The translations under genes and the position numbers were made by a program. DNA of 64,000 bases from Rhodoferax sp. (GTDB lineage Bacteria > Pseudomonadota > Gammaproteobacteria > Burkholderiales > Burkholderiaceae_C), in the NCBI GenBank assembly GCA_019449595.1, contig JAGRPL010000004.1, positions 310,001 to 374,000 of the forward strand. The letters are read 5' to 3'. Position 1 is the stretch's first letter. Each line of letters starts with the position of its first letter. A model generated the notes under the pieces. It worked only from the letters and a program-made list of their open reading frames with translations, made no database searches and was not told where the DNA came from. Below, one piece after another: positions 1 to 64,000 of the stretch.

Positions 1-1714
1 CACGTTTACCGTCGGCGGGATGGCCCTGTACTCCCCACTTTGATCCCATCACGATCGCGACTTTCATCATCTGTGTCTCGGAAACTTTAGTGGAACCAGG
101 ACTTCCGACTGCTTGCGAGATTGCTGCCCAGCATTCGTCCATGAAGATGTCTGTAATTTTGGCTAGGTCGATGGCCACCACATCTTGATGCTTGAACGCA
201 CAGGTTCCATAGATTCGAGCGACTGCAACGTATGCTAGGAGCCCACGCCATGCAGATAGGTGCTGTCCTTGCGCGGATCGTCTTGCCTTGTGCGAACGAA
301 CGATTGTGCTTTCGGCCGCGCGGATAAGCGATGCGACAACTGGCCACGCATTTAGCGGGAATGTCTCTGAATAGACGATCTGGTAGGCCTCTGGTGTACG
401 CAGATGCTTCTGGCGGAGTTTCGATGATTTGATTGGATTTTTGAGAAGAAGTGCCACAGAGCCAGCTGCAATCGCAAGTGGAGAAAGTATCCTGGCTTCG
501 GGCCGACCTTCGTTCTTGTAGAAATTAGTGCGCCGCTCGTAGAACCAATCATGGCGCAGCAAAATCTCTTCGATGCTTCGCTGAATTCGATCTGTTGCGT
601 GAAGGGCGGCTGGTTCTACGGCGCTTTGGTTGTTTGTGGCGCGAATCACTTGATCGCGGACGGTCTCATCTTGAGAGACGATAACCTTGACAAGGAGGGT
701 TCTTTGTTCGTTGGCCGGGGGCGTCGATGTCGCGTAATGGCGGTGTATTGATTCCGTTGTTTGAAGCCCGTTTACGATCTGAATGTCTCGAAGCTTGAGT
801 GTCTTTCCCACTAACGACGCACTCGTGGCGAGAATGGTGACGCCGTTGTTTAGCCACCAGAAGTTTGGTGCAGCATTGGTGGCAAGCGTCTCCGAAATGT
901 CTGCATTTACTAGGTTCACTCCCAGATACGCGCGGACGTTCGAGTCGAACAAGTAACGACGAAGGTGGCCTTTCTCGTCTTGCACAAATGTGCAGTAGTC
1001 CTTAAGTTTTGCTAGAACCACGTAGCCTTCTTGACCGGCGGTGAGGCATTCTTGAACTGGTAGGTCTAAGGCAAAGCTTTTGACTTCTCGATGAAGCTCC
1101 ACAAGCTCGGTTGCGCCTAGCGCAGTGAACGTCGCGACTGAGGCACTGAAGTATGAGTTCAGCAGATCGGTGAGTTGCTTCGCTCGCGCAGAGATGCTTT
1201 CTCCGAGAATTCCTGTATCACCACGAGAGGCGTAGATTATGTTGAAGGAAAGTGCTGGCCGGTAAAGAGACAACTGCCGAAAAGCGGCGAAGAACATGTC
1301 TCTGCAGAGTTTGATGTCGACCGAGTACTTCCCGGCAAGTTCTGCGTTCGACCGTGATAGATCAAAGAGTTCCTGCACAGAGGCAAGGATTGCGTCTAAG
1401 GGGGCCTGCTGAAATGTAGCGTGATGCTTGGAAGTAATGAGATAGACCTGAATCTCTGCGCCAGTACGTGGCCAAGAAAAATCGGTGGGATCAGTAAGTA
1501 GCCGACCATTGATTAAGACGTAAAAGCCGTCGATGCCTCCGTCGAGCGAGCCATCGGTCCATCCGAAGTCGATCTCCTCCTTCGAGAGATCGAAGTTCTT
1601 CAAAATTTGCTCGAGGACGAATCGCTCGAATAGTCCGCCTATGTCGATGCCTGGCGTCGTCGCCTGCATTTGTTGAAGGAGAGAGTCGATGAGTATTACG
1701 TCGTTTTTAGCCAA
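1..1714 (-). CDS. AIPR-family phage-resistance protein, partial (3' end outside window)
   Basis: An open frame of 571 codons runs off the left edge with no stop, so the C-terminus is missing. The proposed start is TTG at 1714, seven bases after an AAGAAAG ribosome-site-like stretch and just inside an in-frame TAA at 1727-1729. Residues 288-296 (LNNGVTILA) and 314-319 (VNGLQT) match the hallmark NNG(I/V)T and IVNG(C/L)QT blocks of the AIPR domain (Pfam PF10592, abortive infection phage resistance). The N-terminus has DGGIDG (58-63) followed by ITSK (93-96), resembling the D...xxK core of PD-(D/E)XK nucleases; this part is divergent and the nuclease reading is inference. G+C is about 50% against about two-thirds in the rest of the window, so the gene was probably acquired horizontally. 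Partner defence genes, if any, lie to the left. Confidence 0.8.
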   Translation of the reverse strand, partial: MAKNDVILIDSLLQQMQATTPGIDIGGLFERFVLEQILKNFDLSKEEIDFGWTDGSLDGGIDGFYVLINGRLLTDPTDFSWPRTGAEIQVYLITSKHHATFQQAPLDAILASVQELFDLSRSNAELAGKYSVDIKLCRDMFFAAFRQLSLYRPALSFNIIYASRGDTGILGESISARAKQLTDLLNSYFSASVATFTALGATELVELHREVKSFALDLPVQECLTAGQEGYVVLAKLKDYCTFVQDEKGHLRRYLFDSNVRAYLGVNLVNADISETLATNAAPNFWWLNNGVTILATSASLVGKTLKLRDIQIVNGLQTTESIHRHYATSTPPANEQRTLLVKVIVSQDETVRDQVIRATNNQSAVEPAALHATDRIQRSIEEILLRHDWFYERRTNFYKNEGRPEARILSPLAIAAGSVALLLKNPIKSSKLRQKHLRTPEAYQIVYSETFPLNAWPVVASLIRAAESTIVRSHKARRSAQGQHLSAWRGLLAYVAVARIYGTCAFKHQDVVAIDLAKITDIFMDECWAAISQAVGSPGSTKVSETQMMKVAIVMGSKWGVQGHPADGKR

Positions 1715-1971
1715 AATGGGACTTTCTTAAACATGTGTTCGAGCGTGAAAAATTGGCACCGAAATTGTTCTTTTTGCCTATAAACGCTAAGGTAATTTCA
1801 CACTCTAGTCGGGTGCGTATATTTAGCCTATCCCCCAAATGGGTGAGTTTGCGATGACATCCGACCCTGCACGCAACCCTATGAACGCTTGGGGGCGGGC
1901 CCTCAGTCGCCATCTGCCCAAGCTGTCACCTGCGTTCAGACGGCGCCCCACCTGCCGGCGACAATAGATGC
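1715..1971. other. Intergenic junction between low-G+C island and high-G+C chromosome
   Basis: A 257-bp spacer between the divergent AIPR-like gene and the acyl-CoA dehydrogenase gene. The left part, to about 1870, is A/T rich and presumably holds the AIPR promoter. From about 1890 onward composition is chromosomal. I see no tRNA end, direct repeat or integrase that would mark an attachment site, and no convincing promoter box on either strand. Confidence 0.5.
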
Positions 1972-3276
1972 ATGGACTTTGCACATTCCTCCCGGGCGCA
2001 GGACTTGCGCCAACGCCTGGATGCCTTCATGCAGCGCTATGTGCTGCCCTACAACGCGGCCTGGCACCGTTCGGTGCAGGACGGGGTGTACCCGCCGCCG
2101 TTTCTGGAAGACCTCAAGACCCTGGCGCGGGAGGAGGGGTTGTGGAACCTGTTCCTGCCCTGCCTGGGCGCCGATGAGCCAGGCACCCGCCTGAGCAATT
2201 TGGAATACGCGCCGCTGGCCGAAACCATGGGCCGCCTGCACTGGGCGCCCGAGGTGTTCAACTGCAGCGCGCCCGACACCGGCAACATGGAACTGCTGCA
2301 CCGGTTTGCCACGCCGGCGCAGCGCACGCAGTGGCTGGAACCCCTGCTCAACGGTCAGATGCGTTCGGCCTTTGCCATGTCCGAACCCGATGTGGCCTCC
2401 AGCGACCCCACCAATCTGCAGACCACCGTGCGCCGCGAGGGCGACCAGCTGGTGCTCAATGGTCGCAAGTGGTTCATCACCGGCGTGTCCCATCCGCAGT
2501 GCAAGCTGATGATCGTGATGTGCCGCAACACCACCGATGCAGAAGACGAGGGGGCTGATGCCAGCGCCCACCACCAGCACAGCATGGTGCTCATTCCCCT
2601 GGATACCGCGGGCGTGCAGGTGGTGCGCAACATTCCTGTGGTGCACCACCACTCGCCTGAAGGGCATTGCGAGATCGTGCTGCGCGACGTGCGCGTGCCC
2701 GCTGACCATTTGCTGGGTGCCTGGGGCGCCGGTTTTGCCATGGCGCAGGCGCGCCTGGGGCCGGGGCGCGTGCACCACTGCATGCGCGCCATTGGCCAGT
2801 GCGAATTGGCGCTGGCGCTGGCCACCGAGCGCACGCTGGAGCGCCAGGCCTTTGGCAAATACCTGTCGGACTTTTCCAATGTGCAGGACTGGATTGCCGA
2901 GTCGCGCATGGAGATCGACCAGGCCCGCCTGCTGGTGCTGCAGGTGGCCTGGATGCTGGACCAGCCCGCCGGCGCGGTCGAGCCCGGTGCGCTGCGCGCC
3001 CAGGTGGCGGCCATCAAGGTCGTGGCCGCGCGCCTGCAGTCGCGCGTGGTGGACCGCGCCATGCAGATTTTTGGCGCCATGGGCCTGTCGCCCGACACGC
3101 CACTGGCCTTCTTCTGGACCTGGGGCCGTGCCCTGCACCTGATGGACGGCCCCGACGAAGTGCACCTGCGCACCGTGGCCCGCCATGAGCTGGCCCAGGG
3201 GCGGGCGCGTGCCGGCTCCACGGCGGCCTACTTCACCACGCCCGAGCAGCTGCAGGCACCACCGCGCATCCGCTGA
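1972..3276 (+). CDS. Acyl-CoA dehydrogenase (ACAD10/11-like)
   Basis: A 434-residue FAD-dependent acyl-CoA dehydrogenase, expected to form the 2,3-enoyl-CoA and pass electrons to ETF. The order is N-terminal helical domain, middle beta domain with FAMSEPDVASSDPTN (134-148) and GRKWFIT (164-170), then a C-terminal helical domain ending in MDGPDEVH. The TGNMELL, SEP.VASSDPTN and DGPDEVH blocks are those of the ACAD10/ACAD11-type branch, which acts on medium to very long or branched chains; the substrate here is not determined. ATG 1972 is preferred over the out-of-frame ATG at 1968; no strong ribosome site precedes it. It is the first clearly chromosomal gene right of the island. Confidence 0.88.
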   Translation: MDFAHSSRAQDLRQRLDAFMQRYVLPYNAAWHRSVQDGVYPPPFLEDLKTLAREEGLWNLFLPCLGADEPGTRLSNLEYAPLAETMGRLHWAPEVFNCSAPDTGNMELLHRFATPAQRTQWLEPLLNGQMRSAFAMSEPDVASSDPTNLQTTVRREGDQLVLNGRKWFITGVSHPQCKLMIVMCRNTTDAEDEGADASAHHQHSMVLIPLDTAGVQVVRNIPVVHHHSPEGHCEIVLRDVRVPADHLLGAWGAGFAMAQARLGPGRVHHCMRAIGQCELALALATERTLERQAFGKYLSDFSNVQDWIAESRMEIDQARLLVLQVAWMLDQPAGAVEPGALRAQVAAIKVVAARLQSRVVDRAMQIFGAMGLSPDTPLAFFWTWGRALHLMDGPDEVHLRTVARHELAQGRARAGSTAAYFTTPEQLQAPPRIR

Positions 3277-3347
3277 TTGGGCCCGTGGTCGTCGGGTATA
3301 TTGCCTGTCATTCAAAAAGTTTGACCACGGAAAGACACGCACAGCAG

Positions 3348-4499
3348 ATGAACACCCCAGGCAACCCGTGCATCAGCTCCTGCAGTGGCCTGGTGGTCCG
3401 ATTTCCTGCGCCGATTGACGCTGCCCGCGCCTGCCAGGACGTACTGGCGCAGCTTCAGGCGCCCGACCTGCTGCCCCATGTGCTGGCGTCGGTCGGGCAC
3501 GATGCCCTGGGTGCGTATCTGAACCTGCGGCTCGATGACGCCACCCGCGAGGCCTGGGCGCCCGGCCACGACACGCTGCAGCTCACCGATACCCTGCACC
3601 TCGACACCCAGAACCGGCCCGACGACCTGACCCGCGAGATCGTGGTGGCCATGCTCATGGGGCCGGTGGCTTTTGAATTTCCCAGTGTGGACGAGCTGCT
3701 GTCGGCCGTGCGCATCCGGCACAACATCGTGCAGGCGGCCCGCAAGACCACGCTGGCGTTTCACACCTCCGAGGCCGAGCGGCCAGAAGATTGCTGGACC
3801 TACGACGAAGACCGGGGCTTCGTCATCCGGCCCAACGTGTCGCTGATCACTGCGTTGACCAAGGCGACCCAGCCCGAGGTGTCGGGCACGTTGTATTCGT
3901 TCTCCTGCTACCGCGCCTCGGAATACGTCATCGTGCTGGGCATCGCGCAGGAACTGCAGACGTGCAACCCGGCACTGCTGCAGCAGTTGCAGACCCTGTG
4001 GACCCAGCGGCCCATCCGGTCGGGCGAATTCCACGAGGTGTTCCTGCGCGAGCAGGGCTCCATGGAGGCGCCGTTGCCGCCGCACTATTTCGTGCCGGGG
4101 GACCGCACCTGGTTTCGCAACCCCGACGAAGCCTCGGCCGAGGCGTCCGGGTTCGAGGGCTCCTGGGTCATGTACTTGGGCGGCGGGTTGTTCACCAATT
4201 TCTGGAAGCGCGACCAGCCCTATACCCTGATGCAGAAATGCCTGGAAATCTACCACTGGCGCCATGGTCTCTACCGCGACGCTGAGGGTGAGGAACGCAT
4301 CGACGAGGACAAGGTAGCCGTGTGCATTGAAGCCACGCTGCAGCAGCCCGCCGAGCTCCGGCGTATCATGGCCGTCATGGAACGCTACCGTGAGGCCCGC
4401 GGCATCTACACCGATGCCGGAGGCTGTATTGACACCACCCGTGAGTTTGCGCGGTGGGTCCGCCCCGGAACGGCTGATCTGGTTCTTCCGGCTCCCTGA
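3348..4499 (+). CDS. Tgl-like protein-glutamine gamma-glutamyltransferase (tentative)
   Basis: A 383-residue soluble protein. ATG 3348 is chosen because a GGAAAG stretch lies upstream; an in-frame extension to 3285 is unlikely. The middle carries a cysteine at about residue 187 in SFSCYRASEYVIVLGI. About 70 residues later comes PGDRTWFRNPDEASAE, followed by EGSWVMYLGGGLF. This spacing and wording recall the Bacillus spore transglutaminase Tgl, which has its catalytic Cys before a hydrophobic helix and a PGD..YFKNPD block with a downstream ENA..LG. The N-terminal 130 residues have no counterpart I recognise, and the residue before the Cys is Ser, where I recall an acidic residue in Bacillus Tgl. 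If right, it would cross-link or modify protein glutamines. The next gene starts 9 bp after its stop. Confidence 0.5.
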   Translation: MNTPGNPCISSCSGLVVRFPAPIDAARACQDVLAQLQAPDLLPHVLASVGHDALGAYLNLRLDDATREAWAPGHDTLQLTDTLHLDTQNRPDDLTREIVVAMLMGPVAFEFPSVDELLSAVRIRHNIVQAARKTTLAFHTSEAERPEDCWTYDEDRGFVIRPNVSLITALTKATQPEVSGTLYSFSCYRASEYVIVLGIAQELQTCNPALLQQLQTLWTQRPIRSGEFHEVFLREQGSMEAPLPPHYFVPGDRTWFRNPDEASAEASGFEGSWVMYLGGGLFTNFWKRDQPYTLMQKCLEIYHWRHGLYRDAEGEERIDEDKVAVCIEATLQQPAELRRIMAVMERYREARGIYTDAGGCIDTTREFARWVRPGTADLVLPAP

Positions 4500-4508
4500 T
4501 TTCCCGTC

Positions 4509-5594
4509 ATGCAGTCTCGCCGCGCGCATATTGATGCGCTGAAAATATTAGCTTCGCAAAGCATCGTGCTGCACCACTTTGCGGCCTATGGGCCCATAGG
4601 GGATGCCATCAGCATTGCCGCACCCGACCTCATGGAATGGCTGTACGACTACGCGCGCATGATGGTGCAGGCGTTTCTGGTGCTGGGGGGCTACCTGGCG
4701 ACCCAGAGCCTGGAGCCTTCGGGCGGCGCGCATCCGGCCCCACTGTGGCGCACGCTGCTGCGCCGCTACCAGCGGCTCATCCTGCCGTTTCTGGTGGCGC
4801 TGGCCATCTCGGCCGTCTGCGCCGCCGCGGTGCGCCAGTGGATGCCCGATGAATACATTCCCGCGGCACCCACCTGGCCGCAGGTGCTGGCCCATGCCCT
4901 GCTGCTGCACGGCGTGCTGGGGTACGAGGCGCTGTCGGCCGGCGCCTGGTATGTGGCGATCGACTTCCAGCTCTTTGCCCTGATGGCCCTGTGCATGTGG
5001 CTGGCCCACCAGGTGGGGCGTGGGCACGCGTTCGCCCGCAAGCTGGCACGGGCGCTGGTCGTTGGGCTGCTGCTGCTGTCGCTGTTTCACTTCAACCGCG
5101 ATCCGGATTGGGACAACTGGGCGCTCTATTTTTTCGCCTCCTACGGCATGGGGGCGGTGGCCGCGTGGGCCGGCAAGTCCCGCCGGCCGGGGCTCATTCT
5201 GGCCCTGCTGGCGCTGATTGGCGTCTCGGCCCTGGCGCTGGATTTCCGGGGGCGCATTGCCCTGGCGCTGGCCGTGGCGTTGTGGCTGGGCACCAAGCTC
5301 TGGCCGCGCGCAGTGAAGTGGCGCCACAAGCGGGTGCCGGCGCTGCCCACCGTGCTGGTGCGGCCGGTGTCGGTTCTGGGGCAGGCGTCCTACGCCCTGT
5401 TTCTGGTGCATTTTCCGGTCCTGATGCTGGCGAATGCGCTGTTCGTGCACGCGGGGCTGACGACACCGCTGGCGGGGCTCATTGCGCTGCTGGTCAGCTG
5501 GGGCGCCTGCACGGCAGTGGCGCTGGGGTTTGCGTACCATGTCGAGATACCGCTTTCGCGCTGGAGCGCCCAACACGGCTTGCGCCGGCTCTAG
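4509..5594 (+). CDS. Acyltransferase 3 family membrane protein
   Basis: A 361-residue polytopic inner-membrane protein with about ten hydrophobic segments. The N-terminal RRAHIDALKILASQSIVLHH, with a His pair after the first helix, and the later QASYALFLVHFPVLML are typical of the acyltransferase 3 family (PF01757, OafA/YrhL/Nol-type). These proteins transfer acyl groups to sugars, peptidoglycan, lipid or glucans; the acceptor cannot be told from sequence. It follows the Tgl-like gene by 9 bp and is probably cotranscribed with it. The first 15 codons contain unusually A/T-rich codons (AAA ATA TTA) that may be a decayed copy of the dispersed repeat described elsewhere. Confidence 0.85.
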   Translation: MQSRRAHIDALKILASQSIVLHHFAAYGPIGDAISIAAPDLMEWLYDYARMMVQAFLVLGGYLATQSLEPSGGAHPAPLWRTLLRRYQRLILPFLVALAISAVCAAAVRQWMPDEYIPAAPTWPQVLAHALLLHGVLGYEALSAGAWYVAIDFQLFALMALCMWLAHQVGRGHAFARKLARALVVGLLLLSLFHFNRDPDWDNWALYFFASYGMGAVAAWAGKSRRPGLILALLALIGVSALALDFRGRIALALAVALWLGTKLWPRAVKWRHKRVPALPTVLVRPVSVLGQASYALFLVHFPVLMLANALFVHAGLTTPLAGLIALLVSWGACTAVALGFAYHVEIPLSRWSAQHGLRRL

Positions 5595-5631
5595 AGCCAC
5601 TGGCGCAAGTCGATTGACGGAGACCCCCTGT

Positions 5632-6174
5632 ATGTCCTCTGCTACTGAAACCATCACCCTGGGCGGCGGCTGCTTCTGGTGCACGGAGGCGGTATACGTG
5701 CAGGTGCGCGGCGTGCTCGATGTCGAGTCCGGCTACAGCAACGGCCACCTGCAGCACCCCAGCTACGAGCAGGTGTGCACCGGCACCACTGGCCACAACG
5801 AGGTGGTCAAGCTGGTCTACGACCCGGCGCAGATCAGCACGCGCGAGGTGCTGGAGATTTTCTTCGTCATCCACGACCCCACCACGCTCAACCGCCAGGG
5901 CAACGACGTGGGCACGCAGTACCGCAGCGGCATCTACTTCTCCACACCCGAGCAGCAGGCCGTGGCGCAGGCCGTGATCGCCGAGATGGCGGCCAGCGGC
6001 GTGTACAGCCACCCCATCGTCACCGAGGTGCTGCCGTTGTCCAATTACTGGCCGGCCGAGGACTACCACCAGGACTTCTTCGCCCGCAACCCCCACCAGG
6101 GCTATTGCATGGCGGTGGCCGCACCCAAGGTGGCCAAGTTCCGCAAGACGTTTGCGCGGCTGCAAAAGACCTGA
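5632..6174 (+). CDS. msrA: Peptide-methionine (S)-S-oxide reductase MsrA
   Basis: A 180-residue cytoplasmic repair enzyme that reduces methionine-S-sulfoxide in proteins. The catalytic motif GCFWC lies at residues 13-17, with the nucleophile Cys14. Other family blocks are GYSNGHLQHPSYEQVCTGTTGH, HDPTTLNRQGNDVGTQYRS and the C-terminal DYHQDFFARNPHQGYC. ATG 5632 follows a GGAGA ribosome site; in-frame codons further upstream lie inside the preceding acyltransferase gene and are not needed. Length is normal for a short MsrA without fused MsrB. The cysteine in HQGYC near the C-terminus is the likely resolving residue. Confidence 0.96.
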   Translation: MSSATETITLGGGCFWCTEAVYVQVRGVLDVESGYSNGHLQHPSYEQVCTGTTGHNEVVKLVYDPAQISTREVLEIFFVIHDPTTLNRQGNDVGTQYRSGIYFSTPEQQAVAQAVIAEMAASGVYSHPIVTEVLPLSNYWPAEDYHQDFFARNPHQGYCMAVAAPKVAKFRKTFARLQKT

Positions 6175-6184
6175 GCCGCGCCCC

Positions 6185-6451
6185 ATGAGCCGATTGGCCC
6201 TCACCCGCGACAAGATCTACAAGACTGTGGCCCGCCAGTTGCACGGTGTGGTGCCCTGCTGGGTATGTGGCGGCCACGTGCTGCCCGGTGCGGCCACGCT
6301 GGAGCACATCCGCCCGCTGAGCGAGGGCGGCAGCAGCCACCTCGAAAACCTGGCCATCAGCCACGACTTCTGCAACAACCAGCGCCACGCCAAGGGAACG
6401 GTCACGCCGTCCGCGGAGCTGGCTGGCACGGTGCGCCCGCGCGCGGGCTGA
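6185..6451 (+). CDS. Small HNH-domain protein
   Basis: An 88-residue protein consisting of little more than an HNH module. A CWVCGGH zinc-knuckle-like pair lies near residue 23, followed by LEHIRPLSEGGSSHLENL, which contains the catalytic-type His and the conserved Asn, and by HDFCNNQRH. HNH modules of this size occur as nicking or structure-specific nucleases, and also in uncharacterised chromosomal proteins. ATG 6185 lies 10 bp after the msrA stop. No toxin, terminase or restriction partner is adjacent, so a housekeeping or unknown role is as likely as defence. Confidence 0.8.
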   Translation: MSRLALTRDKIYKTVARQLHGVVPCWVCGGHVLPGAATLEHIRPLSEGGSSHLENLAISHDFCNNQRHAKGTVTPSAELAGTVRPRAG

Positions 6452-6510
6452 CCAAGGCGGTCCGGTCCGGGCTGCGGGAACTTTATGCCGCTTTGCTATT
6501 CTGACCGGCC

Positions 6511-7179
6511 ATGATTCAAACGCTCCAACTGGGTTACCACTACCCGAACGGCCCCCGGCTGGAATTTCCCGACGTAGATGTTGCCCAAGGCGCGGTGCTG
6601 CTGCTCAGCGGCCCTTCGGGCTGCGGCAAGTCCACCTGGCTGGCGCTGGTGGCCGGTTTGGTGGCGCCTACGTCGGGCTCACTGACGGTGGCGAGGCAGG
6701 CGCTGGCCGCGCTCAAGCCGGTGGCGGCAGACGCCTGGCGAGCCCGGGCCATTGGCTTTTTGCCCCAGAAACTGCACCTCAGCGCCGCACTCACCGTGGC
6801 GCAGAACCTGGCCATGGCGCAATGGGCAAGCGGCCAGCCGCAAGACCCGGCGCGCATCGACGCCGCCCTGATTGCCCTGGGCGTGCAGGACCTGGCCCAG
6901 CGCAAACCCGCACAGCTCTCGGGCGGGCAGGCGCAGCGCGTGGCGCTGGCGCGCGCCGTGTTGGCGCAACCCCGCGTGATCCTGGCCGACGAGCCCACGG
7001 CCAGCCTGGACGACGAAGCCGCCGCCGATGCCGTGGGGCTGTTGCTGGCCACCGCCCGCACCCAGGGCGCCACGCTGGTGATTGCCACCCACGACGCCCG
7101 CGTAGCGGCCCTGATACCCCCGGGAACGGATGGTCAAAACGGCTTCCAGTCCTTGAAATTACTGCGCAAACAGCTATGA
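6511..7179 (+). CDS. ABC transporter ATP-binding protein (LolD/MacB type)
   Basis: A 222-residue ATPase with Walker A GPSGCGKST (34-42), signature LSGGQAQRVALARA (about 136-149), Walker B VILADEP and a switch His in ATHD. It belongs to the LolD/MacB group that drives FtsX-type permeases. These are mechanotransmission or extraction systems rather than classical pumps. Its stop codon overlaps the ATG of the permease gene (ATGA), so the two are translationally coupled. The last residues (GFQSLKLLRKQL) and the stop are encoded within a copy of the dispersed repeat (7132-7190). With the genes downstream it recalls the Vibrio ZrgABCDE zinc-acquisition locus, but the substrate is unproven. Confidence 0.9.
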   Translation: MIQTLQLGYHYPNGPRLEFPDVDVAQGAVLLLSGPSGCGKSTWLALVAGLVAPTSGSLTVARQALAALKPVAADAWRARAIGFLPQKLHLSAALTVAQNLAMAQWASGQPQDPARIDAALIALGVQDLAQRKPAQLSGGQAQRVALARAVLAQPRVILADEPTASLDDEAAADAVGLLLATARTQGATLVIATHDARVAALIPPGTDGQNGFQSLKLLRKQL

Positions 7180-7190
7180 AAACAATAGCA
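7132..7190 (+). repeat. Dispersed Comamonadaceae-type repeat, copy 1 (spans a gene junction)
   Basis: A/T-rich element of two parts: a left arm (AAAACGGCTTCCAG) and a 28-bp core at 7163-7190 that reads TGCGCAAACAGCTAT, a short A/T-rich stretch and ATAGCA. The core contains inverted GCTAT/ATAGC arms. It encodes the end of the ATPase gene, its stop, and the start and first five codons of the permease gene. Confidence 0.8.
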
Positions 7191-8378
7191 CTTGCCTGGC
7201 GCTACCTGTGGTCCCGTCCTCTGGGGGCGGCCCTGAACCTGCTGCTCTTGAGCCTGGGGCTGGCTTCCATCACCTTTCTGCTGCTGGTGAACTACCAGTT
7301 CAGCCGGGCCTTTGACCGCGATCTGGCCGGCATTGACGTGGTGGTAGGGGCCAAGGGCAGCCCCATGCAGCTCATTCTCTCGGGCGTGTTCCACATCGAC
7401 GTGCCGCCGGGCAACGTGCCGCTCAAGGCCGTGCAGGCGCTGCGCGCGCACCCGCTGGTGGCCCAGGTCATTCCCATCAGCCTGGGCGACAACTTCCGCG
7501 GCTTTCGCATCGTGGGCACCTCGCACGACTACATCACGCACTACCAGGCCACGCTGGCCCAGGGTGCACTGTGGAACGCGCCCATGCAGGTGGTGCTGGG
7601 TTCCACCGTGGCCCAGAAAATGGGCCTGAAGCTGGGGGACACGTTTGCCGGTTCGCACGGCCTGGGTGCTGGGGGCCATGTCCATGGCGACAGCACCTAC
7701 ACCGTGCACGGCATTCTGGCGCCCTCCGGCAGCGTGCTGGACCGACTGATCCTCACCGACACGGCCTCCGTCTGGAAGGTGCACGAAGACTACACCGCCG
7801 TGGATGACGAAGACCGCAAGATCATGGAGGAGGAGCGCGAAGTGACCCTGGCGCTGGTGCGCTACAAGACGCCCATGGCGGCCATGACCTTTCCGCGCTA
7901 CATCAACACCAGCACCGAAATGCAGGCCGCCGCGCCCGCGCTGGAAATCACCCGCCTGCTCAGCATGCTGGGTGTGGGCACCGACGTGCTGCGCGCCTTT
8001 GCTGGCGTGCTCCTGCTCACGGCGGGCCTGAGCGTGTTCATCGCCCTGTGGAGCGCGGTGCGCGAACGCCGGGGCGATCTGGCACTGCTGCGCATGCTGG
8101 GCGCGCCCCCGCGGCGTGTGGCGGCGCTGCTGCTGTCCGAAGCGCTGTGGCTGGGCCTGCTGGCGGCCGTGCTGGGGCTGGCCGGCGGCCAGGCGCTGAC
8201 GGCCGCGCTGGGTTGGATGCTGCAACTGGACCACTCGCTGCTCATTGGCGGCATGGTCTGGCCGGTGGAACTGGCACTGGTGCCGGTCCTGGCGCTGGGC
8301 GTATCGCTAGCGGCGGCGATTCTGCCGGCGCTGGGGGCCTACCGCGTGAGCGTGCTGGAGCTGCTGCAAGGCCGATAA
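7176..8378 (+). CDS. FtsX-like ABC transporter permease
   Basis: A 400-residue inner-membrane protein with the MacB/LolC-type topology. One helix lies near the N-terminus (YLWSRPLGAALNLLLLSLGL), then a large periplasmic domain (about residues 50-280), then three helices at the C-terminus including LLLTAGLSVFIALWSAVRER and ALGVSLAAAILPALGAYRV. It pairs with the ATPase encoded immediately upstream. The start ATG 7176 overlaps the ATPase stop; a longer reading of the same frame to 6822 only shadows the ATPase gene. The periplasmic part contains a His-rich stretch (SHGLGAGGHVHGDS, about residue 160) that could bind metal, consistent with a Zrg-like role. That role is inference. Confidence 0.9.
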   Translation: MKTIALAWRYLWSRPLGAALNLLLLSLGLASITFLLLVNYQFSRAFDRDLAGIDVVVGAKGSPMQLILSGVFHIDVPPGNVPLKAVQALRAHPLVAQVIPISLGDNFRGFRIVGTSHDYITHYQATLAQGALWNAPMQVVLGSTVAQKMGLKLGDTFAGSHGLGAGGHVHGDSTYTVHGILAPSGSVLDRLILTDTASVWKVHEDYTAVDDEDRKIMEEEREVTLALVRYKTPMAAMTFPRYINTSTEMQAAAPALEITRLLSMLGVGTDVLRAFAGVLLLTAGLSVFIALWSAVRERRGDLALLRMLGAPPRRVAALLLSEALWLGLLAAVLGLAGGQALTAALGWMLQLDHSLLIGGMVWPVELALVPVLALGVSLAAAILPALGAYRVSVLELLQGR

Positions 8379-8399
8379 CTTCTACCCCACCAAGGAAAA

Positions 8400-8651
8400 A
8401 TGATGCATAAGACACTGCTAGCCCTCGCAATGATTGCGTTGACTGCTACGGTTTCCATAGCGGCCGAGAAACCGCTGGATGCCGACACCCAACAGGACAT
8501 CGCCCGCCACCGCGCCATGGCTGCCGCCCACGAGGCTGCCGCCCAGTGCCTGGAGTCCGGCAAGAAAGACGAGGTCTGCGAGAAGGAATTGCTGCAGGCC
8601 TGCAAGGGGCTGGCCATTGGTCGGTTTTGTGGAATGAAGCACGAGCACTAA
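8400..8651 (+). CDS. Small secreted Cys/His protein, unknown function
   Basis: An 83-residue protein (ATG 8400; ATG 8403 is equally possible) with a clear signal peptide, MMHKTLLALAMIALTATVSIA, probably cut after ALA/IAA-like residues. The mature part of about 60 residues holds four cysteines (in AAQC, EVCE, QACKG and RFCGM) and ends in MKHEH. Four Cys plus terminal His in an exported peptide suggests disulfides or metal binding. It lies 21 bp after the FtsX-like permease gene and 24 bp before the DUF3299 gene, all on one strand, so it is probably a component of the same system. I do not recognise a named family. Confidence 0.7.
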   Translation: MMHKTLLALAMIALTATVSIAAEKPLDADTQQDIARHRAMAAAHEAAAQCLESGKKDEVCEKELLQACKGLAIGRFCGMKHEH

Positions 8652-8675
8652 GATAGACGGGTCAAGGAGTCCACC

Positions 8676-9218
8676 ATGCAACGCACCACCATTCGCCCCT
8701 CCACCCGCCGCAGCGTACTGGCGGCGGCGCTGTGCGCCTGCCTGCTGCCGCTGGGGGCCTCGGCGCAGCTGAGTTCGCCGCTGGGCGGTGGCGCACTGCC
8801 TTTGGGTGCCGGTCCTGGCGTGCACCCCCCCAACAGCCCGTTCCCGCCGCTGCAGGAGCGGGCCGATGTGCTGCCCTGGTCGGTGCTTACCGCGGTGAAA
8901 ACCAAGGTGGAGAAGAACCGGATGCTGCCGGTATTCACCGCGCCCATCTTGGCCCTGAACCAGAAGAGCCAGCGCGTGCAGGGCTTCATGATGCCGCTGG
9001 ACCCGGGCGAAAAGCAGAAACACTTCTTGCTGAGTTCGGTGCCGCTGACCTGCGCGTTCTGCGTGCCCGGCGGGCCGGAGAGCATGGTGGAGGTCAAGAC
9101 CAAGACCCCGGTGAAGTACTCGATGGAGCCGGTGGTGGTAGAGGGGCAGTTTGCGGTCCTCCACGACGACCCCTATGGTCTGTACTACCGCGTGACCGAC
9201 GCCGTGGCGGTGAAGTAG
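8676..9218 (+). CDS. DUF3299-type secreted protein
   Basis: A 180-residue exported protein. The N-terminus has an arginine pair and a hydrophobic core (RRSVLAAALCACLLPLGASA) with a possible lipobox-like Cys. The mature part carries QRVQGFMMPLDPGEKQKHF and SSVPLTCAFCVPGGPESMVEV, the conserved core of DUF3299 (PF11736), including the CxxC-like CAFC. DUF3299 proteins often lie beside FtsX-like permeases and LolD-like ATPases, as here. In Vibrio the comparable gene set was linked to zinc uptake. The gene ends the four-gene operon 6511-9218 and converges on pdxH. Confidence 0.8.
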   Translation: MQRTTIRPSTRRSVLAAALCACLLPLGASAQLSSPLGGGALPLGAGPGVHPPNSPFPPLQERADVLPWSVLTAVKTKVEKNRMLPVFTAPILALNQKSQRVQGFMMPLDPGEKQKHFLLSSVPLTCAFCVPGGPESMVEVKTKTPVKYSMEPVVVEGQFAVLHDDPYGLYYRVTDAVAVK

Positions 9219-9237
9219 GGCGCCTCGTTAAGGCGCC
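9219..9237. terminator. Hairpin between convergent genes (possible terminator)
   Basis: GGCGCC, a seven-base loop, then GGCGCC: a six-base-pair stem between the stop of the DUF3299 gene and the end of pdxH, overlapping the pdxH stop. There is no T-run on either side, so a bidirectional terminator is only suggested by position. Confidence 0.35.
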
Positions 9238-9866
9238 AGCCGTTCGCGCACCCACTGCCCGTCGGCGGCCAGCGTGTAGCGCAGGCGGTCGTGCAGACGG
9301 CTCTTGCGGCCTTGCCAGAACTCCCAGCGGTCGGGCTTGAGGCGGTAGCCGCCCCAGTGCGGCGGGCGCGGCGGTTGCAGCAGGAAGCGGGCGCCATACT
9401 TGGCGGCGTTGGCCACCAGCACGCTGCGCCCGGCAATCACCTGGCTCTGGGGCGATGCCCAGGCCCCGATGCGCGAGTCCAGCGGGCGGGTATGGAAATA
9501 GGCGTCGCTCTCTTCGGCGCTCACCCGCTCCACCACGCCCTCGATGCGCACCACGCGTTCCAGCTCCACCCAGTGGAACTGCAGCGCGGCAAACGGGTTG
9601 CCCGCCAGCTCCTGGCCCTTGCGGCTCTCGTAGTTGCTGTACCAGGTGATGCCCTGCGCGTCGTAGCCCTTGATCAGCACCACCCGGGTGGAGGGGCGCA
9701 GGTTGCTGGCCACGGTGGCCACAGTCATGGCGTTGGGCTCGGGCACCTCGGAGGCAATGGCTTCCTGGAGCCACTGGTCGAATTGCTGCAGGGGGTCGCT
9801 GTGCGAGGCGCTCTCGTCGAGTTCGGCGCGTTCGTAGCTCTTGCGGAGGTCGGCGATGGAAGTCAT
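9228..9866 (-). CDS. pdxH: Pyridoxamine 5'-phosphate oxidase
   Basis: A 212-residue FMN enzyme that oxidises pyridoxine/pyridoxamine 5'-phosphate to pyridoxal 5'-phosphate. Family blocks are [12 protein letters not shown] near the N-terminus, [33 protein letters not shown], the [14 protein letters not shown] core, [14 protein letters not shown] and the C-terminal [17 protein letters not shown] with the PLP-binding Arg/His. ATG 9866 gives the family's usual length; an in-frame extension to 10028 would add 54 unrelated residues and is rejected. It converges on the DUF3299 gene and diverges from the molybdenum-hydroxylase operon. Confidence 0.97.
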
Positions 9867-9950
9867 GCCCGCAGTATAGGGAGGTCCGGGGGGCCTGGCA
9901 CCCCGCTGGCGCCGGCGGGGCGGGCGGTCCGTGGAGTTGCCCGCGCACCG

Positions 9951-9960
9951 GGGTTTACCC
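9951..9960. promoter_or_regulatory. GGGTTTACCC candidate operator
   Basis: The inverted motif GGGT-TT-ACCC sits in the pdxH / molybdenum-hydroxylase divergent spacer, about 85 bp before the ATG at 10046. The same ten bases occur at 50524-50533 in another divergent promoter region. The binding protein is unknown. Confidence 0.3.
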
Positions 9961-10045
9961 GAATAGCGATTGTTTGATCCAGGTCTAAGCTGTTTGTTGC
10001 GATTGTGGTATAGGCCCTTTCGCTCCACTTTCAGGAGACACCCCC

Positions 10046-10510
10046 ATGAGCGTCAAATTCCAGGTCAATGGCAAAACCGTCGAAGCCCATGCCGAGCCCG
10101 ACACCCCCCTGTTGTGGGTCATTCGTGACGAGCTGGGCATGACCGGCACCAAGTTTGGCTGCGGCGCGTCGTATTGCGGGGCCTGCACCGTGCACGTCAA
10201 CGGGGCGTCGGTCAAGGCGTGTCAGACGCCCCTGTCCACGGTGGCGGGCAAGAAGGTCTCCACGGTCGAAGGGCTGTCCAAGAACAATACCCACCCCCTG
10301 CAGGTGGCGTGGATCAAGCACGATGTGCCGCAGTGCGGCTACTGCCAGTCGGGCCAGCTCATGAGCGCGGCCGCGCTGCTGGAGGGCAACAAGAACCCGA
10401 CCGACGCCGACATCGATGCCGCCATGAACGGCAACCTGTGCCGCTGCGGAACCTATCCCCGGATCAAGGCGGCCATCAAGGATGCCGCCTCCATGATGCG
10501 CAAAGCCTGA
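10046..10510 (+). CDS. (2Fe-2S) subunit of a molybdenum hydroxylase (IorA-like)
   Basis: A 154-residue iron-sulfur subunit of the xanthine dehydrogenase/aldehyde oxidoreductase class. Plant-type cluster cysteines are C39, C44, C47 and C59 ([16 protein letters not shown]); the second cluster uses C97, C100, C132 and C134 ([12 protein letters not shown]). Size and layout match isoquinoline 1-oxidoreductase alpha subunits and similar two-subunit enzymes that lack the separate FAD subunit. Electrons therefore probably go to a cytochrome or another membrane acceptor. The start at 10046 follows a CAGGAGA ribosome site. The large subunit follows 11 bp downstream. Confidence 0.92.
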
Positions 10511-10521
10511 GGAGAAACAGC

Positions 10522-12648
10522 ATGACCACTTCACGTCGCGACTTTCTCAAGACTTCTGCCCTGGCCAGCGGAGGCCTGCTGATGGGCATTGCCCTGCCGG
10601 GCGCCCTGCAGGCCGCCGGCAGCGCGGTTTACGCACCCAATGCCTGGGTGCACATTGCCGAGGACAACACCATCACGCTGCTCTCGGCGCGTTCCGAAAT
10701 GGGGCAGGGCGTGTACACCTCCATGCCGATGCTGATCGCCGAAGAGCTCAACGTCGACATCAAGGCCATCAAGGTGGAAATTGCGCCGGCCAACGGTAAG
10801 CTCTACGGCAACCCCTTGCTGGGCGGCCCGCAGCTGACCGGGGGCTCCACCTCGGTGCGCGATGGCTGGGAGAAGCTGCGCGTGGGCGGCGCGCAGGTGC
10901 GCGAGATGCTGATCAGCGCCGCCGCCGCGCGCTGGAAGGTGGACCGCAGCGAGATCAAGGCCGTCAATGGCATGGTCCTGGGCCCCAAAGGCAAGAAGGC
11001 CACCTACGGCGCCCTGGCGGCCGATGCCTCCAAGCTGCCGGTGCCCGAGAAAGTGGCCATCAAGGACCCCAAGGATTTCCGCATCGTGGGCAAGCGCACC
11101 CGGCGCCTGGACACGCCGGCCAAGGTCAACGGCACGGCGCAGTTCGGCATCGACGTCAAGCTGCCCGGCATGGTCTACGCCGCACTGGAGCAGTGTCCGG
11201 TGATCGGTGGCAAGGTCAAGTCGTTTGATGCCATCCGCGCGCAGTCCATGCCCGGTGTCGTGAGCGTGGTGGAGATTCCCGACGGTGTGGCCGTGGTGGC
11301 CGACAGCTGGTGGCGCGCCAACATGGCGCGCAAGACGCTGGTGGTGAACTGGGACGAGGGCCCCGGCGCTGCGCTCAACGAGAAAAACATGCTCGAAGGC
11401 ATTCGCGCCGCGTCCAAGACCGGCAAGGCCCTGCCGCTCAAGGCGGTGGGAGATGCCGATGCCGTCATTGCGGCAGCGCCCAAGGTCATCCGCGCCGAGT
11501 ACGTGAGCCAGCTGCTGTCGCACTCGCCGCTGGAGCCCATGAATTTCACCGCCGATTTCCGCAACGGGAAGATGCGGCTGATCGGCCCCACGCAGTGGCA
11601 GGACGGCGCCCAGGGCACGGTGGCCGCGGCGGTGGGGCTCAAGCCCGAAGACGTGACCGTTGAGACCACCTTTCTGGGCGGTGGCTTTGGCCGCCGCATC
11701 GACCTCGACTTCATCGTCCAGGCGGCGCAGATTTCCAAGGCCGTGGGCAAGCCCGTCAAGCTGGTGTGGTCGCGCGAGGACGATATGACGCACGACTTCT
11801 ACCGGCCCCAGGCGGTCAACACGCTGGCCGCCGCCGTGGGGGCCGATGGCAAACCCACCGCCATGACCTACCGCCTGACTTCGCAGTCGGTGACCGGGCG
11901 CGTCTTCGGCCTGCCGGCCGAGGTGCAGGACCCGCTGATGATCGAGGCCGCGGTGGCGCGCTACGACATTCCCGCCACCAAGCACGACATCGTCAAGCAC
12001 GATGCCGGCCTGCGGGTGGGCTACTGGCGCTCGGTGAGCCACGCGCTCAATGCCTTTGCCAACGAGAGCTTCATCGACGAGCTGGCCACGGCGGCCGGCA
12101 CCGACCCCTACGCGTACCGCATGAGCATGCTGGGCAACCAGCCCCGCATTGCCAACGTGCTCAAGCTGGCGGCGGAAAAGGCCGGCTGGGGCAAGCCGCT
12201 GGCGGCCGGGCACGCGCGCGGCATCGCCATCATGGAAGGCTACGACACCTACATGGCGCAGGTGGCCGAGATCAGCCTGGAGGGCAGCGGCGTCAAGGTC
12301 CACCGCGTGACGGTGGCGGCCGACGTGGGCCGCATGGTCAACCCCGATACGGTGGAGGCCCAGATCCAGTCCAGCGTGGTGTTCGGCATGGGGGCGGCCA
12401 TCCTGCAGGAAATCACCCTGGACAAGGGGCGCGTGCAGCAGACCAACTTCCACCAGTTCCAACTGGTGCGCATGCGCGACACGCCGCAGATCGACATCAT
12501 TCTGGTCGACAGCACCGAGAACCCGGGCGGCGTGGGCGAGCCGGCCACCGCCCTGGTGGCCCCGGCCATTGCCAATGCCGTGGCCACGCTGACCGGCAAG
12601 CGCGTGCGCAAGCTGCCCATCACGGGCGATGCCATCAAACAGGCCTGA
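10522..12648 (+). CDS. Molybdopterin-binding large subunit (IorB-like), Tat-exported
   Basis: A 708-residue catalytic subunit of the xanthine dehydrogenase superfamily. The N-terminus is a Tat signal, TSRRDFLKTSALASGGLLMG, so the folded heterodimer is probably carried to the periplasm. Conserved parts include SARSEMGQGVYTSMPML, the molybdopterin-contact region TFLGGGFGRR, and the C-terminal GVGEPATALVAPA, which carries the catalytic Glu. It is of the IorB/aldehyde dehydrogenase type with two tandem Ald_Xan_dh_C-like domains. ATG 10522 follows GGAGAAACAG; the frame is open further upstream, but only as a shadow of the small-subunit gene. The substrate (N-heterocycle or aldehyde) cannot be fixed from sequence. 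Confidence 0.92.
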   Translation: MTTSRRDFLKTSALASGGLLMGIALPGALQAAGSAVYAPNAWVHIAEDNTITLLSARSEMGQGVYTSMPMLIAEELNVDIKAIKVEIAPANGKLYGNPLLGGPQLTGGSTSVRDGWEKLRVGGAQVREMLISAAAARWKVDRSEIKAVNGMVLGPKGKKATYGALAADASKLPVPEKVAIKDPKDFRIVGKRTRRLDTPAKVNGTAQFGIDVKLPGMVYAALEQCPVIGGKVKSFDAIRAQSMPGVVSVVEIPDGVAVVADSWWRANMARKTLVVNWDEGPGAALNEKNMLEGIRAASKTGKALPLKAVGDADAVIAAAPKVIRAEYVSQLLSHSPLEPMNFTADFRNGKMRLIGPTQWQDGAQGTVAAAVGLKPEDVTVETTFLGGGFGRRIDLDFIVQAAQISKAVGKPVKLVWSREDDMTHDFYRPQAVNTLAAAVGADGKPTAMTYRLTSQSVTGRVFGLPAEVQDPLMIEAAVARYDIPATKHDIVKHDAGLRVGYWRSVSHALNAFANESFIDELATAAGTDPYAYRMSMLGNQPRIANVLKLAAEKAGWGKPLAAGHARGIAIMEGYDTYMAQVAEISLEGSGVKVHRVTVAADVGRMVNPDTVEAQIQSSVVFGMGAAILQEITLDKGRVQQTNFHQFQLVRMRDTPQIDIILVDSTENPGGVGEPATALVAPAIANAVATLTGKRVRKLPITGDAIKQA

Positions 12649-12671
12649 CGCCGGCGAACGCGAGAACCGCA

Positions 12672-13700
12672 ATGGAAAGCCTTGACCTTCGGGTGCTGGC
12701 CGATGCCCTGGCCTGGAAGCAGGCCGGGCACGCCGTCAGCCTGGTGACGGTGGTGGAGACCTGGGGCAGTGCGCCGCGTCCGCCCGGTGCACTGCTGGCC
12801 GTGCGCGGCGACGGCATGGTGAGCGGCTCGGTGTCGGGCGGCTGCGTGGAGGACGACCTGATCGCCCGCACGAAAGCGACGATGCAGCAGGCCGCCACAG
12901 ACCCGCGCAGCGAGCCGGCGACCGGCAAGCCGGCCATGCTGGCCTACGGTGTTTCCAAGGAGGAGGCGGCCCGTTTCGGCCTGCCGTGCGGCGGCACCCT
13001 GCGCCTGGTGCAGGAGCCGTTGCGCGATACCACCTGGGTGCAAGCTGTGCTGGAGCGCACTGCGGCGCACCAACTGGTGGCGCGCACCCTGACGCTGGCC
13101 AGCGGCGCCGTCACCCTGCACGATGCGGTGCGGGGGCAGGCCATGCATTTTGATGGCTCCACTTTGACGACCCTGTTTGGCCCGCGCTGGCGGCTGCTGT
13201 TGATTGGGGCCGGACAGCTGTCGCAGGCCGTGGCGGCCATGGCCACGGCGCTGGACTTCGAGGTGCTGGTGTGCGACCCGCGCGAGGAGTACGCTTTTAC
13301 CCTGGCGGGCCACGGTGCGCCAGGCGTGCAGCGCGTGGAAGGCATGCCCGACGACGTGGTGCGGGAGCTGCAGGCCGATGCCCACACCGCCATCGTGGCC
13401 CTCACCCACGACCCTAAGCTCGACGACATGGCGCTGCTGGAGGCGCTGACCTCGGACGCGTTCTACGTGGGGGCCCTGGGCTCGCAGCGCAACCAGGACG
13501 CGCGCAAGAAACGGCTGGCCCAGCATTTCGATTTGTCGGCTGCGCAACTGGACCGCTTGCACGGGCCGGTGGGGCTGCGCCTGGGCGCCCGCACGCCGGC
13601 CGAGATTGCAGTCTCCATCGTGGCGCAGATCGTCCAGGTCAAGAACCGGGTGGCGGCGGTGCCGGAGGTCCCTAGCCGGTCCGCTTGCGCCTTGGCCTGA
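12672..13700 (+). CDS. XdhC/CoxI-family molybdenum-cofactor chaperone
   Basis: A 342-residue maturation factor that binds, sulfurates-in-place or delivers Mo cofactor to molybdenum hydroxylases. The N-terminal XdhC_CoxI domain contains VETWGSAPRPPGALLAV and VSGSVSGGCVEDDLI, with the conserved Cys. The C-terminal Rossmann domain starts with LLIGAGQLSQAVAAMA and contains ALTHDPKLDD and the family end block GLRLGARTPAEIAVSI. ATG 12672 lies 23 bp after the large subunit. Its position in the operon argues for dedicated service to the enzyme encoded just upstream. Confidence 0.94.
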   Translation: MESLDLRVLADALAWKQAGHAVSLVTVVETWGSAPRPPGALLAVRGDGMVSGSVSGGCVEDDLIARTKATMQQAATDPRSEPATGKPAMLAYGVSKEEAARFGLPCGGTLRLVQEPLRDTTWVQAVLERTAAHQLVARTLTLASGAVTLHDAVRGQAMHFDGSTLTTLFGPRWRLLLIGAGQLSQAVAAMATALDFEVLVCDPREEYAFTLAGHGAPGVQRVEGMPDDVVRELQADAHTAIVALTHDPKLDDMALLEALTSDAFYVGALGSQRNQDARKKRLAQHFDLSAAQLDRLHGPVGLRLGARTPAEIAVSIVAQIVQVKNRVAAVPEVPSRSACALA

Positions 13701-13722
13701 GCCGGAGCCAGGGGAATCAGTC

Positions 13723-14271
13723 ATGACGGACGCGCACGACCTGCCGGTTGTCCTAGTGCTGGCCTCCGGGCGAGGCGAACGGTTTCAGGCATCCGGCGGC
13801 CAGACCCACAAGCTGCAGGCCGATCTGGCCGGGCGCACGGTGTTGCAGCGCACGCTGGACGCGGTGCAAGCCAGTGGCCTGCGCTGGCACCTGGAAGAGG
13901 CCGGCCACCCCGGCATGGGCGACTCCATTGCCGCCGCCGTGCGGGCCACGTGGGACGCTCCGGGGTGGATGGTGCTACCGGCCGACCTGCCCCTGATTGC
14001 GCCGCAGACGCTGCTGCAGATCGCCTGTGCGCCACTGGCCACCGAGGTGCTTCTGCCGCTGTACGGCGGCCAGCGCGGTCACCCGGTGCGCTTTACCCGC
14101 ACCTGTGGCGAGGCACTGGCTAATTTGCAGGGAAATCAGGGCGCAGCCCCCGTGGTATCTGCGCACACAGCTACAAAATTCATAGTAACGGACCCTGGCT
14201 GCGTGGAAGATATTGATACGGTGGACGACCTGGTCCGGGTCCGTTCGCTCTGGAACGCCCGGCTGGCCTGA
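13723..14271 (+). CDS. MocA-like molybdopterin cytidylyltransferase
   Basis: A 182-residue nucleotidyltransferase (NTP_transf_3/MobA-like fold). The motifs LASGRGERFQ, THKL, PADLPLI and GQRGHPVRF match MocA, which adds CMP to molybdopterin to make the MCD cofactor used by aldehyde-oxidase-type enzymes. It completes the set: two enzyme subunits, XdhC and MocA. It is slightly shorter than usual MocA proteins (about 190-200). Codons for AHTATKFIV (14161-14187) fall within a copy of the dispersed repeat and use ACA, ATA and GTA, which are rare in neighbouring genes. Confidence 0.88.
   Translation: MTDAHDLPVVLVLASGRGERFQASGGQTHKLQADLAGRTVLQRTLDAVQASGLRWHLEEAGHPGMGDSIAAAVRATWDAPGWMVLPADLPLIAPQTLLQIACAPLATEVLLPLYGGQRGHPVRFTRTCGEALANLQGNQGAAPVVSAHTATKFIVTDPGCVEDIDTVDDLVRVRSLWNARLA
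14132..14187 (+). repeat. Dispersed repeat, copy 2 (inside the mocA-like gene)
   Basis: Left arm GAAATCAGG and a 28-bp core at 14160-14187 (TGCGCACACAGCTAC, an A/T-rich stretch, ATAGTA). It lies wholly inside the coding sequence and keeps the frame. Confidence 0.7.
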
Positions 14272-14346
14272 CGGCGGGGCCCTGCTTGTACCCCGTTGGT
14301 AACCGGGGGCATTCCCAGCGTGGGGTTTCCCAGTTACCATCCAAGA

Positions 14347-14361
14347 TGTAATTTTGTTACA
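14347..14361. promoter_or_regulatory. HexR operator upstream of edd-eda
   Basis: TGTAATTTTGTTACA is a near-perfect inverted repeat (TGTAA-N5-TTACA). It matches the HexR consensus known from proteobacteria, where HexR represses Entner-Doudoroff genes and is released by KDPG. It ends 7 bp before the edd ATG, so bound HexR would cover the transcription start or ribosome-binding region. hexR itself is not in the window. Confidence 0.8.
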
Positions 14362-14368
14362 TAACACC

Positions 14369-16228
14369 ATGTCCAATCTGTCCCCCCTCCATCCGGTCGT
14401 GGAAGCGGTTACCCGCCGCATCCGCGAGCGCAGTGCCCCCGCCCGCAGTGCCTACCTGGCCCGTCTGGACGCCGCCGCCGCGCGCCCACCCGGCGCGCAG
14501 CGCATGGGGTGCGCCAACGTGGCCCACGCCTTTGCGGCCATGCCCGATGGCGACAAGGCGCGTGCCACGTCCATCGACAAGTTCCAGGTGGTGGTGGAGC
14601 GCGGTGCCAACATCGGCATCGTCACGGCCTATAACGACATGCTCTCGGCCCACGCGCCGCTGCAGACCTACCCCGACCTCATCAAGACCGAGGCCCGCCG
14701 CCTGGGTGCCACGGCGCAGGTGGCCGGCGGCGTGCCTGCCATGTGCGATGGCGTGACCCAGGGCACGGCCGGCATGGAGCTGAGCCTGTTCTCCCGCGAC
14801 ACCATCGCCATGGGCACCGCCATCGCCCTGAGCCACGACGTGTTTGACGCGGCGCTGATGCTGGGCGTGTGCGACAAGATCGTGCCCGGCCTGCTGATTG
14901 GCGCGCTGCACTTCGGCCACCTGCCCACGGTGTTCGTGCCGGCGGGGCCCATGACCTCGGGCCTGTCCAACAGCGAGAAAAGCAAGGTGCGCGAACAGGC
15001 GGCGCAGGGGCTGGTCGGGCGCGCCGAGCTGCTGGCGGCCGAGTCGGCCGCCTACCACGCCCCGGGCACCTGCACCTTCTACGGCACCGCCAACAGCAAC
15101 CAGATGCTGCTGGAGGCCATGGGCCTGCACGTGCCAGGCACCGCCTTCATCAACCCCGGTGCCGAGGTGCGCGACGAACTCACGCGCGAGGCGGTGCGCA
15201 CGGTGCTGGACATCACCAAGGCGAAGCGCTTCGCGCCCATTGGCCGGGTGGTGGACGAGCGCAGCATCGTCAATGCCATGGTGGCCTTGCTGGCCACCGG
15301 CGGCTCCACCAACCACCTGATCCACTGGGTGGCGGTGGCGCGCGCGGCGGGCATCACCATCGACTGGGACGATTTCTCGGCCCTGTCCGACGTGGTGCCG
15401 CTGCTGACCCATGTCTACCCCAACGGCACTGCCGACGTGAACCAGTTCCAGGCCGCCGGCGGCCCGGGCTTCGTGATCCGCGAGCTGCTGGACGCCGGTT
15501 TTCTGCACCCCGACGTGCTGACTGTGCGTGCCGGCGGCCTGCGCGAATACACCGCCATTCCCGACGCGCACCCCGAAAACGGCGTGCTGCACTGGCACGA
15601 CGCCGGCGCCAGCCAGGACCTGTCCGTGGTGCGCCCGGTCAGTGCCCCGTTCAGCGTCCACGGCGGCCTCAAGCTCCTGCAGGGCAACCTGGGGCGCAGC
15701 GTGATCAAGGTGTCTGCCGTGCCCGACGATCGCCACGTGATCGAAGCCCCGTGCCGCGTGTTCGATTCGCAGGAGGCCCTGCACCACGCCTTCAACGCCA
15801 ACGAGCTCAACCAGGACGTGATTTGCGTGGTGCGCTGGCAGGGCCCGCAAGCCAATGGCATGCCCGAGCTGCACAAGCTGACGCCACCGCTGGCTGTGCT
15901 GCAGGGCAAGGGCTACCGGGTGGCCCTGGTCACCGACGGCCGCATGAGTGGCGCGTCGGGCAAGGTGCCGGCGGCCATCCATGTCTCGCCCGAGGCGGCA
16001 GCCGGCGGCCCGCTGGCCAAGGTGCGCAGCGGCGACCGCATCCGCCTGGATGCCGATGCCGGCACGCTGCAGGTGCTGGTCGATGCCGCCGAGTGGGACG
16101 CGCGCCTGCTGTCGCCCATGCCCGATGCGCTGCGCGTGTCCAACGGCCTGGGTATGGGGCGTGAACTGTTTGCCAACATGCGCCGCAACGCGCTGACCGC
16201 GGAAGAAGGAGCATGCACGTGGCTGTAA
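14369..16228 (+). CDS. edd: Phosphogluconate dehydratase
   Basis: A 619-residue [4Fe-4S] dehydratase (IlvD/Edd family) converting 6-phosphogluconate to KDPG in the Entner-Doudoroff pathway. Family blocks are [73 protein letters not shown] and the C-terminal [17 protein letters not shown]. Cluster cysteines are visible in the CDG, VCDK and TCTF motifs. ATG 14369 gives close to the usual length; a TTG at 14354 lies inside the HexR operator and is less likely. There is no good Shine-Dalgarno before 14369, so the message may be leaderless or nearly so. The gene overlaps eda by 16 bp. Confidence 0.96.
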
Positions 16229-16860
16229 ATACACCGCTGTCCGCTCTGCAGGTCATGCAGGACGCCCCCGTCATTCCCGTCATCGTGCTCAGCGACGTGG
16301 CCCACGCCGTGCCCTTGGCGCGCGCGCTGGTGGCCGGCGGCATCCGCATGCTGGAGGTGACGCTGCGCACGCCGCAGGCGTTGGCCTGCATGCAGGCCAT
16401 TGCCCGCGAGGTGCCCGAGGCCGTGGTGGGCGCGGGCACCGTGCGTTCCCCGGCCGATGCCCAGGCCGCCGCCCGAGCCGGCGCCCGCTTTGCGGTGAGC
16501 CCCGGCTACACCCGTACGGTGGGGCAGGCCTGCCGCGATGCGGGCCTGGCCCTGCTGCCCGGCGTGGCCACGGGCAGCGAAATCATGCAGGCGCTGGAAG
16601 ACGGTTTTACCGAACTGAAATTCTTCCCGGCCCTGCAGGCCGGCGGCCCCGCCATGCTCAAGGCCTGGGGCGGTCCCTTCTTCGATGTGCGCTTCTGCCC
16701 CACGGGCGGAGTGACCCTGCAGAACGCTCCCGAGTTTCTGGCGCTGCCCAACGTGGTGTGCGTAGGCGGCTCCTGGCTGGTGCCGGCCGATGCGCTGGTT
16801 AAGGGAGAATGGGGCAAGATCACCCAACTGGCCAAGGACACGCAGACTTTGCGCAAGTAA
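16213..16860 (+). CDS. eda: KDPG aldolase (2-dehydro-3-deoxyphosphogluconate aldolase)
   Basis: A 215-residue class I aldolase that splits KDPG into pyruvate and glyceraldehyde 3-phosphate. Catalytic motifs are MLEVTLRTP, with the conserved Glu and phosphate-side residues, [11 protein letters not shown], and the Schiff-base lysine in TELKFFPA, followed by FCPTGGV. The start ATG 16213 is preceded by GAAGGAG inside the end of edd, giving translational coupling. With edd and the HexR site it forms a complete Entner-Doudoroff operon. Confidence 0.96.
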
Positions 16861-17001
16861 GCGGCACTGGGATCTGCGCGGCCTTTTGGCTATGGTGGCC
16901 GAAGAACAGTGCGATGCGTGGACAGCGGGGCATAGGCGTTCCGGCGTCGTTTGCCACGGGGTGTGGCCTTGATACTCGATCAATTACTGGGGATGTTTCT
17001 T

Positions 17002-17493
17002 ATGAAGCTTTCTACTCTGTTGTTGCTTCTCGTTTTGGCGGCCATCGCTGCCTTCTCTGCGCTCAATTGGAATGTTTTCATTACGCCGACCGACCTGTCG
17101 CTTGGCTTTACTACCGCCCGGATTCCATTGGGGCTTGCCATGCTTGGGCTGCTAATTTTTGTTACGGTCCTTTTCCTCGTTTTTGTGGTCTACCTGCAGA
17201 CTTCGGCCCTTCTTGAAACCCGTCGGCAGTCGCGTGAATTGAAGGCGAGCCGAGAGCTTGCAGACCAGGCAGAAGCATCCCGTTTCAGCGAATTGCGCAG
17301 CCTCATAGAGGCAGAGTTGTTGAAGCTGGCAAACCTGCATGCGAAGTCCCATTCCGAAGAGGAGGCAAGAACGGAACGACTCGAAAGTAATCTTCGCACG
17401 GCTATAGAGCAGTCAGGAAACACGCTCGCAGCGTATATAGGCGAGTTGGAAGATCGCCTTGACAAGTCAAAGACGCCACCTTCCGCGGGCTGA
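17002..17493 (+). CDS. LapA/DUF1049-like membrane protein with coiled-coil tail
   Basis: A 163-residue protein with two N-terminal membrane helices (STLLLLLVLAAIAAFSALNW and GLAMLGLLIFVTVLFLVFVV) and a charged, probably coiled-coil C-terminal half rich in Glu, Arg and Leu. The LNWNVFI...LGFTTARIPLGLAML core resembles LapA (PF06305). ATG 17002 follows a GGGGA ribosome site; an in-frame start at 16951 is possible. Its G+C is near 50%, far below its neighbours, and its codons (TCT, GTT, CTT) are atypical. It may have come by transfer, or the region may simply be under weaker composition bias. It stands alone between the eda and gloA genes. Confidence 0.7.
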   Translation: MKLSTLLLLLVLAAIAAFSALNWNVFITPTDLSLGFTTARIPLGLAMLGLLIFVTVLFLVFVVYLQTSALLETRRQSRELKASRELADQAEASRFSELRSLIEAELLKLANLHAKSHSEEEARTERLESNLRTAIEQSGNTLAAYIGELEDRLDKSKTPPSAG

Positions 17494-17511
17494 TCTACCG
17501 ATGTCGTCAGG

Positions 17512-17925
17512 CTAGCGCAGCCCGGTACCTTCGGCGTTTCCGGCGCGCTGGATCAGTTCGATCTTGTAGCCATCCGGATCGGTCACAAAGGCAATGACGG
17601 TGCTGCCGCCCTGGACGGGGCCGGCCTCTCGCGTCACGTTGCCGCCGGCGGCCTTGATCTTGGCGCAGGCGGCGTAGGCATCAGGCACGCCCAGGGCGAT
17701 GTGGCCGTAGGCGGTGCCCAGCTCGTAGTGTTCCACGCCCCAGTTGTAGGTGAGCTCGATCTCCGCCTGGCCGGGGTTGCCGCCATCAAACCCGAGGAAG
17801 GCCAGCGAGTATTTGTACTCGGGGTTTTCGGATTGGCGCAGCAGCTGCATGCCCAGGATCTGGGTGTAGAAGTTGATGGAGCGTTGCAGATTGCCGACGC
17901 GCAGCATGGTGTGGAGAAGTCGCAT
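17512..17925 (-). CDS. gloA: Lactoylglutathione lyase (glyoxalase I)
   Basis: A 137-residue glyoxalase I that converts the methylglyoxal-glutathione adduct to S-lactoylglutathione. Metal ligands are visible as His5 ([10 protein letters not shown]), Glu in [11 protein letters not shown], His in YGHIALGV and Glu in GYKIELIQ. This is the His/Glu/His/Glu set of Ni/Zn glyoxalases. The family block [16 protein letters not shown] follows the first ligand. ATG 17925 fits the family start; an in-frame extension to 17982 would add 19 unrelated residues. Methylglyoxal detoxification beside Entner-Doudoroff genes is metabolically sensible, but the strands differ. Confidence 0.96.
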
Positions 17926-17991
17926 GGTCAGGAGCGGTGTGGGTTGAAAGGAATCACGTGCCGGCCCTGATTGTGGCGTCAAACCGGCGGA

Positions 17992-18534
17992 TCAGCCCTT
18001 GGGCAGTTCAAACACCAGGCAGGTGGTGGTGGCATGGGCGTACAGCGTGCCGTCCGGGCCGAACAGGCGTGCCTCGGCGGTGGCCAGCTGCCGCCCGCAG
18101 TGCACGACCTTGCCTTCGGCCCGCACGCGCGGCGCCTTGGGGCCTATGGCCTTGACCAGGTTCACGCCCAGCTCGGCCGTGGTGTAGCCGCGCCCCGGCG
18201 GCATCAGGGTGTGGATGGCGCAGCCCAGCGCCGAGTCCAGCAGCGTGGCATACCAGCCACCGTGGATGCCCCCCATGGGGTTGAGGTGCGCCGGGCCGGG
18301 CGTGCCCTGGAACACGGCACGGCCTGCGTCGACCTCCACGATGGTGAAGTCCAGCGTCTTGGCAATGGCGGCGTAGGGAATGTCGCCGCGCAGCATGGCC
18401 TGCATCACTTCCAGGCCGGTCATGCCGGCAATCTGCTCCGGGCGCGCCACGCCGGGGCCGGGGCCGCGCTCCAGCGCCGCCAGAACGGCCTGTTCCTCGG
18501 CCAGCCAGGCTTCGAGTTGGTTGGGGGTGCTCAT
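17992..18534 (-). CDS. PaaI-type hotdog thioesterase
   Basis: A 180-residue acyl-CoA thioesterase of the hotdog fold. The active-site region is NPMGGIHGGWYATLLDSALGC, with the HGG and following Asp of the PaaI/4HBT group, then GRGYTTAELGVNLVKA. ATG 18534 follows AAAGGA. It diverges from a MarR-family gene across a 66-bp spacer containing two perfect palindromes, so the MarR protein probably controls it. Its substrate, perhaps an aromatic or short-chain acyl-CoA, is unknown. Confidence 0.9.
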   Translation of the reverse strand: MSTPNQLEAWLAEEQAVLAALERGPGPGVARPEQIAGMTGLEVMQAMLRGDIPYAAIAKTLDFTIVEVDAGRAVFQGTPGPAHLNPMGGIHGGWYATLLDSALGCAIHTLMPPGRGYTTAELGVNLVKAIGPKAPRVRAEGKVVHCGRQLATAEARLFGPDGTLYAHATTTCLVFELPKG

Positions 18535-18566
18535 GGGGTGTCCTTTCAGTGAATGCTGCAATTAAC

Positions 18567-18594
18567 TTGCATATGCAACAATTGTAGCTACAAT
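18567..18594. promoter_or_regulatory. Twin palindromic operators for the divergent MarR regulator
   Basis: Two adjacent perfect palindromes lie between the thioesterase and marR-like starts: TTGCATATGCAA (18567-18578) and ATTGTAGCTACAAT (18581-18594). Centre-to-centre spacing is about 15 bp, roughly one and a half helical turns. The second one ends 6 bp before the regulator ATG. This is the usual layout for autoregulation by a MarR dimer and control of the divergent gene. Confidence 0.75.
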
Positions 18595-18600
18595 GAAGCC

Positions 18601-19098
18601 ATGCGCAATGTCACCACCGTTACAGAGCGGGCCGCCACGCCCGTGGCACCCAAACCCCAAGGCTGCACCAACCTGCAGCTGCGCCAGCTCACGCGCCGCG
18701 TGTCGCAGCGCTATGACTTGGAGATGGCGCAAATTGGTCTGAAGACCACCCAGTATTCGCTGCTGTCCTTCGTCGTCAAGCTGGGCCCGATTCGCCCCCT
18801 GGATCTGGCTCAGGCCATGGAACTGGAGCCCTCCACGCTGACGCGCAACCTCAAACCCCTGGTGGATGCCGGCTGGGTCGAGATGACGGCCGGGGTGGAC
18901 GGCCGCAGCCGCCTGGTCTGCGCCACCGCGGCCGGGCGCGAGAAACGCAGCCAGGCGCAGCGCCACTGGAAGGCGGCCCAGGAGCACCTGAACCAGACGC
19001 TGGGCCTGGAGCGGGTGCAGGCCCTGCACGCGCTGATCCAAGAGTCGCTGGCCTTGCTGGCCTCAAACGAAACGGATGCCGGAGCCGACCATGATTGA
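18601..19098 (+). CDS. MarR-family transcriptional regulator
   Basis: A 165-residue winged-helix repressor. The DNA-binding part is LGPIRPLDLAQAMELEPSTLTRNLKPLVDAGWVEM, with recognition helix PSTLTRNLKPL, followed by the wing DGRSRLVCATAAGRE. Dimerisation helices lie at both ends. ATG 18601 was chosen because it directly follows the operator pair; an in-frame start at 18553 would place the operators inside the gene. Its stop overlaps the start of the MFS gene by 8 bp, so regulator and carrier are cotranscribed. It probably senses a small, possibly phenolic, ligand that the MFS protein exports or imports. Confidence 0.92.
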   Translation: MRNVTTVTERAATPVAPKPQGCTNLQLRQLTRRVSQRYDLEMAQIGLKTTQYSLLSFVVKLGPIRPLDLAQAMELEPSTLTRNLKPLVDAGWVEMTAGVDGRSRLVCATAAGREKRSQAQRHWKAAQEHLNQTLGLERVQALHALIQESLALLASNETDAGADHD

Positions 19099-20329
19099 TG
19101 CAACCCCCTCTCTGCCATCGCGCAAGCAACAGGCCGTCTGGCTGGTGCTGCTGGCCGCTGCCGCCACCTTTGCACTGACCATGGGCACGCGCCAGACGAT
19201 GGGCCTGTTCTTGAGCGCGCTGAACACATCGACCGAGCTGGGCGTGGGCAGTATCAGCCTGGCCTTTGCCTTCGGCCAACTCTGGTGGGGTCTGACCCAG
19301 CCGTTTGCCGGCGCCTTTTCCGATCGGGTGGGTGGGGGGCGCGTGCTGTTCATTGGTGTGACGTTGGTGGCCATCGGCACCTTCATCACCCCGTTCATGA
19401 CCAGCACGGCGGGACTGATCTTTGCCATTGGCGTTCTCGCAGCGGGCGGCGCCGGCATGGCGGGTCCGGCGGTGCTGATGGCGGCCACGGCGCGGCTGAT
19501 CCCGGCGGACAAGCGCGGCATGGCCACCGGCATCATCAATGCGGGCGGCTCGTTCGGCCAGTTCATGATGGCGCCGGTGGCTGGCGCGTTGATGGTGGGC
19601 GTGGGTTGGGCCTCGGCCATGCAGGTGCTGGGGTTGTTGGTATTGCTGGCCTTGCCGGCGGCGTTCTTCCTGAAGGGAGGCCCTCAGCATGCTGGCACGG
19701 TGCACCAGCCGCCGGTGGGGACCCGCGAGGCGATTCGACAGGCCTTGCACACGCCCAGCTTTTTGATGTTGGCAGGTGGCTTTTTCGTCTGTGGCTTCCA
19801 TGTGGCGTTTCTGGCCACCCACCTGCCCGGCGTGGTGGCGCAGTGCGGCTTGCCCACCCAATGGGGCGCCTGGGCTCTGGCCATGCTGGGCCTGTTCAAC
19901 ATCGTCGGCAGCGTAGCCATGGGCTGGGCCGTGGGGCGCTGGCGCATGAAATCGCTGCTGTCGCTGGTGTATGGCGCACGCGCGTTGGCGGTGCTGGTGT
20001 TCCTGCTGGCGCCCAAGACCGGGCCGGTGGTGCTGGTGTTTGCCGCCGTGATGGGGCTTACTTTTTTGTCCACCGTGCCGCCGACCGCCGGGCTGGTGGC
20101 CAAGTTCTTTGGCGTGGGCAATATGGCCACGCTGTTTGGGGTGGTCATGCTGACCCACCAGATCGGCGGCTTTCTCGGTGCCTTTCTGGGCGGCAAGGTG
20201 CTGGATTGGACCGGCAGCTACGACTGGGTCTGGTATGCCGACATTGCGCTGGCCATCGGCGCGGCTCTGATCCATCTGCCGATTCGCGAGGCGCCGCTGG
20301 TGCGGGTGGTGGTGCCGCAGCCGGCCTGA
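19091..20329 (+). CDS. MFS transporter
   Basis: A 412-residue major facilitator protein with about 12 membrane helices. The first-half signature GAFSDRVGGGRVL follows helix 2, and the loop between helices 6 and 7 carries an alanine-rich REAIRQALHTPSF segment. It resembles the OFA/monocarboxylate-type branch rather than sugar porters. ATG 19091 overlaps the marR-like gene, indicating coupling. With the divergent thioesterase it forms a small MarR-controlled transport and detoxification unit. Confidence 0.9.
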   Translation: MIDATPSLPSRKQQAVWLVLLAAAATFALTMGTRQTMGLFLSALNTSTELGVGSISLAFAFGQLWWGLTQPFAGAFSDRVGGGRVLFIGVTLVAIGTFITPFMTSTAGLIFAIGVLAAGGAGMAGPAVLMAATARLIPADKRGMATGIINAGGSFGQFMMAPVAGALMVGVGWASAMQVLGLLVLLALPAAFFLKGGPQHAGTVHQPPVGTREAIRQALHTPSFLMLAGGFFVCGFHVAFLATHLPGVVAQCGLPTQWGAWALAMLGLFNIVGSVAMGWAVGRWRMKSLLSLVYGARALAVLVFLLAPKTGPVVLVFAAVMGLTFLSTVPPTAGLVAKFFGVGNMATLFGVVMLTHQIGGFLGAFLGGKVLDWTGSYDWVWYADIALAIGAALIHLPIREAPLVRVVVPQPA

Positions 20330-20370
20330 GCCATTGGGGATAATTCGGGCATCCCAATACCGAGCCCGCC

Positions 20371-20754
20371 ATGACTGCATTCACCAAAGTTGTTTTGTTC
20401 ACCGATACCGACGGCCGCGCGCGGTTCCGCGAGGAAGCCGTGCCGCTGGAGCAGGGCAATCCGCAGTCTCTGTTGTCGGAGTTGTTTGCGTCCGGGGGTT
20501 ACCAGTTGCGCCACAGCCCGGTGGGCTTTCGCAGCCAGTTCCACTGCTCGGGCCACACCCAGTGGTGTTTCATTCTCGGCGGGCAGATGGAGATTGGCCT
20601 GCAGGGCGGCGTCTCGCGCATTTTCAAGCCCGGTGAGCATTTCTACAGTGCAGACTTGTTGCCTGAAGGGGCCACGTTCGACCCGGCCATCCATGGCCAT
20701 TGGAGCCGCCAGGTGGGGCCGGACCCGCTGGTGACGCTGTTCGTACGCGGCTAG
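20371..20754 (+). CDS. Cupin-fold protein of unknown function
   Basis: A 127-residue single-domain protein. HCSGHTQWCFILGGQMEIGL followed by FKPGEHFYSADLLPEG is a cupin-like barrel: a histidine region, a PG turn and a conserved gel of beta strands. The second metal-binding motif is weak (HGHWSR). I cannot assign a substrate. It lies 41 bp after the MFS gene on the same strand and may belong to that operon; it converges on the Rossmann-fold gene. Confidence 0.65.
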   Translation: MTAFTKVVLFTDTDGRARFREEAVPLEQGNPQSLLSELFASGGYQLRHSPVGFRSQFHCSGHTQWCFILGGQMEIGLQGGVSRIFKPGEHFYSADLLPEGATFDPAIHGHWSRQVGPDPLVTLFVRG

Positions 20755-20767
20755 CGCCGCGTGCGGC

Positions 20768-21424
20768 TCAGGCCGGCTGCATGGCGCCGGACAGCAGCCG
20801 CTGGACGCCGGGTGCACTCGCCTTGACGGCGTGGACCAGCGCCCGTGCCACGTCGCCGGCCTGGATGGAGCGGTAGTTGGCAGGAATCACCGGTTTGAAC
20901 CAGCGCGTCACCACAAGGGCGATGCGTTCGCCGTTGCGCACCGGCTGGTCCAGCGCCTCGCGGTGCCCCGCCAGCATGGAGGGGCGTGCGATCACCAGGC
21001 TGTCAAAACCGAGGGAAGCCAGCGCGGCTTCCATTTCGCCTTTGACGCGGTTGTAGAAAACAGGGGAGCGGGCGTCGGCGCCCATGGCGCTGATCACTCC
21101 TAATTTGGTAGCGCCCTGCGCATGTGCTGCGCGGGCCAGTGCTACCACGGTATCGAAATCCACGGCGCGAAAAGCCGCCTGGCTGCCGGCCACCTTGATG
21201 GTGGTGCCAAGGGCAATGAAGCAGTCATCCACGCGGGGCAAGGCCGGTAGGGCCTTGAAATCCACCACGTGCTGGACCAGTTTGGGGTGCTGCAGTGGCA
21301 ACGTGCGTCGGCCCACGCAGTGGACCGACGTGTAGGTTTTATCGGCTAAAAGGGCCGCGAGGATTTCCCGACCCACGAGTCCCGTTGCCCCCGCCACCAT
21401 AGCCACCCGAGCGTGATCCGCCAT
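20768..21424 (-). CDS. NAD(P)-binding Rossmann protein (TIP30/atypical SDR-like)
   Basis: A 218-residue atypical short-chain dehydrogenase-like protein. The nucleotide-binding motif GATGLVG lies near residue 12, followed by [21 protein letters not shown], the active-site-type YNRVKGEME and [10 protein letters not shown]. It belongs with the HTATIP2/TIP30-like NAD(P)H-binding group; its function is unknown. The start codon ATG 21424 lies 86 bp inside the rhlE coding region in another frame, and a later start would destroy the first beta strand and glycine motif. A weak match to the dispersed repeat core lies at 21095-21122, where TTA and GGA codons stand out. Confidence 0.85.
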
Positions 21425-23087
21425 TGCCGCCTCCATTGCCTGAACCACCACGATTGCCACCGCCGTAGCCGCGGCGCGCGCCGCGTTCGGCCATCATATC
21501 GACACTGGTGCGCATCGGGTCGGGCTGGCCACCTGCCGCCGCGCGGGGGGCACGGGGCTCGCCCATGCCGCCGGCGAAACGGCCTTCGTGGCTGCGCGGC
21601 TGTGCGTCACCCTGGGGTGCGCGATCGCGGTTGGGGCCGCGTCCGGCGCCTTGCGGGCCACGGGCGCCTTGGGGCCGGGGAGCTTGCTCGCCCCCGCGAC
21701 CGCCGCCGCCCTGACCACCGTTGCCACGGGCGCCCTGACCGCCACGGCCACCGCCGCCGTTGCCGCGACCGGCACCCTGGCCGCCGCGCTCGCCTTGACC
21801 GGCCTTGTTTTCACGCACGCGCTGCAGCATCTCGGTGCGGGCGGCCTTGGCGGCTGCCTGCATGACGTCGCGGCTGGGCGGTTTGCCTGCGCCGCCCCAG
21901 ATGGTCTGGCGGCCCATGGCGATGGGTTCGGCGCGCTCACCCGCTTCGGGGCCAAAACCGTCCACGACGACGACCGGAATTTCTTGCTTGGTGAAGCGTT
22001 CGATGTCCTGCATGAAACCTTCTTCGTCCATGCACACCAGATTCACTGCCGCGCCGTCGGCACCGGCACGACCGGTGCGGCCGATGCGGTGCACATAGTC
22101 TTCGCTGACGTTGGGGATTTCGTAGTTGACGACGTGTGGCAGGTCGTCGATGTCGATGCCGCGCGCGGCAATGTCGGTGGCCACCAGGGCACGCACTTCG
22201 CCGCTCTTGAAGCCGGCCAGGGCCTGCGTGCGGGCGGCCTGGCTCTTGTTGCCGTGCAGAGCCATGGCGCTGATGCCGTTCTTGGTCAGGAATTCGGCCA
22301 CGTTGTTGGCGCCAAACTTGGTGCGAGTGAACACCAGCACCTGGCTCCAGTTGTGTTCCTGGATGATGTGGGCCAGCAGGGCCTTTTTCTTGCCGCGGCC
22401 CACGGGGTGGATCACCTGCGTGATGCGCTGCACCGTGGTGTTGCGCGGCGTGACCTGCACGCTTTGCGGGTTCTTCAGCAGGCTGTTGGCCAGGTCGCGG
22501 ATTTCATCGCTGAAGGTGGCCGAGAACAGCAGGCTCTGCTTGTCCTTGGGCACGGCGGCCAGCACCTTCTTCACGTCATGGATGAAACCCATGTCCAGCA
22601 TGCGGTCGGCTTCGTCGAGCACCAGCATCTGCACCTGGCCCAGGTCCAGCATGCCTTGCTGCATTAGGTCCAGCAGGCGTCCGGGTGTGGCCACCAGGAT
22701 GTCCACGCCCTTCTTGACCTTGGCGATTTGCGGGTTCATGCCCACGCCGCCAAACACCACGGTGCTGGAGAGTTGCAGGTACTTGCCGTAGGTCCGCACG
22801 GATTCTTCCACCTGGGCGGCGAGTTCGCGGGTGGGGGTCAGCACCAGGGCGCGGATGCCGGTGCCGCCAAATTTGTTCTGGGCGCCGGGGTTCAGGGAGA
22901 GGCGGTGCAGCATGGGCAGGGTGAAGGCTGCCGTCTTGCCGGTACCGGTCTGGGCGCCGCCCAGCAGGTCATGGCCTTCCAGGACCAGCGGAATGGCCTG
23001 GGCCTGAATTGCGGTGGGGGTCTCGTAACCCTGCTCGCGCACGGCTTTCACAATGGCCGGGGCCAGGTTCAATTCTTCGAAGTTCAT
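21339..23087 (-). CDS. rhlE: DEAD-box ATP-dependent RNA helicase RhlE
   Basis: A 582-residue RNA helicase used in ribosome assembly and RNA turnover. Motifs in order: [11 protein letters not shown] (I), PTRELAAQ (Ia), [11 protein letters not shown] (II), SATF (III), [18 protein letters not shown] (V) and [10 protein letters not shown] (VI). From about residue 430 on there is a long glycine/arginine-rich tail with many RGG-like repeats ([16 protein letters not shown] and similar), probably an RNA-binding, phase-separating extension. The DNA for the last 28 codons is shared with the start of the downstream Rossmann gene. ATG 23087 begins the standard N-terminus [15 protein letters not shown]. 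Confidence 0.95.
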
Positions 23088-23373
23088 AGTGTGGCGCCCA
23101 CCCAGGGCGCTAGGGATATCGGCCTGTCTGGGGGCTTGCGCCGCCAGTCAGTCAAAGGCAGATGGATGCAAAAGTGGGCAGAGATTGTCGGTCTTGCCCC
23201 CAGCAAGGTGCTGGAGTTGCGGGCAACTGACGCGCCGCAACAACCCATATTGTCGCACGACAGGCCCCAAACCGCAAAAAGCACCGGAATTGACGTCTTC
23301 GTGCAGCCTGCGGCTGGTAACAATATGTCAGGGGGCTGGTCAGCGTGGCAGGCAACGGGGAGAATGCAGCACG

Positions 23374-25581
23374 ATGAAAAAGTTCATGTTGCGGCGTTTT
23401 GGTGTGGCCAACGAGCCCGGCACGTTCAAGCCGACCCTGCACGATTGCCTGGAGGCGGTTCTCCAGCAGAGCGACACCCTGGTGGACGACGTGCTGGCGG
23501 GCTTGCGCGCAACACTGCTGCCCACGCGCGGGAAAAGCCTGCGGGTGGAGCAGACCCCGGCGGCCAAGGCGGCCATTGAGCAGCTCGACGCCCATGCACA
23601 GGCCCTGAAGAAGAGCTTTGCCGCCGCCCTGCGCGCCGCGGTGTACGGGGGCGAGGCGTTCCGCAAGACGGAGCAGCCGCTGGTGCGCTTCGACGATTTC
23701 CAGTTTCTCGAAGAAGAGCAGATCGACGCCAACATCGAATTTGCACTGACGCAGCAGGAAATCCTGCTGGCGGTGGACGACGTGCTGCCGGCGCTCAATG
23801 CGCTGATCAGCAGCCTGCTGGGCTGGGTCACCGTGCAGCCCCACCTGAATCCGATCAAGCCGGAGTCCTTTGTGTATGCCCTGCGGGACAGCCTGCAGGA
23901 GCATGTGGCCGATGACGCGGCCCGCGCCGCCCTGATGACGCCCGCAGCGGGCATGCTGGGCGTCAGCCTGCGCCAGCTCTACAAGGAAGTGTCCGAATGG
24001 CTGCGCACCCAGGGCGTGGAGCCGGTGGGCGGAGTGGGCAGCGGGGGCGCTGGTTTCGGCGTGCCGACCAAGCCGGCAGAAAACTCCGTGAGCCGCACCA
24101 TGCTCACGCTGGACAAGTTGCGTCGCCTGCTCTCGGGCGAACTGGACGCCACACCGCTGGTGGCTGGCGTGAAGGACTTCATGCACACCGTGCCGGCCTC
24201 CTTTGTGGCGCTGGAAGACATGAAGCTGATGGAGCCCATGATCAAACGCCTGACCGCCCGCGCCAGCCAGGCGCCGGCGGCCAGCGACAAGGTGGTGCTG
24301 CTGGAACAGACCAAGAGCAAGAAGCTGGGGCGCGAGCTGGGGGAAGAGGTGGTGCGGCTGATGCTGGAGAACCTGCTGCAGGACCAGCGCCTGCTGCCAC
24401 CGGTGCGCAAGGCGCTGAAGACGCTGGAGCCGGTGCTGATCAAGCTCTCGCAGTCGGACCCCCGGTTTTTCAGCGAACGCCAGCACCCGGCACGCCAGTT
24501 TCTGGACAAGCTCACCGGGCGCAGCCTGGCGTTTCCGTCGGAAAACGCGTCGGGTTATGCCCATTTCCAGAAAACGCTGGAGAACGCCGTCAACGTGCTG
24601 GCCTGGGGCGAGGGCGATGCAGCCGGTTTTGCGCGCGTCCTGCGCAAGCTCGAGGAGGGCTGGAGCCACGAGGAGCACGACCAGCGCCAGCGCGCCGAGG
24701 AAGCGGCCCGCGGGCTGCTGCGCGCCGAGCAGCGCAACCTGCTGGCCCAGCGGCTGGCGCAGGACTTCACCGAGCGCCTGCACAACAAGAGCGTGCCCGA
24801 GATCGTGGTCAATTTCCTGCGCGGCCCCTGGGCGCAGGTGGTGGCCCAGTCGCAGCTGCAGTGCGTGGACGGCACGGTGGACGCCGACGGCTACCTGGGC
24901 CTGGTGGACGACCTGATCTGGAGCGTGCAGCCGCGCCGGGCGCGGCGCAACCGCGCCCGCCTGGTGCAGATGGTGCCGGGCATGCTGGTCAAGATGCGCC
25001 AGGGCCTGAGCCAGATTTCCTATCCACCCGAGCGCATGGCGGTGTTCTTTGACGAGCTGATCACCTTCCACGAACAGGCGTTTGACAGTGCCCGTGCCGC
25101 GTCGGCTGCCGAGGGGGCCGCAGAGTCCGTGGCGGCGGAGGCGGACGCCGACGCGCAGGACAGCGTCGAACCCGGGTCGGATGACCTGTGGATGGCCGAA
25201 GACGAAGCCGTCGATTCGGGCTATCTGCACGGCACGGAAGAGCTGCTGCAGGACTACGCCGAGCCCGAGGAGCTGCCGGACGCGACAGGACAGGAGTCCT
25301 GGACGGTGCAAAGCCTGGGCACCGGTTCCTGGGTGGATCTCGCGCTGGCCGGCCAGTGGGTGCGCGCCCAGCTGACCTGGGCCAGCCCGCACCGCACCCT
25401 GTTCATGTTCACGTCTTCCGGCGGCATGTCGCATTCCATGTCCCGGCGCACCATGGAACGCCTGCGCGCCATGGGCCTGATCCGGCTGGTTTCCGACGGC
25501 CGGATCATGGAGCACGCCCTGGACGCGGTGGCCCTGGCGGCCCTGCGCAACGACCTGGAAAAAACGGGAGGGGGCGCGTAA
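23374..25581 (+). CDS. DUF1631 family protein, paralog A
   Basis: A 735-residue, mostly helical cytoplasmic protein of the DUF1631 family (PF07793), at the family's usual length. Recognisable blocks are LTLDKLRRLLSGELD (about 245), SERQHPARQFLDKLTGRSLAF (about 370), FLRGPWAQVVAQSQ and a C-terminal LGTGSWVDLALAGQWVRAQL domain followed by MSRRTMERLRAMG. The C-terminal module looks like a small beta domain, possibly PilZ-related (inference). ATG 23374 starts just after a GGGGAGAA stretch; longer in-frame extensions are unrelated. It is followed by ettA and a second DUF1631 gene. No biochemical function is established to my knowledge. Confidence 0.85.
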   Translation: MKKFMLRRFGVANEPGTFKPTLHDCLEAVLQQSDTLVDDVLAGLRATLLPTRGKSLRVEQTPAAKAAIEQLDAHAQALKKSFAAALRAAVYGGEAFRKTEQPLVRFDDFQFLEEEQIDANIEFALTQQEILLAVDDVLPALNALISSLLGWVTVQPHLNPIKPESFVYALRDSLQEHVADDAARAALMTPAAGMLGVSLRQLYKEVSEWLRTQGVEPVGGVGSGGAGFGVPTKPAENSVSRTMLTLDKLRRLLSGELDATPLVAGVKDFMHTVPASFVALEDMKLMEPMIKRLTARASQAPAASDKVVLLEQTKSKKLGRELGEEVVRLMLENLLQDQRLLPPVRKALKTLEPVLIKLSQSDPRFFSERQHPARQFLDKLTGRSLAFPSENASGYAHFQKTLENAVNVLAWGEGDAAGFARVLRKLEEGWSHEEHDQRQRAEEAARGLLRAEQRNLLAQRLAQDFTERLHNKSVPEIVVNFLRGPWAQVVAQSQLQCVDGTVDADGYLGLVDDLIWSVQPRRARRNRARLVQMVPGMLVKMRQGLSQISYPPERMAVFFDELITFHEQAFDSARAASAAEGAAESVAAEADADAQDSVEPGSDDLWMAEDEAVDSGYLHGTEELLQDYAEPEELPDATGQESWTVQSLGTGSWVDLALAGQWVRAQLTWASPHRTLFMFTSSGGMSHSMSRRTMERLRAMGLIRLVSDGRIMEHALDAVALAALRNDLEKTGGGA

Positions 25582-25658
25582 ATAGGGCCCGATCACCACC
25601 GTTTGGAGGTGCTGCAGTCGATAATGCTGCTTTTACGCTTCCAAAAAGTAACACCGTA

Positions 25659-27320
<1,662 letters not shown>

Positions 27321-27344
27321 CCACCCGCGGTCATCTTCCACACC

Positions 27345-29708
27345 ATGCCCGCCGTCCCGCCTCCCGCTTCTGGTCCGAATCCGGCCTTGGTCCGGTCCGT
27401 CCTGGACGGGGCGGCCGCCGGCGGGTCGGCGTTGATGGGCAAGCTGGTTGCCGCGGCACGGACCACGCTGCGCTCCCGCGAGGTCGCCGCCCGCGACCTG
27501 CGCGAACGCGATGCATTGGCGGCATCCGCCCAGTTGCTGCTGAGCCGGGAAGACGAGCTGCGCACCCTCTACGTACAGGCCTTGCGCACGGCGTTTGCCG
27601 ACACCGACCGGGGCCGGCAGGCCGAACCGGCCGCGGCCGGTTCGGTGCAATTCGATCAGCTGGAGCTGATGGACGAGTGGCAGGTGCAGGAGAGCGTGAC
27701 CGTGGCGCGTGCCCAGCAGGTCGCGTCGCTGGCCACCGATAGCAATCTGGCCGAACTCAACACCCTGGTTGCCAGTGCCCAGGGGCTCAAGACCGTGCGC
27801 CCCGAACGCAATCCCCTGCGCCCCGAGGTGTATGTCACCGCCCTGAAAGAGGTGCTGGGCCAGATGCCGGTCCCCGAGGCCACCCGGCTCAACTGGCTCG
27901 ATTGCATGGGCGCGGCCCTGGGGCAGGAGCTGCGCAAGCTGTACGACGAGGTGTCTGCCCGACTGCGGTTGGAAGGCGTGGTTGCCGCCGGGTATGCGGT
28001 GCTGCAAACCCCGAGCAGTGGTGCGGGCAGTGGTGACGGTGGCGCGCAGGCGCCGTCGTTCACGGTCACGGACGTGGGGGCTGGTGCGCCAGCCACCGCG
28101 GCGGAGCCGACCCTGCAGCCGCTGGCCGGTGGTGCGGCGCCTCCTGCGCGCGCGCCGGCGGGCAACGGGGCCGTGCTGACGCTGGACCGGCTGCGCCGCC
28201 TGCTGGCTGGCGAACTGGACCAGCAGGCCGGCGGCGCTCGCGCCGTCGAGTCGTTTGCCCAGCGGTTCTCACGCGAGTTCGAGAGCGGCCCGGCCCGCCG
28301 GGAAGCGCCGGAGACCGATTTCGATGCCACCATGCCGGCGGCACTGGAAGCCCTCCAGGAAATGAAACAGGTGGACCAGGTGGTCCAGCGCCTGGAACAG
28401 CGCCGCAACGCGCCTGCCGCTGCCCGGGCCGCCCAGCAGGGTGCGCGCCCCCAGGCCAGTGGCGTGGCGCAGGCGCTGAGTCTGGAGGTGGTGGCCCTGA
28501 TGGTGGACAACATCGCCCGGGATGCGCGGTTGCTGGCCCCCATGCAGCGGCTGGTACGCGAGCTGGAGCCCGCCCTGCTGCGCCTGGCGCTGGCGGACCC
28601 CCGCTTCTTTACCGACAAGCAGCACCCGGCGCGGGTGTTGCTGCAGGAGATGACCCACCGCAGCTTGGCCTATGCCTCGGAGCAGGCGCCCGGGTGCACC
28701 GAATTCATGCGCGCGTTGCAGCAGGCCGTGGCGCCGCTGGCGGGCGCCGAGATCGATAACGCCGAACCGTTTGAACAGGTCCTGGGCTCGCTGCGCAGCA
28801 CCTGGGGCCGCCTGGCGCAGCGCGAGACACAGGCCCGCGACCGGGCGGTGGAAGTGCTGCAGCACGCCGAGCAGCGCAACGTGCTGGCCGAAAAGATTGG
28901 ACGCGAGATCGAGTCCCACGCCGACGCCTCGCGGGTGCCGCCGGTGGTGATCGACTTCCTGTGCGGCCCCTGGGCCCAGGTGGTGGCGCAGGCGCGCATG
29001 GCAGGTGCCGGTGGCGCCGCCGTGGCCAACAAATACCAGGCGCTTATTTCGGCCCTGCTGTGGAGCACCCACCCGGAGCTGACGCGCCAGAACACGGCCA
29101 AGCTGACCCGTCTGGTACCGCTGCTGCTGGCCACCCTGCGCGAGGGGTTGGAGACCATCAGCTATCCCGTAACCAAGACCAGCGCGTTTCTGGAGGCCCT
29201 GATGGGCTTGCACCAGATGGCGTTCGAATCGGCGCGCAAGCCTGCCGGTGCGCCAGCGGCTGCGCCCGTGGTGGCGCCGGCGCCGCTGCCCGCACGCGCG
29301 CATGGGGTGCAGGACGGCGACCCGTGGGTGGCGCCGGAGGAGGCGCGCACTTCCAATTTCATGGAGTTGCCGGACATGCCGCAGGCCTTGGCGGACGACG
29401 TTTCTGCCGCAGCCCCCTCGCTGGCTGCTGCCGAGGCCGATGCGCCGGAGCTGGCGCTGGGAACCTGGGTGGAGCTGCGCATCAACGGCCAGTGGATGCG
29501 CACGCAGCTCACCTGGACCAGCCCGCACGGCACGCTGTTCCTGTTCACCAGTGCCGTGGGGACGACCCAGTCCATGACGCGCCGCTCCCGCGACAAGCTG
29601 ATGGCGGTGGGCAGCCTGCGCATCATCTCGGGGCAGCCTGTGGTCGATGGTGCGCTGAACGCCGTGGCCCAGACGGCCATGCGCAACAGCATGGACATCA
29701 CGCTGTAA
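27345..29708 (+). CDS. DUF1631 family protein, paralog B
   Basis: A 787-residue DUF1631 protein sharing blocks with paralog A: LTLDRLRRLLAGELD, TDKQHPARVLLQEMTHRSLAY, FLCGPWAQVVAQAR and the C-terminal LGTWVELRINGQWMRTQLTW with TSAVGTTQSMTRRSRDKL. It is longer because of Ala/Pro-rich linkers (about 225-270 and 640-670). Overall similarity is moderate, so the duplication is probably old. It follows ettA by 24 bp and is likely cotranscribed. Immediately after its stop begins a copy of the dispersed repeat. Function unknown. Confidence 0.85.
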   Translation: MPAVPPPASGPNPALVRSVLDGAAAGGSALMGKLVAAARTTLRSREVAARDLRERDALAASAQLLLSREDELRTLYVQALRTAFADTDRGRQAEPAAAGSVQFDQLELMDEWQVQESVTVARAQQVASLATDSNLAELNTLVASAQGLKTVRPERNPLRPEVYVTALKEVLGQMPVPEATRLNWLDCMGAALGQELRKLYDEVSARLRLEGVVAAGYAVLQTPSSGAGSGDGGAQAPSFTVTDVGAGAPATAAEPTLQPLAGGAAPPARAPAGNGAVLTLDRLRRLLAGELDQQAGGARAVESFAQRFSREFESGPARREAPETDFDATMPAALEALQEMKQVDQVVQRLEQRRNAPAAARAAQQGARPQASGVAQALSLEVVALMVDNIARDARLLAPMQRLVRELEPALLRLALADPRFFTDKQHPARVLLQEMTHRSLAYASEQAPGCTEFMRALQQAVAPLAGAEIDNAEPFEQVLGSLRSTWGRLAQRETQARDRAVEVLQHAEQRNVLAEKIGREIESHADASRVPPVVIDFLCGPWAQVVAQARMAGAGGAAVANKYQALISALLWSTHPELTRQNTAKLTRLVPLLLATLREGLETISYPVTKTSAFLEALMGLHQMAFESARKPAGAPAAAPVVAPAPLPARAHGVQDGDPWVAPEEARTSNFMELPDMPQALADDVSAAAPSLAAAEADAPELALGTWVELRINGQWMRTQLTWTSPHGTLFLFTSAVGTTQSMTRRSRDKLMAVGSLRIISGQPVVDGALNAVAQTAMRNSMDITL

Positions 29709-29771
29709 ATCAGGCTGTTTTCAGGCTGCAACCCGCGCCGATATTGCGCAGACAGCTATGATTTTGCTAGC
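29706..29771 (+). repeat. Dispersed repeat, copy 3 (gives the end of the EamA gene)
   Basis: Left arm AAATCAGGC and core 29745-29771 (TGCGCAGACAGCTAT, then GATTTTGCTAGC). It fills the gap between the convergent DUF1631 and EamA-type genes. Read on the minus strand, it supplies the last four codons (LAKS) and the stop of the transporter gene. Confidence 0.8.
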
Positions 29772-30667
29772 GGGCGGGCGCCGCGGTTGACCAGCGTGAT
29801 GCCTGCGCCCACCAGGGCCAGCGCCGCCAGCAGGGTGGGGGTCACCGCTTCGCCCAGCCACAAAGCGGCAAAGACCAGGGCAAAGACCGGGGTCAGAAAG
29901 GCAAAGACACTGACCTTGGTGGCCGGATAGCGGCCCAGGATCCACATCCACACCAGGTAGCTGGCAAACGCGCCCACGCCGATCTGCAGCACCAGCGAGG
30001 TGGCGGCAAAGGCGCTGAAGCTGGCGTGCCAGGGCTCACCCAGGCCCCAGGAAATCAGCGGCAGCACGGCCGCACTCAGGCCCACCTGGTAGAAGAGCAG
30101 TTTCTCCGCCGAGATGCGCGACAGGCTGCTGCTGCGAATCACCACTGTGGTCAGCCCCCAGAACATGCCGGCGGCCAGGCCCAGCAGGTCGCCCAGCCAC
30201 TGCAGCGGCTGCCCGGCCACCGTCAGGCCTTCGCGCAGCGTGAGCGCCACGGCACCGAAGGCCAGTGCCAGCCCCAGCCACTGCGTGCGCGACAGGTGTT
30301 CCGTTTTCGCCACCCAGGGCACCAGCACGGCCACCCACAGCGGCGAGGTGTACAGGAACAGCGTCAGTCGCGAGGCCGAACCGTACTGCAGCCCGATGAA
30401 CAGGCACACGAACTCCAGCGCAAACAGCGTTCCGGCCAGCAGGCCGGCGCCCAGCGTGCCGTCGCGTTCGAACAGCCGCACACCGCGCCAGGCACACCAC
30501 AGCAGCAACAGCACGGTTGCGCCAGCCAGCCGCAGGGCCGACTGGAACACCGGTGCCACCTCGGCCAGCGTGGCCTTGACCAGCACCTGCTGGAAGCCCC
30601 AGAACACAAAGCAGGCCAGCAGCAGGCCGACGGCCAGCGGGTCCAGGTGGGCCTTGCGCGGGCTCAA
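29756..30667 (-). CDS. EamA/DMT-family transporter
   Basis: A 303-residue inner-membrane carrier with ten predicted helices in two EamA repeats (for example VGLLLACFVFWGFQQVLVKA and LLGLAAGMFWGLTTVVIR), the RhaT/YdcZ-type drug/metabolite group. No ATG exists near the natural N-terminus. TTG 30667 overlaps the stop of the flavin reductase gene (TTGA), giving coupled translation, and is chosen; an upstream in-frame ATG at 30799 lies within that gene and would add 44 unrelated residues. The C-terminus is encoded by the dispersed repeat. The substrate is unknown. Confidence 0.85.
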   Translation of the reverse strand: MSPRKAHLDPLAVGLLLACFVFWGFQQVLVKATLAEVAPVFQSALRLAGATVLLLLWCAWRGVRLFERDGTLGAGLLAGTLFALEFVCLFIGLQYGSASRLTLFLYTSPLWVAVLVPWVAKTEHLSRTQWLGLALAFGAVALTLREGLTVAGQPLQWLGDLLGLAAGMFWGLTTVVIRSSSLSRISAEKLLFYQVGLSAAVLPLISWGLGEPWHASFSAFAATSLVLQIGVGAFASYLVWMWILGRYPATKVSVFAFLTPVFALVFAALWLGEAVTPTLLAALALVGAGITLVNRGARPLAKS

Positions 30668-31182
30668 AGGGGGTGCTCGGCGTAGAACTTGCCGCCGTGG
30701 TAGAGCAGCGGTGAGGCGCCCGCGCGGTGGGCGCAGCGCTCCACCTCGCCCACAAAGATGACGTGGTCGCCCTCCTCGTAGCGGCTGCGGTTGAAGCATT
30801 CAAACGTGGCCGCTGCCCCTTCCAGCAGTGGCGCGCCACCGGTGCCGGGCGTGAAACGCACGCCGGCAAAGCGGTCGATGCCCCGGTGGGAAAACTGCCG
30901 TGCCAGGTCCTGCTGGTCGGCGCTCAGGATGTTGATGGCGTAGTGGGAGCCGGTGCTGAACGCCGCCAGCGAGCCGGCCGCGCGCGACAGGCTCCACAGC
31001 ACCAGCGGCGGTGCCAGCGACACCGAGTTGAACGAGTTGGCGGTGAGGCCGATGAGGGTGCCATCACCCGAGCGGGCCGTGACAATCGTGACCCCGGTGG
31101 CAAACATGCCCAGGGCTTTGCGGAATTCGGGTTGGGAGAAGTTGGGGGGGAGGGCCCGCGGCGGGGTGGCTGACAAAGGCAT
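30664..31182 (-). CDS. Flavin reductase-like FMN-binding protein
   Basis: A 172-residue protein of the flavin reductase-like family (PF01613). Characteristic parts are FRKALGMFATGVTIVTA, GLTANSFNSVSLAPPLVLWSL and the late GDHVIFVGEVERC. Members reduce FMN or FAD with NAD(P)H for two-component monooxygenases, or act directly on small molecules. The start ATG 31182 diverges from the M14 peptidase gene. The gene is coupled to the EamA carrier by a 4-bp overlap. No monooxygenase partner is adjacent. Confidence 0.92.
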   Translation of the reverse strand: MPLSATPPRALPPNFSQPEFRKALGMFATGVTIVTARSGDGTLIGLTANSFNSVSLAPPLVLWSLSRAAGSLAAFSTGSHYAINILSADQQDLARQFSHRGIDRFAGVRFTPGTGGAPLLEGAAATFECFNRSRYEEGDHVIFVGEVERCAHRAGASPLLYHGGKFYAEHPL

Positions 31183-31245
31183 GCGCGCAATTTACCTGAA
31201 ATCGGCGCCGGCGCGGCGGCCCGCCGCCAACAACCCCGTACCCGC

Positions 31246-31260
31246 GTAGGGTAGCCCTAC
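31246..31260. promoter_or_regulatory. GTAGGG-TAG-CCCTAC inverted repeat
   Basis: A perfect six-base inverted repeat with a three-base spacer lies in the flavin reductase / M14 peptidase divergent spacer, ending 9 bp before the peptidase ATG. It partly overlaps TACAAT (31258-31263), a possible -10 box. It could be an operator; no regulator is encoded nearby. Confidence 0.4.
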
Positions 31261-31269
31261 AATTGCGGC

Positions 31270-32112
31270 ATGCGCCTGCCCTATCTTCTTGTCGGCCTGC
31301 TTGCTATGGTTAGCATAGCGTCTCACGCAATGCCGGAGCGGTATTGCCGCGATTTTTCTTCGAAAATACCAAACCTGGGACCGGCGCTGTGCGAAGCCGC
31401 CCAGCTGCAGGACACCCAGGCCCGCTCGGTCATGGGGCGCACCATCTGGAGCCGCGATATCCGCCCCGGCGACCCGCGCCTGCGCGTGCTGGTGCTGGGC
31501 GGCATCCATGGCGATGAAATGTCCTCCGGCTCCCTGGTGTTCCATTGGATTGCGCTGGCCCAGACGCCGCCGGCCGACACGCCGCTGCCCATTCATTGGC
31601 GTTTCATTCCGGTGCTCAATCCGGACGGGCTGTTTTCCCGGCCCTCGCGGCGCGTCAACGCCCATGGCGTGGACCTGAACCGCAACTTCCCCACGCCCAA
31701 CTGGGCGCGCGATGCCAAGGTGTATTGGGAAACCCGCACCCACCGCGACCCCCGCCGCTGGCCGGGCAGCAAGCCGCTGTCAGAGCCCGAGTCGCGTTTC
31801 CTGCTGGAGCAGATGGAGCGCTTCAAGCCCAATCTGATCGTCAGTGTCCACGCGCCGTACGGCGTGCTCGACTTTGACGGCCCGGCCTCGCCGCCCAGCC
31901 GCCTGGGGCGCCTGTACCTGGACCAGGTGGGCATCTACCCCGGCTCGCTGGGCAACTACGGGGGCATCCACAAGGGGGTGCCGGTGGTGACGATCGAGCT
32001 CACCAGTGCCTCGCGCACGCCGCAGGAGGCCGAGATCCGCCAGATGTGGCTGGACCTGCTGCGTTGGACGACGGACCGGCTGGGTCCGGGTCTGTCCACC
32101 GCCTCCCCGTAA
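31270..32112 (+). CDS. Secreted M14-family metallocarboxypeptidase (murein peptide amidase-like)
   Basis: A 280-residue zinc peptidase with a signal peptide (LPYLLVGLLAMVSIASHA). The zinc motif HGDE has His80 and Glu83; the third ligand is probably the His of IVSVHAPYG. Substrate-anchoring residues are in GVDLNRNFPTPNW and the catalytic Glu in VVTIELTSAS. The layout matches small bacterial M14 enzymes such as MpaA, which cleave gamma-D-Glu-Dap bonds in murein peptides; here the enzyme should be periplasmic. The signal peptide codons (CTT GCT ATG GTT AGC ATA) coincide with a reversed copy of the dispersed repeat. Confidence 0.88.
   Translation: MRLPYLLVGLLAMVSIASHAMPERYCRDFSSKIPNLGPALCEAAQLQDTQARSVMGRTIWSRDIRPGDPRLRVLVLGGIHGDEMSSGSLVFHWIALAQTPPADTPLPIHWRFIPVLNPDGLFSRPSRRVNAHGVDLNRNFPTPNWARDAKVYWETRTHRDPRRWPGSKPLSEPESRFLLEQMERFKPNLIVSVHAPYGVLDFDGPASPPSRLGRLYLDQVGIYPGSLGNYGGIHKGVPVVTIELTSASRTPQEAEIRQMWLDLLRWTTDRLGPGLSTASP
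31302..31356 (-). repeat. Dispersed repeat, copy 4 (reversed, inside a signal-peptide region)
   Basis: On the minus strand the 28-bp core (31329 down to 31302) reads TGCGTGAGACGCTAT, an A/T-rich stretch, then ATAGCA; the arm (AAAAATCGCGGC) lies at about 31345-31356. It is the most diverged of the seven good copies. It lies in frame within the first 30 codons of the M14 peptidase. Confidence 0.6.
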
Positions 32113-32136
32113 CGCCGCCGGCGCGCGGGCGCGGCG

Positions 32137-32880
32137 TCAGTGCCCCAGGATGTTGGCCAGGAAGTTCTGGCTGCGTTCGCTCTGCGGGTGGCTGAAGAAT
32201 TCGTCCGGCGTGTTCTGCTCCACGATCTGCCCCTCGTCCATGAAGATCACGCGGTCGGCGGCGGCCTTGGCAAAGCCCATTTCGTGGGTGATGCAGACCA
32301 TGGTCATGCCCTGGCTGGCCAGCTCCACCATCACGTCGAGCACCTCCTTGATCATTTCCGGGTCCAGCGCGGAGGTGGGCTCGTCAAACAGCATGATCTT
32401 CGGTGTCAGGCACAGGGCGCGGGCAATGGCCACGCGCTGCTGCTGGCCACCGGAGAGCTGCAGCGGGTACTTGTGGGCCTGCTCGGCAATGCGCACGCGC
32501 TGGAGCTGCTCCATGGCTTTTTCCTCGGCCTCCTTGCGGGGCAGCTTGCCCACCCACATGGGCGACAGCGTGAGGTTCTCCAGCACCGTGAGGTGGGGAA
32601 AGAGGTTGAACTGCTGGAACACCATGCCCACTTTCTTGCGCACGTCGTCGATGACCTTGATGTCGTCGGTGAGCTCCACGCCGTCCACCAGCAGACAGCC
32701 CTGCTGGTGCTCCTCCAGGCGGTTGATGCAGCGGATCAGCGTGGACTTGCCGGAGCCCGAGGGCCCGCAGATGACGATGCGCTCGCCCCGGGCCACCGAG
32801 AGGTCGATGTCGCGCAGCACATGGAAGGCGTTGCCGTACCACTTGTTGACCTTGTCGAAGAGGATGATGGGTTCAGTCAT
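32137..32880 (-). CDS. aapP: Amino-acid ABC transporter ATP-binding protein AapP
   Basis: A 247-residue polar amino-acid transport ATPase. Walker A is [10 protein letters not shown]-loop [16 protein letters not shown], signature [14 protein letters not shown], Walker [16 protein letters not shown] and switch His ITHEMGF. The last two are diagnostic of the GlnQ/AapP type. It is the fourth gene of aapJQMP; its start overlaps the permease stop by 4 bp. The complex imports a broad range of L-amino acids. Confidence 0.95.
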
Positions 32881-33983
32881 GCGCGGCGGTTGCCTTTGTT
32901 GAGCTGTTTTTCAATCCACAGGCTGTAGCGCGACATGGAAAAACAGAAGGTGAAGTAGATCAGTGCGATGAACAGGTAGCCCTCGATCTTGAAGGGGCGC
33001 CAGTTGGCGTCGGCGTTGAGTGCCAGGCCCATGGCACCCGTGAGTTCGTACAGGCTCACGATGGTCACCAGCGAAGTGTCCTTGAAGGTGGAGATGAAGC
33101 CGTTCATGATGCCGGGCACCACCATGGCCAGCGCCTGCGGCAGCACGACCAGGCGCTGCGTCTGCCAGTACGACAGGCCCAGCGTGGCCGCCGCTTCCAG
33201 CTGGCCCTTGGGAATGGCCTGCAGGCCGCCGCGGATGACCTCGGCCATATAGGCTGCAGCAAACAGCGTGATGCCGAGCAGGACCCGGATCAGGACATCG
33301 ATGTTGAAGCCCTGGGGCATCAGCAGCGGAAACATGAAAGACGCCATGAACAGAACCGAAATCAGCGGCACCCCGCGGATCAGTTCCACATAGATGCTGC
33401 AGAGGCTGCGGATGGCGGGCATGTCCGATCGGCGTCCCAGCGCTACCACCACGGCAATGGGAAAGGCCAGCGACATGGACAGCAGGGCCAGCACGATCGT
33501 CAGCGGCAGGCCGCCCCAACGGTCGGTTTCCACCGGGGCAAGGCCCAGAACGCCTCCCCGCATCAGCACGAAGAAGATGCCGAGCATGGCGACCCACAGC
33601 GCCGCCAGCCAGGGCTTCCAGAAGGCCCGTATGCCACTGGCCACCACCAGGCCGACCAGCAGCAGCGTGGCCACCAGCGGGCGCCACTGGTCTTCAAACG
33701 GGTAGCGCCCAAACAGGATGAGCCGGTATTTCTCAGCAATCACACCCCAGCAGGCGCCTGTGGCGGCGGCGTGGCAGGCCTCGTAGTCGGGTCGCCAGTG
33801 GGCCTGGAACAGCGCCCACTGGACCAAGGGCGGCAGCACGTACAGCAGCAGGCCGGCGATCACGAGGGTGCCCAGTGTGGTTTTCCAGTCATTGAACAGG
33901 TTGATGCGGATCCACGCCAGCAGGCCCTCGCTTTTGAACGGGGCGGGCCGGGGCGCGATGGGTTGGTAGGTCGTGCCAGGCAT
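32877..33983 (-). CDS. aapM: Amino-acid ABC transporter permease AapM
   Basis: A 368-residue inner-membrane permease of the His/Glu/Gln/Arg type. A long N-terminal part has two extra helices ([20 protein letters not shown] and further). The core has the EAA-loop-like [22 protein letters not shown] and [19 protein letters not shown]. Length matches AapM/YhdY. It is nine bases downstream of aapQ and overlaps aapP by 4 bp. Confidence 0.94.
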
Positions 33984-33992
33984 AAGCAGTCT

Positions 33993-35162
33993 TCAACGGT
34001 CCTGGATCGCTGCGCGGGCGTTGTACCAGTTCATCAGCAGAGAGGTGAACAGCGAGGTGCTGAGGTACACCAGCATGATGACCGCGATGCATTCCATCGC
34101 GCGGCCGGTCTGGTTGATGGTGGTGCTGGCAATCGACACCACATCCGGGTAGCCGATGGCCACGGCCAGGGAGGAGTTCTTGGTCAGGTTCAGGTACTGG
34201 TTCGTCACCGGTGGAATGATCACGCGCAGGGCCTGCGGCAGCGTGATCAGGCGCATGGTCTGGCCGCGGCTCAGCCCCAGGGCGCTGGCGGCCTCGATCT
34301 GCCCGGCCGCCACCGACTGGATGCCACCGCGCACCACCTCGGCCACAAACGCGGCGGTGTAGGTCGTCAGGCCTAGCAGCACCGCCAGAAACTCCGGCGT
34401 GAGGGCGCCGCCGTTCTCCACCGCAAATTCACCCTGCAGGGGAACATTCCAGGCAGCGGGTGCACCGCCCAGGACCCAGCCCAGCACGCCACCGGCCAGC
34501 ACCAGCGCCAGTGGCACCCAGACCATGCTTCGGGGCTGGCCGGTCTGCTCAAACGACCGGCGCGCGTAACGGCGGTAGACCCAGCCCATCACCCCGCCCG
34601 CCAGCAGCCCCCCGGCCGCCCAGACATGGCCGCTGGCCCACACGGGAATGGGAAAGTTCAGCCCCCCCTTGCTCAGGTACAGCGGCCCCCAGGCCAGCGG
34701 CTCGGAGGCAGAGGGCAGCACCTGGGTGAACATCAGGTACCACATCAGCAGCTGCAGCAGCACGGGGATGTTGCGGAAGAATTCCACATAGGTGATGCAC
34801 AGGCCGCGCACCAGTGCATTGCGCGAGAAGCGGCCCACCCCCACCAGGGTGCCGATCACGGTGGTGAGCACGATGCCCAGTACCGCGATGCGCAGCGTGT
34901 TGACAAAACCGACCAGGAAGGCCCGCCAGTAGGGCTCGCCCGAATCAAAGGGAAACAGGCTTTCGCCAATGTCGAAACCGGCGGCGCTGCTGAGAAAATC
35001 AAAACCGGTGCGTATGCCCCGCGCATGCATGTTGGCGCTGGTGTTGTGCTCCAGAAACAGCAACACCGCCGCAATGGCAGCGAGGGTGACCCCTTGGTAC
35101 ATCAGCGCGCGAGACGCCTGGCTGCGCCAGGACCAGCGTTTCCGTTTGACCGGCATGCCCAT
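33993..35162 (-). CDS. aapQ: Amino-acid ABC transporter permease AapQ
   Basis: A 389-residue permease that pairs with AapM. It has YVEFFRNIPVLLQLLMWYLM, typical of this family, and the ATPase-contact loop EVVRGGIQSVAAGQIEAASALG. The long insert between helices (about residues 135-240) is characteristic of AapQ/YhdX. The N-terminus is basic (PVKRKRWSW). It starts 13 bp after the aapJ stop. Confidence 0.94.
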   Translation of the reverse strand: MGMPVKRKRWSWRSQASRALMYQGVTLAAIAAVLLFLEHNTSANMHARGIRTGFDFLSSAAGFDIGESLFPFDSGEPYWRAFLVGFVNTLRIAVLGIVLTTVIGTLVGVGRFSRNALVRGLCITYVEFFRNIPVLLQLLMWYLMFTQVLPSASEPLAWGPLYLSKGGLNFPIPVWASGHVWAAGGLLAGGVMGWVYRRYARRSFEQTGQPRSMVWVPLALVLAGGVLGWVLGGAPAAWNVPLQGEFAVENGGALTPEFLAVLLGLTTYTAAFVAEVVRGGIQSVAAGQIEAASALGLSRGQTMRLITLPQALRVIIPPVTNQYLNLTKNSSLAVAIGYPDVVSIASTTINQTGRAMECIAVIMLVYLSTSLFTSLLMNWYNARAAIQDR

Positions 35163-35175
35163 CGCGTGGTGTGCG

Positions 35176-36213
35176 TCAGCGGATCGGAGGGGCGTACATG
35201 ATGCCGCCCTTGTTCCACGGATTGTTCAGGCCGCGCGGCAGTTGCAGAGCGGACTTGGAACCCACGTTGCGTTCAAAGATTTCGCCGTAGTTGCCGGTGG
35301 CCTTGATGGTGCGCGCCATCCAGTCCCGGTCCAGGCCCAACAGTTTGCCGGTGTCTTCCGTGGTGCCCAGGATGCGGCCCAAGACGGGGTCCTTGCTGGT
35401 GGCCTTCAATTGGTCCACATTGGCTTGCGTGATGCCGTATTCCTCGGCTTCCATCAGGCCGTAGATCACCCATTTCACAATGGCAAACCATTCGTCGTCG
35501 CCGCGGCGCACCAGGGGGCCCAGGGGTTCCTTGGAGATCAGCTCGGGCAGGATCAGGTGGTCGGACGGGTTCTTGGCCGACTTGTTGCGTACCGAGGCCA
35601 GGCCGGAGGCGTCGGTGGTGTACGCGATGCAGCGCCCCGAGAAGTACGCGCCCTCGGCGGCTTCGAGCTTGTCGAACACCACCGGCTTGATGGCCAGGCC
35701 GTTGGCCTTGGAGTAGTCGGTCAGGTTCTTCTCGGTGGTGGTGCCGCTTTGCACGCACACGGTCTGCCCCTTGAGCTGCTTGGCGCTCTTGATCTTGCTC
35801 TTGACGGGCACCATGAAACCCTGGCCGTCGTAGTAGGTGACGGCGGTCTGGTTCAGGCCCAGCGAGGCGTCGCGGGTCAGCGTGAAGGTGGTGTTGCGCG
35901 AGAGAATGTCCACCTCACCCGATTGCAGCGCCGTGAAGCGTGCCGCCGGCGGCAGGGGCACCCATTTCACCTTTTCCCCATCGCCCAGCACGGCAGCGGC
36001 CACGGCGCGGCACACGTCCACATCCAGCCCGGTCCATTTGCCCGTGGAGTCGGCGGCGCCAAAGCCCGCCAGGCCGGTGTGCACGCCACAAATGACCTGC
36101 CCGCGCGCCTTGATGGCATCCAGGGTCTTGCCGGCGTGGGCCGGAGCCGCCAGCAGCAGGGTGCCCAGCATGGTGAGCGCCGCGGTTGCCAATCTGACCG
36201 GTTTCGTTGTCAT
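35176..36213 (-). CDS. aapJ: Amino-acid ABC transporter periplasmic binding protein AapJ
   Basis: A 345-residue solute-binding protein with a signal peptide (VRLATAALTMLGTLLLAAPAHA). The family signature is GFGAADSTGKWTGLDVDVCR, followed by FTALQSGEVDILSRNTTFTL. The ending LNNPWNKGGIMYAPPIR is typical of AapJ/YhdW. ATG 36213 follows AGGAGAACCCTTG; an in-frame ATG six codons earlier overlaps the ribosome site. It leads the aapJQMP operon and diverges from the acyl-CoA synthetase gene. Confidence 0.96.
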   Translation of the reverse strand: MTTKPVRLATAALTMLGTLLLAAPAHAGKTLDAIKARGQVICGVHTGLAGFGAADSTGKWTGLDVDVCRAVAAAVLGDGEKVKWVPLPPAARFTALQSGEVDILSRNTTFTLTRDASLGLNQTAVTYYDGQGFMVPVKSKIKSAKQLKGQTVCVQSGTTTEKNLTDYSKANGLAIKPVVFDKLEAAEGAYFSGRCIAYTTDASGLASVRNKSAKNPSDHLILPELISKEPLGPLVRRGDDEWFAIVKWVIYGLMEAEEYGITQANVDQLKATSKDPVLGRILGTTEDTGKLLGLDRDWMARTIKATGNYGEIFERNVGSKSALQLPRGLNNPWNKGGIMYAPPIR

Positions 36214-36402
36214 CAAGGGTTCTCCTGTCAAAGTAAGAAGGGGATGGGAGCCGCATTCCCGGGCGCTGCCCGATGCCTGAATGGTAGCCGCTGCGGGCGT
36301 CGCGTGGGTGACTGCGCGGGCAGTTTTCGGGGGGTGACCCGGATGCGGGCGGCGCCAATGCGCGCTAGGCTTGGTGCATTCCCATCTGCATCAGGAGTTC
36401 TC

Positions 36403-38088
36403 GTGCGCGCCCATTACAAGTTCTGGCCCAAGCGGCTGCCCCATGCCATCAATCTGCCGGCGACGTCCCTGTGGGACAACCTGGAGACCAGCGCCCGGCG
36501 CTACCCGGACAAGCCGGCACTGGTCTTCTTCGGGCAGGTGGTGAGCTATGCCGGGCTGCTGCAAAAGGCCGAGCGTCTGGCGGCCTGCCTGCACGGGCTG
36601 GGTGTGAAAAAGGGTGACCGGGTGGTCCTCAACATGCAGAACTGCCCGCAGCTGGTGATTGCCCACTTTGCCATCCTGCGCGCCAATGCCGTGGTGGTGC
36701 CGGTCAACCCCATGAACCGCGCCGAAGAGCTCAAGCACTACATCACCGACCCCGACGCCAAGGTCGCCATCACCACGGCCGACCTGGCGGCCGAGCTGGC
36801 CCGCGCCAGTGACGCGCTGGACGCCAAGGACCGCCTGAGCCACCTGGTCGTGACGCACTTCACCGATGCCTTTGACGCCACGGTGAGCGGCGACAACGCG
36901 CCTCCTGCCGCCTGGCGGGACTGGCTGCTGACCCAGCACGCCCTGCCGTCGCTGCAGGGCGGGCAGGTGCTGCGCTGGGACGACGCGCTGGGCGTGACCG
37001 ATGCGCCGCCGGCGCTGGCGGTGGGCCCCGCCGACATGGCCCTGCTGCCCTACACCAGCGGCACCACCGGCCTGCCCAAGGGCTGCATGCACCCGCACTC
37101 CAGCGTCATGCACAACGCGGTCGCCGCCGGGCTGTGGGGCAACGGCTCGGCCGAGAATGTGGTGCTATCCGTGGTGCCCATGTTCCACATCACCGGCATG
37201 GTCAGCGTCATGCACACCAGCATCCGCGGCGGCGCCACGCTCATCGTCATGCCGCGCTGGGACCGCGACCTGGCCGGGCGCCTGATTTCGCGCTGGAAGG
37301 TGACGCACTGGACCAACATTCCCACCATGGTCATTGACCTGCTGGGCAGCCCCAACTTCGCCAGTTTCGACCTCACCAGCCTGGTCTACATCGGTGGCGG
37401 CGGGGCGGCCATGCCCCAGGCCGTGGCCCAGCGCCTGCTGGAGCAGTACGACCTGCGCTACGTGGAAGGCTACGGCCTGACCGAGACCGCGGCCCCCTCG
37501 CACAGCAACCCGCCGGACGCGCCCAAGCAGCAGTGCCTGGGCATTCCCTTCATGAGCACCGACGCCCGCGTGGTGGACCCGGAAACCCTGCAGGAAATGG
37601 CCGTGGGCGAGCAGGGCGAAATCGTCATCCACGGCCCCGAGGTGTTCCAGGGCTACTGGAAGCGCCCGGACGCCACGGCCGCTGCCTTTGTCGAGATCGA
37701 CGGCAAGCGCTTCTTCCGCTCCGGTGACCTGGGTCGGGTCGACGAAGACGGTTACTTCTTCATTACCGACCGCCTCAAGCGCATGATCAACGCGTCGGGC
37801 TTCAAGGTTTGGCCCGCCGAGGTGGAAGCGCTGATGTACCGCCACCCAGCCATTCAGGAGGCCTGCATCATCTCCACCCGGGACAGCTACCGCGGTGAAT
37901 CGGTGAAGGCGGTGGTGGTCTTGCGGCCTTCGCACCAGGATCTGGTGACCGAGCAGGACATCATCGACTGGTGCCGCGACAATATGGCGGTATACAAGGT
38001 ACCGCGCGTGGTGCAGTTCGCCAGCACCCTTCCCAAGAGTGGTACCGGCAAAGTCATGTGGCGCCACTTGCAGGAAGCAGAGGGTTGA
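36403..38088 (+). CDS. Acyl-CoA synthetase (AMP-forming), fatty-acid or methylmercaptopropionate type
   Basis: A 561-residue adenylate-forming ligase. P-loop-like YTSGTTGLPKG, GYGLTE, the ATP-contact SGDLGRVDEDGYFFITDRLKR and the C-terminal lysine in LPKSGTGKVMWR are all present. It resembles long-chain acyl-CoA synthetases and the DmdB-like branch; the substrate is open. GTG 36403 is chosen because AGGAG lies five bases upstream; the frame is open much further upstream, antisense to aapJ, but without a ribosome site. Its stop TGA overlaps the ATG of the channel gene by one base. The 189-bp spacer to aapJ shows no clear promoter or operator. Confidence 0.9.
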   Translation: MRAHYKFWPKRLPHAINLPATSLWDNLETSARRYPDKPALVFFGQVVSYAGLLQKAERLAACLHGLGVKKGDRVVLNMQNCPQLVIAHFAILRANAVVVPVNPMNRAEELKHYITDPDAKVAITTADLAAELARASDALDAKDRLSHLVVTHFTDAFDATVSGDNAPPAAWRDWLLTQHALPSLQGGQVLRWDDALGVTDAPPALAVGPADMALLPYTSGTTGLPKGCMHPHSSVMHNAVAAGLWGNGSAENVVLSVVPMFHITGMVSVMHTSIRGGATLIVMPRWDRDLAGRLISRWKVTHWTNIPTMVIDLLGSPNFASFDLTSLVYIGGGGAAMPQAVAQRLLEQYDLRYVEGYGLTETAAPSHSNPPDAPKQQCLGIPFMSTDARVVDPETLQEMAVGEQGEIVIHGPEVFQGYWKRPDATAAAFVEIDGKRFFRSGDLGRVDEDGYFFITDRLKRMINASGFKVWPAEVEALMYRHPAIQEACIISTRDSYRGESVKAVVVLRPSHQDLVTEQDIIDWCRDNMAVYKVPRVVQFASTLPKSGTGKVMWRHLQEAEG

Positions 38089-38966
38089 TGGCAGAAGACA
38101 CACACCGTACCGAAGGAGACCCCGCACAAGCCGCCTGGCGGCAGCGGCTGTACCGCGTCATCTTTGAATCGGACACGCGGGCCGGCCGGCGGTTTGACCA
38201 GTGGCTGATCGGCATCATCCTGGCCAGCGTGCTGGTGGTGGTGATCGACAGCATGCAGGGCATTGCGCCGCCCCACCGCCTGGTGTTCGCGGCGCTGGAG
38301 TGGGTCTTCACCGCGGCCTTCACGCTGGAGTACGTGGCGCGCCTGGCCTGCGTGCGCCACCCGTGGCGCTATGCGTTGAGCTTCTTTGGCATTATCGACC
38401 TGCTGGCGCTGCTGCCCACCTACGTGGCCCTGCTGGTGCCGGAGGTGCATGCCCTGATCGATGTGCGGGTGCTGCGCCTGCTGCGGGTGTTCAGGGTGTT
38501 CAAGCTCACCGCCTACGTGGTGGAGTACCAGTCCCTGGGGCGCGCCCTGCAGGCGAGCCGGCGCAAGATCATGGTGTTCCTGTCGGCGGTGCTGATGATC
38601 GTGCTGGTCATGGGCACCCTGATGTACGTGGTGGAGGGGCCGGCCAACGGCTTCACCAGCATCCCCACCGCCGTCTACTGGGCCATCACCACCATGACCA
38701 CCGTGGGCTTTGGCGACATCACGCCCAAGACCGACCTGGGGCGCCTCATTTCCTCGGCCATGATGCTGCTGGGCTGGGGCACGCTGGCAGTGCCCACCGG
38801 CATTGTCACCGCGGAGATGACCGCCCGGCGTTTTTCTTCCGCCCACCCGGCGCGCACCTGCCCCGAGTGCCTGACCGAGGGCCACTTGCCCGAGGCCCGC
38901 TACTGTCTGCATTGCGGTGCCCGTCTGCCTTCCTTGCACCCCGTATCCGAGGAGCCTGTGCCATGA
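38088..38966 (+). CDS. Voltage-gated-type potassium channel with C-terminal zinc ribbon
   Basis: A 292-residue ion transport protein with six helices. S1-S4 includes an Arg-rich sensor (DVRVLRLLRVFRVFKL), and the pore has the K+ filter TTVGFGD near residue 206 after YWAITTM. After S6 the tail carries CPEC and, about a dozen residues later, CLHCG: a probable zinc ribbon. The first 35 residues are cytoplasmic and charged. The gene is coupled to the acyl-CoA synthetase by a one-base overlap and to the serine hydrolase by ATGA. Why these three share an operon is unclear. Confidence 0.9.
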   Translation: MAEDTHRTEGDPAQAAWRQRLYRVIFESDTRAGRRFDQWLIGIILASVLVVVIDSMQGIAPPHRLVFAALEWVFTAAFTLEYVARLACVRHPWRYALSFFGIIDLLALLPTYVALLVPEVHALIDVRVLRLLRVFRVFKLTAYVVEYQSLGRALQASRRKIMVFLSAVLMIVLVMGTLMYVVEGPANGFTSIPTAVYWAITTMTTVGFGDITPKTDLGRLISSAMMLLGWGTLAVPTGIVTAEMTARRFSSAHPARTCPECLTEGHLPEARYCLHCGARLPSLHPVSEEPVP

Positions 38967-40168
38967 CTGCTTCCCCTGTTCTGCCCGCCGGCGCACCCGC
39001 CACCCTGGGCTTTTGCCCGCAGCGCACGCGCCACCTCATCCAGGTGCTGCAGGCCGAGGTGGACCGCGCCCGCCTGCCCGGCGCCGTGGCCCTGATTGCC
39101 CGGCGCGGCCAGGTGGTGTTGCATGAAGCCGTGGGCCGGCAAGACCCAGCCGCCGGCACGCCCATGGCGTTGGACGCCATCTTCCGCATCTACTCCATGA
39201 CCAAGCCCATCGTCTCGGTGGCGGTGATGGTGCTCGTGGAACGCGGGCAACTGCTGCTCAGCGACCCGGTCGCCCAGCACCTGCCGGCCTTTGCCGATGT
39301 GCAGGTGGCCAGCCACATCACCGGCCACACGGTGCTGCGCCACCCCAAGGCCGCGCCCACGGTGCAGGACCTGCTACGCCACACGGCGGGCCTGACCTAC
39401 GAAATCCTGGGCAGCGAACCCATCCAGCGCCAGTACGCCCAGGCGCGCCTGGCCTCGCGCGACCGCAGCAACGCGGAGTTTGCCCAGGCGCTGGCTGGCA
39501 TTCCGCTGATGTTCGAGCCCGGTACCGTGTGGGAATACAGCCGCGCCACCGATCTGCTGGGCGCGCTGGTGGAAGCCGTGAGCGGCCAGAGCCTGGGGGC
39601 GTTTCTGCAAGAGAACATCCTGGGGCCGCTGGGCATGGTGGACACCAGCTTCGTGGTGCCACCCGAAAAACACCACCGCATTGCCGAGGCATTCGAGAAA
39701 GACCCCGACGGTGGCATTCCCATGCGCCTGATCGACGTGCGCAAGTCTGTGGCCATGCAGGCCGGCGGCGCCGGCCTGGCCTCCACCAGTGCCGACTACG
39801 CCCGCTTTCTGCAGTGCCTGTTGAACGGCGGCGTGCTGGACGGCCAGCGCATCCTCAGCCCCGCCACCGTGCGCACCATGACGGCCGACCATCTGGGCGG
39901 CATCGGCGTGCACCGCGCCGGCCGCTCGGGCGAACTGCTGCCGCCCGGTCACGGCTTCGGCCTGGGCTTTGCCGTGCGCTTGGAGGAGGGCGTGGCCACC
40001 ATGGCCGGCTCCAAGGGCCTGTACTACTGGGGCGGCATCGCCGGCACCACGTTCTTTGTGGACCCGGCCAAGGACTTTTTCGCCCTCATGATGATCCAGG
40101 CCCCCAACCAGCGCGACTACTACCGCCCGCTGTTTCGCAACCTGGTGTACGCGGCGCTGCTGGACTAA
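38963..40168 (+). CDS. Serine hydrolase, class C beta-lactamase-like family
   Basis: A 401-residue beta-lactamase/D-Ala-D-Ala carboxypeptidase-like esterase (PF00144). The catalytic S-x-x-K is SMTK (Ser78, Lys81). The Tyr motif is in WEYSRATDLLG, and a late GGIAGT block replaces the KTG-like third motif. There is no signal peptide, so it is likely cytoplasmic, like the EstB-type esterases. Other family hallmarks are LLRHTAGLTYE and ILGPLGMVDTSF. It ends the three-gene coupled operon 36403-40168. Confidence 0.9.
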   Translation: MTASPVLPAGAPATLGFCPQRTRHLIQVLQAEVDRARLPGAVALIARRGQVVLHEAVGRQDPAAGTPMALDAIFRIYSMTKPIVSVAVMVLVERGQLLLSDPVAQHLPAFADVQVASHITGHTVLRHPKAAPTVQDLLRHTAGLTYEILGSEPIQRQYAQARLASRDRSNAEFAQALAGIPLMFEPGTVWEYSRATDLLGALVEAVSGQSLGAFLQENILGPLGMVDTSFVVPPEKHHRIAEAFEKDPDGGIPMRLIDVRKSVAMQAGGAGLASTSADYARFLQCLLNGGVLDGQRILSPATVRTMTADHLGGIGVHRAGRSGELLPPGHGFGLGFAVRLEEGVATMAGSKGLYYWGGIAGTTFFVDPAKDFFALMMIQAPNQRDYYRPLFRNLVYAALLD

Positions 40169-40193
40169 ACCCCGCAGGGCAGGGTAGTAGGCC

Positions 40194-40260
40194 CATTTTT
40201 CAAGCCGAATAGGTCTCCAGACTGCGTATAACCTGCGCAGGCAGCTATTAAATGCATAGC
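40194..40260 (+). repeat. Dispersed repeat, copy 5 (intergenic)
   Basis: Left arm TTTTTCAAGCCG and core 40234-40260 (TGCGCAGGCAGCTAT, TAAATGC, ATAGC). It lies just downstream of the serine hydrolase and upstream of the hsdM fragment. Confidence 0.8.
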
Positions 40261-40320
40261 GTTTTGGGGGGCGCGCTGCATAGGCTATCCTCGTAGCCTG
40301 CCTTACCCCCCCACTCTGAC

Positions 40321-40470
40321 ATGTTCACTGGCGGCCTCAAAAGCAAAATTGACCAGATATGGAACGCCTTCTGGTCTGGCGGCATCGCCAGACGCGCTGT
40401 TCACGTCCGCCCAGGTGAATGTGCTGTTTGTAGTCTTGGACCACATCAAGGCCACCGCGCTGGCGGCTTG
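40321..40470 (+). pseudogene. Fragment of a type I restriction-modification methyltransferase gene (hsdM)
   Basis: Translation from ATG 40321 begins MFTGGLKSKIDQIWNAFWSG, which closely matches the conserved N-terminus of HsdM (M.TGELKSKID.IW.AFW.GGI). After GGIA the match stops abruptly and the frame ends within about 30 codons. In a second frame, 40390-40471 reads as DALFTSAQVNVLFVVLDHIK and onward to a stop, perhaps the end of another gene joined by deletion. This is a relic of a lost restriction system, not a working gene. Confidence 0.6.
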
Positions 40471-40478
40471 ATGACCGT

Positions 40479-41594
40479 TTAAACCTCCAACCCGCGCACC
40501 GTGATGCGCCAAGCCTGTTTGGTTGCACCGATACAGGCCAAGCTCCAGGTGAGCAGCGCGACGCCCAGAAACACCATCGGCAGCACACTGAGGAAATCAA
40601 AGCCCATTGCCAGGCGCATTTCCTGCGTGCACGCAGCGTACATGCCCAGCGGAAACACGGCCCCCCAGTACAAGGGGTCGTAGTGCAGGCCAAACTGCTT
40701 GGTGCCGTAGCGCCACACGGCCAGCACCAGCAGCATGGGAATCCACCAAGTGCCGGTTGCCCAGTAAAACACCGTGAACCCTTTCAGAAAGGGCAGCAGT
40801 GAGGCGATGAAAGGCGCGTCCGGCGTGTTGATAATGAGCAGCGAGCCCGCCAGCGTCGAGATCGCCATGGCGCCCATGTTGATCCAGTAGGGCGGCGAGA
40901 GGTCGCCCGGGCTGAACGGAAAGAAGGTGTAGCGGTAGAAGATGAGCGACATCATCCAGATGTAGAGCATGCCACCCCACAGCCACATCGAGAGCGCGAA
41001 GAAGTTCAGCTCCAGCCGCAGGGGTTGGTCAATGTGCGTGGCCAGCAGCGCGCTGAGAACCGCCACGGATTGCGTTGCCACGACCGCCAGCAGCCAGCCG
41101 CCGCTGATGCCGCGATCCAGTGTGGGCTTTTTTTCCTTGATGGTGAGTACCGTGAAGATGGTGTAGGTCAGAAGCAGCCACAACGCCAGGCCCCAGGCCC
41201 ACAAGACCAGACCTGCAGTGGTCCAGTGCATCAGCAGCAGGCACTGGCTGCCCAGCACATTGGTGGCCGCCACAGCGGTGAAAAAGGCGGGGCCGCGCAG
41301 GTGGTCAAACAGGTCGTCAAAAAAACGTTTGCGAAAGAGCACGAGGCGCGCCAGGTAGAGCCCCCACATCAGCACATAGAGCAGCACATTGAGCGTGAAC
41401 AGCACCAAGGCCAGCGCGTGCAGGCCCAGCATGTTGCAGCCCATTGACACGATACCGGTCGCCATGACCATACCGAAGTTGGCCGGCGACATATCGGCCA
41501 GGGCCGTGCGCCAGGCCGGCGCTGTGGGCGAAATAGGCAGATGGGTCACGGCAAGAATCCAATCGGGCAAAGGATGAGCGTTGGGAAGGTGCAC
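40479..41594 (-). CDS. TDT/SLAC1-family transporter (tellurite-resistance/dicarboxylate type)
   Basis: A 371-residue membrane protein with ten helices, of the TehA/Mae1/SLAC1 group. The first helix after the N-terminus is SPANFGMVMATGIVSMGCNM, typical of the family, and later FYRYTFFPF and the hydrophobic ending FLSVLPMVFLGVALLTWSL fit. Members conduct anions, sulfite or C4-dicarboxylates, or give tellurite resistance. It is flanked on both sides by gene fragments and repeats but is itself intact. Confidence 0.88.
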   Translation of the reverse strand: MHLPNAHPLPDWILAVTHLPISPTAPAWRTALADMSPANFGMVMATGIVSMGCNMLGLHALALVLFTLNVLLYVLMWGLYLARLVLFRKRFFDDLFDHLRGPAFFTAVAATNVLGSQCLLLMHWTTAGLVLWAWGLALWLLLTYTIFTVLTIKEKKPTLDRGISGGWLLAVVATQSVAVLSALLATHIDQPLRLELNFFALSMWLWGGMLYIWMMSLIFYRYTFFPFSPGDLSPPYWINMGAMAISTLAGSLLIINTPDAPFIASLLPFLKGFTVFYWATGTWWIPMLLVLAVWRYGTKQFGLHYDPLYWGAVFPLGMYAACTQEMRLAMGFDFLSVLPMVFLGVALLTWSLACIGATKQAWRITVRGLEV

Positions 41595-41668
41595 CCGATG
41601 ATAGGACTGTGCGTTGTCCGTGAGGTGACTTGAGCAATTCTTTTTTTACACGCGCTCCGGCTGGCGCG

Positions 41669-41827
41669 CAAGGTGCTCTTGTTGACCACGCCCAGCAAGA
41701 CCGGAGAGGCCAGGTTGTCGATCACGGGCAGACGTTCCCCGCAATGGTCCATGAAGCGTTGCAGCGTTTCCGCGAGCGTCATGTCCGATGTCAGTGGCGC
41801 AATGTCATTCGTTAGCAGATCAGGCGT
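41669..41827 (-). pseudogene. CBS-domain fragment
   Basis: On the minus strand an in-frame stretch reads DLLTNDIAPLTSDMTLAETL, then RLPVIDNLASPVLLGVV and NKSTL: the end of a CBS domain, as found in ClC-type chloride channels and similar proteins. An in-frame TGA lies just upstream and the similarity breaks off after NKSTL. No intact parent gene is nearby, so this is a deletion remnant. Confidence 0.55.
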
Positions 41828-42020
41828 TCAAAGAGTTGACGACTGGAACTCAGGCCGCCCCAGCAGTGAAGCACTGGGTGCCGCCAGTTGCACCATGGAG
41901 GCCAGGTGCTTCATGCGGACAGGGCCTTCAACCCGGTGCAAATGATCAAAGAAGCGCAAGGCCGCATGCTGACGAAACTGGTGGGCAAAGTCCATGAGAC
42001 CACGCCGACGCCCATTCAGT
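41828..42020. other. Decayed non-coding stretch
   Basis: No gene I can support. A plus-strand stretch at about 41917-42020 reads HADRAFNPVQMIKEAQGRML and on to TPIQ-stop with good codon character. It could be the 3' end of a lost gene, but I cannot name the family. Confidence 0.3.
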
Positions 42021-42076
42021 AAAATCGATTGCCAGCACCCCTGGAATATGCATATACAGCTATCGAAAAGAGAGTG
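42021..42076 (+). repeat. Dispersed repeat, degenerate copy 6
   Basis: Arm AAAATCGATTGCCAGC and a core at 42049-42076 that keeps ATACAGCTATCGAAAA but has lost the ATAGCA end. It precedes the permuted papain-like gene. Confidence 0.45.
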
Positions 42077-42110
42077 AAATGCAGAACGCAAGAAGACGCT
42101 GGATGGCACC

Positions 42111-42956
42111 ATGAAAACCGTCGCCCGCTGGCTCGGGCGCTGGCTCAGCCGCTACCTGACGCGTCGGAGCACGGGCAGCGACGTCAACGCCACGTGGCCC
42201 ATCGACCCGGACAAGCTTGCCGCCTGTTTGCGCCCCGGCGACGTGCTGCTGGTGGAGGGCAACACGCGCATCAGCATGGCCATCAAATACCTGACGCAAT
42301 CGACCTGGTCGCACGCCGCGCTGTTTGTGGGTGCGCAGGCGGGACCGCATGGGCCGGACGGCCTGCCCTTGTGCCTGGTCGAGGCGGATATGGAACTCGG
42401 CGTACACGCCGTCGGCCTGGCGCATTTTCGGGGCCTGCATTGCCGGATATGCCGTCCGGTGGGTATGACGCCCGAAGAGGCGCAGCGCGTGTGCGACTTC
42501 GCCGTGCAGCGGCTGGGCGAGCAATACGATCTCAAGAATGTGTTGGATCTGGCGCGCTACCTGCTGCCTACGCCGCCGGTCCCGCCGCGTTGGCGCCGCC
42601 GCATGCTGGCGGTCGGCAGCGGCGACCCTACGCGCGCCATCTGCTCGACGCTGATCGCCCAGTGCTTCGAGTCGGTGCGCTACCCGATCCTGCCGTTGAT
42701 CGAGACCGTACACCTGCAGGACCCGGAGCATGTAGACCATGTGCGCGAGATTTTGCATGTGCGCCACTACAGCCTGTACGTGCCGCGCGACTTCGACGTG
42801 TCACCGTATTTTCAGATCATCAAGCCGACGCTGGCGGCCGGATTCGACTACCACACCCTGGCGTGGGGGGAGCCGCAGAACCCCGTGCCAGATGCGCAGA
42901 CGCAGCTCAGTTCTTCGCCACTTCCAGCACCAGCTTGCCGAAGTTCTCGCCGTTGA
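42111..42956 (+). CDS. YiiX/YebB-like permuted papain-fold protein (C92 type)
   Basis: A 281-residue protein of the YaeF/YiiX permuted papain-like amidase family (PF05708). The His block is GDVLLVEGNTRISMAIKYLT followed by TWSHAALFVG (His68). The Cys block is RAICSTLIAQCF (Cys178), with a conserved Glu in LVEADMELGV. This reversed His-then-Cys order marks the permuted NlpC/P60-like fold; possible substrates are lipids or peptidoglycan peptides. There is no signal peptide, though the N-terminus is basic. The last 16 codons are antisense to the end of the next gene, a 50-bp convergent overlap, so the tail may be accidental. GGATGG precedes ATG 42111. Confidence 0.85.
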   Translation: MKTVARWLGRWLSRYLTRRSTGSDVNATWPIDPDKLAACLRPGDVLLVEGNTRISMAIKYLTQSTWSHAALFVGAQAGPHGPDGLPLCLVEADMELGVHAVGLAHFRGLHCRICRPVGMTPEEAQRVCDFAVQRLGEQYDLKNVLDLARYLLPTPPVPPRWRRRMLAVGSGDPTRAICSTLIAQCFESVRYPILPLIETVHLQDPEHVDHVREILHVRHYSLYVPRDFDVSPYFQIIKPTLAAGFDYHTLAWGEPQNPVPDAQTQLSSSPLPAPACRSSRR

Positions 42957-43950
42957 ACAGCTTGAGTAGCGTTTCGGGGAAGGTTTGCAGGCCTTCCACC
43001 ACGTCTTCCTTGCTCTTCATGCGGCCATCCTTGATGTAGCCGGCCATTTCGGCAATGGCCAGGGGGTAGCGGTCGGCGTAGTCGAACACCACGATGCCTT
43101 CCATGCGGGCGCGGTTGACCAGCAGGCTCAGGTAGTTCTTGGGACCCTGGATGGGCGTAGTGTTGTTGTACTGGCTGATGGCGCCGCAGATGATGATGCG
43201 GGCTCCCCGGGTGATCTTGGCCAGCACGTCGTCCAGGATTTCGCCGCCCACGTTGTCGAAGTAGATGTCCACGCCTTTGGGGCAGTGCTCCTTCAGGCCG
43301 GCGCGCACGGCACCGGGGCCGGCCTTGTAGTCGATGCAGGCATCAAAGCCCAGCTCCTTCACCACCCACTCGCACTTGGCCTGTCCGCCGGCAATGCCCA
43401 CCACGCGGCAGCCCTTGATCTTGGCCATCTGGCCCACGGTCTGGCCCACGGCACCGGCGGCGCCGGACACCACCACGGTTTCGCCCGCCTTGGGCTGGCC
43501 CACGTCCATCAGGCCGAAGTAGCCGGTCATGCCGGGCATGCCTAGCACGTTCATCCACTGGGTGAGGCTGCCCAGTCGCAGGTCGATCTTGGCCAGGCCG
43601 TTGCGCTTCATCTCGTCGGCGGCGATGGTGATGTATTCCTGCACGCCAAAGGTGGCGCTGACATAGTCACCCACGGCATAGGCGGGGTTCTTCGACGCGA
43701 TAACCTGGCCCACGCCGCCGGCGCGCATGACTTCGCAAATGCCCACCGGGGGGATGTAGCTCTTGCCTTCGTTCATCCAGCCGCGCATGGCGGGGTCCAG
43801 CGAGAGGGCCAGGGTCTTGAGGGTGACGCCACCCTCCTGCGGTTCGGCCACGGCTTCGGTGGTGTGGCTCCAGTCCGTGGGTTTTGGCATGCCGACGGGG
43901 CGGGCCGCGAGGCGGATCTGGTGGTTGACGAGGGTGCTGAGTGCGGACAT
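42907..43950 (-). CDS. NADP-dependent MDR oxidoreductase (CurA/LTB4DH-like)
   Basis: A 347-residue zinc-free medium-chain reductase. It has SLDPAMRGWMNEGKSYIPPV, typical of the leukotriene-B4/curcumin/2-alkenal reductase branch. The NADPH motif is SGAAGAVGQTVGQMAKIKGC, followed by VVGIAGGQAKC, and later FDNVGGEILDDVL and GAISQYN. It reduces double bonds of enones or aldehydes. ATG 43950 follows GGAAG; an in-frame start four codons upstream is also possible, while longer extensions are unrelated. Confidence 0.93.
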   Translation of the reverse strand: MSALSTLVNHQIRLAARPVGMPKPTDWSHTTEAVAEPQEGGVTLKTLALSLDPAMRGWMNEGKSYIPPVGICEVMRAGGVGQVIASKNPAYAVGDYVSATFGVQEYITIAADEMKRNGLAKIDLRLGSLTQWMNVLGMPGMTGYFGLMDVGQPKAGETVVVSGAAGAVGQTVGQMAKIKGCRVVGIAGGQAKCEWVVKELGFDACIDYKAGPGAVRAGLKEHCPKGVDIYFDNVGGEILDDVLAKITRGARIIICGAISQYNNTTPIQGPKNYLSLLVNRARMEGIVVFDYADRYPLAIAEMAGYIKDGRMKSKEDVVEGLQTFPETLLKLFNGENFGKLVLEVAKN

Positions 43951-44107
43951 GGGCGCTTCCATTTCTGAAAATTCCCGAAGGGGGTTCGGGTTGGATGGGG
44001 CATGGTAGCCGTGTGCGCCAGGGCCATGCGTTGCCAAGGTGACAAACCCGTGCACCCTGCAGGGCTGGAGGGCAAATATGTCACGCCGTGGGGTTATGCT
44101 TCTCTCC

Positions 44108-44854
44108 ATGACGACCGAGTTTTTTGCTCCACCCTGTGTCGCACCGGCCGATGTGGTGCCGGTGCTGCGCCGGCAGGGGTATGCCGTGCTGGACGCGCAG
44201 TCGGTCGCACAGCTGGCCCACGTGGCGCTGGACGACCTGAACACGCTGCTGCCGGGCTGGGACGACCTGCCTCCGGACAACTACCTCAAAGACGGTGGCC
44301 GCTACCGCCGGCGCCGCCACGGCAGCTTCGTGCTGCAGGGCGGCCAGGTGGTGCCGGTGGCGCATCGGGCCCATTGGCAGCCGTTGCAATACAACGCCCT
44401 GCACGGCGGCATGCAGCGCTGGTTTGAGCCGCTGGCTCCGGCCACGGTGGCGCACGCCGCCTGGTCCCGCTTGCTGCTGATGCTGGGGGCGCTGTGCTCG
44501 CAGCTCAAGGGAGCGCAGACCTGGTATGGGGAGGCGCACCAGTTCCGCATTGACACCACCGACGGCATTGGCCGCCCCACGCCGGAAGGCGCCCACCGTG
44601 ACGGGGTAGACTTAGTGGCTGTATTCCTGGTCAGTCGCCAGGGTGTCAAAGGTGGAGAAACCCGGGTATTCGAGGCGGCAGGCCCCAACGGGCAGCGGTT
44701 CACCCTGAGTGAACCCTGGTCGGTGCTGCTGCTCGACGATGCGCGGGTGATCCATGAGTCCACACCCATTCAGCCCCTGGGCACGGCGGGGCATCGCGAT
44801 ACGCTGGTGGTAACCCTGCGCGCGGGTGGTTTCCAGGACGACAACACAAACTAA
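44108..44854 (+). CDS. 2-oxoglutarate/Fe(II) dioxygenase (2OG-Fe_Oxy_2 type)
   Basis: A 248-residue protein of the PF10014 family, which includes the bacterial L-isoleucine 4-hydroxylase IDO. The Fe ligands are His163 and Asp165 (EGAHRDGVDLVAVF) and His216 (RVIHESTPI), with the 2OG-binding Arg probably in GHRDTLVVTLR. QFRIDTTDG and the RRRRHGSF region are also typical. Expected activity is hydroxylation of a free amino acid or small amide; the substrate is unknown. ATG 44108 is preferred; an in-frame extension to 44039 has no ribosome site. It is followed after 39 bp by a GGDEF gene. Confidence 0.85.
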   Translation: MTTEFFAPPCVAPADVVPVLRRQGYAVLDAQSVAQLAHVALDDLNTLLPGWDDLPPDNYLKDGGRYRRRRHGSFVLQGGQVVPVAHRAHWQPLQYNALHGGMQRWFEPLAPATVAHAAWSRLLLMLGALCSQLKGAQTWYGEAHQFRIDTTDGIGRPTPEGAHRDGVDLVAVFLVSRQGVKGGETRVFEAAGPNGQRFTLSEPWSVLLLDDARVIHESTPIQPLGTAGHRDTLVVTLRAGGFQDDNTN

Positions 44855-44893
44855 GATACCCACAGAACCGGTCAACCGGTCACGAGGAGAGAC

Positions 44894-46510
44894 ATGTCTT
44901 GTTCACCTGCCGAGCTCAAGAGAAAAAGCGATGGATTCCTGGCGCAGTGGCAATCCTGCAAAGGCCATCCGGTATTTGACAGTTTCGTGGAGTTTGCGGT
45001 TGCCGTTTCCAGTTTCACGGCGTTCCTGGAGTCCAAGGGCCTGTCGGGCCTGCACCAGAGCGCCCGCGCGCTGGAGCAAAACGTGCTGGCCTTGTTCGAC
45101 AGCTGGAGCGGGGACCGCATACCCGACGCGATGCTGGAGGAGCTCGATGGCCAGATTGGTGAAATCGGCGCCCGCATTGCCACCTTCCTGGGGGACAACG
45201 CCGCCGCGGCACCCGAGCGGCGCCAGCACCAGGACGGCAGCGCCGCGACCGACCTGCTGGCAACCAAGAACATCTGGCTGCTGACAGCCACCCCCGACAG
45301 CTGGCAGGATCTGGTCACGCAGGCGGGCTATTTCAACATCCAGGTCGCGCTGCACAGCCCGCACGCCGCCCCGGAAGTGACCCAGGAGCCGGTCATGGTA
45401 CTGGTGGATGCCCTGGGCCTGGAGCCCGCGGCCTTCATCGAACGGGTGCAGGCCCTGCGTGGCCGGTTTTCGGTCAGCAGCATCATGGGGCTCAACCTGA
45501 CGGCCGACTTCGACGCCATCAAGCTGGCCCTGCGGGCCGGTTGCAATTTCTGCTTCCCGGTGGGCACGGCGCAGGCCGTCATCATGAACCGCATGGTCAA
45601 GCTCTGCGTCACGGAGGTGGAGTCGCCCTACCGGGTGCTGGTAGTGGAAGATTCCAAGACCGCCAGCACGCTGATCCAGCGCACGCTGGGCGAGTGCGGC
45701 ATCGAGTCCAAGGCCATCGCCCGGCCGCAGGAGGTGCTGACCAGCCTGGTCCGGTTCCAGCCGGATCTGGTGCTGATGGACATGTACATGCCCGGTTGCA
45801 CCGGGGTGGAGGTGACCCGGGTCATCCGCCAGCACGAGGAGTTTCTCTCGACGCCGGTGGTCTATCTGTCGGCCGACACCAGCGTGGCCCTGCAGGTGGA
45901 GGCCCTGCGCCTGGGCGGCGACCACTTCCTGACCAAGCCGTTCAACCCGGTGATCCTGAATGCGGTGGTCCAGAGCAAGATCGAGCGCTACCGCATTCTG
46001 CGCCGTTCCATGTACCTGGACAGCCTCACGGGCCTGCTCAACCACACCACGTCCAAGCAGCGCCTGGATGCGGCCGTGAGCATGGCCCTGGCCGAGGGCA
46101 CGCCGCTGAGCGTGGCCATGATCGACATCGACCACTTCAAGAAGGTCAACGACACCTTTGGCCACCCCCTGGGCGACCAGGTGATCCGCAGCCTGGCCTG
46201 GTTGCTCAAGCAGCGCCTGCGCAGGACCGACGCGGTGGGACGCTACGGGGGTGAGGAGTTCCTGGTAGTCCTGCCCGATTCGGACGCGCAGCGGGCGCAG
46301 CAGGTGCTGGACCGCATACGGGTCGACTTTTCCCATTTCCGCCATCCGGTGCAGGACACCTGGTTTTCCTGCACCTTCTCGTGCGGCATTGCCGAACTGG
46401 TGCCCGGACTGGGCGCTCCGGCGCTGCTCAAGCAGGCCGACGAGGCCCTCTACCAGGCCAAGCGGGCCGGGCGCAACCAGATTCAGATCGTGGAGATGGT
46501 GGCTGGCTAG
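44894..46510 (+). CDS. Response regulator with GGDEF domain (diguanylate cyclase)
   Basis: A 538-residue protein. Residues 1-100 are helical, with GLHQSARALEQNVLALF, loosely like an HPt domain. Residues 115-235 look like a degenerate receiver (WLLTATPDSWQDLV), and 245-365 form a proper receiver (VLVVEDSK, phosphoacceptor Asp296 in LMDMYMPG, conserved Lys in TKPF). The C-terminal GGDEF domain has GGEEF at 452-456, and an I-site RxxD (RRTD) lies five residues upstream, so it should make c-di-GMP with product inhibition. The ribosome site is GAGGAGAG before ATG 44894. No cognate histidine kinase is adjacent. Confidence 0.93.
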   Translation: MSCSPAELKRKSDGFLAQWQSCKGHPVFDSFVEFAVAVSSFTAFLESKGLSGLHQSARALEQNVLALFDSWSGDRIPDAMLEELDGQIGEIGARIATFLGDNAAAAPERRQHQDGSAATDLLATKNIWLLTATPDSWQDLVTQAGYFNIQVALHSPHAAPEVTQEPVMVLVDALGLEPAAFIERVQALRGRFSVSSIMGLNLTADFDAIKLALRAGCNFCFPVGTAQAVIMNRMVKLCVTEVESPYRVLVVEDSKTASTLIQRTLGECGIESKAIARPQEVLTSLVRFQPDLVLMDMYMPGCTGVEVTRVIRQHEEFLSTPVVYLSADTSVALQVEALRLGGDHFLTKPFNPVILNAVVQSKIERYRILRRSMYLDSLTGLLNHTTSKQRLDAAVSMALAEGTPLSVAMIDIDHFKKVNDTFGHPLGDQVIRSLAWLLKQRLRRTDAVGRYGGEEFLVVLPDSDAQRAQQVLDRIRVDFSHFRHPVQDTWFSCTFSCGIAELVPGLGAPALLKQADEALYQAKRAGRNQIQIVEMVAG

Positions 46511-46521
46511 GGCGTGCGCGC

Positions 46522-47133
46522 CTAGACGGCCATGTAGCGCCCCGGGCGGTGGTTGATGGCCAGTGTCAGGTTCAGCACGACGGCGCCCAGCACCGACAAC
46601 CCCACGCGCTGCCAGTCGGCCACGAAGAGCGCGCCCAGCACGATCAGGCTGTCGAGCAGCATCTGGGTCTTGCCGGCGCGCCAGCCCAGCTGCTCCTGCA
46701 GGTACAGCACCAGCACGTTGAGGCCGCCCAGGCTGGCCTTGTGCCGAAACAGGATCAGCATGCCGGTGCCCATCAGCAAGCCCCCCAGCACCACGGCCAG
46801 CGGTGCCGACAGGTACTCAAAGCGCAGGCCCAGTGGCAGGAAGTGCACAAACAGCGACAGCAAGGCCACGGCGGCAAAGGTCTTGACCGTGAAGACCGGG
46901 CCCATGCGCCGCCAGGCAAACACGTAGAACGGCAGGTTGATGAGGAAGAACGCCGGGCCAAAACCGACGCCACTGGCGTAATGGGCCAGGAACGCCAGTC
47001 CGGCCGTGCCGCCGGTCAGCAGGCCGGCGTGGCCGTACATGGCCACGCCCAGGGCGACAAACAGGGTGCCCGTGATCAGCGCCTGCACGTCCTCGTGCGG
47101 GCGGTGGCGGTGGACGGGCATATCGGTGGGCAT
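46522..47133 (-). CDS. YitT-family membrane protein
   Basis: A 203-residue membrane protein with five to six helices (YitT_membrane, PF02588). ALITGTLFVALGVAMYGHAG, LLTGGTAGLAFLAHY, GPAFFLINLPFYVFAWRRMG and KASLGGLNVLVLYLQ are family features. The usual C-terminal DUF2179 domain is absent. ATG 47133 is chosen; MPVH four codons later is possible. It starts 8 bp after the hemerythrin gene, so the two form an operon. Function is unknown; some relatives are associated with small-molecule export. Confidence 0.85.
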   Translation of the reverse strand: MPTDMPVHRHRPHEDVQALITGTLFVALGVAMYGHAGLLTGGTAGLAFLAHYASGVGFGPAFFLINLPFYVFAWRRMGPVFTVKTFAAVALLSLFVHFLPLGLRFEYLSAPLAVVLGGLLMGTGMLILFRHKASLGGLNVLVLYLQEQLGWRAGKTQMLLDSLIVLGALFVADWQRVGLSVLGAVVLNLTLAINHRPGRYMAV

Positions 47134-47141
47134 GCCGGGGC

Positions 47142-47630
47142 TCAGGCGGCTACTTCGGCTGCTTCGCTGTCGGAGCAGGTGACGCCGCCGCAGCCCTGGA
47201 TTTCTTCGCGGGGCAGGGATTCGGGGGCGTGCACGATGCCGGTGAGCGGGTCGTAGCCCACGCGGCGCATGTGCAGGGCCAGGGCGGCATCCATGGCCTG
47301 GGCGTGCTGCGGGAACCAGACAGCCAGCTCGCGGGCCATTTGCCGCACCATGGCGCGGTCCGCCTTGGCCGCGCCGTCCTGCATGATCTGCAGCACGACA
47401 TGGTGCTGCGTGCTGTGGCAGTTGCTGGAGGCAAAACGGGTGTCGGCCATCCAGCGGTCCTCGCGGCCGAAGTGGTCGTCGGTGTGGTCGACCAGCTGTT
47501 GCCAGGCGGGCAGCAGGTCTGCGTCGGAGGCCGCTTCCACCACGGCCAGCAGTTCGACGAACTCCTGGTGGGTGGTGTCCATCATGGGCAAATCGAGCGA
47601 CAGGGCATCCGACCATTCAAGTGCGGGCAT
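47142..47630 (-). CDS. Bacteriohemerythrin
   Basis: A 162-residue oxygen-binding diiron protein. All ligand positions are present: His21, the HxxxE pair His53/Glu57, the HxxxH pair His72/His76, and the HxxxxD pair His109/Asp114. It may store or sense O2, or deliver it to oxygenases. The C-terminal extension after the four-helix bundle has a CGGVTC pair of cysteines, which is unusual and could be redox-active. ATG 47630 follows AGGAG. It is transcribed ahead of a YitT gene. Confidence 0.93.
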   Translation of the reverse strand: MPALEWSDALSLDLPMMDTTHQEFVELLAVVEAASDADLLPAWQQLVDHTDDHFGREDRWMADTRFASSNCHSTQHHVVLQIMQDGAAKADRAMVRQMARELAVWFPQHAQAMDAALALHMRRVGYDPLTGIVHAPESLPREEIQGCGGVTCSDSEAAEVAA

Positions 47631-47758
47631 GGAAAGTTCTCCTGGAGGGTGCTGGAAAGGGTCCCGAGCTTACGGGGCGCGTTGCCAGCGGCGGTTGATG
47701 AAGGTCAGAAAATCCGGTAATGGATGGCGCCGCCCTGTTGCCAGGGTCTCTGCGGATG

Positions 47759-50449
47759 TCATAGCGCGTGCGTGACCAGCTTGAAGTCGGCGTCCTCGGC
47801 ATACGACTTGACGGTGAAGCCCAGGCTCCGCATGAGCTTGAGCATGCCGGGGTTGTTGGCCAGCACCAGGCCTTCAATGTCGGACAGGCCCTTTTCGCGC
47901 GCCACGTCCATGATGCTCTGCATCAGACGTGAGCCCAGGCCCTTGCCGTTGAAGTCATCGGCCACCACCAGGGCGAACTCGCAGCTCGACTGGTCGGGGT
48001 TGGTGATGTAGCGCGAGACACCCACGATGCGTTCGGACTCGACGATGTCGCCATCCGGTCCGGCCATGCGTTCCTTGAACACGGCGACCAGCGCCATTTC
48101 GCGGTCGTAGTCGATCAGCGTGAACCGTGCCAGCATGGACGGCGGCAGTTCGGCCAGGGACGACACGAAGCGGAAGTAGCGGCTCTCGGGCGACAGGCTC
48201 TGCACCAGGGCCTGCAGCATCTGGGCGTCGTCGGGGTGGATGGGACGCACCAGGTACTCCCCGCCGCCGCGCAGCGGCCAGACCTGCTCGAAGCGTGCCG
48301 GGTAGGGCAGGATGGCCAGGTGGTTGTAGTTGTTGGAGCGTCCGCTGGCGGCCTGTGGCGCGTGGTCGATGACGATGCGGGCATCCACCGCCACCACGCC
48401 CGACTCGTCGACGATCAGGGGGTTGATGTCCATCTCGCGCAGCTGGGGCAGCTCGCACACCATTTCCGAGACGCGCAGCAGCACCTGCTCCAGCGCATCC
48501 ATGTTGACCGCGCTGCTGCCGCGCCACTCGCCCAGCGTTTCGGCCACGCGGGAGCGTTCGATCAGGCGGCGGGCCAGAAACTGGTTGAGTGGCGGCAGCT
48601 CCATGGCCCGGTCGTTGATCAGCTCGATCATGGTGCCACCGGCGCCGAAGGTGATCACCGGACCAAACGGATCGTCGGTGACCAGGCCGACGCAGACCTC
48701 GCGGCCGCGGCGCGCGCGTGCCATCTTCTGCACCGTCACGCCATTGATGCGGGCATGGGGCTGCAGGCGGGCCACCGCCTGCATCATGTCGTTGTAGCTG
48801 TCGCGCACGCTGGTGGCGTTGGCAATGTTGAGCGCCACGCCCAGCACGTCGGACTTGTGGCTGATGTCGGGCGAGTCGATCTTGAGCGCCACCGGAAAGC
48901 CCAGCTGCGTGGCGATCATCATCGCCTCGTTGGCGCTGCGCGCCAGGATGGTCTGGGTCACGGGAATGTGGAAGGCCGACAGCAGGGTCTTGGACTCCAT
49001 CTCGGTCAGTACCTTGCGGCGCTCGGCCAGCACCCCCTCGATCACCAGCCGTGCGCCTTCGATGTCGGGTTGGGCCAGGGTGGACAGCGGTGGCGGCGTC
49101 TGTTGCAGCAACTGCTGGGCCTGGTAGAACGAGGCGATGTTGCCAAAGGCGCCCACGGCGGCCTCGGGCGTGCGGAAACTGGGAATGGAGGCTTCCAGCA
49201 GGATGCCGCGGGCCGGTACCACCGAGGCGTCGCCCATCCAGCACGACAGCAGGGGCTTGCCCATGGTGCGCTTCACGTCGGCCACCGCGCGCGCCACGGC
49301 CGAGGCGTCGCCGCCGGCCTTGGGCGAGTAGATGGCCAGCACGCCGTCGATCTGGCGGTCGTGGTCGGCTGCGGTAATGGCGGCGTGGTAATGCTCGGGC
49401 CCGGCGTCTTCCGACAGGTCGATCAGGTCCGACAGCGACGCTAGCGCGGGCAGCTGCGGCTTGAGGGCGCGGACCGTTTCCGGCGACAGCTTGCCCAGTT
49501 GCAGCAGGATTTCATTGACCCAGTCGGCCGCCAGCACGCCCGGCCCGCCGCCGTTGGTGACGATGGCCAGTCGCTTGCCCACCGGCCGGTAGCGCGAGGC
49601 CAGGCATTTGGAGGCCGAGAACAGCGCCACGAAGGAGCGCACCCGCACCGCGCCGGCGCGGCGCAGGGCGGCGTCAAACACGTCGTCGCTGCCGACGATG
49701 GCGCCGCTGTGGGTCTGCGCGGCTTCGTTGCCGGCGGGCTTGCGGCCGGCCTTGAGCACCACCACCGGCTTGGCGTTGGCCGCCGTGCGCAGCGCGCTCA
49801 TGAAGCGGCGCGCGTCGGCAATGCCTTCCATGTAGACGACGATGCTGTGGGTGTGGGCATCGTTGGCCAGGAAGTCCAGCACGTCGGCAATGTCCACCCC
49901 CGTGTGCGGGCCCAGGGACACCACCGACGAGAACCCTACCGCGTTGTTGCTGGCCCAGTCGAGCATGGAGGACGTCAGCGCCCCCGACTGCGACACCAGC
50001 GCCAGCGAACCCGTGCGGGCCAGGGGCCCGGCTGCGCTGGCATTGAGCTGCAGCAGCGGGCGCTGCAGGCCCAGGCTGTTGGGGCCCAGCAGGTGCACCC
50101 CTTCGCGGCGGGCAATTTTCTTGAATCTCTCGGCGTCGTCGCTGCTGATGCCGCTGGAGATCACCAGCGCCGAGCGACAGGCCATGCGCCCGGCGATTTC
50201 CAGCGCGGCGGCGATGTCCTGCGGGGGCAGGGCGATGATGGCGAGGTCGGCCCGGGTCTGTGCGAGGTCGGCCAGCGTGCCGCTGGTATGGATGTCCACA
50301 AACACCAGGTTCCCGTGGAAGCGCTGGGCCCGCAATGCCTCATGCAGTGCCCGGGCCTGCGAGGTCTGCGTGGCCGCATCGTCGGCCTGACCCGCGAAAA
50401 CCACAATGGATTCGGGGGCAAAAAGGGGGGTGAGGTAATGTTTGTCCAT
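47759..50449 (-). CDS. Acyl-CoA synthetase (NDP-forming)/GNAT bifunctional protein, Pat-like
   Basis: An 896-residue fusion. The N-terminal CoA-binding and succinyl-CoA-ligase-like domains include GPNSLGLQRPLLQLNA, SQSGALTSSMLDWA and NGGGPGVLAADW. An ATP-grasp domain lies at about 480-700 (PVALKIDSPDISHKSDVLGV, FGAGGTMIEL). A C-terminal GNAT acetyltransferase (about 735-896) has SCEFALVVADDFNGKGLGSR. This matches Pat/YfiQ lysine acetyltransferases that regulate acetyl-CoA synthetase. Whether the synthetase half is active here is not visible; in Pat it is not. It diverges from the CoA-transferase gene, a sensible partner in acetyl-CoA control. Confidence 0.9.
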   Translation of the reverse strand: MDKHYLTPLFAPESIVVFAGQADDAATQTSQARALHEALRAQRFHGNLVFVDIHTSGTLADLAQTRADLAIIALPPQDIAAALEIAGRMACRSALVISSGISSDDAERFKKIARREGVHLLGPNSLGLQRPLLQLNASAAGPLARTGSLALVSQSGALTSSMLDWASNNAVGFSSVVSLGPHTGVDIADVLDFLANDAHTHSIVVYMEGIADARRFMSALRTAANAKPVVVLKAGRKPAGNEAAQTHSGAIVGSDDVFDAALRRAGAVRVRSFVALFSASKCLASRYRPVGKRLAIVTNGGGPGVLAADWVNEILLQLGKLSPETVRALKPQLPALASLSDLIDLSEDAGPEHYHAAITAADHDRQIDGVLAIYSPKAGGDASAVARAVADVKRTMGKPLLSCWMGDASVVPARGILLEASIPSFRTPEAAVGAFGNIASFYQAQQLLQQTPPPLSTLAQPDIEGARLVIEGVLAERRKVLTEMESKTLLSAFHIPVTQTILARSANEAMMIATQLGFPVALKIDSPDISHKSDVLGVALNIANATSVRDSYNDMMQAVARLQPHARINGVTVQKMARARRGREVCVGLVTDDPFGPVITFGAGGTMIELINDRAMELPPLNQFLARRLIERSRVAETLGEWRGSSAVNMDALEQVLLRVSEMVCELPQLREMDINPLIVDESGVVAVDARIVIDHAPQAASGRSNNYNHLAILPYPARFEQVWPLRGGGEYLVRPIHPDDAQMLQALVQSLSPESRYFRFVSSLAELPPSMLARFTLIDYDREMALVAVFKERMAGPDGDIVESERIVGVSRYITNPDQSSCEFALVVADDFNGKGLGSRLMQSIMDVAREKGLSDIEGLVLANNPGMLKLMRSLGFTVKSYAEDADFKLVTHAL

Positions 50450-50522
50450 GGAATGTTTCCGTCAGCGCCAGCCAGAACCCTAACATGGGCAAGGCCGCCG
50501 CCGGCGGCGACGGTCAGGACCT

Positions 50523-50534
50523 AGGGTTTACCCT
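50523..50534. promoter_or_regulatory. AGGGTTTACCCT candidate operator
   Basis: A perfect inverted repeat AGGGT-TT-ACCCT lies in the 171-bp divergent spacer between the Pat-like and CoA-transferase genes. Its central ten bases are identical to the site at 9951-9960. The position fits joint control of both genes by one regulator. Confidence 0.4.
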
Positions 50535-50620
50535 TAACTATACGGGCTCACCTGATAAGATTCCAGCGTTTGGCGCGATTTCGCGCGCCGGTGTTTCTTC
50601 TTTCCCACTTTCGAGTTCCT

Positions 50621-52159
50621 ATGTCCACTGCCGATCGCATACGTAACCCCCTCCTGCAATCCCGCATCATGTCGGCCGACGCAGCGGCCGCGCTGATTCC
50701 GGCCGGTGCCAACGTCGGCATGAGCGGCTTTACCGGTGCGGGCTATCCCAAGGCGGTGCCCCATGCGCTGGCCAAGCGCATCGAGCGCCTCAGCGCCCAG
50801 GGCGAACAGTTCCGCATCGGCCTGTGGACCGGCGCCTCCACCGCGCCCGAGCTCGACGGCGTGCTGGCCGGCGTGGATGGCATTGCCATGCGCCTGCCCT
50901 ACCAGTCGGACCCCACGGTGCGCAAGCAGATCAATGCCGGGCGCATGCAGTACACCGACATCCACCTCTCGCACGTGGCCCAGCTGGCCTGGTTCGGCTT
51001 CCTGGGGCATCTGGATGTGGCCGTGGTCGAAGTTGCGGGCATCCTGCCCGACGGGCGGCTGATTCCCTCGTCCTCCGTGGGCAACAACAAGACCTGGCTG
51101 GACCAGGCGGACAAGATCATCCTGGAAGTCAACACCATGCAGAACCCCGGTCTGGAGGGCATGCACGACATCTACTACGGCACGCGCCTGCCGCCCGACC
51201 GCCAGCCCATTCCGCTGGTGCGCCCGGGCGATCGCATCGGCGAGCCCTATCTGCGCTGCGACCTGAACAAGGTCGTCGCCGTGGTGGAAACCAACCAGCA
51301 TGACCGCAACTCGGCCTTCAGCGCGCCAGACGAGATCTCGCAGCGCATTGCCGGCCACATCATCGAATTCCTGCAGCACGAGGTCAAACGCGGCCGCCTG
51401 CCGGCCAATTTGCTGCCGCTGCAGTCGGGTGTGGGCAACATTGCCAACGCCGTGCTGGCGGGCCTCAACGAAAGCCCGTTCGAGAACATGACGGCGTACA
51501 CGGAAGTGCTGCAGGATGGCATGCTGGACATGCTGCGCTCGGGCAAGCTCACCATGGCCTCGGCCACCGCGCTGTCGCTCAGCCCCAAGGCCCTGGCCGA
51601 CTTCAACGCCAACATCGACTTCTACCGCGAGCGCATCGTGCTGCGGCCGCAGGAAATCAGCAACCACCCTGAGGTCGTGCGCCGCCTGGGCATCATTGCC
51701 ATGAACGCCATGATCGAGGCCGACCTCTACGGCAATGTGAACTCCACCCACATCATGGGCTCGGGCATCATGAACGGCATTGGCGGCTCGGGCGACTTTG
51801 CGCGCAACGCCTACCTGTCGTTCTTCGTGACGCCCTCGGTGGCCAAGAACGGCGCCATTTCCTGCATCGTGCCCATGGTCTCGCACGTGGACCACACCGA
51901 GCACGATGTGGAAGTGATCGTGACCGAGCAGGGGCTGGCCGACTTGCGCGGCCTGTCGCCCACGCAGCGGGCCCGGCTGGTCATTGAGAAATGCGCCCAC
52001 CCGGACTACCGCCCGGCCCTACAGGACTACTTTGAACGCGCCCAGCGCGCCGCGCCCGGCCAGCACACGCCCCACATCCTGAATGAGGCGCTGTCCTGGC
52101 ACGCGCGCTGCGTCGAGACCGGGCACATGCTGCCCGGTGGCCCGGGCGCCGCGGCTTAA
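50621..52159 (+). CDS. Acetyl-CoA hydrolase/succinyl-CoA:acetate CoA-transferase
   Basis: A 512-residue class I CoA-transferase. The N-terminal oxyanion and CoA region is GMSGFTGAGYPKAVP; the catalytic Glu is in VVAVVETNQHDRN; the second half has LQSGVGNIANAVLAGL, GSGIMNGIGGSGDFARNAY and VTEQGLADLRGLSP. The family covers Ach1, AarC and ScpC; substrate choice (acetate, succinate, propionate) is not resolved. ATG 50621 fits the family start. It meets the thiolase gene head-on with a 4-bp overlap. Confidence 0.92.
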   Translation: MSTADRIRNPLLQSRIMSADAAAALIPAGANVGMSGFTGAGYPKAVPHALAKRIERLSAQGEQFRIGLWTGASTAPELDGVLAGVDGIAMRLPYQSDPTVRKQINAGRMQYTDIHLSHVAQLAWFGFLGHLDVAVVEVAGILPDGRLIPSSSVGNNKTWLDQADKIILEVNTMQNPGLEGMHDIYYGTRLPPDRQPIPLVRPGDRIGEPYLRCDLNKVVAVVETNQHDRNSAFSAPDEISQRIAGHIIEFLQHEVKRGRLPANLLPLQSGVGNIANAVLAGLNESPFENMTAYTEVLQDGMLDMLRSGKLTMASATALSLSPKALADFNANIDFYRERIVLRPQEISNHPEVVRRLGIIAMNAMIEADLYGNVNSTHIMGSGIMNGIGGSGDFARNAYLSFFVTPSVAKNGAISCIVPMVSHVDHTEHDVEVIVTEQGLADLRGLSPTQRARLVIEKCAHPDYRPALQDYFERAQRAAPGQHTPHILNEALSWHARCVETGHMLPGGPGAAA

Positions 52160-53340
52160 AGCCGCTCGAAGATGGCGGCAATACCCTGGCCGCCGCCAAT
52201 GCACATGGTCACCAGGGCGTAGCGGCCCTGGATGCGCTGCAGCTCGTAAATGGCCTTCACGGTGATCAGCGCGCCGGTGGCGCCAATGGGGTGGCCCAGC
52301 GAAATGCCCGAACCGTTGGGGTTGACCTTGGCCGGGTCCAGACCCAGGTCGCGGCTCACGGCGCAGGCCTGGGCGGCAAAGGCTTCGTTGGCCTCGATCA
52401 CGTCCAGGTCGTTCACCGTCAGGCCGGCCTTCTTCAGGGCCAGCTGCGTGGCCGGCACCGGGCCGATGCCCATGTACTTGGGGTCGACGCCGGCGTGGGC
52501 GTAGGACACCAGGCGGGCCAGCGGCTTTGCGCCGCGGGCCTTGGCAGCGCCGGCTTCCATCAGCACCACGGCGGCGGCCGCGTCATTGATGCCCGAGGCG
52601 TTGCCGGCGGTCACCGTGCCGTTTTCCTTCAGGAATGCGGGCTTGAGCTTGGCCATGTCGGCCAGGCTGCAGTTGGAGCGGAAGTGCTCGTCCACCGCGT
52701 AGGCCACGTCGCCCTTCTTGCTCTTGAGCATGACGGGCAGGATCTGGTCCTTGAAGTAGCCCGCCTCGGTGGCGCGCTGGGCGCGGTTGTGGCTTTCCAC
52801 GGCCAGGGCGTCCTGGTCTTCGCGGCTGATGCCCCACTTGGCGGCGATGTTCTCGGCCGTCACGCCCATGTGGATGGTGTGGAAGGGGTCGTGCAGCGCG
52901 CCGATCATCATGTCCACCATCTTGGTGTCACCCATGCGGGCGCCCCAGCGCATGTTCAGGCTGGCAAAGGGCGCGCGGCTCATGTTCTCGGCGCCGCCGC
53001 CGATGGCGATGTCGGTGTCGCCCAGCAGGATGCTCTGGCTGGCCGAGACGATGGCCTGCAGGCCCGAACCGCACAGGCGGTTCACGTTGAAGGCCGGTGT
53101 GCCTTCGGCGCAGCCCCCGTTGATGGCGGCCACGCGGGACAGGTACATGTCCTTGGGCTCGGTGTTGACGACATGGCCGAACACCACGTGGCCGACGTCC
53201 TTGCCGTCCACATTGGCGCGCTTGAGCGACTCGCGCACCACCTGCGCGGCCAGTTCGGTGGGGGGAATGTCTTTCAGGCTGCCACCAAAGGTACCAATGG
53301 CGGTGCGCACACCGCTGACAACGACGACTTCACGGGACAT
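52156..53340 (-). CDS. Acetyl-CoA C-acyltransferase (thiolase)
   Basis: A 394-residue thiolase. The nucleophilic Cys is in NRLCGSGLQAIVSASQ, His in SLGHPIGATGALI and the second Cys in CIGGGQGIAAIF near the C-terminus. This is the PhaA/AtoB/PcaF layout. It condenses two acetyl-CoA or cleaves beta-ketoacyl-CoA. Without phaB/phaC neighbours, its role in PHB synthesis is open. ATG 53340 follows AAGGAG. It lies beside the CoA-transferase and Pat-like genes, a small acetyl-CoA cluster. Confidence 0.95.
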   Translation of the reverse strand: MSREVVVVSGVRTAIGTFGGSLKDIPPTELAAQVVRESLKRANVDGKDVGHVVFGHVVNTEPKDMYLSRVAAINGGCAEGTPAFNVNRLCGSGLQAIVSASQSILLGDTDIAIGGGAENMSRAPFASLNMRWGARMGDTKMVDMMIGALHDPFHTIHMGVTAENIAAKWGISREDQDALAVESHNRAQRATEAGYFKDQILPVMLKSKKGDVAYAVDEHFRSNCSLADMAKLKPAFLKENGTVTAGNASGINDAAAAVVLMEAGAAKARGAKPLARLVSYAHAGVDPKYMGIGPVPATQLALKKAGLTVNDLDVIEANEAFAAQACAVSRDLGLDPAKVNPNGSGISLGHPIGATGALITVKAIYELQRIQGRYALVTMCIGGGQGIAAIFERL

Positions 53341-53385
53341 GGGATAACTCCTTAAAAATTTGCCTGCATCTTACACAAGCTGACA

Positions 53386-53441
53386 TGCTATTAAAACAAT
53401 AGCTATCTGCGCAGTATTCACGGGTCCTGGAAGGCGAAAAG
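53386..53441 (-). repeat. Dispersed repeat, copy 7 (intergenic, reversed)
   Basis: On the minus strand: arm CTTTTCGCCTTCCAGG, then the core (53413 down to 53386) TGCGCAGATAGCTAT, an A/T-rich stretch, ATAGCA. It lies in the 104-bp gap between recJ and the thiolase gene, inside the thiolase upstream region. Confidence 0.8.
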
Positions 53442-53444
53442 ATG

Positions 53445-55154
53445 CTAAATCTCCGCCCCTTCGACCAGAAAGCGCACCCTGCGCACGCCGTTCCATTCGT
53501 CTGCGTCCAGGCGGAAGGCCAGCGTGACCCTGGCCGGCAGCGGCTCGGTGTGGCCGAACCAGATCCCGTCCACCGGCTGGCCCTGGTGCTTGAGCTTGAG
53601 CGCCAGGTGTTTTTCACCCACCAGCCGCTGCGAGATCACCTCAACCTCTTCGCTGAAAGTGGGCGCCGCAAAGCCCTGGCCCCAGACCTCCTTGTGCAGG
53701 GTGTCCACCAGTTCCACGCGGCGGTACTCGGGCGCCAGCGGGCCGTCGGTGTCCAGGCGGCGGGTCAGCGTGGCAGAGTCCAGCCACTCCTGGGCGACCG
53801 CGATGAGCCCCTGCTCAAAGGCGTCCAGCCCGTCCTCGGTGATGGTGCAGCCGGCTGCCATGGCGTGGCCGCCAAAGCGCAGCAGCACGCCGGGGTTGCG
53901 CTTGGCCACCAGGTCCAGCGCATCGCGCAGGTGAAAGCCGGGGATCGAGCGGCCCGAGCCCTTGAGCTCGTGTTCCTTGCCCGGTGCAGCACTGGCGGCG
54001 AAGACGAAGCTGGGGCGGTGCAGCTTGTCCTTGATGCGGCTGGCCACGATGCCGACCACGCCTTCGTGGAAGTCGGGGTCGAACACGCAGATGGCCGGCG
54101 GCGGTTCGTCTCCTTCCTCGAACAGCCCTTCGGCAATCATCATGGCCTGCTCGCGCATGTCGCCCTCGATCTCGCGGCGCTCGCGGTTGATGCCATCCAG
54201 CGTTTTGGCCAGCTCGTCGGCGCGGGCCGGGTCGTCGGTGAGCAGGCATTCAATGCCCAGCGTCATGTCTGACAGGCGCCCAGCGGCGTTGATGCGCGGC
54301 CCCAGGGCAAAGCCGAAGTCGAAGGTGGTGGCAATGCCGGCGTTGCGTCCGGCCGCCGCAAACAGGCTGGCCAGGCCCGCAGGCATGGCGCCGCCGCGCA
54401 CCCGCTTGAGTCCCTGGGCGACGAGGCGGCGGTTGTTGGCGTCCAGCCGCACGACGTCGGCCACGGTGCCCAGCGCCACCAGCGGCAGCAGGGTGTCGAG
54501 CTTGGGCTGGTTCTGCGCCGTGAACACGCCGCGGTTGCGCAGTTCGCTGCGCAGCGCCAGCAGCACGTAGAACATCACCCCCACACCGGCTATCGACTTG
54601 CTTTCAAACGGGCAGCCGGGCTGGTTGGGGTTGACGATCACATCCGCGTTCGGCAGTTCGGGCGCGGGCAGATGGTGGTCGGTCACCAGCACCTGCAGGC
54701 CCAGTTCCCGTGCGGTGGCCACGCCCTCGACGCTGGCGATGCCGTTGTCCACGGTGATCAGCACGTCGGCGCCGGCGTCTTTCACGCGCCGGGCAATGGG
54801 CGGGGTCAGGCCATAGCCATCGACGATGCGATCCGGCACGATGTAGCTGACGTGGCGGGCGCCTAGTAGTTTGAGCCCGCGCAGGGCCACGGCGCAGGCG
54901 GTAGCGCCATCGCAGTCGTAGTCGGCTACGACGCACAGGTGCTTGCCTGCGTCCATGGCGTCGGCCAGCAGGGTGGCGGCCTCGGGCAGGCCCCGCATGG
55001 TGCTGGGGGGCAGCAGCTTGGCCAGGGCGTCGTCCAGTTCTTCGGTGCCGGTGACGCCGCGTGCGGCGTACAGGCGCGCCAGCAGCGGGTGGATGCCGGC
55101 CTGTTCCAGTGCCCAGACGGAGCGCGGCGGAATGTCGCGGGGAACGATGTTCAT
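53445..55154 (-). CDS. recJ: Single-stranded-DNA-specific exonuclease RecJ
   Basis: A 569-residue 5'-3' ssDNA exonuclease for recombination and mismatch repair. DHH-family motifs: VVADYDCDGATACA (motif I, three Asp), VDNGIAS (II), VTDHHLPAPELPNADVIVNP (III, DHH), then IAGVGVMFYVL. The DHHA1 domain carries CIVGIVASRIKD-like and GGHAMAAGCTI (GGH). The C-terminal OB region follows. Length is normal. ATG 55154 overlaps the stop of the RpfE-like gene (ATGA). The recJ/rpfE neighbourhood is also known from Xanthomonas. Confidence 0.95.
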   Translation of the reverse strand: MNIVPRDIPPRSVWALEQAGIHPLLARLYAARGVTGTEELDDALAKLLPPSTMRGLPEAATLLADAMDAGKHLCVVADYDCDGATACAVALRGLKLLGARHVSYIVPDRIVDGYGLTPPIARRVKDAGADVLITVDNGIASVEGVATARELGLQVLVTDHHLPAPELPNADVIVNPNQPGCPFESKSIAGVGVMFYVLLALRSELRNRGVFTAQNQPKLDTLLPLVALGTVADVVRLDANNRRLVAQGLKRVRGGAMPAGLASLFAAAGRNAGIATTFDFGFALGPRINAAGRLSDMTLGIECLLTDDPARADELAKTLDGINRERREIEGDMREQAMMIAEGLFEEGDEPPPAICVFDPDFHEGVVGIVASRIKDKLHRPSFVFAASAAPGKEHELKGSGRSIPGFHLRDALDLVAKRNPGVLLRFGGHAMAAGCTITEDGLDAFEQGLIAVAQEWLDSATLTRRLDTDGPLAPEYRRVELVDTLHKEVWGQGFAAPTFSEEVEVISQRLVGEKHLALKLKHQGQPVDGIWFGHTEPLPARVTLAFRLDADEWNGVRRVRFLVEGAEI

Positions 55155-56107
55155 AAGGTCTTCAACCAGGTGGTGGCCTGCGGTGCAGCCAGGCGCCGGC
55201 GCAGGCGCTCCCACAGCGCGGGGGCCTGCCATTGCAGGGTCTGCGCCTGCTGCTCGCCGCACAGGGTGAGCTGCACCTTCTGGCCGGCCTGCAGGTGCTC
55301 CAGCAGTTCGGCCAGGGTGGTGCGGTCCAGTTCCTGCCAGGCCTGGGCCCAGGCGGGGGCGTCGTCCTGCAGCGCGGCGCTGCGCAGGGTGTGCAGCACA
55401 GTGCTGGGGCCGGCCGCGGTGTCGGCCGGGGCCCACGTGCCGGTGCCGCTGGCCCAGAAGGAGTTCACCGTGGGCTGGCCGCGTGCGGCACGCGCGTCGT
55501 TGACAGCGTGGGTGTAGAGCAGCATCTGCATTTCGTTCTGCAGCCGCCGCAGGGCCTTGGCCTGCTCCTGGCGGGGTATCCAGGCATCGACCGGCTGCCC
55601 GGACACGCGGTCCAGCGAGGCGGTGGGCAGGGCCCGGAAGACCTCGCCCTGCGCCAGCCAGCGGGTGTGCGTGTGCGCCAGTGCGTGGGGGAACAGGGTG
55701 ATGCCGTCCTCGGCAAAGTAGGGCTGCATGGCCGCGTGCAGGGCCAGGGCTTCGTCCGGCGTGAGCGCCAGCTGCTGCGGGTCGGCCATTTCCACATGGT
55801 GGGTGTGCACCTGCCACTGGCAGGGTGTGATCCAGGCCCAGCCTTCGCCGCCGTGCGCGGCGGTGAGGCCCAGTTGGGCGGCGTCCTGCGCGGCCCAGGG
55901 CAGCAGGCCGTCGGGGGCATCCCCCAGGCCCAGATGGCGGGCCTGCACGCGTTCGTGCAGGGGTGTGAGCTGGTCGGCCTGGCCGGGGTGTGCGGTGCCG
56001 GGGCTGAGCTGGCGCAGCAGGCGCGTCAGGTGGGGCAGCTGCAGCCCGTCCAGGGCCTGGCGGCACTGGGGGCCGGCGGGTGCCGCGTAGGAGATAACGG
56101 TGTGCAT
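55151..56107 (-). CDS. RpfE-type protein (phosphoglycerate-mutase-like regulatory family)
   Basis: A 318-residue cytoplasmic protein. It resembles RpfE of Xanthomonas, a family often labelled cofactor-independent phosphoglycerate mutase-like. Typical parts are GWAWITPCQWQVHTHHVEM, ALHAAMQPYFAEDGITLF and the late VNSFWASGTGT. I see no complete alkaline-phosphatase-superfamily metal site, so catalysis is doubtful. The gene is coupled to recJ by a 4-bp overlap, as in Xanthomonas where rpfE lies beside recJ. ATG 56107 is preferred; MRDNQG six codons upstream is possible. The actual role is unknown. Confidence 0.75.
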   Translation of the reverse strand: MHTVISYAAPAGPQCRQALDGLQLPHLTRLLRQLSPGTAHPGQADQLTPLHERVQARHLGLGDAPDGLLPWAAQDAAQLGLTAAHGGEGWAWITPCQWQVHTHHVEMADPQQLALTPDEALALHAAMQPYFAEDGITLFPHALAHTHTRWLAQGEVFRALPTASLDRVSGQPVDAWIPRQEQAKALRRLQNEMQMLLYTHAVNDARAARGQPTVNSFWASGTGTWAPADTAAGPSTVLHTLRSAALQDDAPAWAQAWQELDRTTLAELLEHLQAGQKVQLTLCGEQQAQTLQWQAPALWERLRRRLAAPQATTWLKTL

Positions 56108-56143
56108 GCCCTGATTGTCCCGCATGGATGCCACAATCCGGGG

Positions 56144-57403
56144 ATGACGCAAATTCCCTATGAGCTCATTGTGGGCTGGCGCTACACGCGGGCCGGCCGC
56201 ACTACCCGGCGCAACGGCTTTATTTCCTTCATCTCCGGGGTCTCCATGCTGGGCATTGCGCTGGGGGTGGCGGCCCTCATCATCGTGCTCAGCGTGATGA
56301 ACGGCTTCCAGAAAGAGGTGCGCGACCGCATGCTGGGCGTGGTCTCGCACATCGAGGTCTATGCCGCCAGCGGCCAGGCGCTGCCCGATGTCGCCCTGAC
56401 GCTGAGCCAGGTCCGCTCCCATCCGCAGGTGGTGGGTGCGGCCCCGTTCATCGCGGCCCAGGCCTTGCTGGCGCGCGGCGAGGACATGAAGGGCGTGATG
56501 GTGCGCGGCATTGACCCCGCGCTGGAACACGAGGTGACCGATCTGGCCGCCGGCGCCCAGTCCGCGGTGCTGGCCCAGCTGGCGCCGGGCGGCTTTGGCG
56601 TGGTGCTGGGTGCCGAGCTGGCGCGCAGCCTGGGTGTGCGCACCGGCGACAAGGTGACCCTGGTGGCGCCCAGCGGGCAGGTCACCCCCGCCGGCGTCGT
56701 GCCCCGGCTCAAGCAGATGACAGTGGTGGGCACGTTTGACTCCGGCCACTACGAGTACGACTCGGCCATGGCCTTTGTGCATGTGGACGACGCGGCCCGG
56801 ATTTTCCGCCTCGAAGGCCCCACGGGCGTGCGCCTGAAGCTGCGCGACCTGCACCAGGCGCGCCAGGTGGCCGACGAACTCAGCCGCACATTGACGGGCG
56901 AGCTCTACATCCGCGACTGGACGCGCCAGAACCGCACCTGGTTTGCGGCCGTGCAGGTCGAAAAACGCATGATGTTCATCATCCTCACGCTTATCGTGGC
57001 GGTGGCGGCCTTCAACCTGGTGAGCACGCTGGTGATGACGGTGACCGACAAGCGCGCCGACATCGCCATCCTGCGCACGCTGGGGGCCAGCCCGGGCAGC
57101 ATCATGGGCATCTTTGTGGTGCAGGGCGCCATGGTCGGCGTCATCGGCACGCTGGCCGGTCTGGCGCTGGGCCTGGGCGTGGCCTTCAACATCGACGTCA
57201 TCGTGCCGGCGCTGGAACACGCGCTGGGCGCCAGTTTCCTGCCCAAGGACATCTACCTGATCAGCCGCATGCCCAGCGATCCGCAGCAAGGCGACATCGT
57301 GCCGATTGCGGTGATTGCCCTGGTGATGGCCTTTGTGGCCACCCTGTATCCGAGCTGGCGCGCCAGCCGTGTCAACCCGGCGGAGGCTTTGCGTTATGAG
57401 TAG
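56144..57403 (+). CDS. lolC: Lipoprotein-releasing system permease LolC/E
   Basis: A 419-residue inner-membrane permease that, with LolD, extracts outer-membrane lipoproteins and hands them to LolA. It has one N-terminal helix ([20 protein letters not shown]), a large periplasmic domain with the LolA-binding hook region ([18 protein letters not shown]), and three C-terminal helices. The IEVYAASG and [19 protein letters not shown] blocks are standard. Only one permease gene precedes lolD here, so the organism may use a homodimeric LolF-like arrangement or have lolE elsewhere. Its end overlaps lolD by 8 bp. Confidence 0.93.
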
Positions 57404-58256
57404 AAATGATGCCCCCACGTTCGGCACTGACGTGTCCTCTCTGCCCCCCGAGGGGGCCCTCGCGGCTAGGGGCGGCCCGTCGCCGCTCGATCCTGCATCG
57501 CGCGCCGCGGTCGGCGCCGCGCAGTACCGGCTGGTGGCCGGGCTGGGCGGAAGTTCGCCGGTGCCCGCAGGAACGGGCGAAGTCGTCTTGCGGGCCCAGG
57601 GCCTGACCAAGCGCTTTGCCGAGGGCCGGCTGGACGTGACTGTGCTGCAGGGCGTGGACCTGCAGGTGCGCCGGGGCGAGACCCTGGCCATCGTCGGCGC
57701 CTCCGGCTCCGGCAAGAGCACGCTCTTGCACCTGTTGGGCGGGCTGGATGCTCCCACCAGCGGCACGGTCGAACTGCACGGGCAGAACCTGGCCCGCCTG
57801 GGCGCCGCCCAGCAGGGGCGCCTGCGCAACCAGCACCTGGGCTTTGTGTACCAGTTTCACCACCTGCTGCCCGAGTTCAGTGCCCTGGACAATGTCGCCA
57901 TGCCATTGACCATTCGGCGTCTGGACCGCGCAGAGTGTGCGCAGACAGCTATGAAAATGTTAGCAAGCGTGGGTTTGCAGGACCGCGTGCACCATCGCCC
58001 GGCAGAGTTGTCGGGCGGCGAGCGCCAACGCGTGGCCATTGCCCGGGCGCTGGTGACCCGGCCCGACTGCGTGCTGGCCGACGAGCCCACCGGCAACCTG
58101 GACCGCAGCACTGCCGATGGCGTGTTCGACCTCATGCTGGAACTGGCGCGTGCCCACGGCACCGCCTTTGTGCTGGTGACGCACGACGCCGCGCTGGCCG
58201 CGCGCTGCAGCCGCCAGCTCACCCTGGTGTCAGGGCGCCTGGGGCCTGCGGCCTGA
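57396..58256 (+). CDS. lolD: Lipoprotein-releasing ATPase LolD with N-terminal extension
   Basis: A 286-residue ATPase, longer than usual LolD (about 230). Walker [10 protein letters not shown] (101-109), the LolD Q-loop [21 protein letters not shown], signature [14 protein letters not shown], Walker [13 protein letters not shown] and THD follow in order. The first 60 residues are extra; part of them ([15 protein letters not shown]) is encoded by a G+C-rich palindromic repeat (57436-57480). Residues about 181-190 ([10 protein letters not shown]) are encoded by a dispersed-repeat core. A shorter protein starting at a later GTG or TTG is conceivable, but ATG 57396 is coupled to lolC. Confidence 0.92.
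57436..57480. repeat. G+C-rich palindromic repeat inside lolD
   Basis: CTGCCCCCCGAGGGGGC followed by CCTCGCGGCTAGGGGCGGCC. The inverted GCCCCC/GGGGGC arms form a strong hairpin. Sequences of this kind recur in Comamonadaceae intergenic regions, from general recollection. Here it lies in frame in the N-terminal extension of LolD. Confidence 0.5.
57911..57965 (+). repeat. Dispersed repeat, copy 8 (inside lolD)
   Basis: Arm CATTCGGCGTCTGG and core 57938-57965 (TGCGCAGACAGCTAT, GAAAATG, TTAGCA). It is in frame and encodes a helical segment between the Q-loop and signature of LolD, using the rare codons ACA and TTA. The protein length matches the family here, so the core has replaced rather than lengthened the segment. 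Confidence 0.75.
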
Positions 58257-58257
58257 T

Positions 58258-59601
58258 TTAGATCACGCCCTGCGCCAGCATGGCGTCGGCCACCTTGACG
58301 AAGCCGGCCACATTGGCGCCGTCGATGTAGCTCACCGTGCCATCGGCGCGGACGCCGTGCTTCAGACAGGCGGTGTGGATGCCTTGCATGATCATCAGCA
58401 GGCGGTTGTCCACCTCTTCGGCCGTCCAGTTCAGGCGCATGGCGTTCTGGCTCATCTCCAGGCCCGAGGTGGCCACGCCACCGGCGTTGCTGGCCTTGCC
58501 CGGCGCGTACAGCACGCCTGCGGCCTCAAACGCCTTGGCGGCTTCGATGGTGGACGGCATGTTGGCGCCTTCGGCCACGCACAGCACGCCGTTCTGGATG
58601 AGGGTGGCAGCGTCCGCGGCGTCCAGTTCGTTCTGCGTGGCGCAGGGCAGGGCCACGTCCACGGGCACATGCCAGGGTTTCTTGCCCGCTTCAAACTTCA
58701 CCCCGGTGCGTTTGGCGTAATCGCTCACACGACCGTAGAGGTGGTTCTTCACCTCCATCAGCTCAGCCAGCTTGGCCGTGGTGAAACCGTCCTCATCAAC
58801 GATGGTGCCGCTCGAATCCGACACCGTGACCACCTTGGCGCCCAAGGCCATGGCCTTGTCCACGGCGTACTGGGCCACATTGCCCGAGCCCGATACCGAG
58901 ACGCGCAGGCCATCAAACGACTTGCCGCGCGTCTTGAGCATTTCCTGCGCGAAATACACCGTGCCGTAGCCCGTGGCTTCGGGGCGAATCAACGAGCCGC
59001 CAAATGACAGCCCCTTGCCCGTGAACACGCAGTCGGCGCGGTTGCTGAGCTTCTTGTACATGCCGGCAATGAAGCCGACCTCACGCCCACCCACACCAAT
59101 GTCGCCGGCCGGAACGTCGGTGTCAGACCCGATGTGGCGGAACAGTTCGCTGGCAAAGGCCTGGCAGAAGCGCATGATTTCGGCGGGGCTCTTGCCCTTG
59201 GGGTCGAAGTCGGAGCCGCCCTTGCCACCGCCCATGGGCAGGGTGGTGAGCGCGTTCTTGAAGGTTTGCTCGAAAGCCAGGAACTTCAGCACCGACAGAT
59301 TCACCGAGGGGTGAAAGCGCAGGCCGCCCTTGTAGGGGCCAATGGCCATGCTGTGCTGGATACGGTAGCCGCGGTTGACCTGCACGGAGCCATGGTCGTC
59401 CGTCCATGACACGCGGAACATGATCACGCGCTCGGGCTCCACCAGGCGTTCCAGCAGGCTGTGCTCGGCGTATCGGGGGTGCTTTTCGATGAAGGGCCAC
59501 AGGCTTTCCATGACTTCGGTGACCGCCTGAAGAAACTCAGGTTGGTGGGGATTGCGTTCAGCCACATGAGCCAGGAAGCTTTCCAAAGACGGGTATTTCA
59601 T
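58258..59601 (-). CDS. gdhA: NADP-specific glutamate dehydrogenase
   Basis: A 447-residue enzyme that makes glutamate from 2-oxoglutarate and ammonium. GPYKGGLRFHPSVNLSVLKF, PMGGGKGGSDFDPKGKS (catalytic Lys) and DVPAGDIGVGGREVGF are diagnostic, and SGSGNVAQYA is the nucleotide motif. Length equals E. coli GdhA. ATG 59601 fits the family start; an in-frame extension of eight residues is possible. It converges closely with lolD, with one base between. Its upstream region is A/T rich with an 11-bp inverted repeat. Confidence 0.97.
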   Translation of the reverse strand: MKYPSLESFLAHVAERNPHQPEFLQAVTEVMESLWPFIEKHPRYAEHSLLERLVEPERVIMFRVSWTDDHGSVQVNRGYRIQHSMAIGPYKGGLRFHPSVNLSVLKFLAFEQTFKNALTTLPMGGGKGGSDFDPKGKSPAEIMRFCQAFASELFRHIGSDTDVPAGDIGVGGREVGFIAGMYKKLSNRADCVFTGKGLSFGGSLIRPEATGYGTVYFAQEMLKTRGKSFDGLRVSVSGSGNVAQYAVDKAMALGAKVVTVSDSSGTIVDEDGFTTAKLAELMEVKNHLYGRVSDYAKRTGVKFEAGKKPWHVPVDVALPCATQNELDAADAATLIQNGVLCVAEGANMPSTIEAAKAFEAAGVLYAPGKASNAGGVATSGLEMSQNAMRLNWTAEEVDNRLLMIMQGIHTACLKHGVRADGTVSYIDGANVAGFVKVADAMLAQGVI

Positions 59602-59613
59602 CGCGCGTGCCTT

Positions 59614-59668
59614 TATTTGGTGCAAAAAGAAAGTAGCGGCTATTTTCTCATTGTTTATGCACCAAATA
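59614..59668. promoter_or_regulatory. Long-spaced inverted repeat upstream of gdhA
   Basis: TATTTGGTGCA (59614-59624) and its exact complement TGCACCAAATA (59658-59668) flank 33 A/T-rich bases just upstream of the gdhA start. The half-sites resemble NtrC half-sites (GCACCA), but they face outward with wide spacing, so NtrC is only one option. Either an operator pair or a long hairpin in the 5' leader is possible. Confidence 0.45.
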
Positions 59669-59757
59669 AGTGCTGCATATCCATAAAATGCATAGTTTTG
59701 GTGTGTTTATCTCAACAAACGCCCAATCTGGGTGCGTTGCGGGGTGGTTGGGGCCAC

Positions 59758-61320
59758 TCAATGCAGGCGCGGGTACCCTGTGATGTGCTGGATGGCCCGG
59801 TACAGCGGCTGCAGCCGGCCGTACATCTTCTGGTAGACCCGGTGGTACAGCGCGTCGTAGGTGGCGTGGTGGGTGGCCAGGGGTTCGAAGGTCTTTCCAA
59901 TCCGGGTCATGGCCGCCACGGCGGTGCTGAAATCCGGGTGCAGGCCCAGCCCCACGGCGGCGTCGATGGCGGCGCCCAGGCCCGAGGTCTCGTACACATG
60001 GGGCCGCGACGTGGGCAGACCGAAGATGTCGGCGGTGAGCTGCATGGCGGCGTCGCTCTGCGAGCCGCCGCCGGAGATGCGCAGCTCGGTGATGGGCACG
60101 CCGCTGCGCTGTTCGATGCGCTCCTTGCCCTCGCGCAGCGCGTAGGCCAGGCCTTCGAGGATGGCGCGGTAGACATGGGCCCGGGTGTGCACATCGCCAA
60201 AGCCGATGATGGCACCCTTGGCCTCGGGGCCGGGGATCTTGATGCCCGGCGACCAGTAGGGCTGCAGCATCAGCCCCATGGAGCCCGGCGGCACCGAGTT
60301 GACCAGCTCGTCGAACAGGGCTTCGGGCGGGACGCCGAGCGCGGACGACTGGTGTTGCTCGGGGTGGCCGAACTGCTCCTTGAACCAGTTGACCATCCAG
60401 TAGCCGCGAAAGATCTGCACCTCGGTGCTGTACGCGCCGGGTATGGCTGACGGGTAGGGCGGAATGAAGGGCGTGACCTCCAGGTACCGGCTGCTGGTGG
60501 TGTTGATGGTGGCCGTGGTGCCGTAGCTCAGGCAGCCGATGTGCGGCTCGCGGCAGCCCGCGCCGATGACCTCGCAGGCCTTGTCGGCGGCGGCGGCCAG
60601 CAGCGGCGTGCCCACGGGAATACCGGTGGCCGCGCCGGCCTGCGGCGTGATGGCGCCCATGCGCGTGCCCGGAGCCACCAGTTCGGGCAGCCACTCCGGC
60701 TTCACGGCCAGCGCCTGCCACTTCCAGTCGCGCGGGCCCGCCCAGGCCAGGCGCTTGTAGTCAAACGGCAGGTAGCCCACCTGCGAGCCCACCGAATCGA
60801 CAAAGCGTCCGCACAGGCGGTGGTTGAGGTAGCCCGAGAGCATGACGTACTGGCGGGTCTGCTCCCAGATAGCGGGCTGGTGGGCCTTGATCCAGTTGGC
60901 CTCGGCTTCGCCGCGGAAGTAGTTGATGGTGTGGGACACGCCGGCCAGCTTGAAGGCGCTTTGCCACAGGAGGCTGATGGGGGGCACAGTGTTGGTGCGG
61001 CGCTGGTCCAGCCAGGTGATGGCCGGGCGCAGTGGCTGGCCGTCAGCACCCAGATTGATCATGGTGCCGCGCTGGGTGGTCACGGCCACGCCCTGCACCG
61101 TATCGCGCACGCCGGGGTTCTCTTGCCACAGGCGCTGGCAGGCGGTGCACACGGCCTGCCAGTAGTCCTCGGGGTCGTGCTCGGCCCAGCCGGGGTGGGT
61201 GGAGAAGTAGGCCTCCAGATGCACCTGCGCCTTGGCGACGATGTTGCCGTGCAGGTCGAACAGCAGCGCGCGCACGCTTTGCGTGCCGTTGTCGATGGCC
61301 AGGATGGTGGACTCAGGCAT
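59758..61320 (-). CDS. FGGY-family carbohydrate kinase (glycerol-kinase-like)
   Basis: A 520-residue sugar/polyol kinase. The N-terminal phosphate motif is LAIDNGTQSVRALLFD, the HPGWAEHDPEDYW block is typical, and the C-terminal FGGY-like signature region is ELRISGGGSQSDAAMQLTAD. FGGY_N and FGGY_C domains are complete. By context (overlap with glpD) glycerol is likely, but the sequence is closer to the general XylB-like branch than to canonical GlpK. ATG 61320 overlaps the glpD stop by 8 bp. It is the last gene of the operon. Confidence 0.88.
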   Translation of the reverse strand: MPESTILAIDNGTQSVRALLFDLHGNIVAKAQVHLEAYFSTHPGWAEHDPEDYWQAVCTACQRLWQENPGVRDTVQGVAVTTQRGTMINLGADGQPLRPAITWLDQRRTNTVPPISLLWQSAFKLAGVSHTINYFRGEAEANWIKAHQPAIWEQTRQYVMLSGYLNHRLCGRFVDSVGSQVGYLPFDYKRLAWAGPRDWKWQALAVKPEWLPELVAPGTRMGAITPQAGAATGIPVGTPLLAAAADKACEVIGAGCREPHIGCLSYGTTATINTTSSRYLEVTPFIPPYPSAIPGAYSTEVQIFRGYWMVNWFKEQFGHPEQHQSSALGVPPEALFDELVNSVPPGSMGLMLQPYWSPGIKIPGPEAKGAIIGFGDVHTRAHVYRAILEGLAYALREGKERIEQRSGVPITELRISGGGSQSDAAMQLTADIFGLPTSRPHVYETSGLGAAIDAAVGLGLHPDFSTAVAAMTRIGKTFEPLATHHATYDALYHRVYQKMYGRLQPLYRAIQHITGYPRLH

Positions 61321-62941
61321 GGGTGCTCCCCCGCAGGGGTTGTGGCGGACGGTAGTGGCTGTGCCACAGGGCCAGGTAGGCCGCCTGTTCGGCGTCCCAG
61401 TACGCATCGCTCCAGCCCAGTTCACCCTGGCAGAGGGTGCGGATGCGCGCCAGGTGTTCGGTTCCGCCGCCCCGCAGCAGCAGGCCCAGGCGGGTGCGCC
61501 GCAGCAGCAGGTCCTGCAGGTGCACCACGGCTTCGGTGCGCGCGGCCCAGCGCAGCTCCACCCACAGGGTTTCCGTGCCAGGGATGGCATGCAGCTCACC
61601 GGCTTGCGCGGCTGCCACCACCGCCGCGGCCAGCGGGCCGTAGTGGCCCTGCAGGCGCTGGCGCTGCTGCGCGGTCAACTCCCCCGACACTGGCAGCGGT
61701 GCGCCGGGTGCCAGTACGGGCGCACCGGGCGGAACGGGCCTGCCCCGGGGCAGCAGGGGTTCGAGCTGGCGCAGGGCGTCCAGCGCGATCAGGCGGAAGG
61801 TGGTGAGCTTGCCGCCGGTGTCGGTGAGCAGGCCGTCTTCCATCCACACGGCGTGGTCACGGCCTTCCTTGGAGGGGTCAGTCTTGCCAGTGTCGATCAC
61901 CGGGCGCACGCCGGCGTAGGTGGCAATCACGTCGCCGGGCTCCAGTGCGAGTTGCGGAAACTGCCAGCGCAGGGCGGCCATCAGGTAATCCAGCTCGGCC
62001 GGCGTGATGGCTGCCTCCTGCTGCAGGTCGGCGCCGTGGTCCACGTCCGTGGTGCCTACCAGGGTGGCGCCTTCCCAGGGGAAGGCAAACACCGGGCGGC
62101 CATCCTGCGGGTGCATCAGGCTCACCGCCTGCGCCACCGGCAGGCGCCAGGCGGGCAGCACCAGATGGCTGCCGCGCAGAGGGCGCAGCCGCCGTGGCGC
62201 GCCCTGCTGTTGGCGCAGGCGGTCGGCCCAGGCGCCAGTGGCGTTGACGACCACCCGGGCGCGCACCGGGTAGCTGGCGCCGGCCACCGCGTCTTGCAGC
62301 TGCACGCCGCTGACCCTGCCGTGCGTGGCGTCACCCGCCCGCAGCAGGTGCTGGGCCTGCAGGTAGTTGATGGCCATGCCGCCCAGGCTGCGGGCCTCCT
62401 GCAGCACCCGCAGCACCAGGCGGGCGTCGTCGGTCTTGGCGTCCAGGTAGCACAGGCCGCCCTTCAGGTCGGCGCGGGCAATGTGGGGCGCCAGCAGGAG
62501 GAATTCGTCGGCCGGGTAATGGTGGCGCGCGCGCTGGCCGGCCAGCCAGTCATACACGGCCAGGCCGAGCTGGAACACCCAGCGACCGGGCTTGCGGTCC
62601 TTGTAGTCGGCAAAGGCAAAGCTCTGCGGCTCCACCAGGCCACGGGCCTGCTGCAGCAGGGTCTGCCGCTCGCGCACCGAGTCGCGGGTCAGGCGCAACT
62701 GGCCTTCCTTCAGATAGCGCAGCCCGCCGTGCACCAGCTTGGAGGAGCGGCTGGAGGTGCCCCAGGCAAAGTCGCGCTGCTCCACCAGCAGGGCCTTGTA
62801 GCCGCGGCGTGCGGCCTCCAGCAAAATGCCGGCACCGGTGATGCCGCCGCCGATGATGACCAGATCCCACTCCGGCTGCGCCAGGGTCTGCAGCAGGTGC
62901 GCGCGTGCTGCGCCGGGCAAGGTGTGGGGCTCCGGGCTCAT
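61313..62941 (-). CDS. glpD: Glycerol-3-phosphate dehydrogenase (FAD-dependent)
   Basis: A 542-residue membrane-associated flavoprotein that oxidises glycerol 3-phosphate to DHAP and feeds electrons to the quinone pool. The FAD motif is DLVIIGGGITGAGILLEAAR, then the GlpD signature FAWGTSSRSSKLVHGGLRYL and late FAFPWEGATLVGTTDVDHG. A C-terminal DAO_C domain is present. It overlaps the upstream flavoprotein gene by 4 bp and the kinase gene by 8 bp, so all three are translationally coupled. Confidence 0.95.
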   Translation of the reverse strand: MSPEPHTLPGAARAHLLQTLAQPEWDLVIIGGGITGAGILLEAARRGYKALLVEQRDFAWGTSSRSSKLVHGGLRYLKEGQLRLTRDSVRERQTLLQQARGLVEPQSFAFADYKDRKPGRWVFQLGLAVYDWLAGQRARHHYPADEFLLLAPHIARADLKGGLCYLDAKTDDARLVLRVLQEARSLGGMAINYLQAQHLLRAGDATHGRVSGVQLQDAVAGASYPVRARVVVNATGAWADRLRQQQGAPRRLRPLRGSHLVLPAWRLPVAQAVSLMHPQDGRPVFAFPWEGATLVGTTDVDHGADLQQEAAITPAELDYLMAALRWQFPQLALEPGDVIATYAGVRPVIDTGKTDPSKEGRDHAVWMEDGLLTDTGGKLTTFRLIALDALRQLEPLLPRGRPVPPGAPVLAPGAPLPVSGELTAQQRQRLQGHYGPLAAAVVAAAQAGELHAIPGTETLWVELRWAARTEAVVHLQDLLLRRTRLGLLLRGGGTEHLARIRTLCQGELGWSDAYWDAEQAAYLALWHSHYRPPQPLRGSTHA

Positions 62942-64000
62942 GGCGTGTCCGAGCCCACCAGCTTGCCGGGGTTCATCATGCCGCGGGGGTCGAAGTGGTG
63001 AAACAGGCTGCGCAGGGCGGCGATGCCCAGGGGCCCCTTCTCGGCTTCCAGGTAGGGCGCATGGTCCAGCCCCACGCCGTGCTGGTGGCTGATGGTTCCG
63101 CCGTGGGTCACGATGGCCTGGCTCACCGCCGCCTTCAGGCTGCGCCAGCGGGCCAGGTCCGTGGCATGGTCGCCCGCCAGTCGGTAGGCAAAGGTGGTGT
63201 AGACGCTGGCCCCTTGGGCGTAGATGTGCGAGAGGTGGGTGTAGGTGTGGACTTTTTCACCGCTCTGCGCCAGGGCGTGGGTGGCGGCATCCTCCAGCGC
63301 CTGCATCATGGGCGTGACGCGGCTCCAGTCGCACGCCGTTTCCACAGTGTCGATGGCATAGCCTTTGTGCCACAGGGCGTTGCGCAGGTAGACATTGCGA
63401 AAGCGGTTGGCCTTCCACTTGTTGCCCATGGCTTGGCCGATGGCCACACCGCCGTAGCCCCGGGCGGTGCGCAGGGCACCGCGCAGCGCGTGGGCCACGG
63501 TATCGCTTGAGCCGCTGGCGCCCAGCAGCAGCAGGCACTTCTGCTCCCGGCAACCGCGCCAGCCCAGGTAGGTTTCCAGGAGGCCTATCAGGCGCGCGTG
63601 CCCGGCCATGGTGAGTGTGGTCTGGGTTTCGATGGGGTTGGACAGCCGCAGCATGGACAGCGCCAGCCTGGCCTGCGCCATGGTGCGCACCGCGCCCTGC
63701 GCCTGCTCCCAGGTCGGGAAGAAGACAGCATGGAACTCCTCGCGCTGCGGCAGGGGCGACACGCGCACCGTGGCCTCCGTCAGGATGCCCAGACGGCCTT
63801 CCGAGCCCAGCACCAGCTCGCGCAGGTCCGTGCCCGCTGCCGAGGCCGGGAAGGTGGCCACGCGCAGAGTGCCGCGGGGCGTTTCCACGGTGCCGCCGGC
63901 AAACAGCTGCTCGATGCGCCCGTAGCGCAGCGACTGTTGGCCCGAGGAGCGCGTCACCACCCAGCCGCCCAGCGTGGAGTATTCAAACGACTGCGGAAAA
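62938..64000 (-). CDS. FAD-binding oxidase, alkyl-DHAP-synthase-like (partial, 5' end outside window)
   Basis: An open frame continuing past the right edge; at least 354 residues are visible and the N-terminus is missing. EYSTLGGWVVTRSSGQQSLR is the FAD_binding_4 motif of the alkylglycerone-phosphate synthase/lactate-oxidase-like group, followed by LGSEGRLGILTEATVRVSPL. The C-terminal FAD-oxidase domain ends in GTISHQHGVGLDHAPYLEAE, with the conserved His pair, and HFDPRGMMNPGKL. The match is closer to AGPS than to glycolate oxidase GlcD. Beside glpD and a kinase it may act on a glycerol-phosphate-derived substrate; ether-lipid synthesis is a possibility, not shown. Confidence 0.85.
   Translation of the reverse strand, partial: FPQSFEYSTLGGWVVTRSSGQQSLRYGRIEQLFAGGTVETPRGTLRVATFPASAAGTDLRELVLGSEGRLGILTEATVRVSPLPQREEFHAVFFPTWEQAQGAVRTMAQARLALSMLRLSNPIETQTTLTMAGHARLIGLLETYLGWRGCREQKCLLLLGASGSSDTVAHALRGALRTARGYGGVAIGQAMGNKWKANRFRNVYLRNALWHKGYAIDTVETACDWSRVTPMMQALEDAATHALAQSGEKVHTYTHLSHIYAQGASVYTTFAYRLAGDHATDLARWRSLKAAVSQAIVTHGGTISHQHGVGLDHAPYLEAEKGPLGIAALRSLFHHFDPRGMMNPGKLVGSDTP

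Follow-up and report, generated by a model that had tools for sequence, protein, structure and literature searches.

The repeat family found in the window (the whole analysed stretch of 64 kb) is a real motif of 68 bp, which is larger than first described, apparently has no name and recurs hundreds of times in the genomes of many Comamonadaceae-type bacteria. Because its sites stay in place and its sequence shifts in concert throughout a genome, it looks more like a recognition site that is read by one machine than like a jumping repeat. Tentatively, and with somewhat less than even confidence, we regard the copies as several hundred genomic recognition sites for one trans-acting DNA-binding reader, which would be kept by selection or drive and which are most like a DNA-uptake sequence.

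Structure and copies of the element

The original prediction described a repeat unit of 28 bp with eight cited cores and a second arm at a variable distance. All eight cores lie where they were placed and the 28-bp core is present as described, but the alignment of 78 pattern matches showed that it forms only the right-hand portion of a 68-bp element without gaps, in which the second arm stands at a fixed distance. The profile made from these 78 matches, which come from C13:1-854000, has 68 columns and sharp ends, with edges near columns -40 and +27, and the G+C content of the element is 48.5%. Three blocks can be distinguished, i.e. block 1 with approximately AAATnGGCCTnnAGCCCCCGT, block 2 with TGCGCAGACA or a dialect form of it, and block 3 with GCTATnAAATnnATAGCA. 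The left arm carries A/T tracts approximately 11 bp apart and in helical phase; the corresponding column-shuffle fraction of 0.0008 overstates the phasing, since this null breaks up the tracts. The information content amounts to 53-61 bits in three genomes (the motif being quoted at approximately 54 bits), and reversed controls gave no matches; the profiles of the relatives G246 and G248 were seeded from the G000 profile and trained on the same stretches that were scanned.

The enrichment beyond shuffled controls on which the original prediction depended was found. In the profile scan of 854 kb, 115 copies reached at least 20 bits and only 2 more scored between 12 and 20 bits, while Markov or reversed sequence gave none of at least 8 bits (the complement control is identical to the reversed one). 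Across the whole genome, the core pattern with up to two mismatches had 282 matches compared to 10 for the reversed-pattern control. With up to three mismatches, the pattern TGCGCAGACAGCTAT recovered seven of the eight earlier-listed cores, where shuffles expect 1.83; the core at 31329 (minus) is too degenerate for this pattern and was scored by the profile. No Rfam family matches the element, the one match (IRES_Bip) being far below its gathering score, and literature searches returned no description of the motif; the papers listed for the core strings as text look unrelated by title.

The window contains ten copies of at least 20 bits, namely the eight cited ones and two that the earlier list lacked (scores are from the profile, ORF assignments from Pfam). 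Where an ABC ATPase ORF (6511-7179) runs into an FtsX-type permease ORF (start at 7176), the first copy (7124..7191, +; 61.4 bits) covers the end of the one and the start of the other; it is also present in G213, G248, G220 and G211. It is followed by one of the newly added copies (8396..8463, +; 45.3 bits), which falls where an 83-aa ORF (8400-8651; no Pfam match) begins with a signal-peptide-like segment, and by a copy within a MobA-like NTP transferase ORF on the same strand (14121..14188, +; 66.1 bits; ORF 13606-14271), which has a same-length counterpart in G248. The second addition is weak (21094..21161, -; 26.0 bits) and lies within an ORF with a weak match to an NAD-binding family (20768-21460, -), although our home-made gene caller misplaced it partly outside a gene; the orthologous segments in five relatives are of equal length and score 7.7-33.5. 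Further along, one copy (29706..29773, +; 57.7 bits) lies across the ends of two ORFs, one for DUF1631 (27345-29708, +), of which it takes in the last bases, and one for an EamA transporter (29756-30799, -), and the degenerate one (31301..31368, -; 32.8 bits) runs antisense to an M14 peptidase ORF (31270-32112, +), within its signal-peptide-like first part. An intergenic copy (40195..40262, +; 65.2 bits) and one upstream of a C92 peptidase-like ORF (42010..42077, +; 34.4 bits; ORF 42111-42956) come next. The copy at 53385..53452 (-; 66.4 bits) lies between a thiolase ORF and a RecJ-like ORF (53445-56066, -) and overlaps the RecJ-like end by 8 bases. The last copy (57899..57966, +; 51.0 bits) lies on the same strand within a lolD-type ABC ATPase ORF (57333-58256) and is length-neutral relative to relatives. 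The names hisH and lolD are what we take these genes to be by recognition of the sequence, Pfam giving a lolD-type ABC ATPase.

According to the original prediction, the element creates the ATPase stop and the permease start. Both indeed lie inside the copy (7176-7179), but the same overlapping stop, in frame, and the permease start MKTIALSWRY also occur in G230, where this site is without the element; hence the element did not create them. More generally, a role in supplying start and stop codons found no support at either of the two comparable sites, the other being the hisH-like start, which is copy-free in G248.

Placement, retention and origin of the sites

The genome scans bear out that the family is dispersed, extends into coding sequence and is found in Comamonadaceae. 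A count of intergenic versus intragenic copies, as originally suggested, placed 53 of the 115 copies in genes (25 sense, 28 antisense), 31 across a gene end or start and 31 between genes; gene ends are overlapped by 23 copies. Intergenic copies are approximately five times commoner than expected (27% versus 5% of random windows), as judged by a rough, home-made codon-usage gene caller. Over the 854 kb, the two strands are used in a balanced manner (60 versus 55). The copies are singlets, dispersed over the two strands and both inside and outside genes, and spaced more evenly than by chance. The spacing CV is 0.80 in G000, as low a value occurring in a fraction of 0.0036 of uniform simulations (0.0006 when the coding and non-coding shares were kept), 0.64 in G246 (0 of 5000 simulations) and 0.72 in G248 (0.013). 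The smallest gaps between copies are 724, 719 and 417 bp in G000, G246 and G248, respectively, and the spacing analysis found neither close inverted pairs nor tandem copies.

Among 200 genomes of the family, the distribution is patchy, with 126 lacking any pattern match and 40 having at least 20 matches (the latter counted manually from the genome table). These counts are lower bounds, because the pattern of one dialect was used; G246, for example, has 28 pattern matches in its genome versus 72 profile matches in 480 kb. Its dialect keeps blocks 1 and 3, while block 2 is without consensus, and the dialect of G248 reads GCGCAAGCAGC. Plasmids searched with one element copy gave no match, and 40 stretches of viral contigs have an exact match to the pattern.

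Where relatives do carry the element, they mostly carry it at the same places. Retention is 22/24 in G246, 14/15 in G248, 5/5 in G213, 4/4 in G220 and 3/3 in G211, i.e. 48 of 51 anchored site-genome pairs for 30 copies, compared to 0/17 in the element-free G230. Confinement to homologous positions, which the original prediction took as an argument against such a family, is thus seen in part, within the genus. In 32 orthologous pairs from 13 copies, each with at least one flank in register, the high-information columns agree at 0.78, where unrelated copies reach 0.70; at C13:211081, 339706 and 350195 the motif is kept while the low-information columns are near chance. Comparison of the 115 copies found no near-identical pairs. 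The mean nearest-neighbour identity is 44.4/68 versus 43.1 (sd 0.17) with shuffled columns, a slight excess, and there is linkage between some columns at distances below 4 (mutual information up to 0.49), i.e. the copies are not wholly unlinked. A recent transposition burst was rejected on the lack of near-identical copies, despite the small similarity excess.

The origins of the sites are mixed, some being length-neutral and others coming with 30-86 bp extra. For lolD, 78 of 82 relatives have equal length, among them 7 with the element, 1 with a partial one and 70 without; the same kind of length test was used by Redfield et al. (2006; PMC1626085, in the part cited here) to argue that USS are not insertions. 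However, length neutrality as in lolD was dropped as a general rule, since other sites show length gains, the coding ones above the random-window background. Tightly anchored element-free sites are shorter by 30-86 bp in 7 of 14 cases, a difference not accounted for by point mutation in situ. Compared to the element-free G230, 3 of 7 coding sites have 30-45 nt extra in-frame versus 4 of 597 random coding windows (kept away from elements, with base composition unmatched); for non-coding sites the background itself is high, with 5 of 20 partly coding windows. One intergenic site is exactly 68 bp shorter in G230, in an alignment that is not clean. The claim that the element supplies peptide segments finds partial support, in the three in-frame gains but not in lolD, where the length is unchanged.

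Likeness to uptake sequences and the link to a RAYT gene

In the excerpted literature, Pasteurellaceae and Neisseriaceae are the only groups for which specific uptake sequences are described. If the copies are sites of this kind, a single trans-acting machine would read all of them, selection or molecular drive would maintain them, and the reader would belong to DNA uptake; some new sites would have originated as if a short tract was replaced by the element, others without length change. The cited portions of PMC1626085, PMC7811141 and PMC1939737 describe the same features for USS/DUS, whose hundreds of copies occupy both strands as well as genic and intergenic positions, are evenly spaced in a non-random manner, fall into subclade-specific types and are lost lineage by lineage. 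Moreover, USS have A/T-rich flanking segments 12 positions apart, comparable to the left-arm tracts, and their sites lack alignment gaps, which here applies to the length-neutral lolD but not to the 7 of 14 anchored sites that are shorter when element-free. Nevertheless, USS/DUS consist, as far as described there, of a 9-12 bp core plus flanks, compared to 68 bp and approximately 54 bits here, the element is five to seven times rarer than the known uptake sequences (approximately one per kb), and some of its sites came with extra sequence, unlike USS/DUS. Members of the ComEC family are encoded by 39 of the 40 genomes that have 20 or more matches and by 151 of the 160 others, and hence do not discriminate. 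It is conceivable, though rather doubtful, that we see a third, independent genomic self-recognition system in Comamonadaceae-type Burkholderiales, with an unusually long motif of 68 bp in dialects; a domesticated RAYT, from a subclass so far described as lacking a repeat, may read these sites or have seeded them.

The RAYT in question could also explain the element by itself, as a cognate repeat that was copied via single-stranded DNA and is still the binding site of the RAYT, which fits TnpAY1 subclass 2.1 ('TIRYT' type); we consider this explanation unlikely. The gene lies upstream of gltB and encodes 238 aa (NF047646, 88 bits; PF01797, 50 bits; TnpA_REP, 4er8, as the sole PDB match, E 4e-4). 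Its 3' end carries element columns -40..+18 at 28 of 41 positive loci versus 2 of 44 others, the gene ending 4-5 nt before the RTGWCCC motif; the two exceptional loci have 2 and 6 residual pattern matches. In G246 this 3' end agrees with the dialect of the genome (48.4 bits under the G246 profile versus 11.6 under that of G000), while that of G248 does not discriminate (57.7 versus 56.7). Furthermore, a second and divergent RAYT-like gene occurs in G213, flanked by a full element on either side, and the in-frame gains at coding sites suggest insertion. In the contrast table, some assignments were made manually: the rows L200, L207, L249, L250 and L251 were dropped, L177 and L247 were scored as element-bearing, L242 was scored as lacking the element because its motif reads TGGCCC, despite a 12.6-bit copy there, and G213 and G210 give two rows each.

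The link, the only one found when looking for an associated transposase as originally proposed, is weak. RAYT types A and B were considered as independent loci, which was rejected, since both lie at gltB (which adjoins the RAYT in 82 of 90 loci, type B included); it is therefore essentially one inherited locus. Exactly this arrangement, an element at the stop and on the same strand, is seen in 20 of 737 genes. Homologues of the RAYT were found in 190 of the 200 genomes, including 152 of the 160 with fewer than 20 matches, and only 2 independent contrasts fall on well supported branches. G141, G095 and G196, missed by PF01797, were tried as counter-examples and discarded, as each of the three proved to have RAYT homologues in the protein search. 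The element does share with REP/RAYT systems a high copy number, a short palindromic end and a RAYT gene with a family member at its 3' end. In contrast to REPs, it has a 5-bp stem, occurs as singlets rather than close inverted pairs, has no young copies and lacks the GTAG (or CGTC) tag at the palindrome foot, where the logo columns before the stem read GACA. REPs are mostly extragenic, whereas about half of the copies here (53/115, rough caller) lie in genes. A cognate RAYT would be flanked by its repeat; here the element is mostly on the 3' side only. In addition, the relevant part of PMC6006769 reports that its authors found no REP-like sequence with subclass 2.1.

Remaining alternatives and biological meaning

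A similar but still slightly smaller chance is given to sites that bind an intracellular protein for chromosome organisation, replication or repair, with the even spacing reflecting this role. The spacing in three genomes, the singlets on both strands, the retention of sites and the phased A/T tracts are consistent with such a protein. However, the balanced strands give no hint of replication polarity (origin and terminus are unlocated), and many relatives, even in the genus, have few or no matches, which would be unusual if the function were a basic chromosomal one.

An old mobile element, MITE- or REP-like, which spread once, was then inherited and was partly exapted or decayed, appears improbable. 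It is hard to see how point mutation would produce a 50-bit motif hundreds of times over, and the sharp ends, the 7 of 14 shorter element-free sites and the slight excess in copy similarity point in the same direction. Nevertheless, the few decayed copies (2 at 12-20 bits against 115 above), the better conservation of motif columns than of variable ones and the genome-wide change of dialect do not fit neutral decay. Of the marks of a transposed element, near-identical copies were not seen, while one intergenic site is 68 bp shorter and coding sites are 30-45 nt shorter in G230. The BRE family (Hot et al., 2011; PMC3110155) is also dispersed in several Comamonadaceae genomes, sometimes in coding sequences, but the cited part describes approximately 90 bp, a mean of 69% G+C in Bordetella, tandem arrangement at some loci and at most 29 copies, which sets it apart, by description, from hundreds of singlets of 68 bp and 48.5% G+C. 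Likewise, the Rickettsia palindromic elements (RPE) occur in frame within protein-coding genes (as quoted in PMC3733652), but the RPE of R. conorii is quoted as ending in CGTC, a tag the element lacks, and some of its coding sites are unchanged in length. Finally, an RNA element (hairpin, terminator or riboregulator) is very improbable and was rejected, for although GCTAT...ATAGC can pair and copies overlap gene ends, there is no Rfam family, sense and antisense copies are equally common in genes, the original suggestion of covarying arms tested negative (columns 13-21, the one well varying pair of the stem, give TA 37, TG 30, CA 26 and CG 13), and in no pair of columns does Watson-Crick pairing rise above the permuted null.

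A 54-bit motif that is kept at hundreds of sites, with dialects within one genus, calls for an unrecognised DNA-binding function in these bacteria. The 3' end of the RAYT gene represents a first candidate substrate for a RAYT subclass that was reported to have none. If the preferred reading as DNA-uptake sites is true, a third uptake system with an unrelated and longer motif would make the origin of such drive testable.

Extent, context and distribution of the element

All eight cores cited in the original prediction are present, as shown by a direct check of positions together with pattern search and profile scan. In a gapless alignment of 78 pattern matches from 854 kb of C13, the window's own contig, information spans columns from about -40 to +27 with background beyond, and therefore the unit is 68 bp long with fixed internal spacing. 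It holds 54 bits of information and has a mean G+C of 48.5%, compared to about 65% for the contig. The 68-column profile detected 115 copies scoring at least 20 bits in the 854 kb, just two further copies between 12 and 20 bits, and no match of at least 8 bits in Markov and reversed sequence; 10 copies lie within the window. Rfam holds no family matching the element, and the core strings, searched as text, gave no occurrence in the literature that looks relevant. The Beta-proteobacterial repeat element has a different length, G+C content, copy number and arrangement, as far as the available part of its description goes.

According to a rough gene caller, 31 of the 115 copies are intergenic, 53 intragenic (25 sense, 28 antisense), 23 lie across a gene end and 8 across a gene start, whereas 5% of random windows would fall between genes and 86% inside them. 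Twenty same-strand copies start within -45 to +20 of a stop codon (C13:1-854000), which represents a preferred placement. Two of the 10 window copies (8396-8463 and 31301-31368), one sense and one antisense, fall in signal-peptide-like coding starts and are retained there in the relatives compared. Copies in this part of C13 occur singly, at least 724 bp apart, with a spacing CV of 0.80, equally low in 0.0036 of uniform simulations and in 0.0006 with coding/non-coding shares kept. For the element-positive relatives G246 and G248 the CV is 0.64 (0 of 5000 simulations as low) and 0.72 (0.013), respectively.

The whole genome shows 282 pattern hits with up to two mismatches, compared to 10 in the control. 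Among 200 family genomes, tallied by hand from a table of pattern hits with up to one mismatch, 126 are without a hit, 34 show between 1 and 19, and 40 reach 20 or more, with a maximum of 681; within the own genus, matches occur in 36 of 51 genomes (maximum 396). Congeneric pairs may differ as sharply as 165 versus 0 or 59 versus 0. These counts are lower bounds, because genome-wide variants of the motif (dialects) differ between genomes. Element-bearing loci were also found in named records such as Polaromonas glacialis R3-9 (L094) and Comamonas granuli (L098). A copy reading ATGAAAATnnTAGC is common to several named genera (L094, L098, L099, L101, L102, L119), where it sits at an apparent gene start about 2-4 kb from lolD.

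Age and origin of the sites

The most similar pair of copies is identical at 51 of 68 positions, and column shuffles give 45-52. Hence, no pair is closer than shuffling permits, and nothing points to recent copying; on average, however, the identity of nearest neighbours slightly exceeds that in the shuffles (44.4 versus 43.1, sd 0.17), and neighbouring columns show partial linkage. With both flanks anchored, the element is retained in 48 of 51 site-genome pairs from five positive relatives, and the sites are old. The element-free relative G230 has it at none of 17 anchored sites, with one pattern hit genome-wide and none from the profile over 233 kb. Column agreement was 0.78 at high-information and 0.585 at low-information columns across 32 orthologous pairs, which represent 13 copies and are in register on one flank at least (21 of them on both); the corresponding values for unrelated copies are 0.70 and 0.30. 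At C13:211081, 339706 and 350195, only the last of which is wholly intergenic, the motif is kept while low-information columns are near chance between orthologues.

At the lolD site, 78 of 82 alignable relatives have exactly 68 nt; seven of these carry the element (33.9-58.2 bits), one a partial version (15.6) and 70 none (below 0), and the variable columns of the lolD copy belong to the host gene's own sequence. Among 14 tightly anchored element-free site-genome pairs, seven are shorter by 30-86 nt and seven lie within 0 to +11. Three of seven coding sites are shorter in G230 (-45, -42 and -30, all in frame), compared to 4 of 597 random coding windows. Gains at non-coding sites prove little, because the background of length differences in gene-edge windows is already 5 of 20. 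The element's right end falls on a native, element-like start codon in both the permease and a hisH-like gene. A site would thus be born when a short tract is replaced by the element, at times with net gain, where the sequence already resembles it.

The element as a possible recognition motif

We favour reading the element as a recognition motif kept by drive or selection; its being uptake-like is possible, if short of probable. The main rivals are an origin through a REP-type tyrosine transposase (RAYT) and a role for an intracellular organiser. The genome has one RAYT gene (238 aa; L043:6894-7610, i.e. C13:86894-87610) upstream of gltB, which adjoins 82 of 90 RAYT loci examined, with both RAYT types among them; at this locus RAYT diverges to about 50% identity within one genus. 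By its length and by its NHFH, WE and YIDLNP motifs, the protein would fit best to TnpAY1 subclass 2.1, for which the available part of PMC6006769 reports no associated REP-like sequence. In positive genomes, the RAYT 3' end often carries the element minus its last arm followed by RTGWCCC, a sequence similar to the complement of GGGGWSAS, the TIRYT consensus in the part of its description available. The element lies at this end in 28 of 41 positive loci versus 2 of 44 others, an association representing just two independent contrasts on well supported branches, and is placed in this way at the stop codon of 20 of 737 genes. RAYT homologues occur in 190 of the 200 family genomes irrespective of repeat count. 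A second, very divergent RAYT-like gene in the positive relative G213 (L247, contig C65), which gltB does not adjoin, is flanked on both the upstream and the downstream side by full elements. We regard RAYT as a lead and draw no conclusion from it.

By analogy, the element appears to function most like the DNA-uptake sequences USS/DUS, although we do not claim membership. As with these sequences, its copies are solitary and evenly spaced, occupy both strands, are tolerated within genes, come in dialects, have a patchy distribution and contain phased A/T tracts; against this, the element is longer and less dense, and some sites show net gain. For USS, the available part of Redfield et al. (PMC1626085) applied a no-gap test and gives A/T segments 12 positions apart. 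ComEC is nearly universal in the 200 family genomes and so does not discriminate. One suggestive case among them is G042, which is 100% complete, lacks a ComEC match, shows two pattern hits, retains a relic of the element at its RAYT and is possibly a recent loser. Moreover, profiles of our genome, G246 and G248 show that the motif varies as a whole from genome to genome: G246 keeps AAATnGGCCTCTAGCCCCCGT and GCTAT...ATAGC around a middle block without consensus, and G248 reads GCGCAAGCAGC. Such a genome-wide change of dialect would be the expected look of a site tracking its putative reader.
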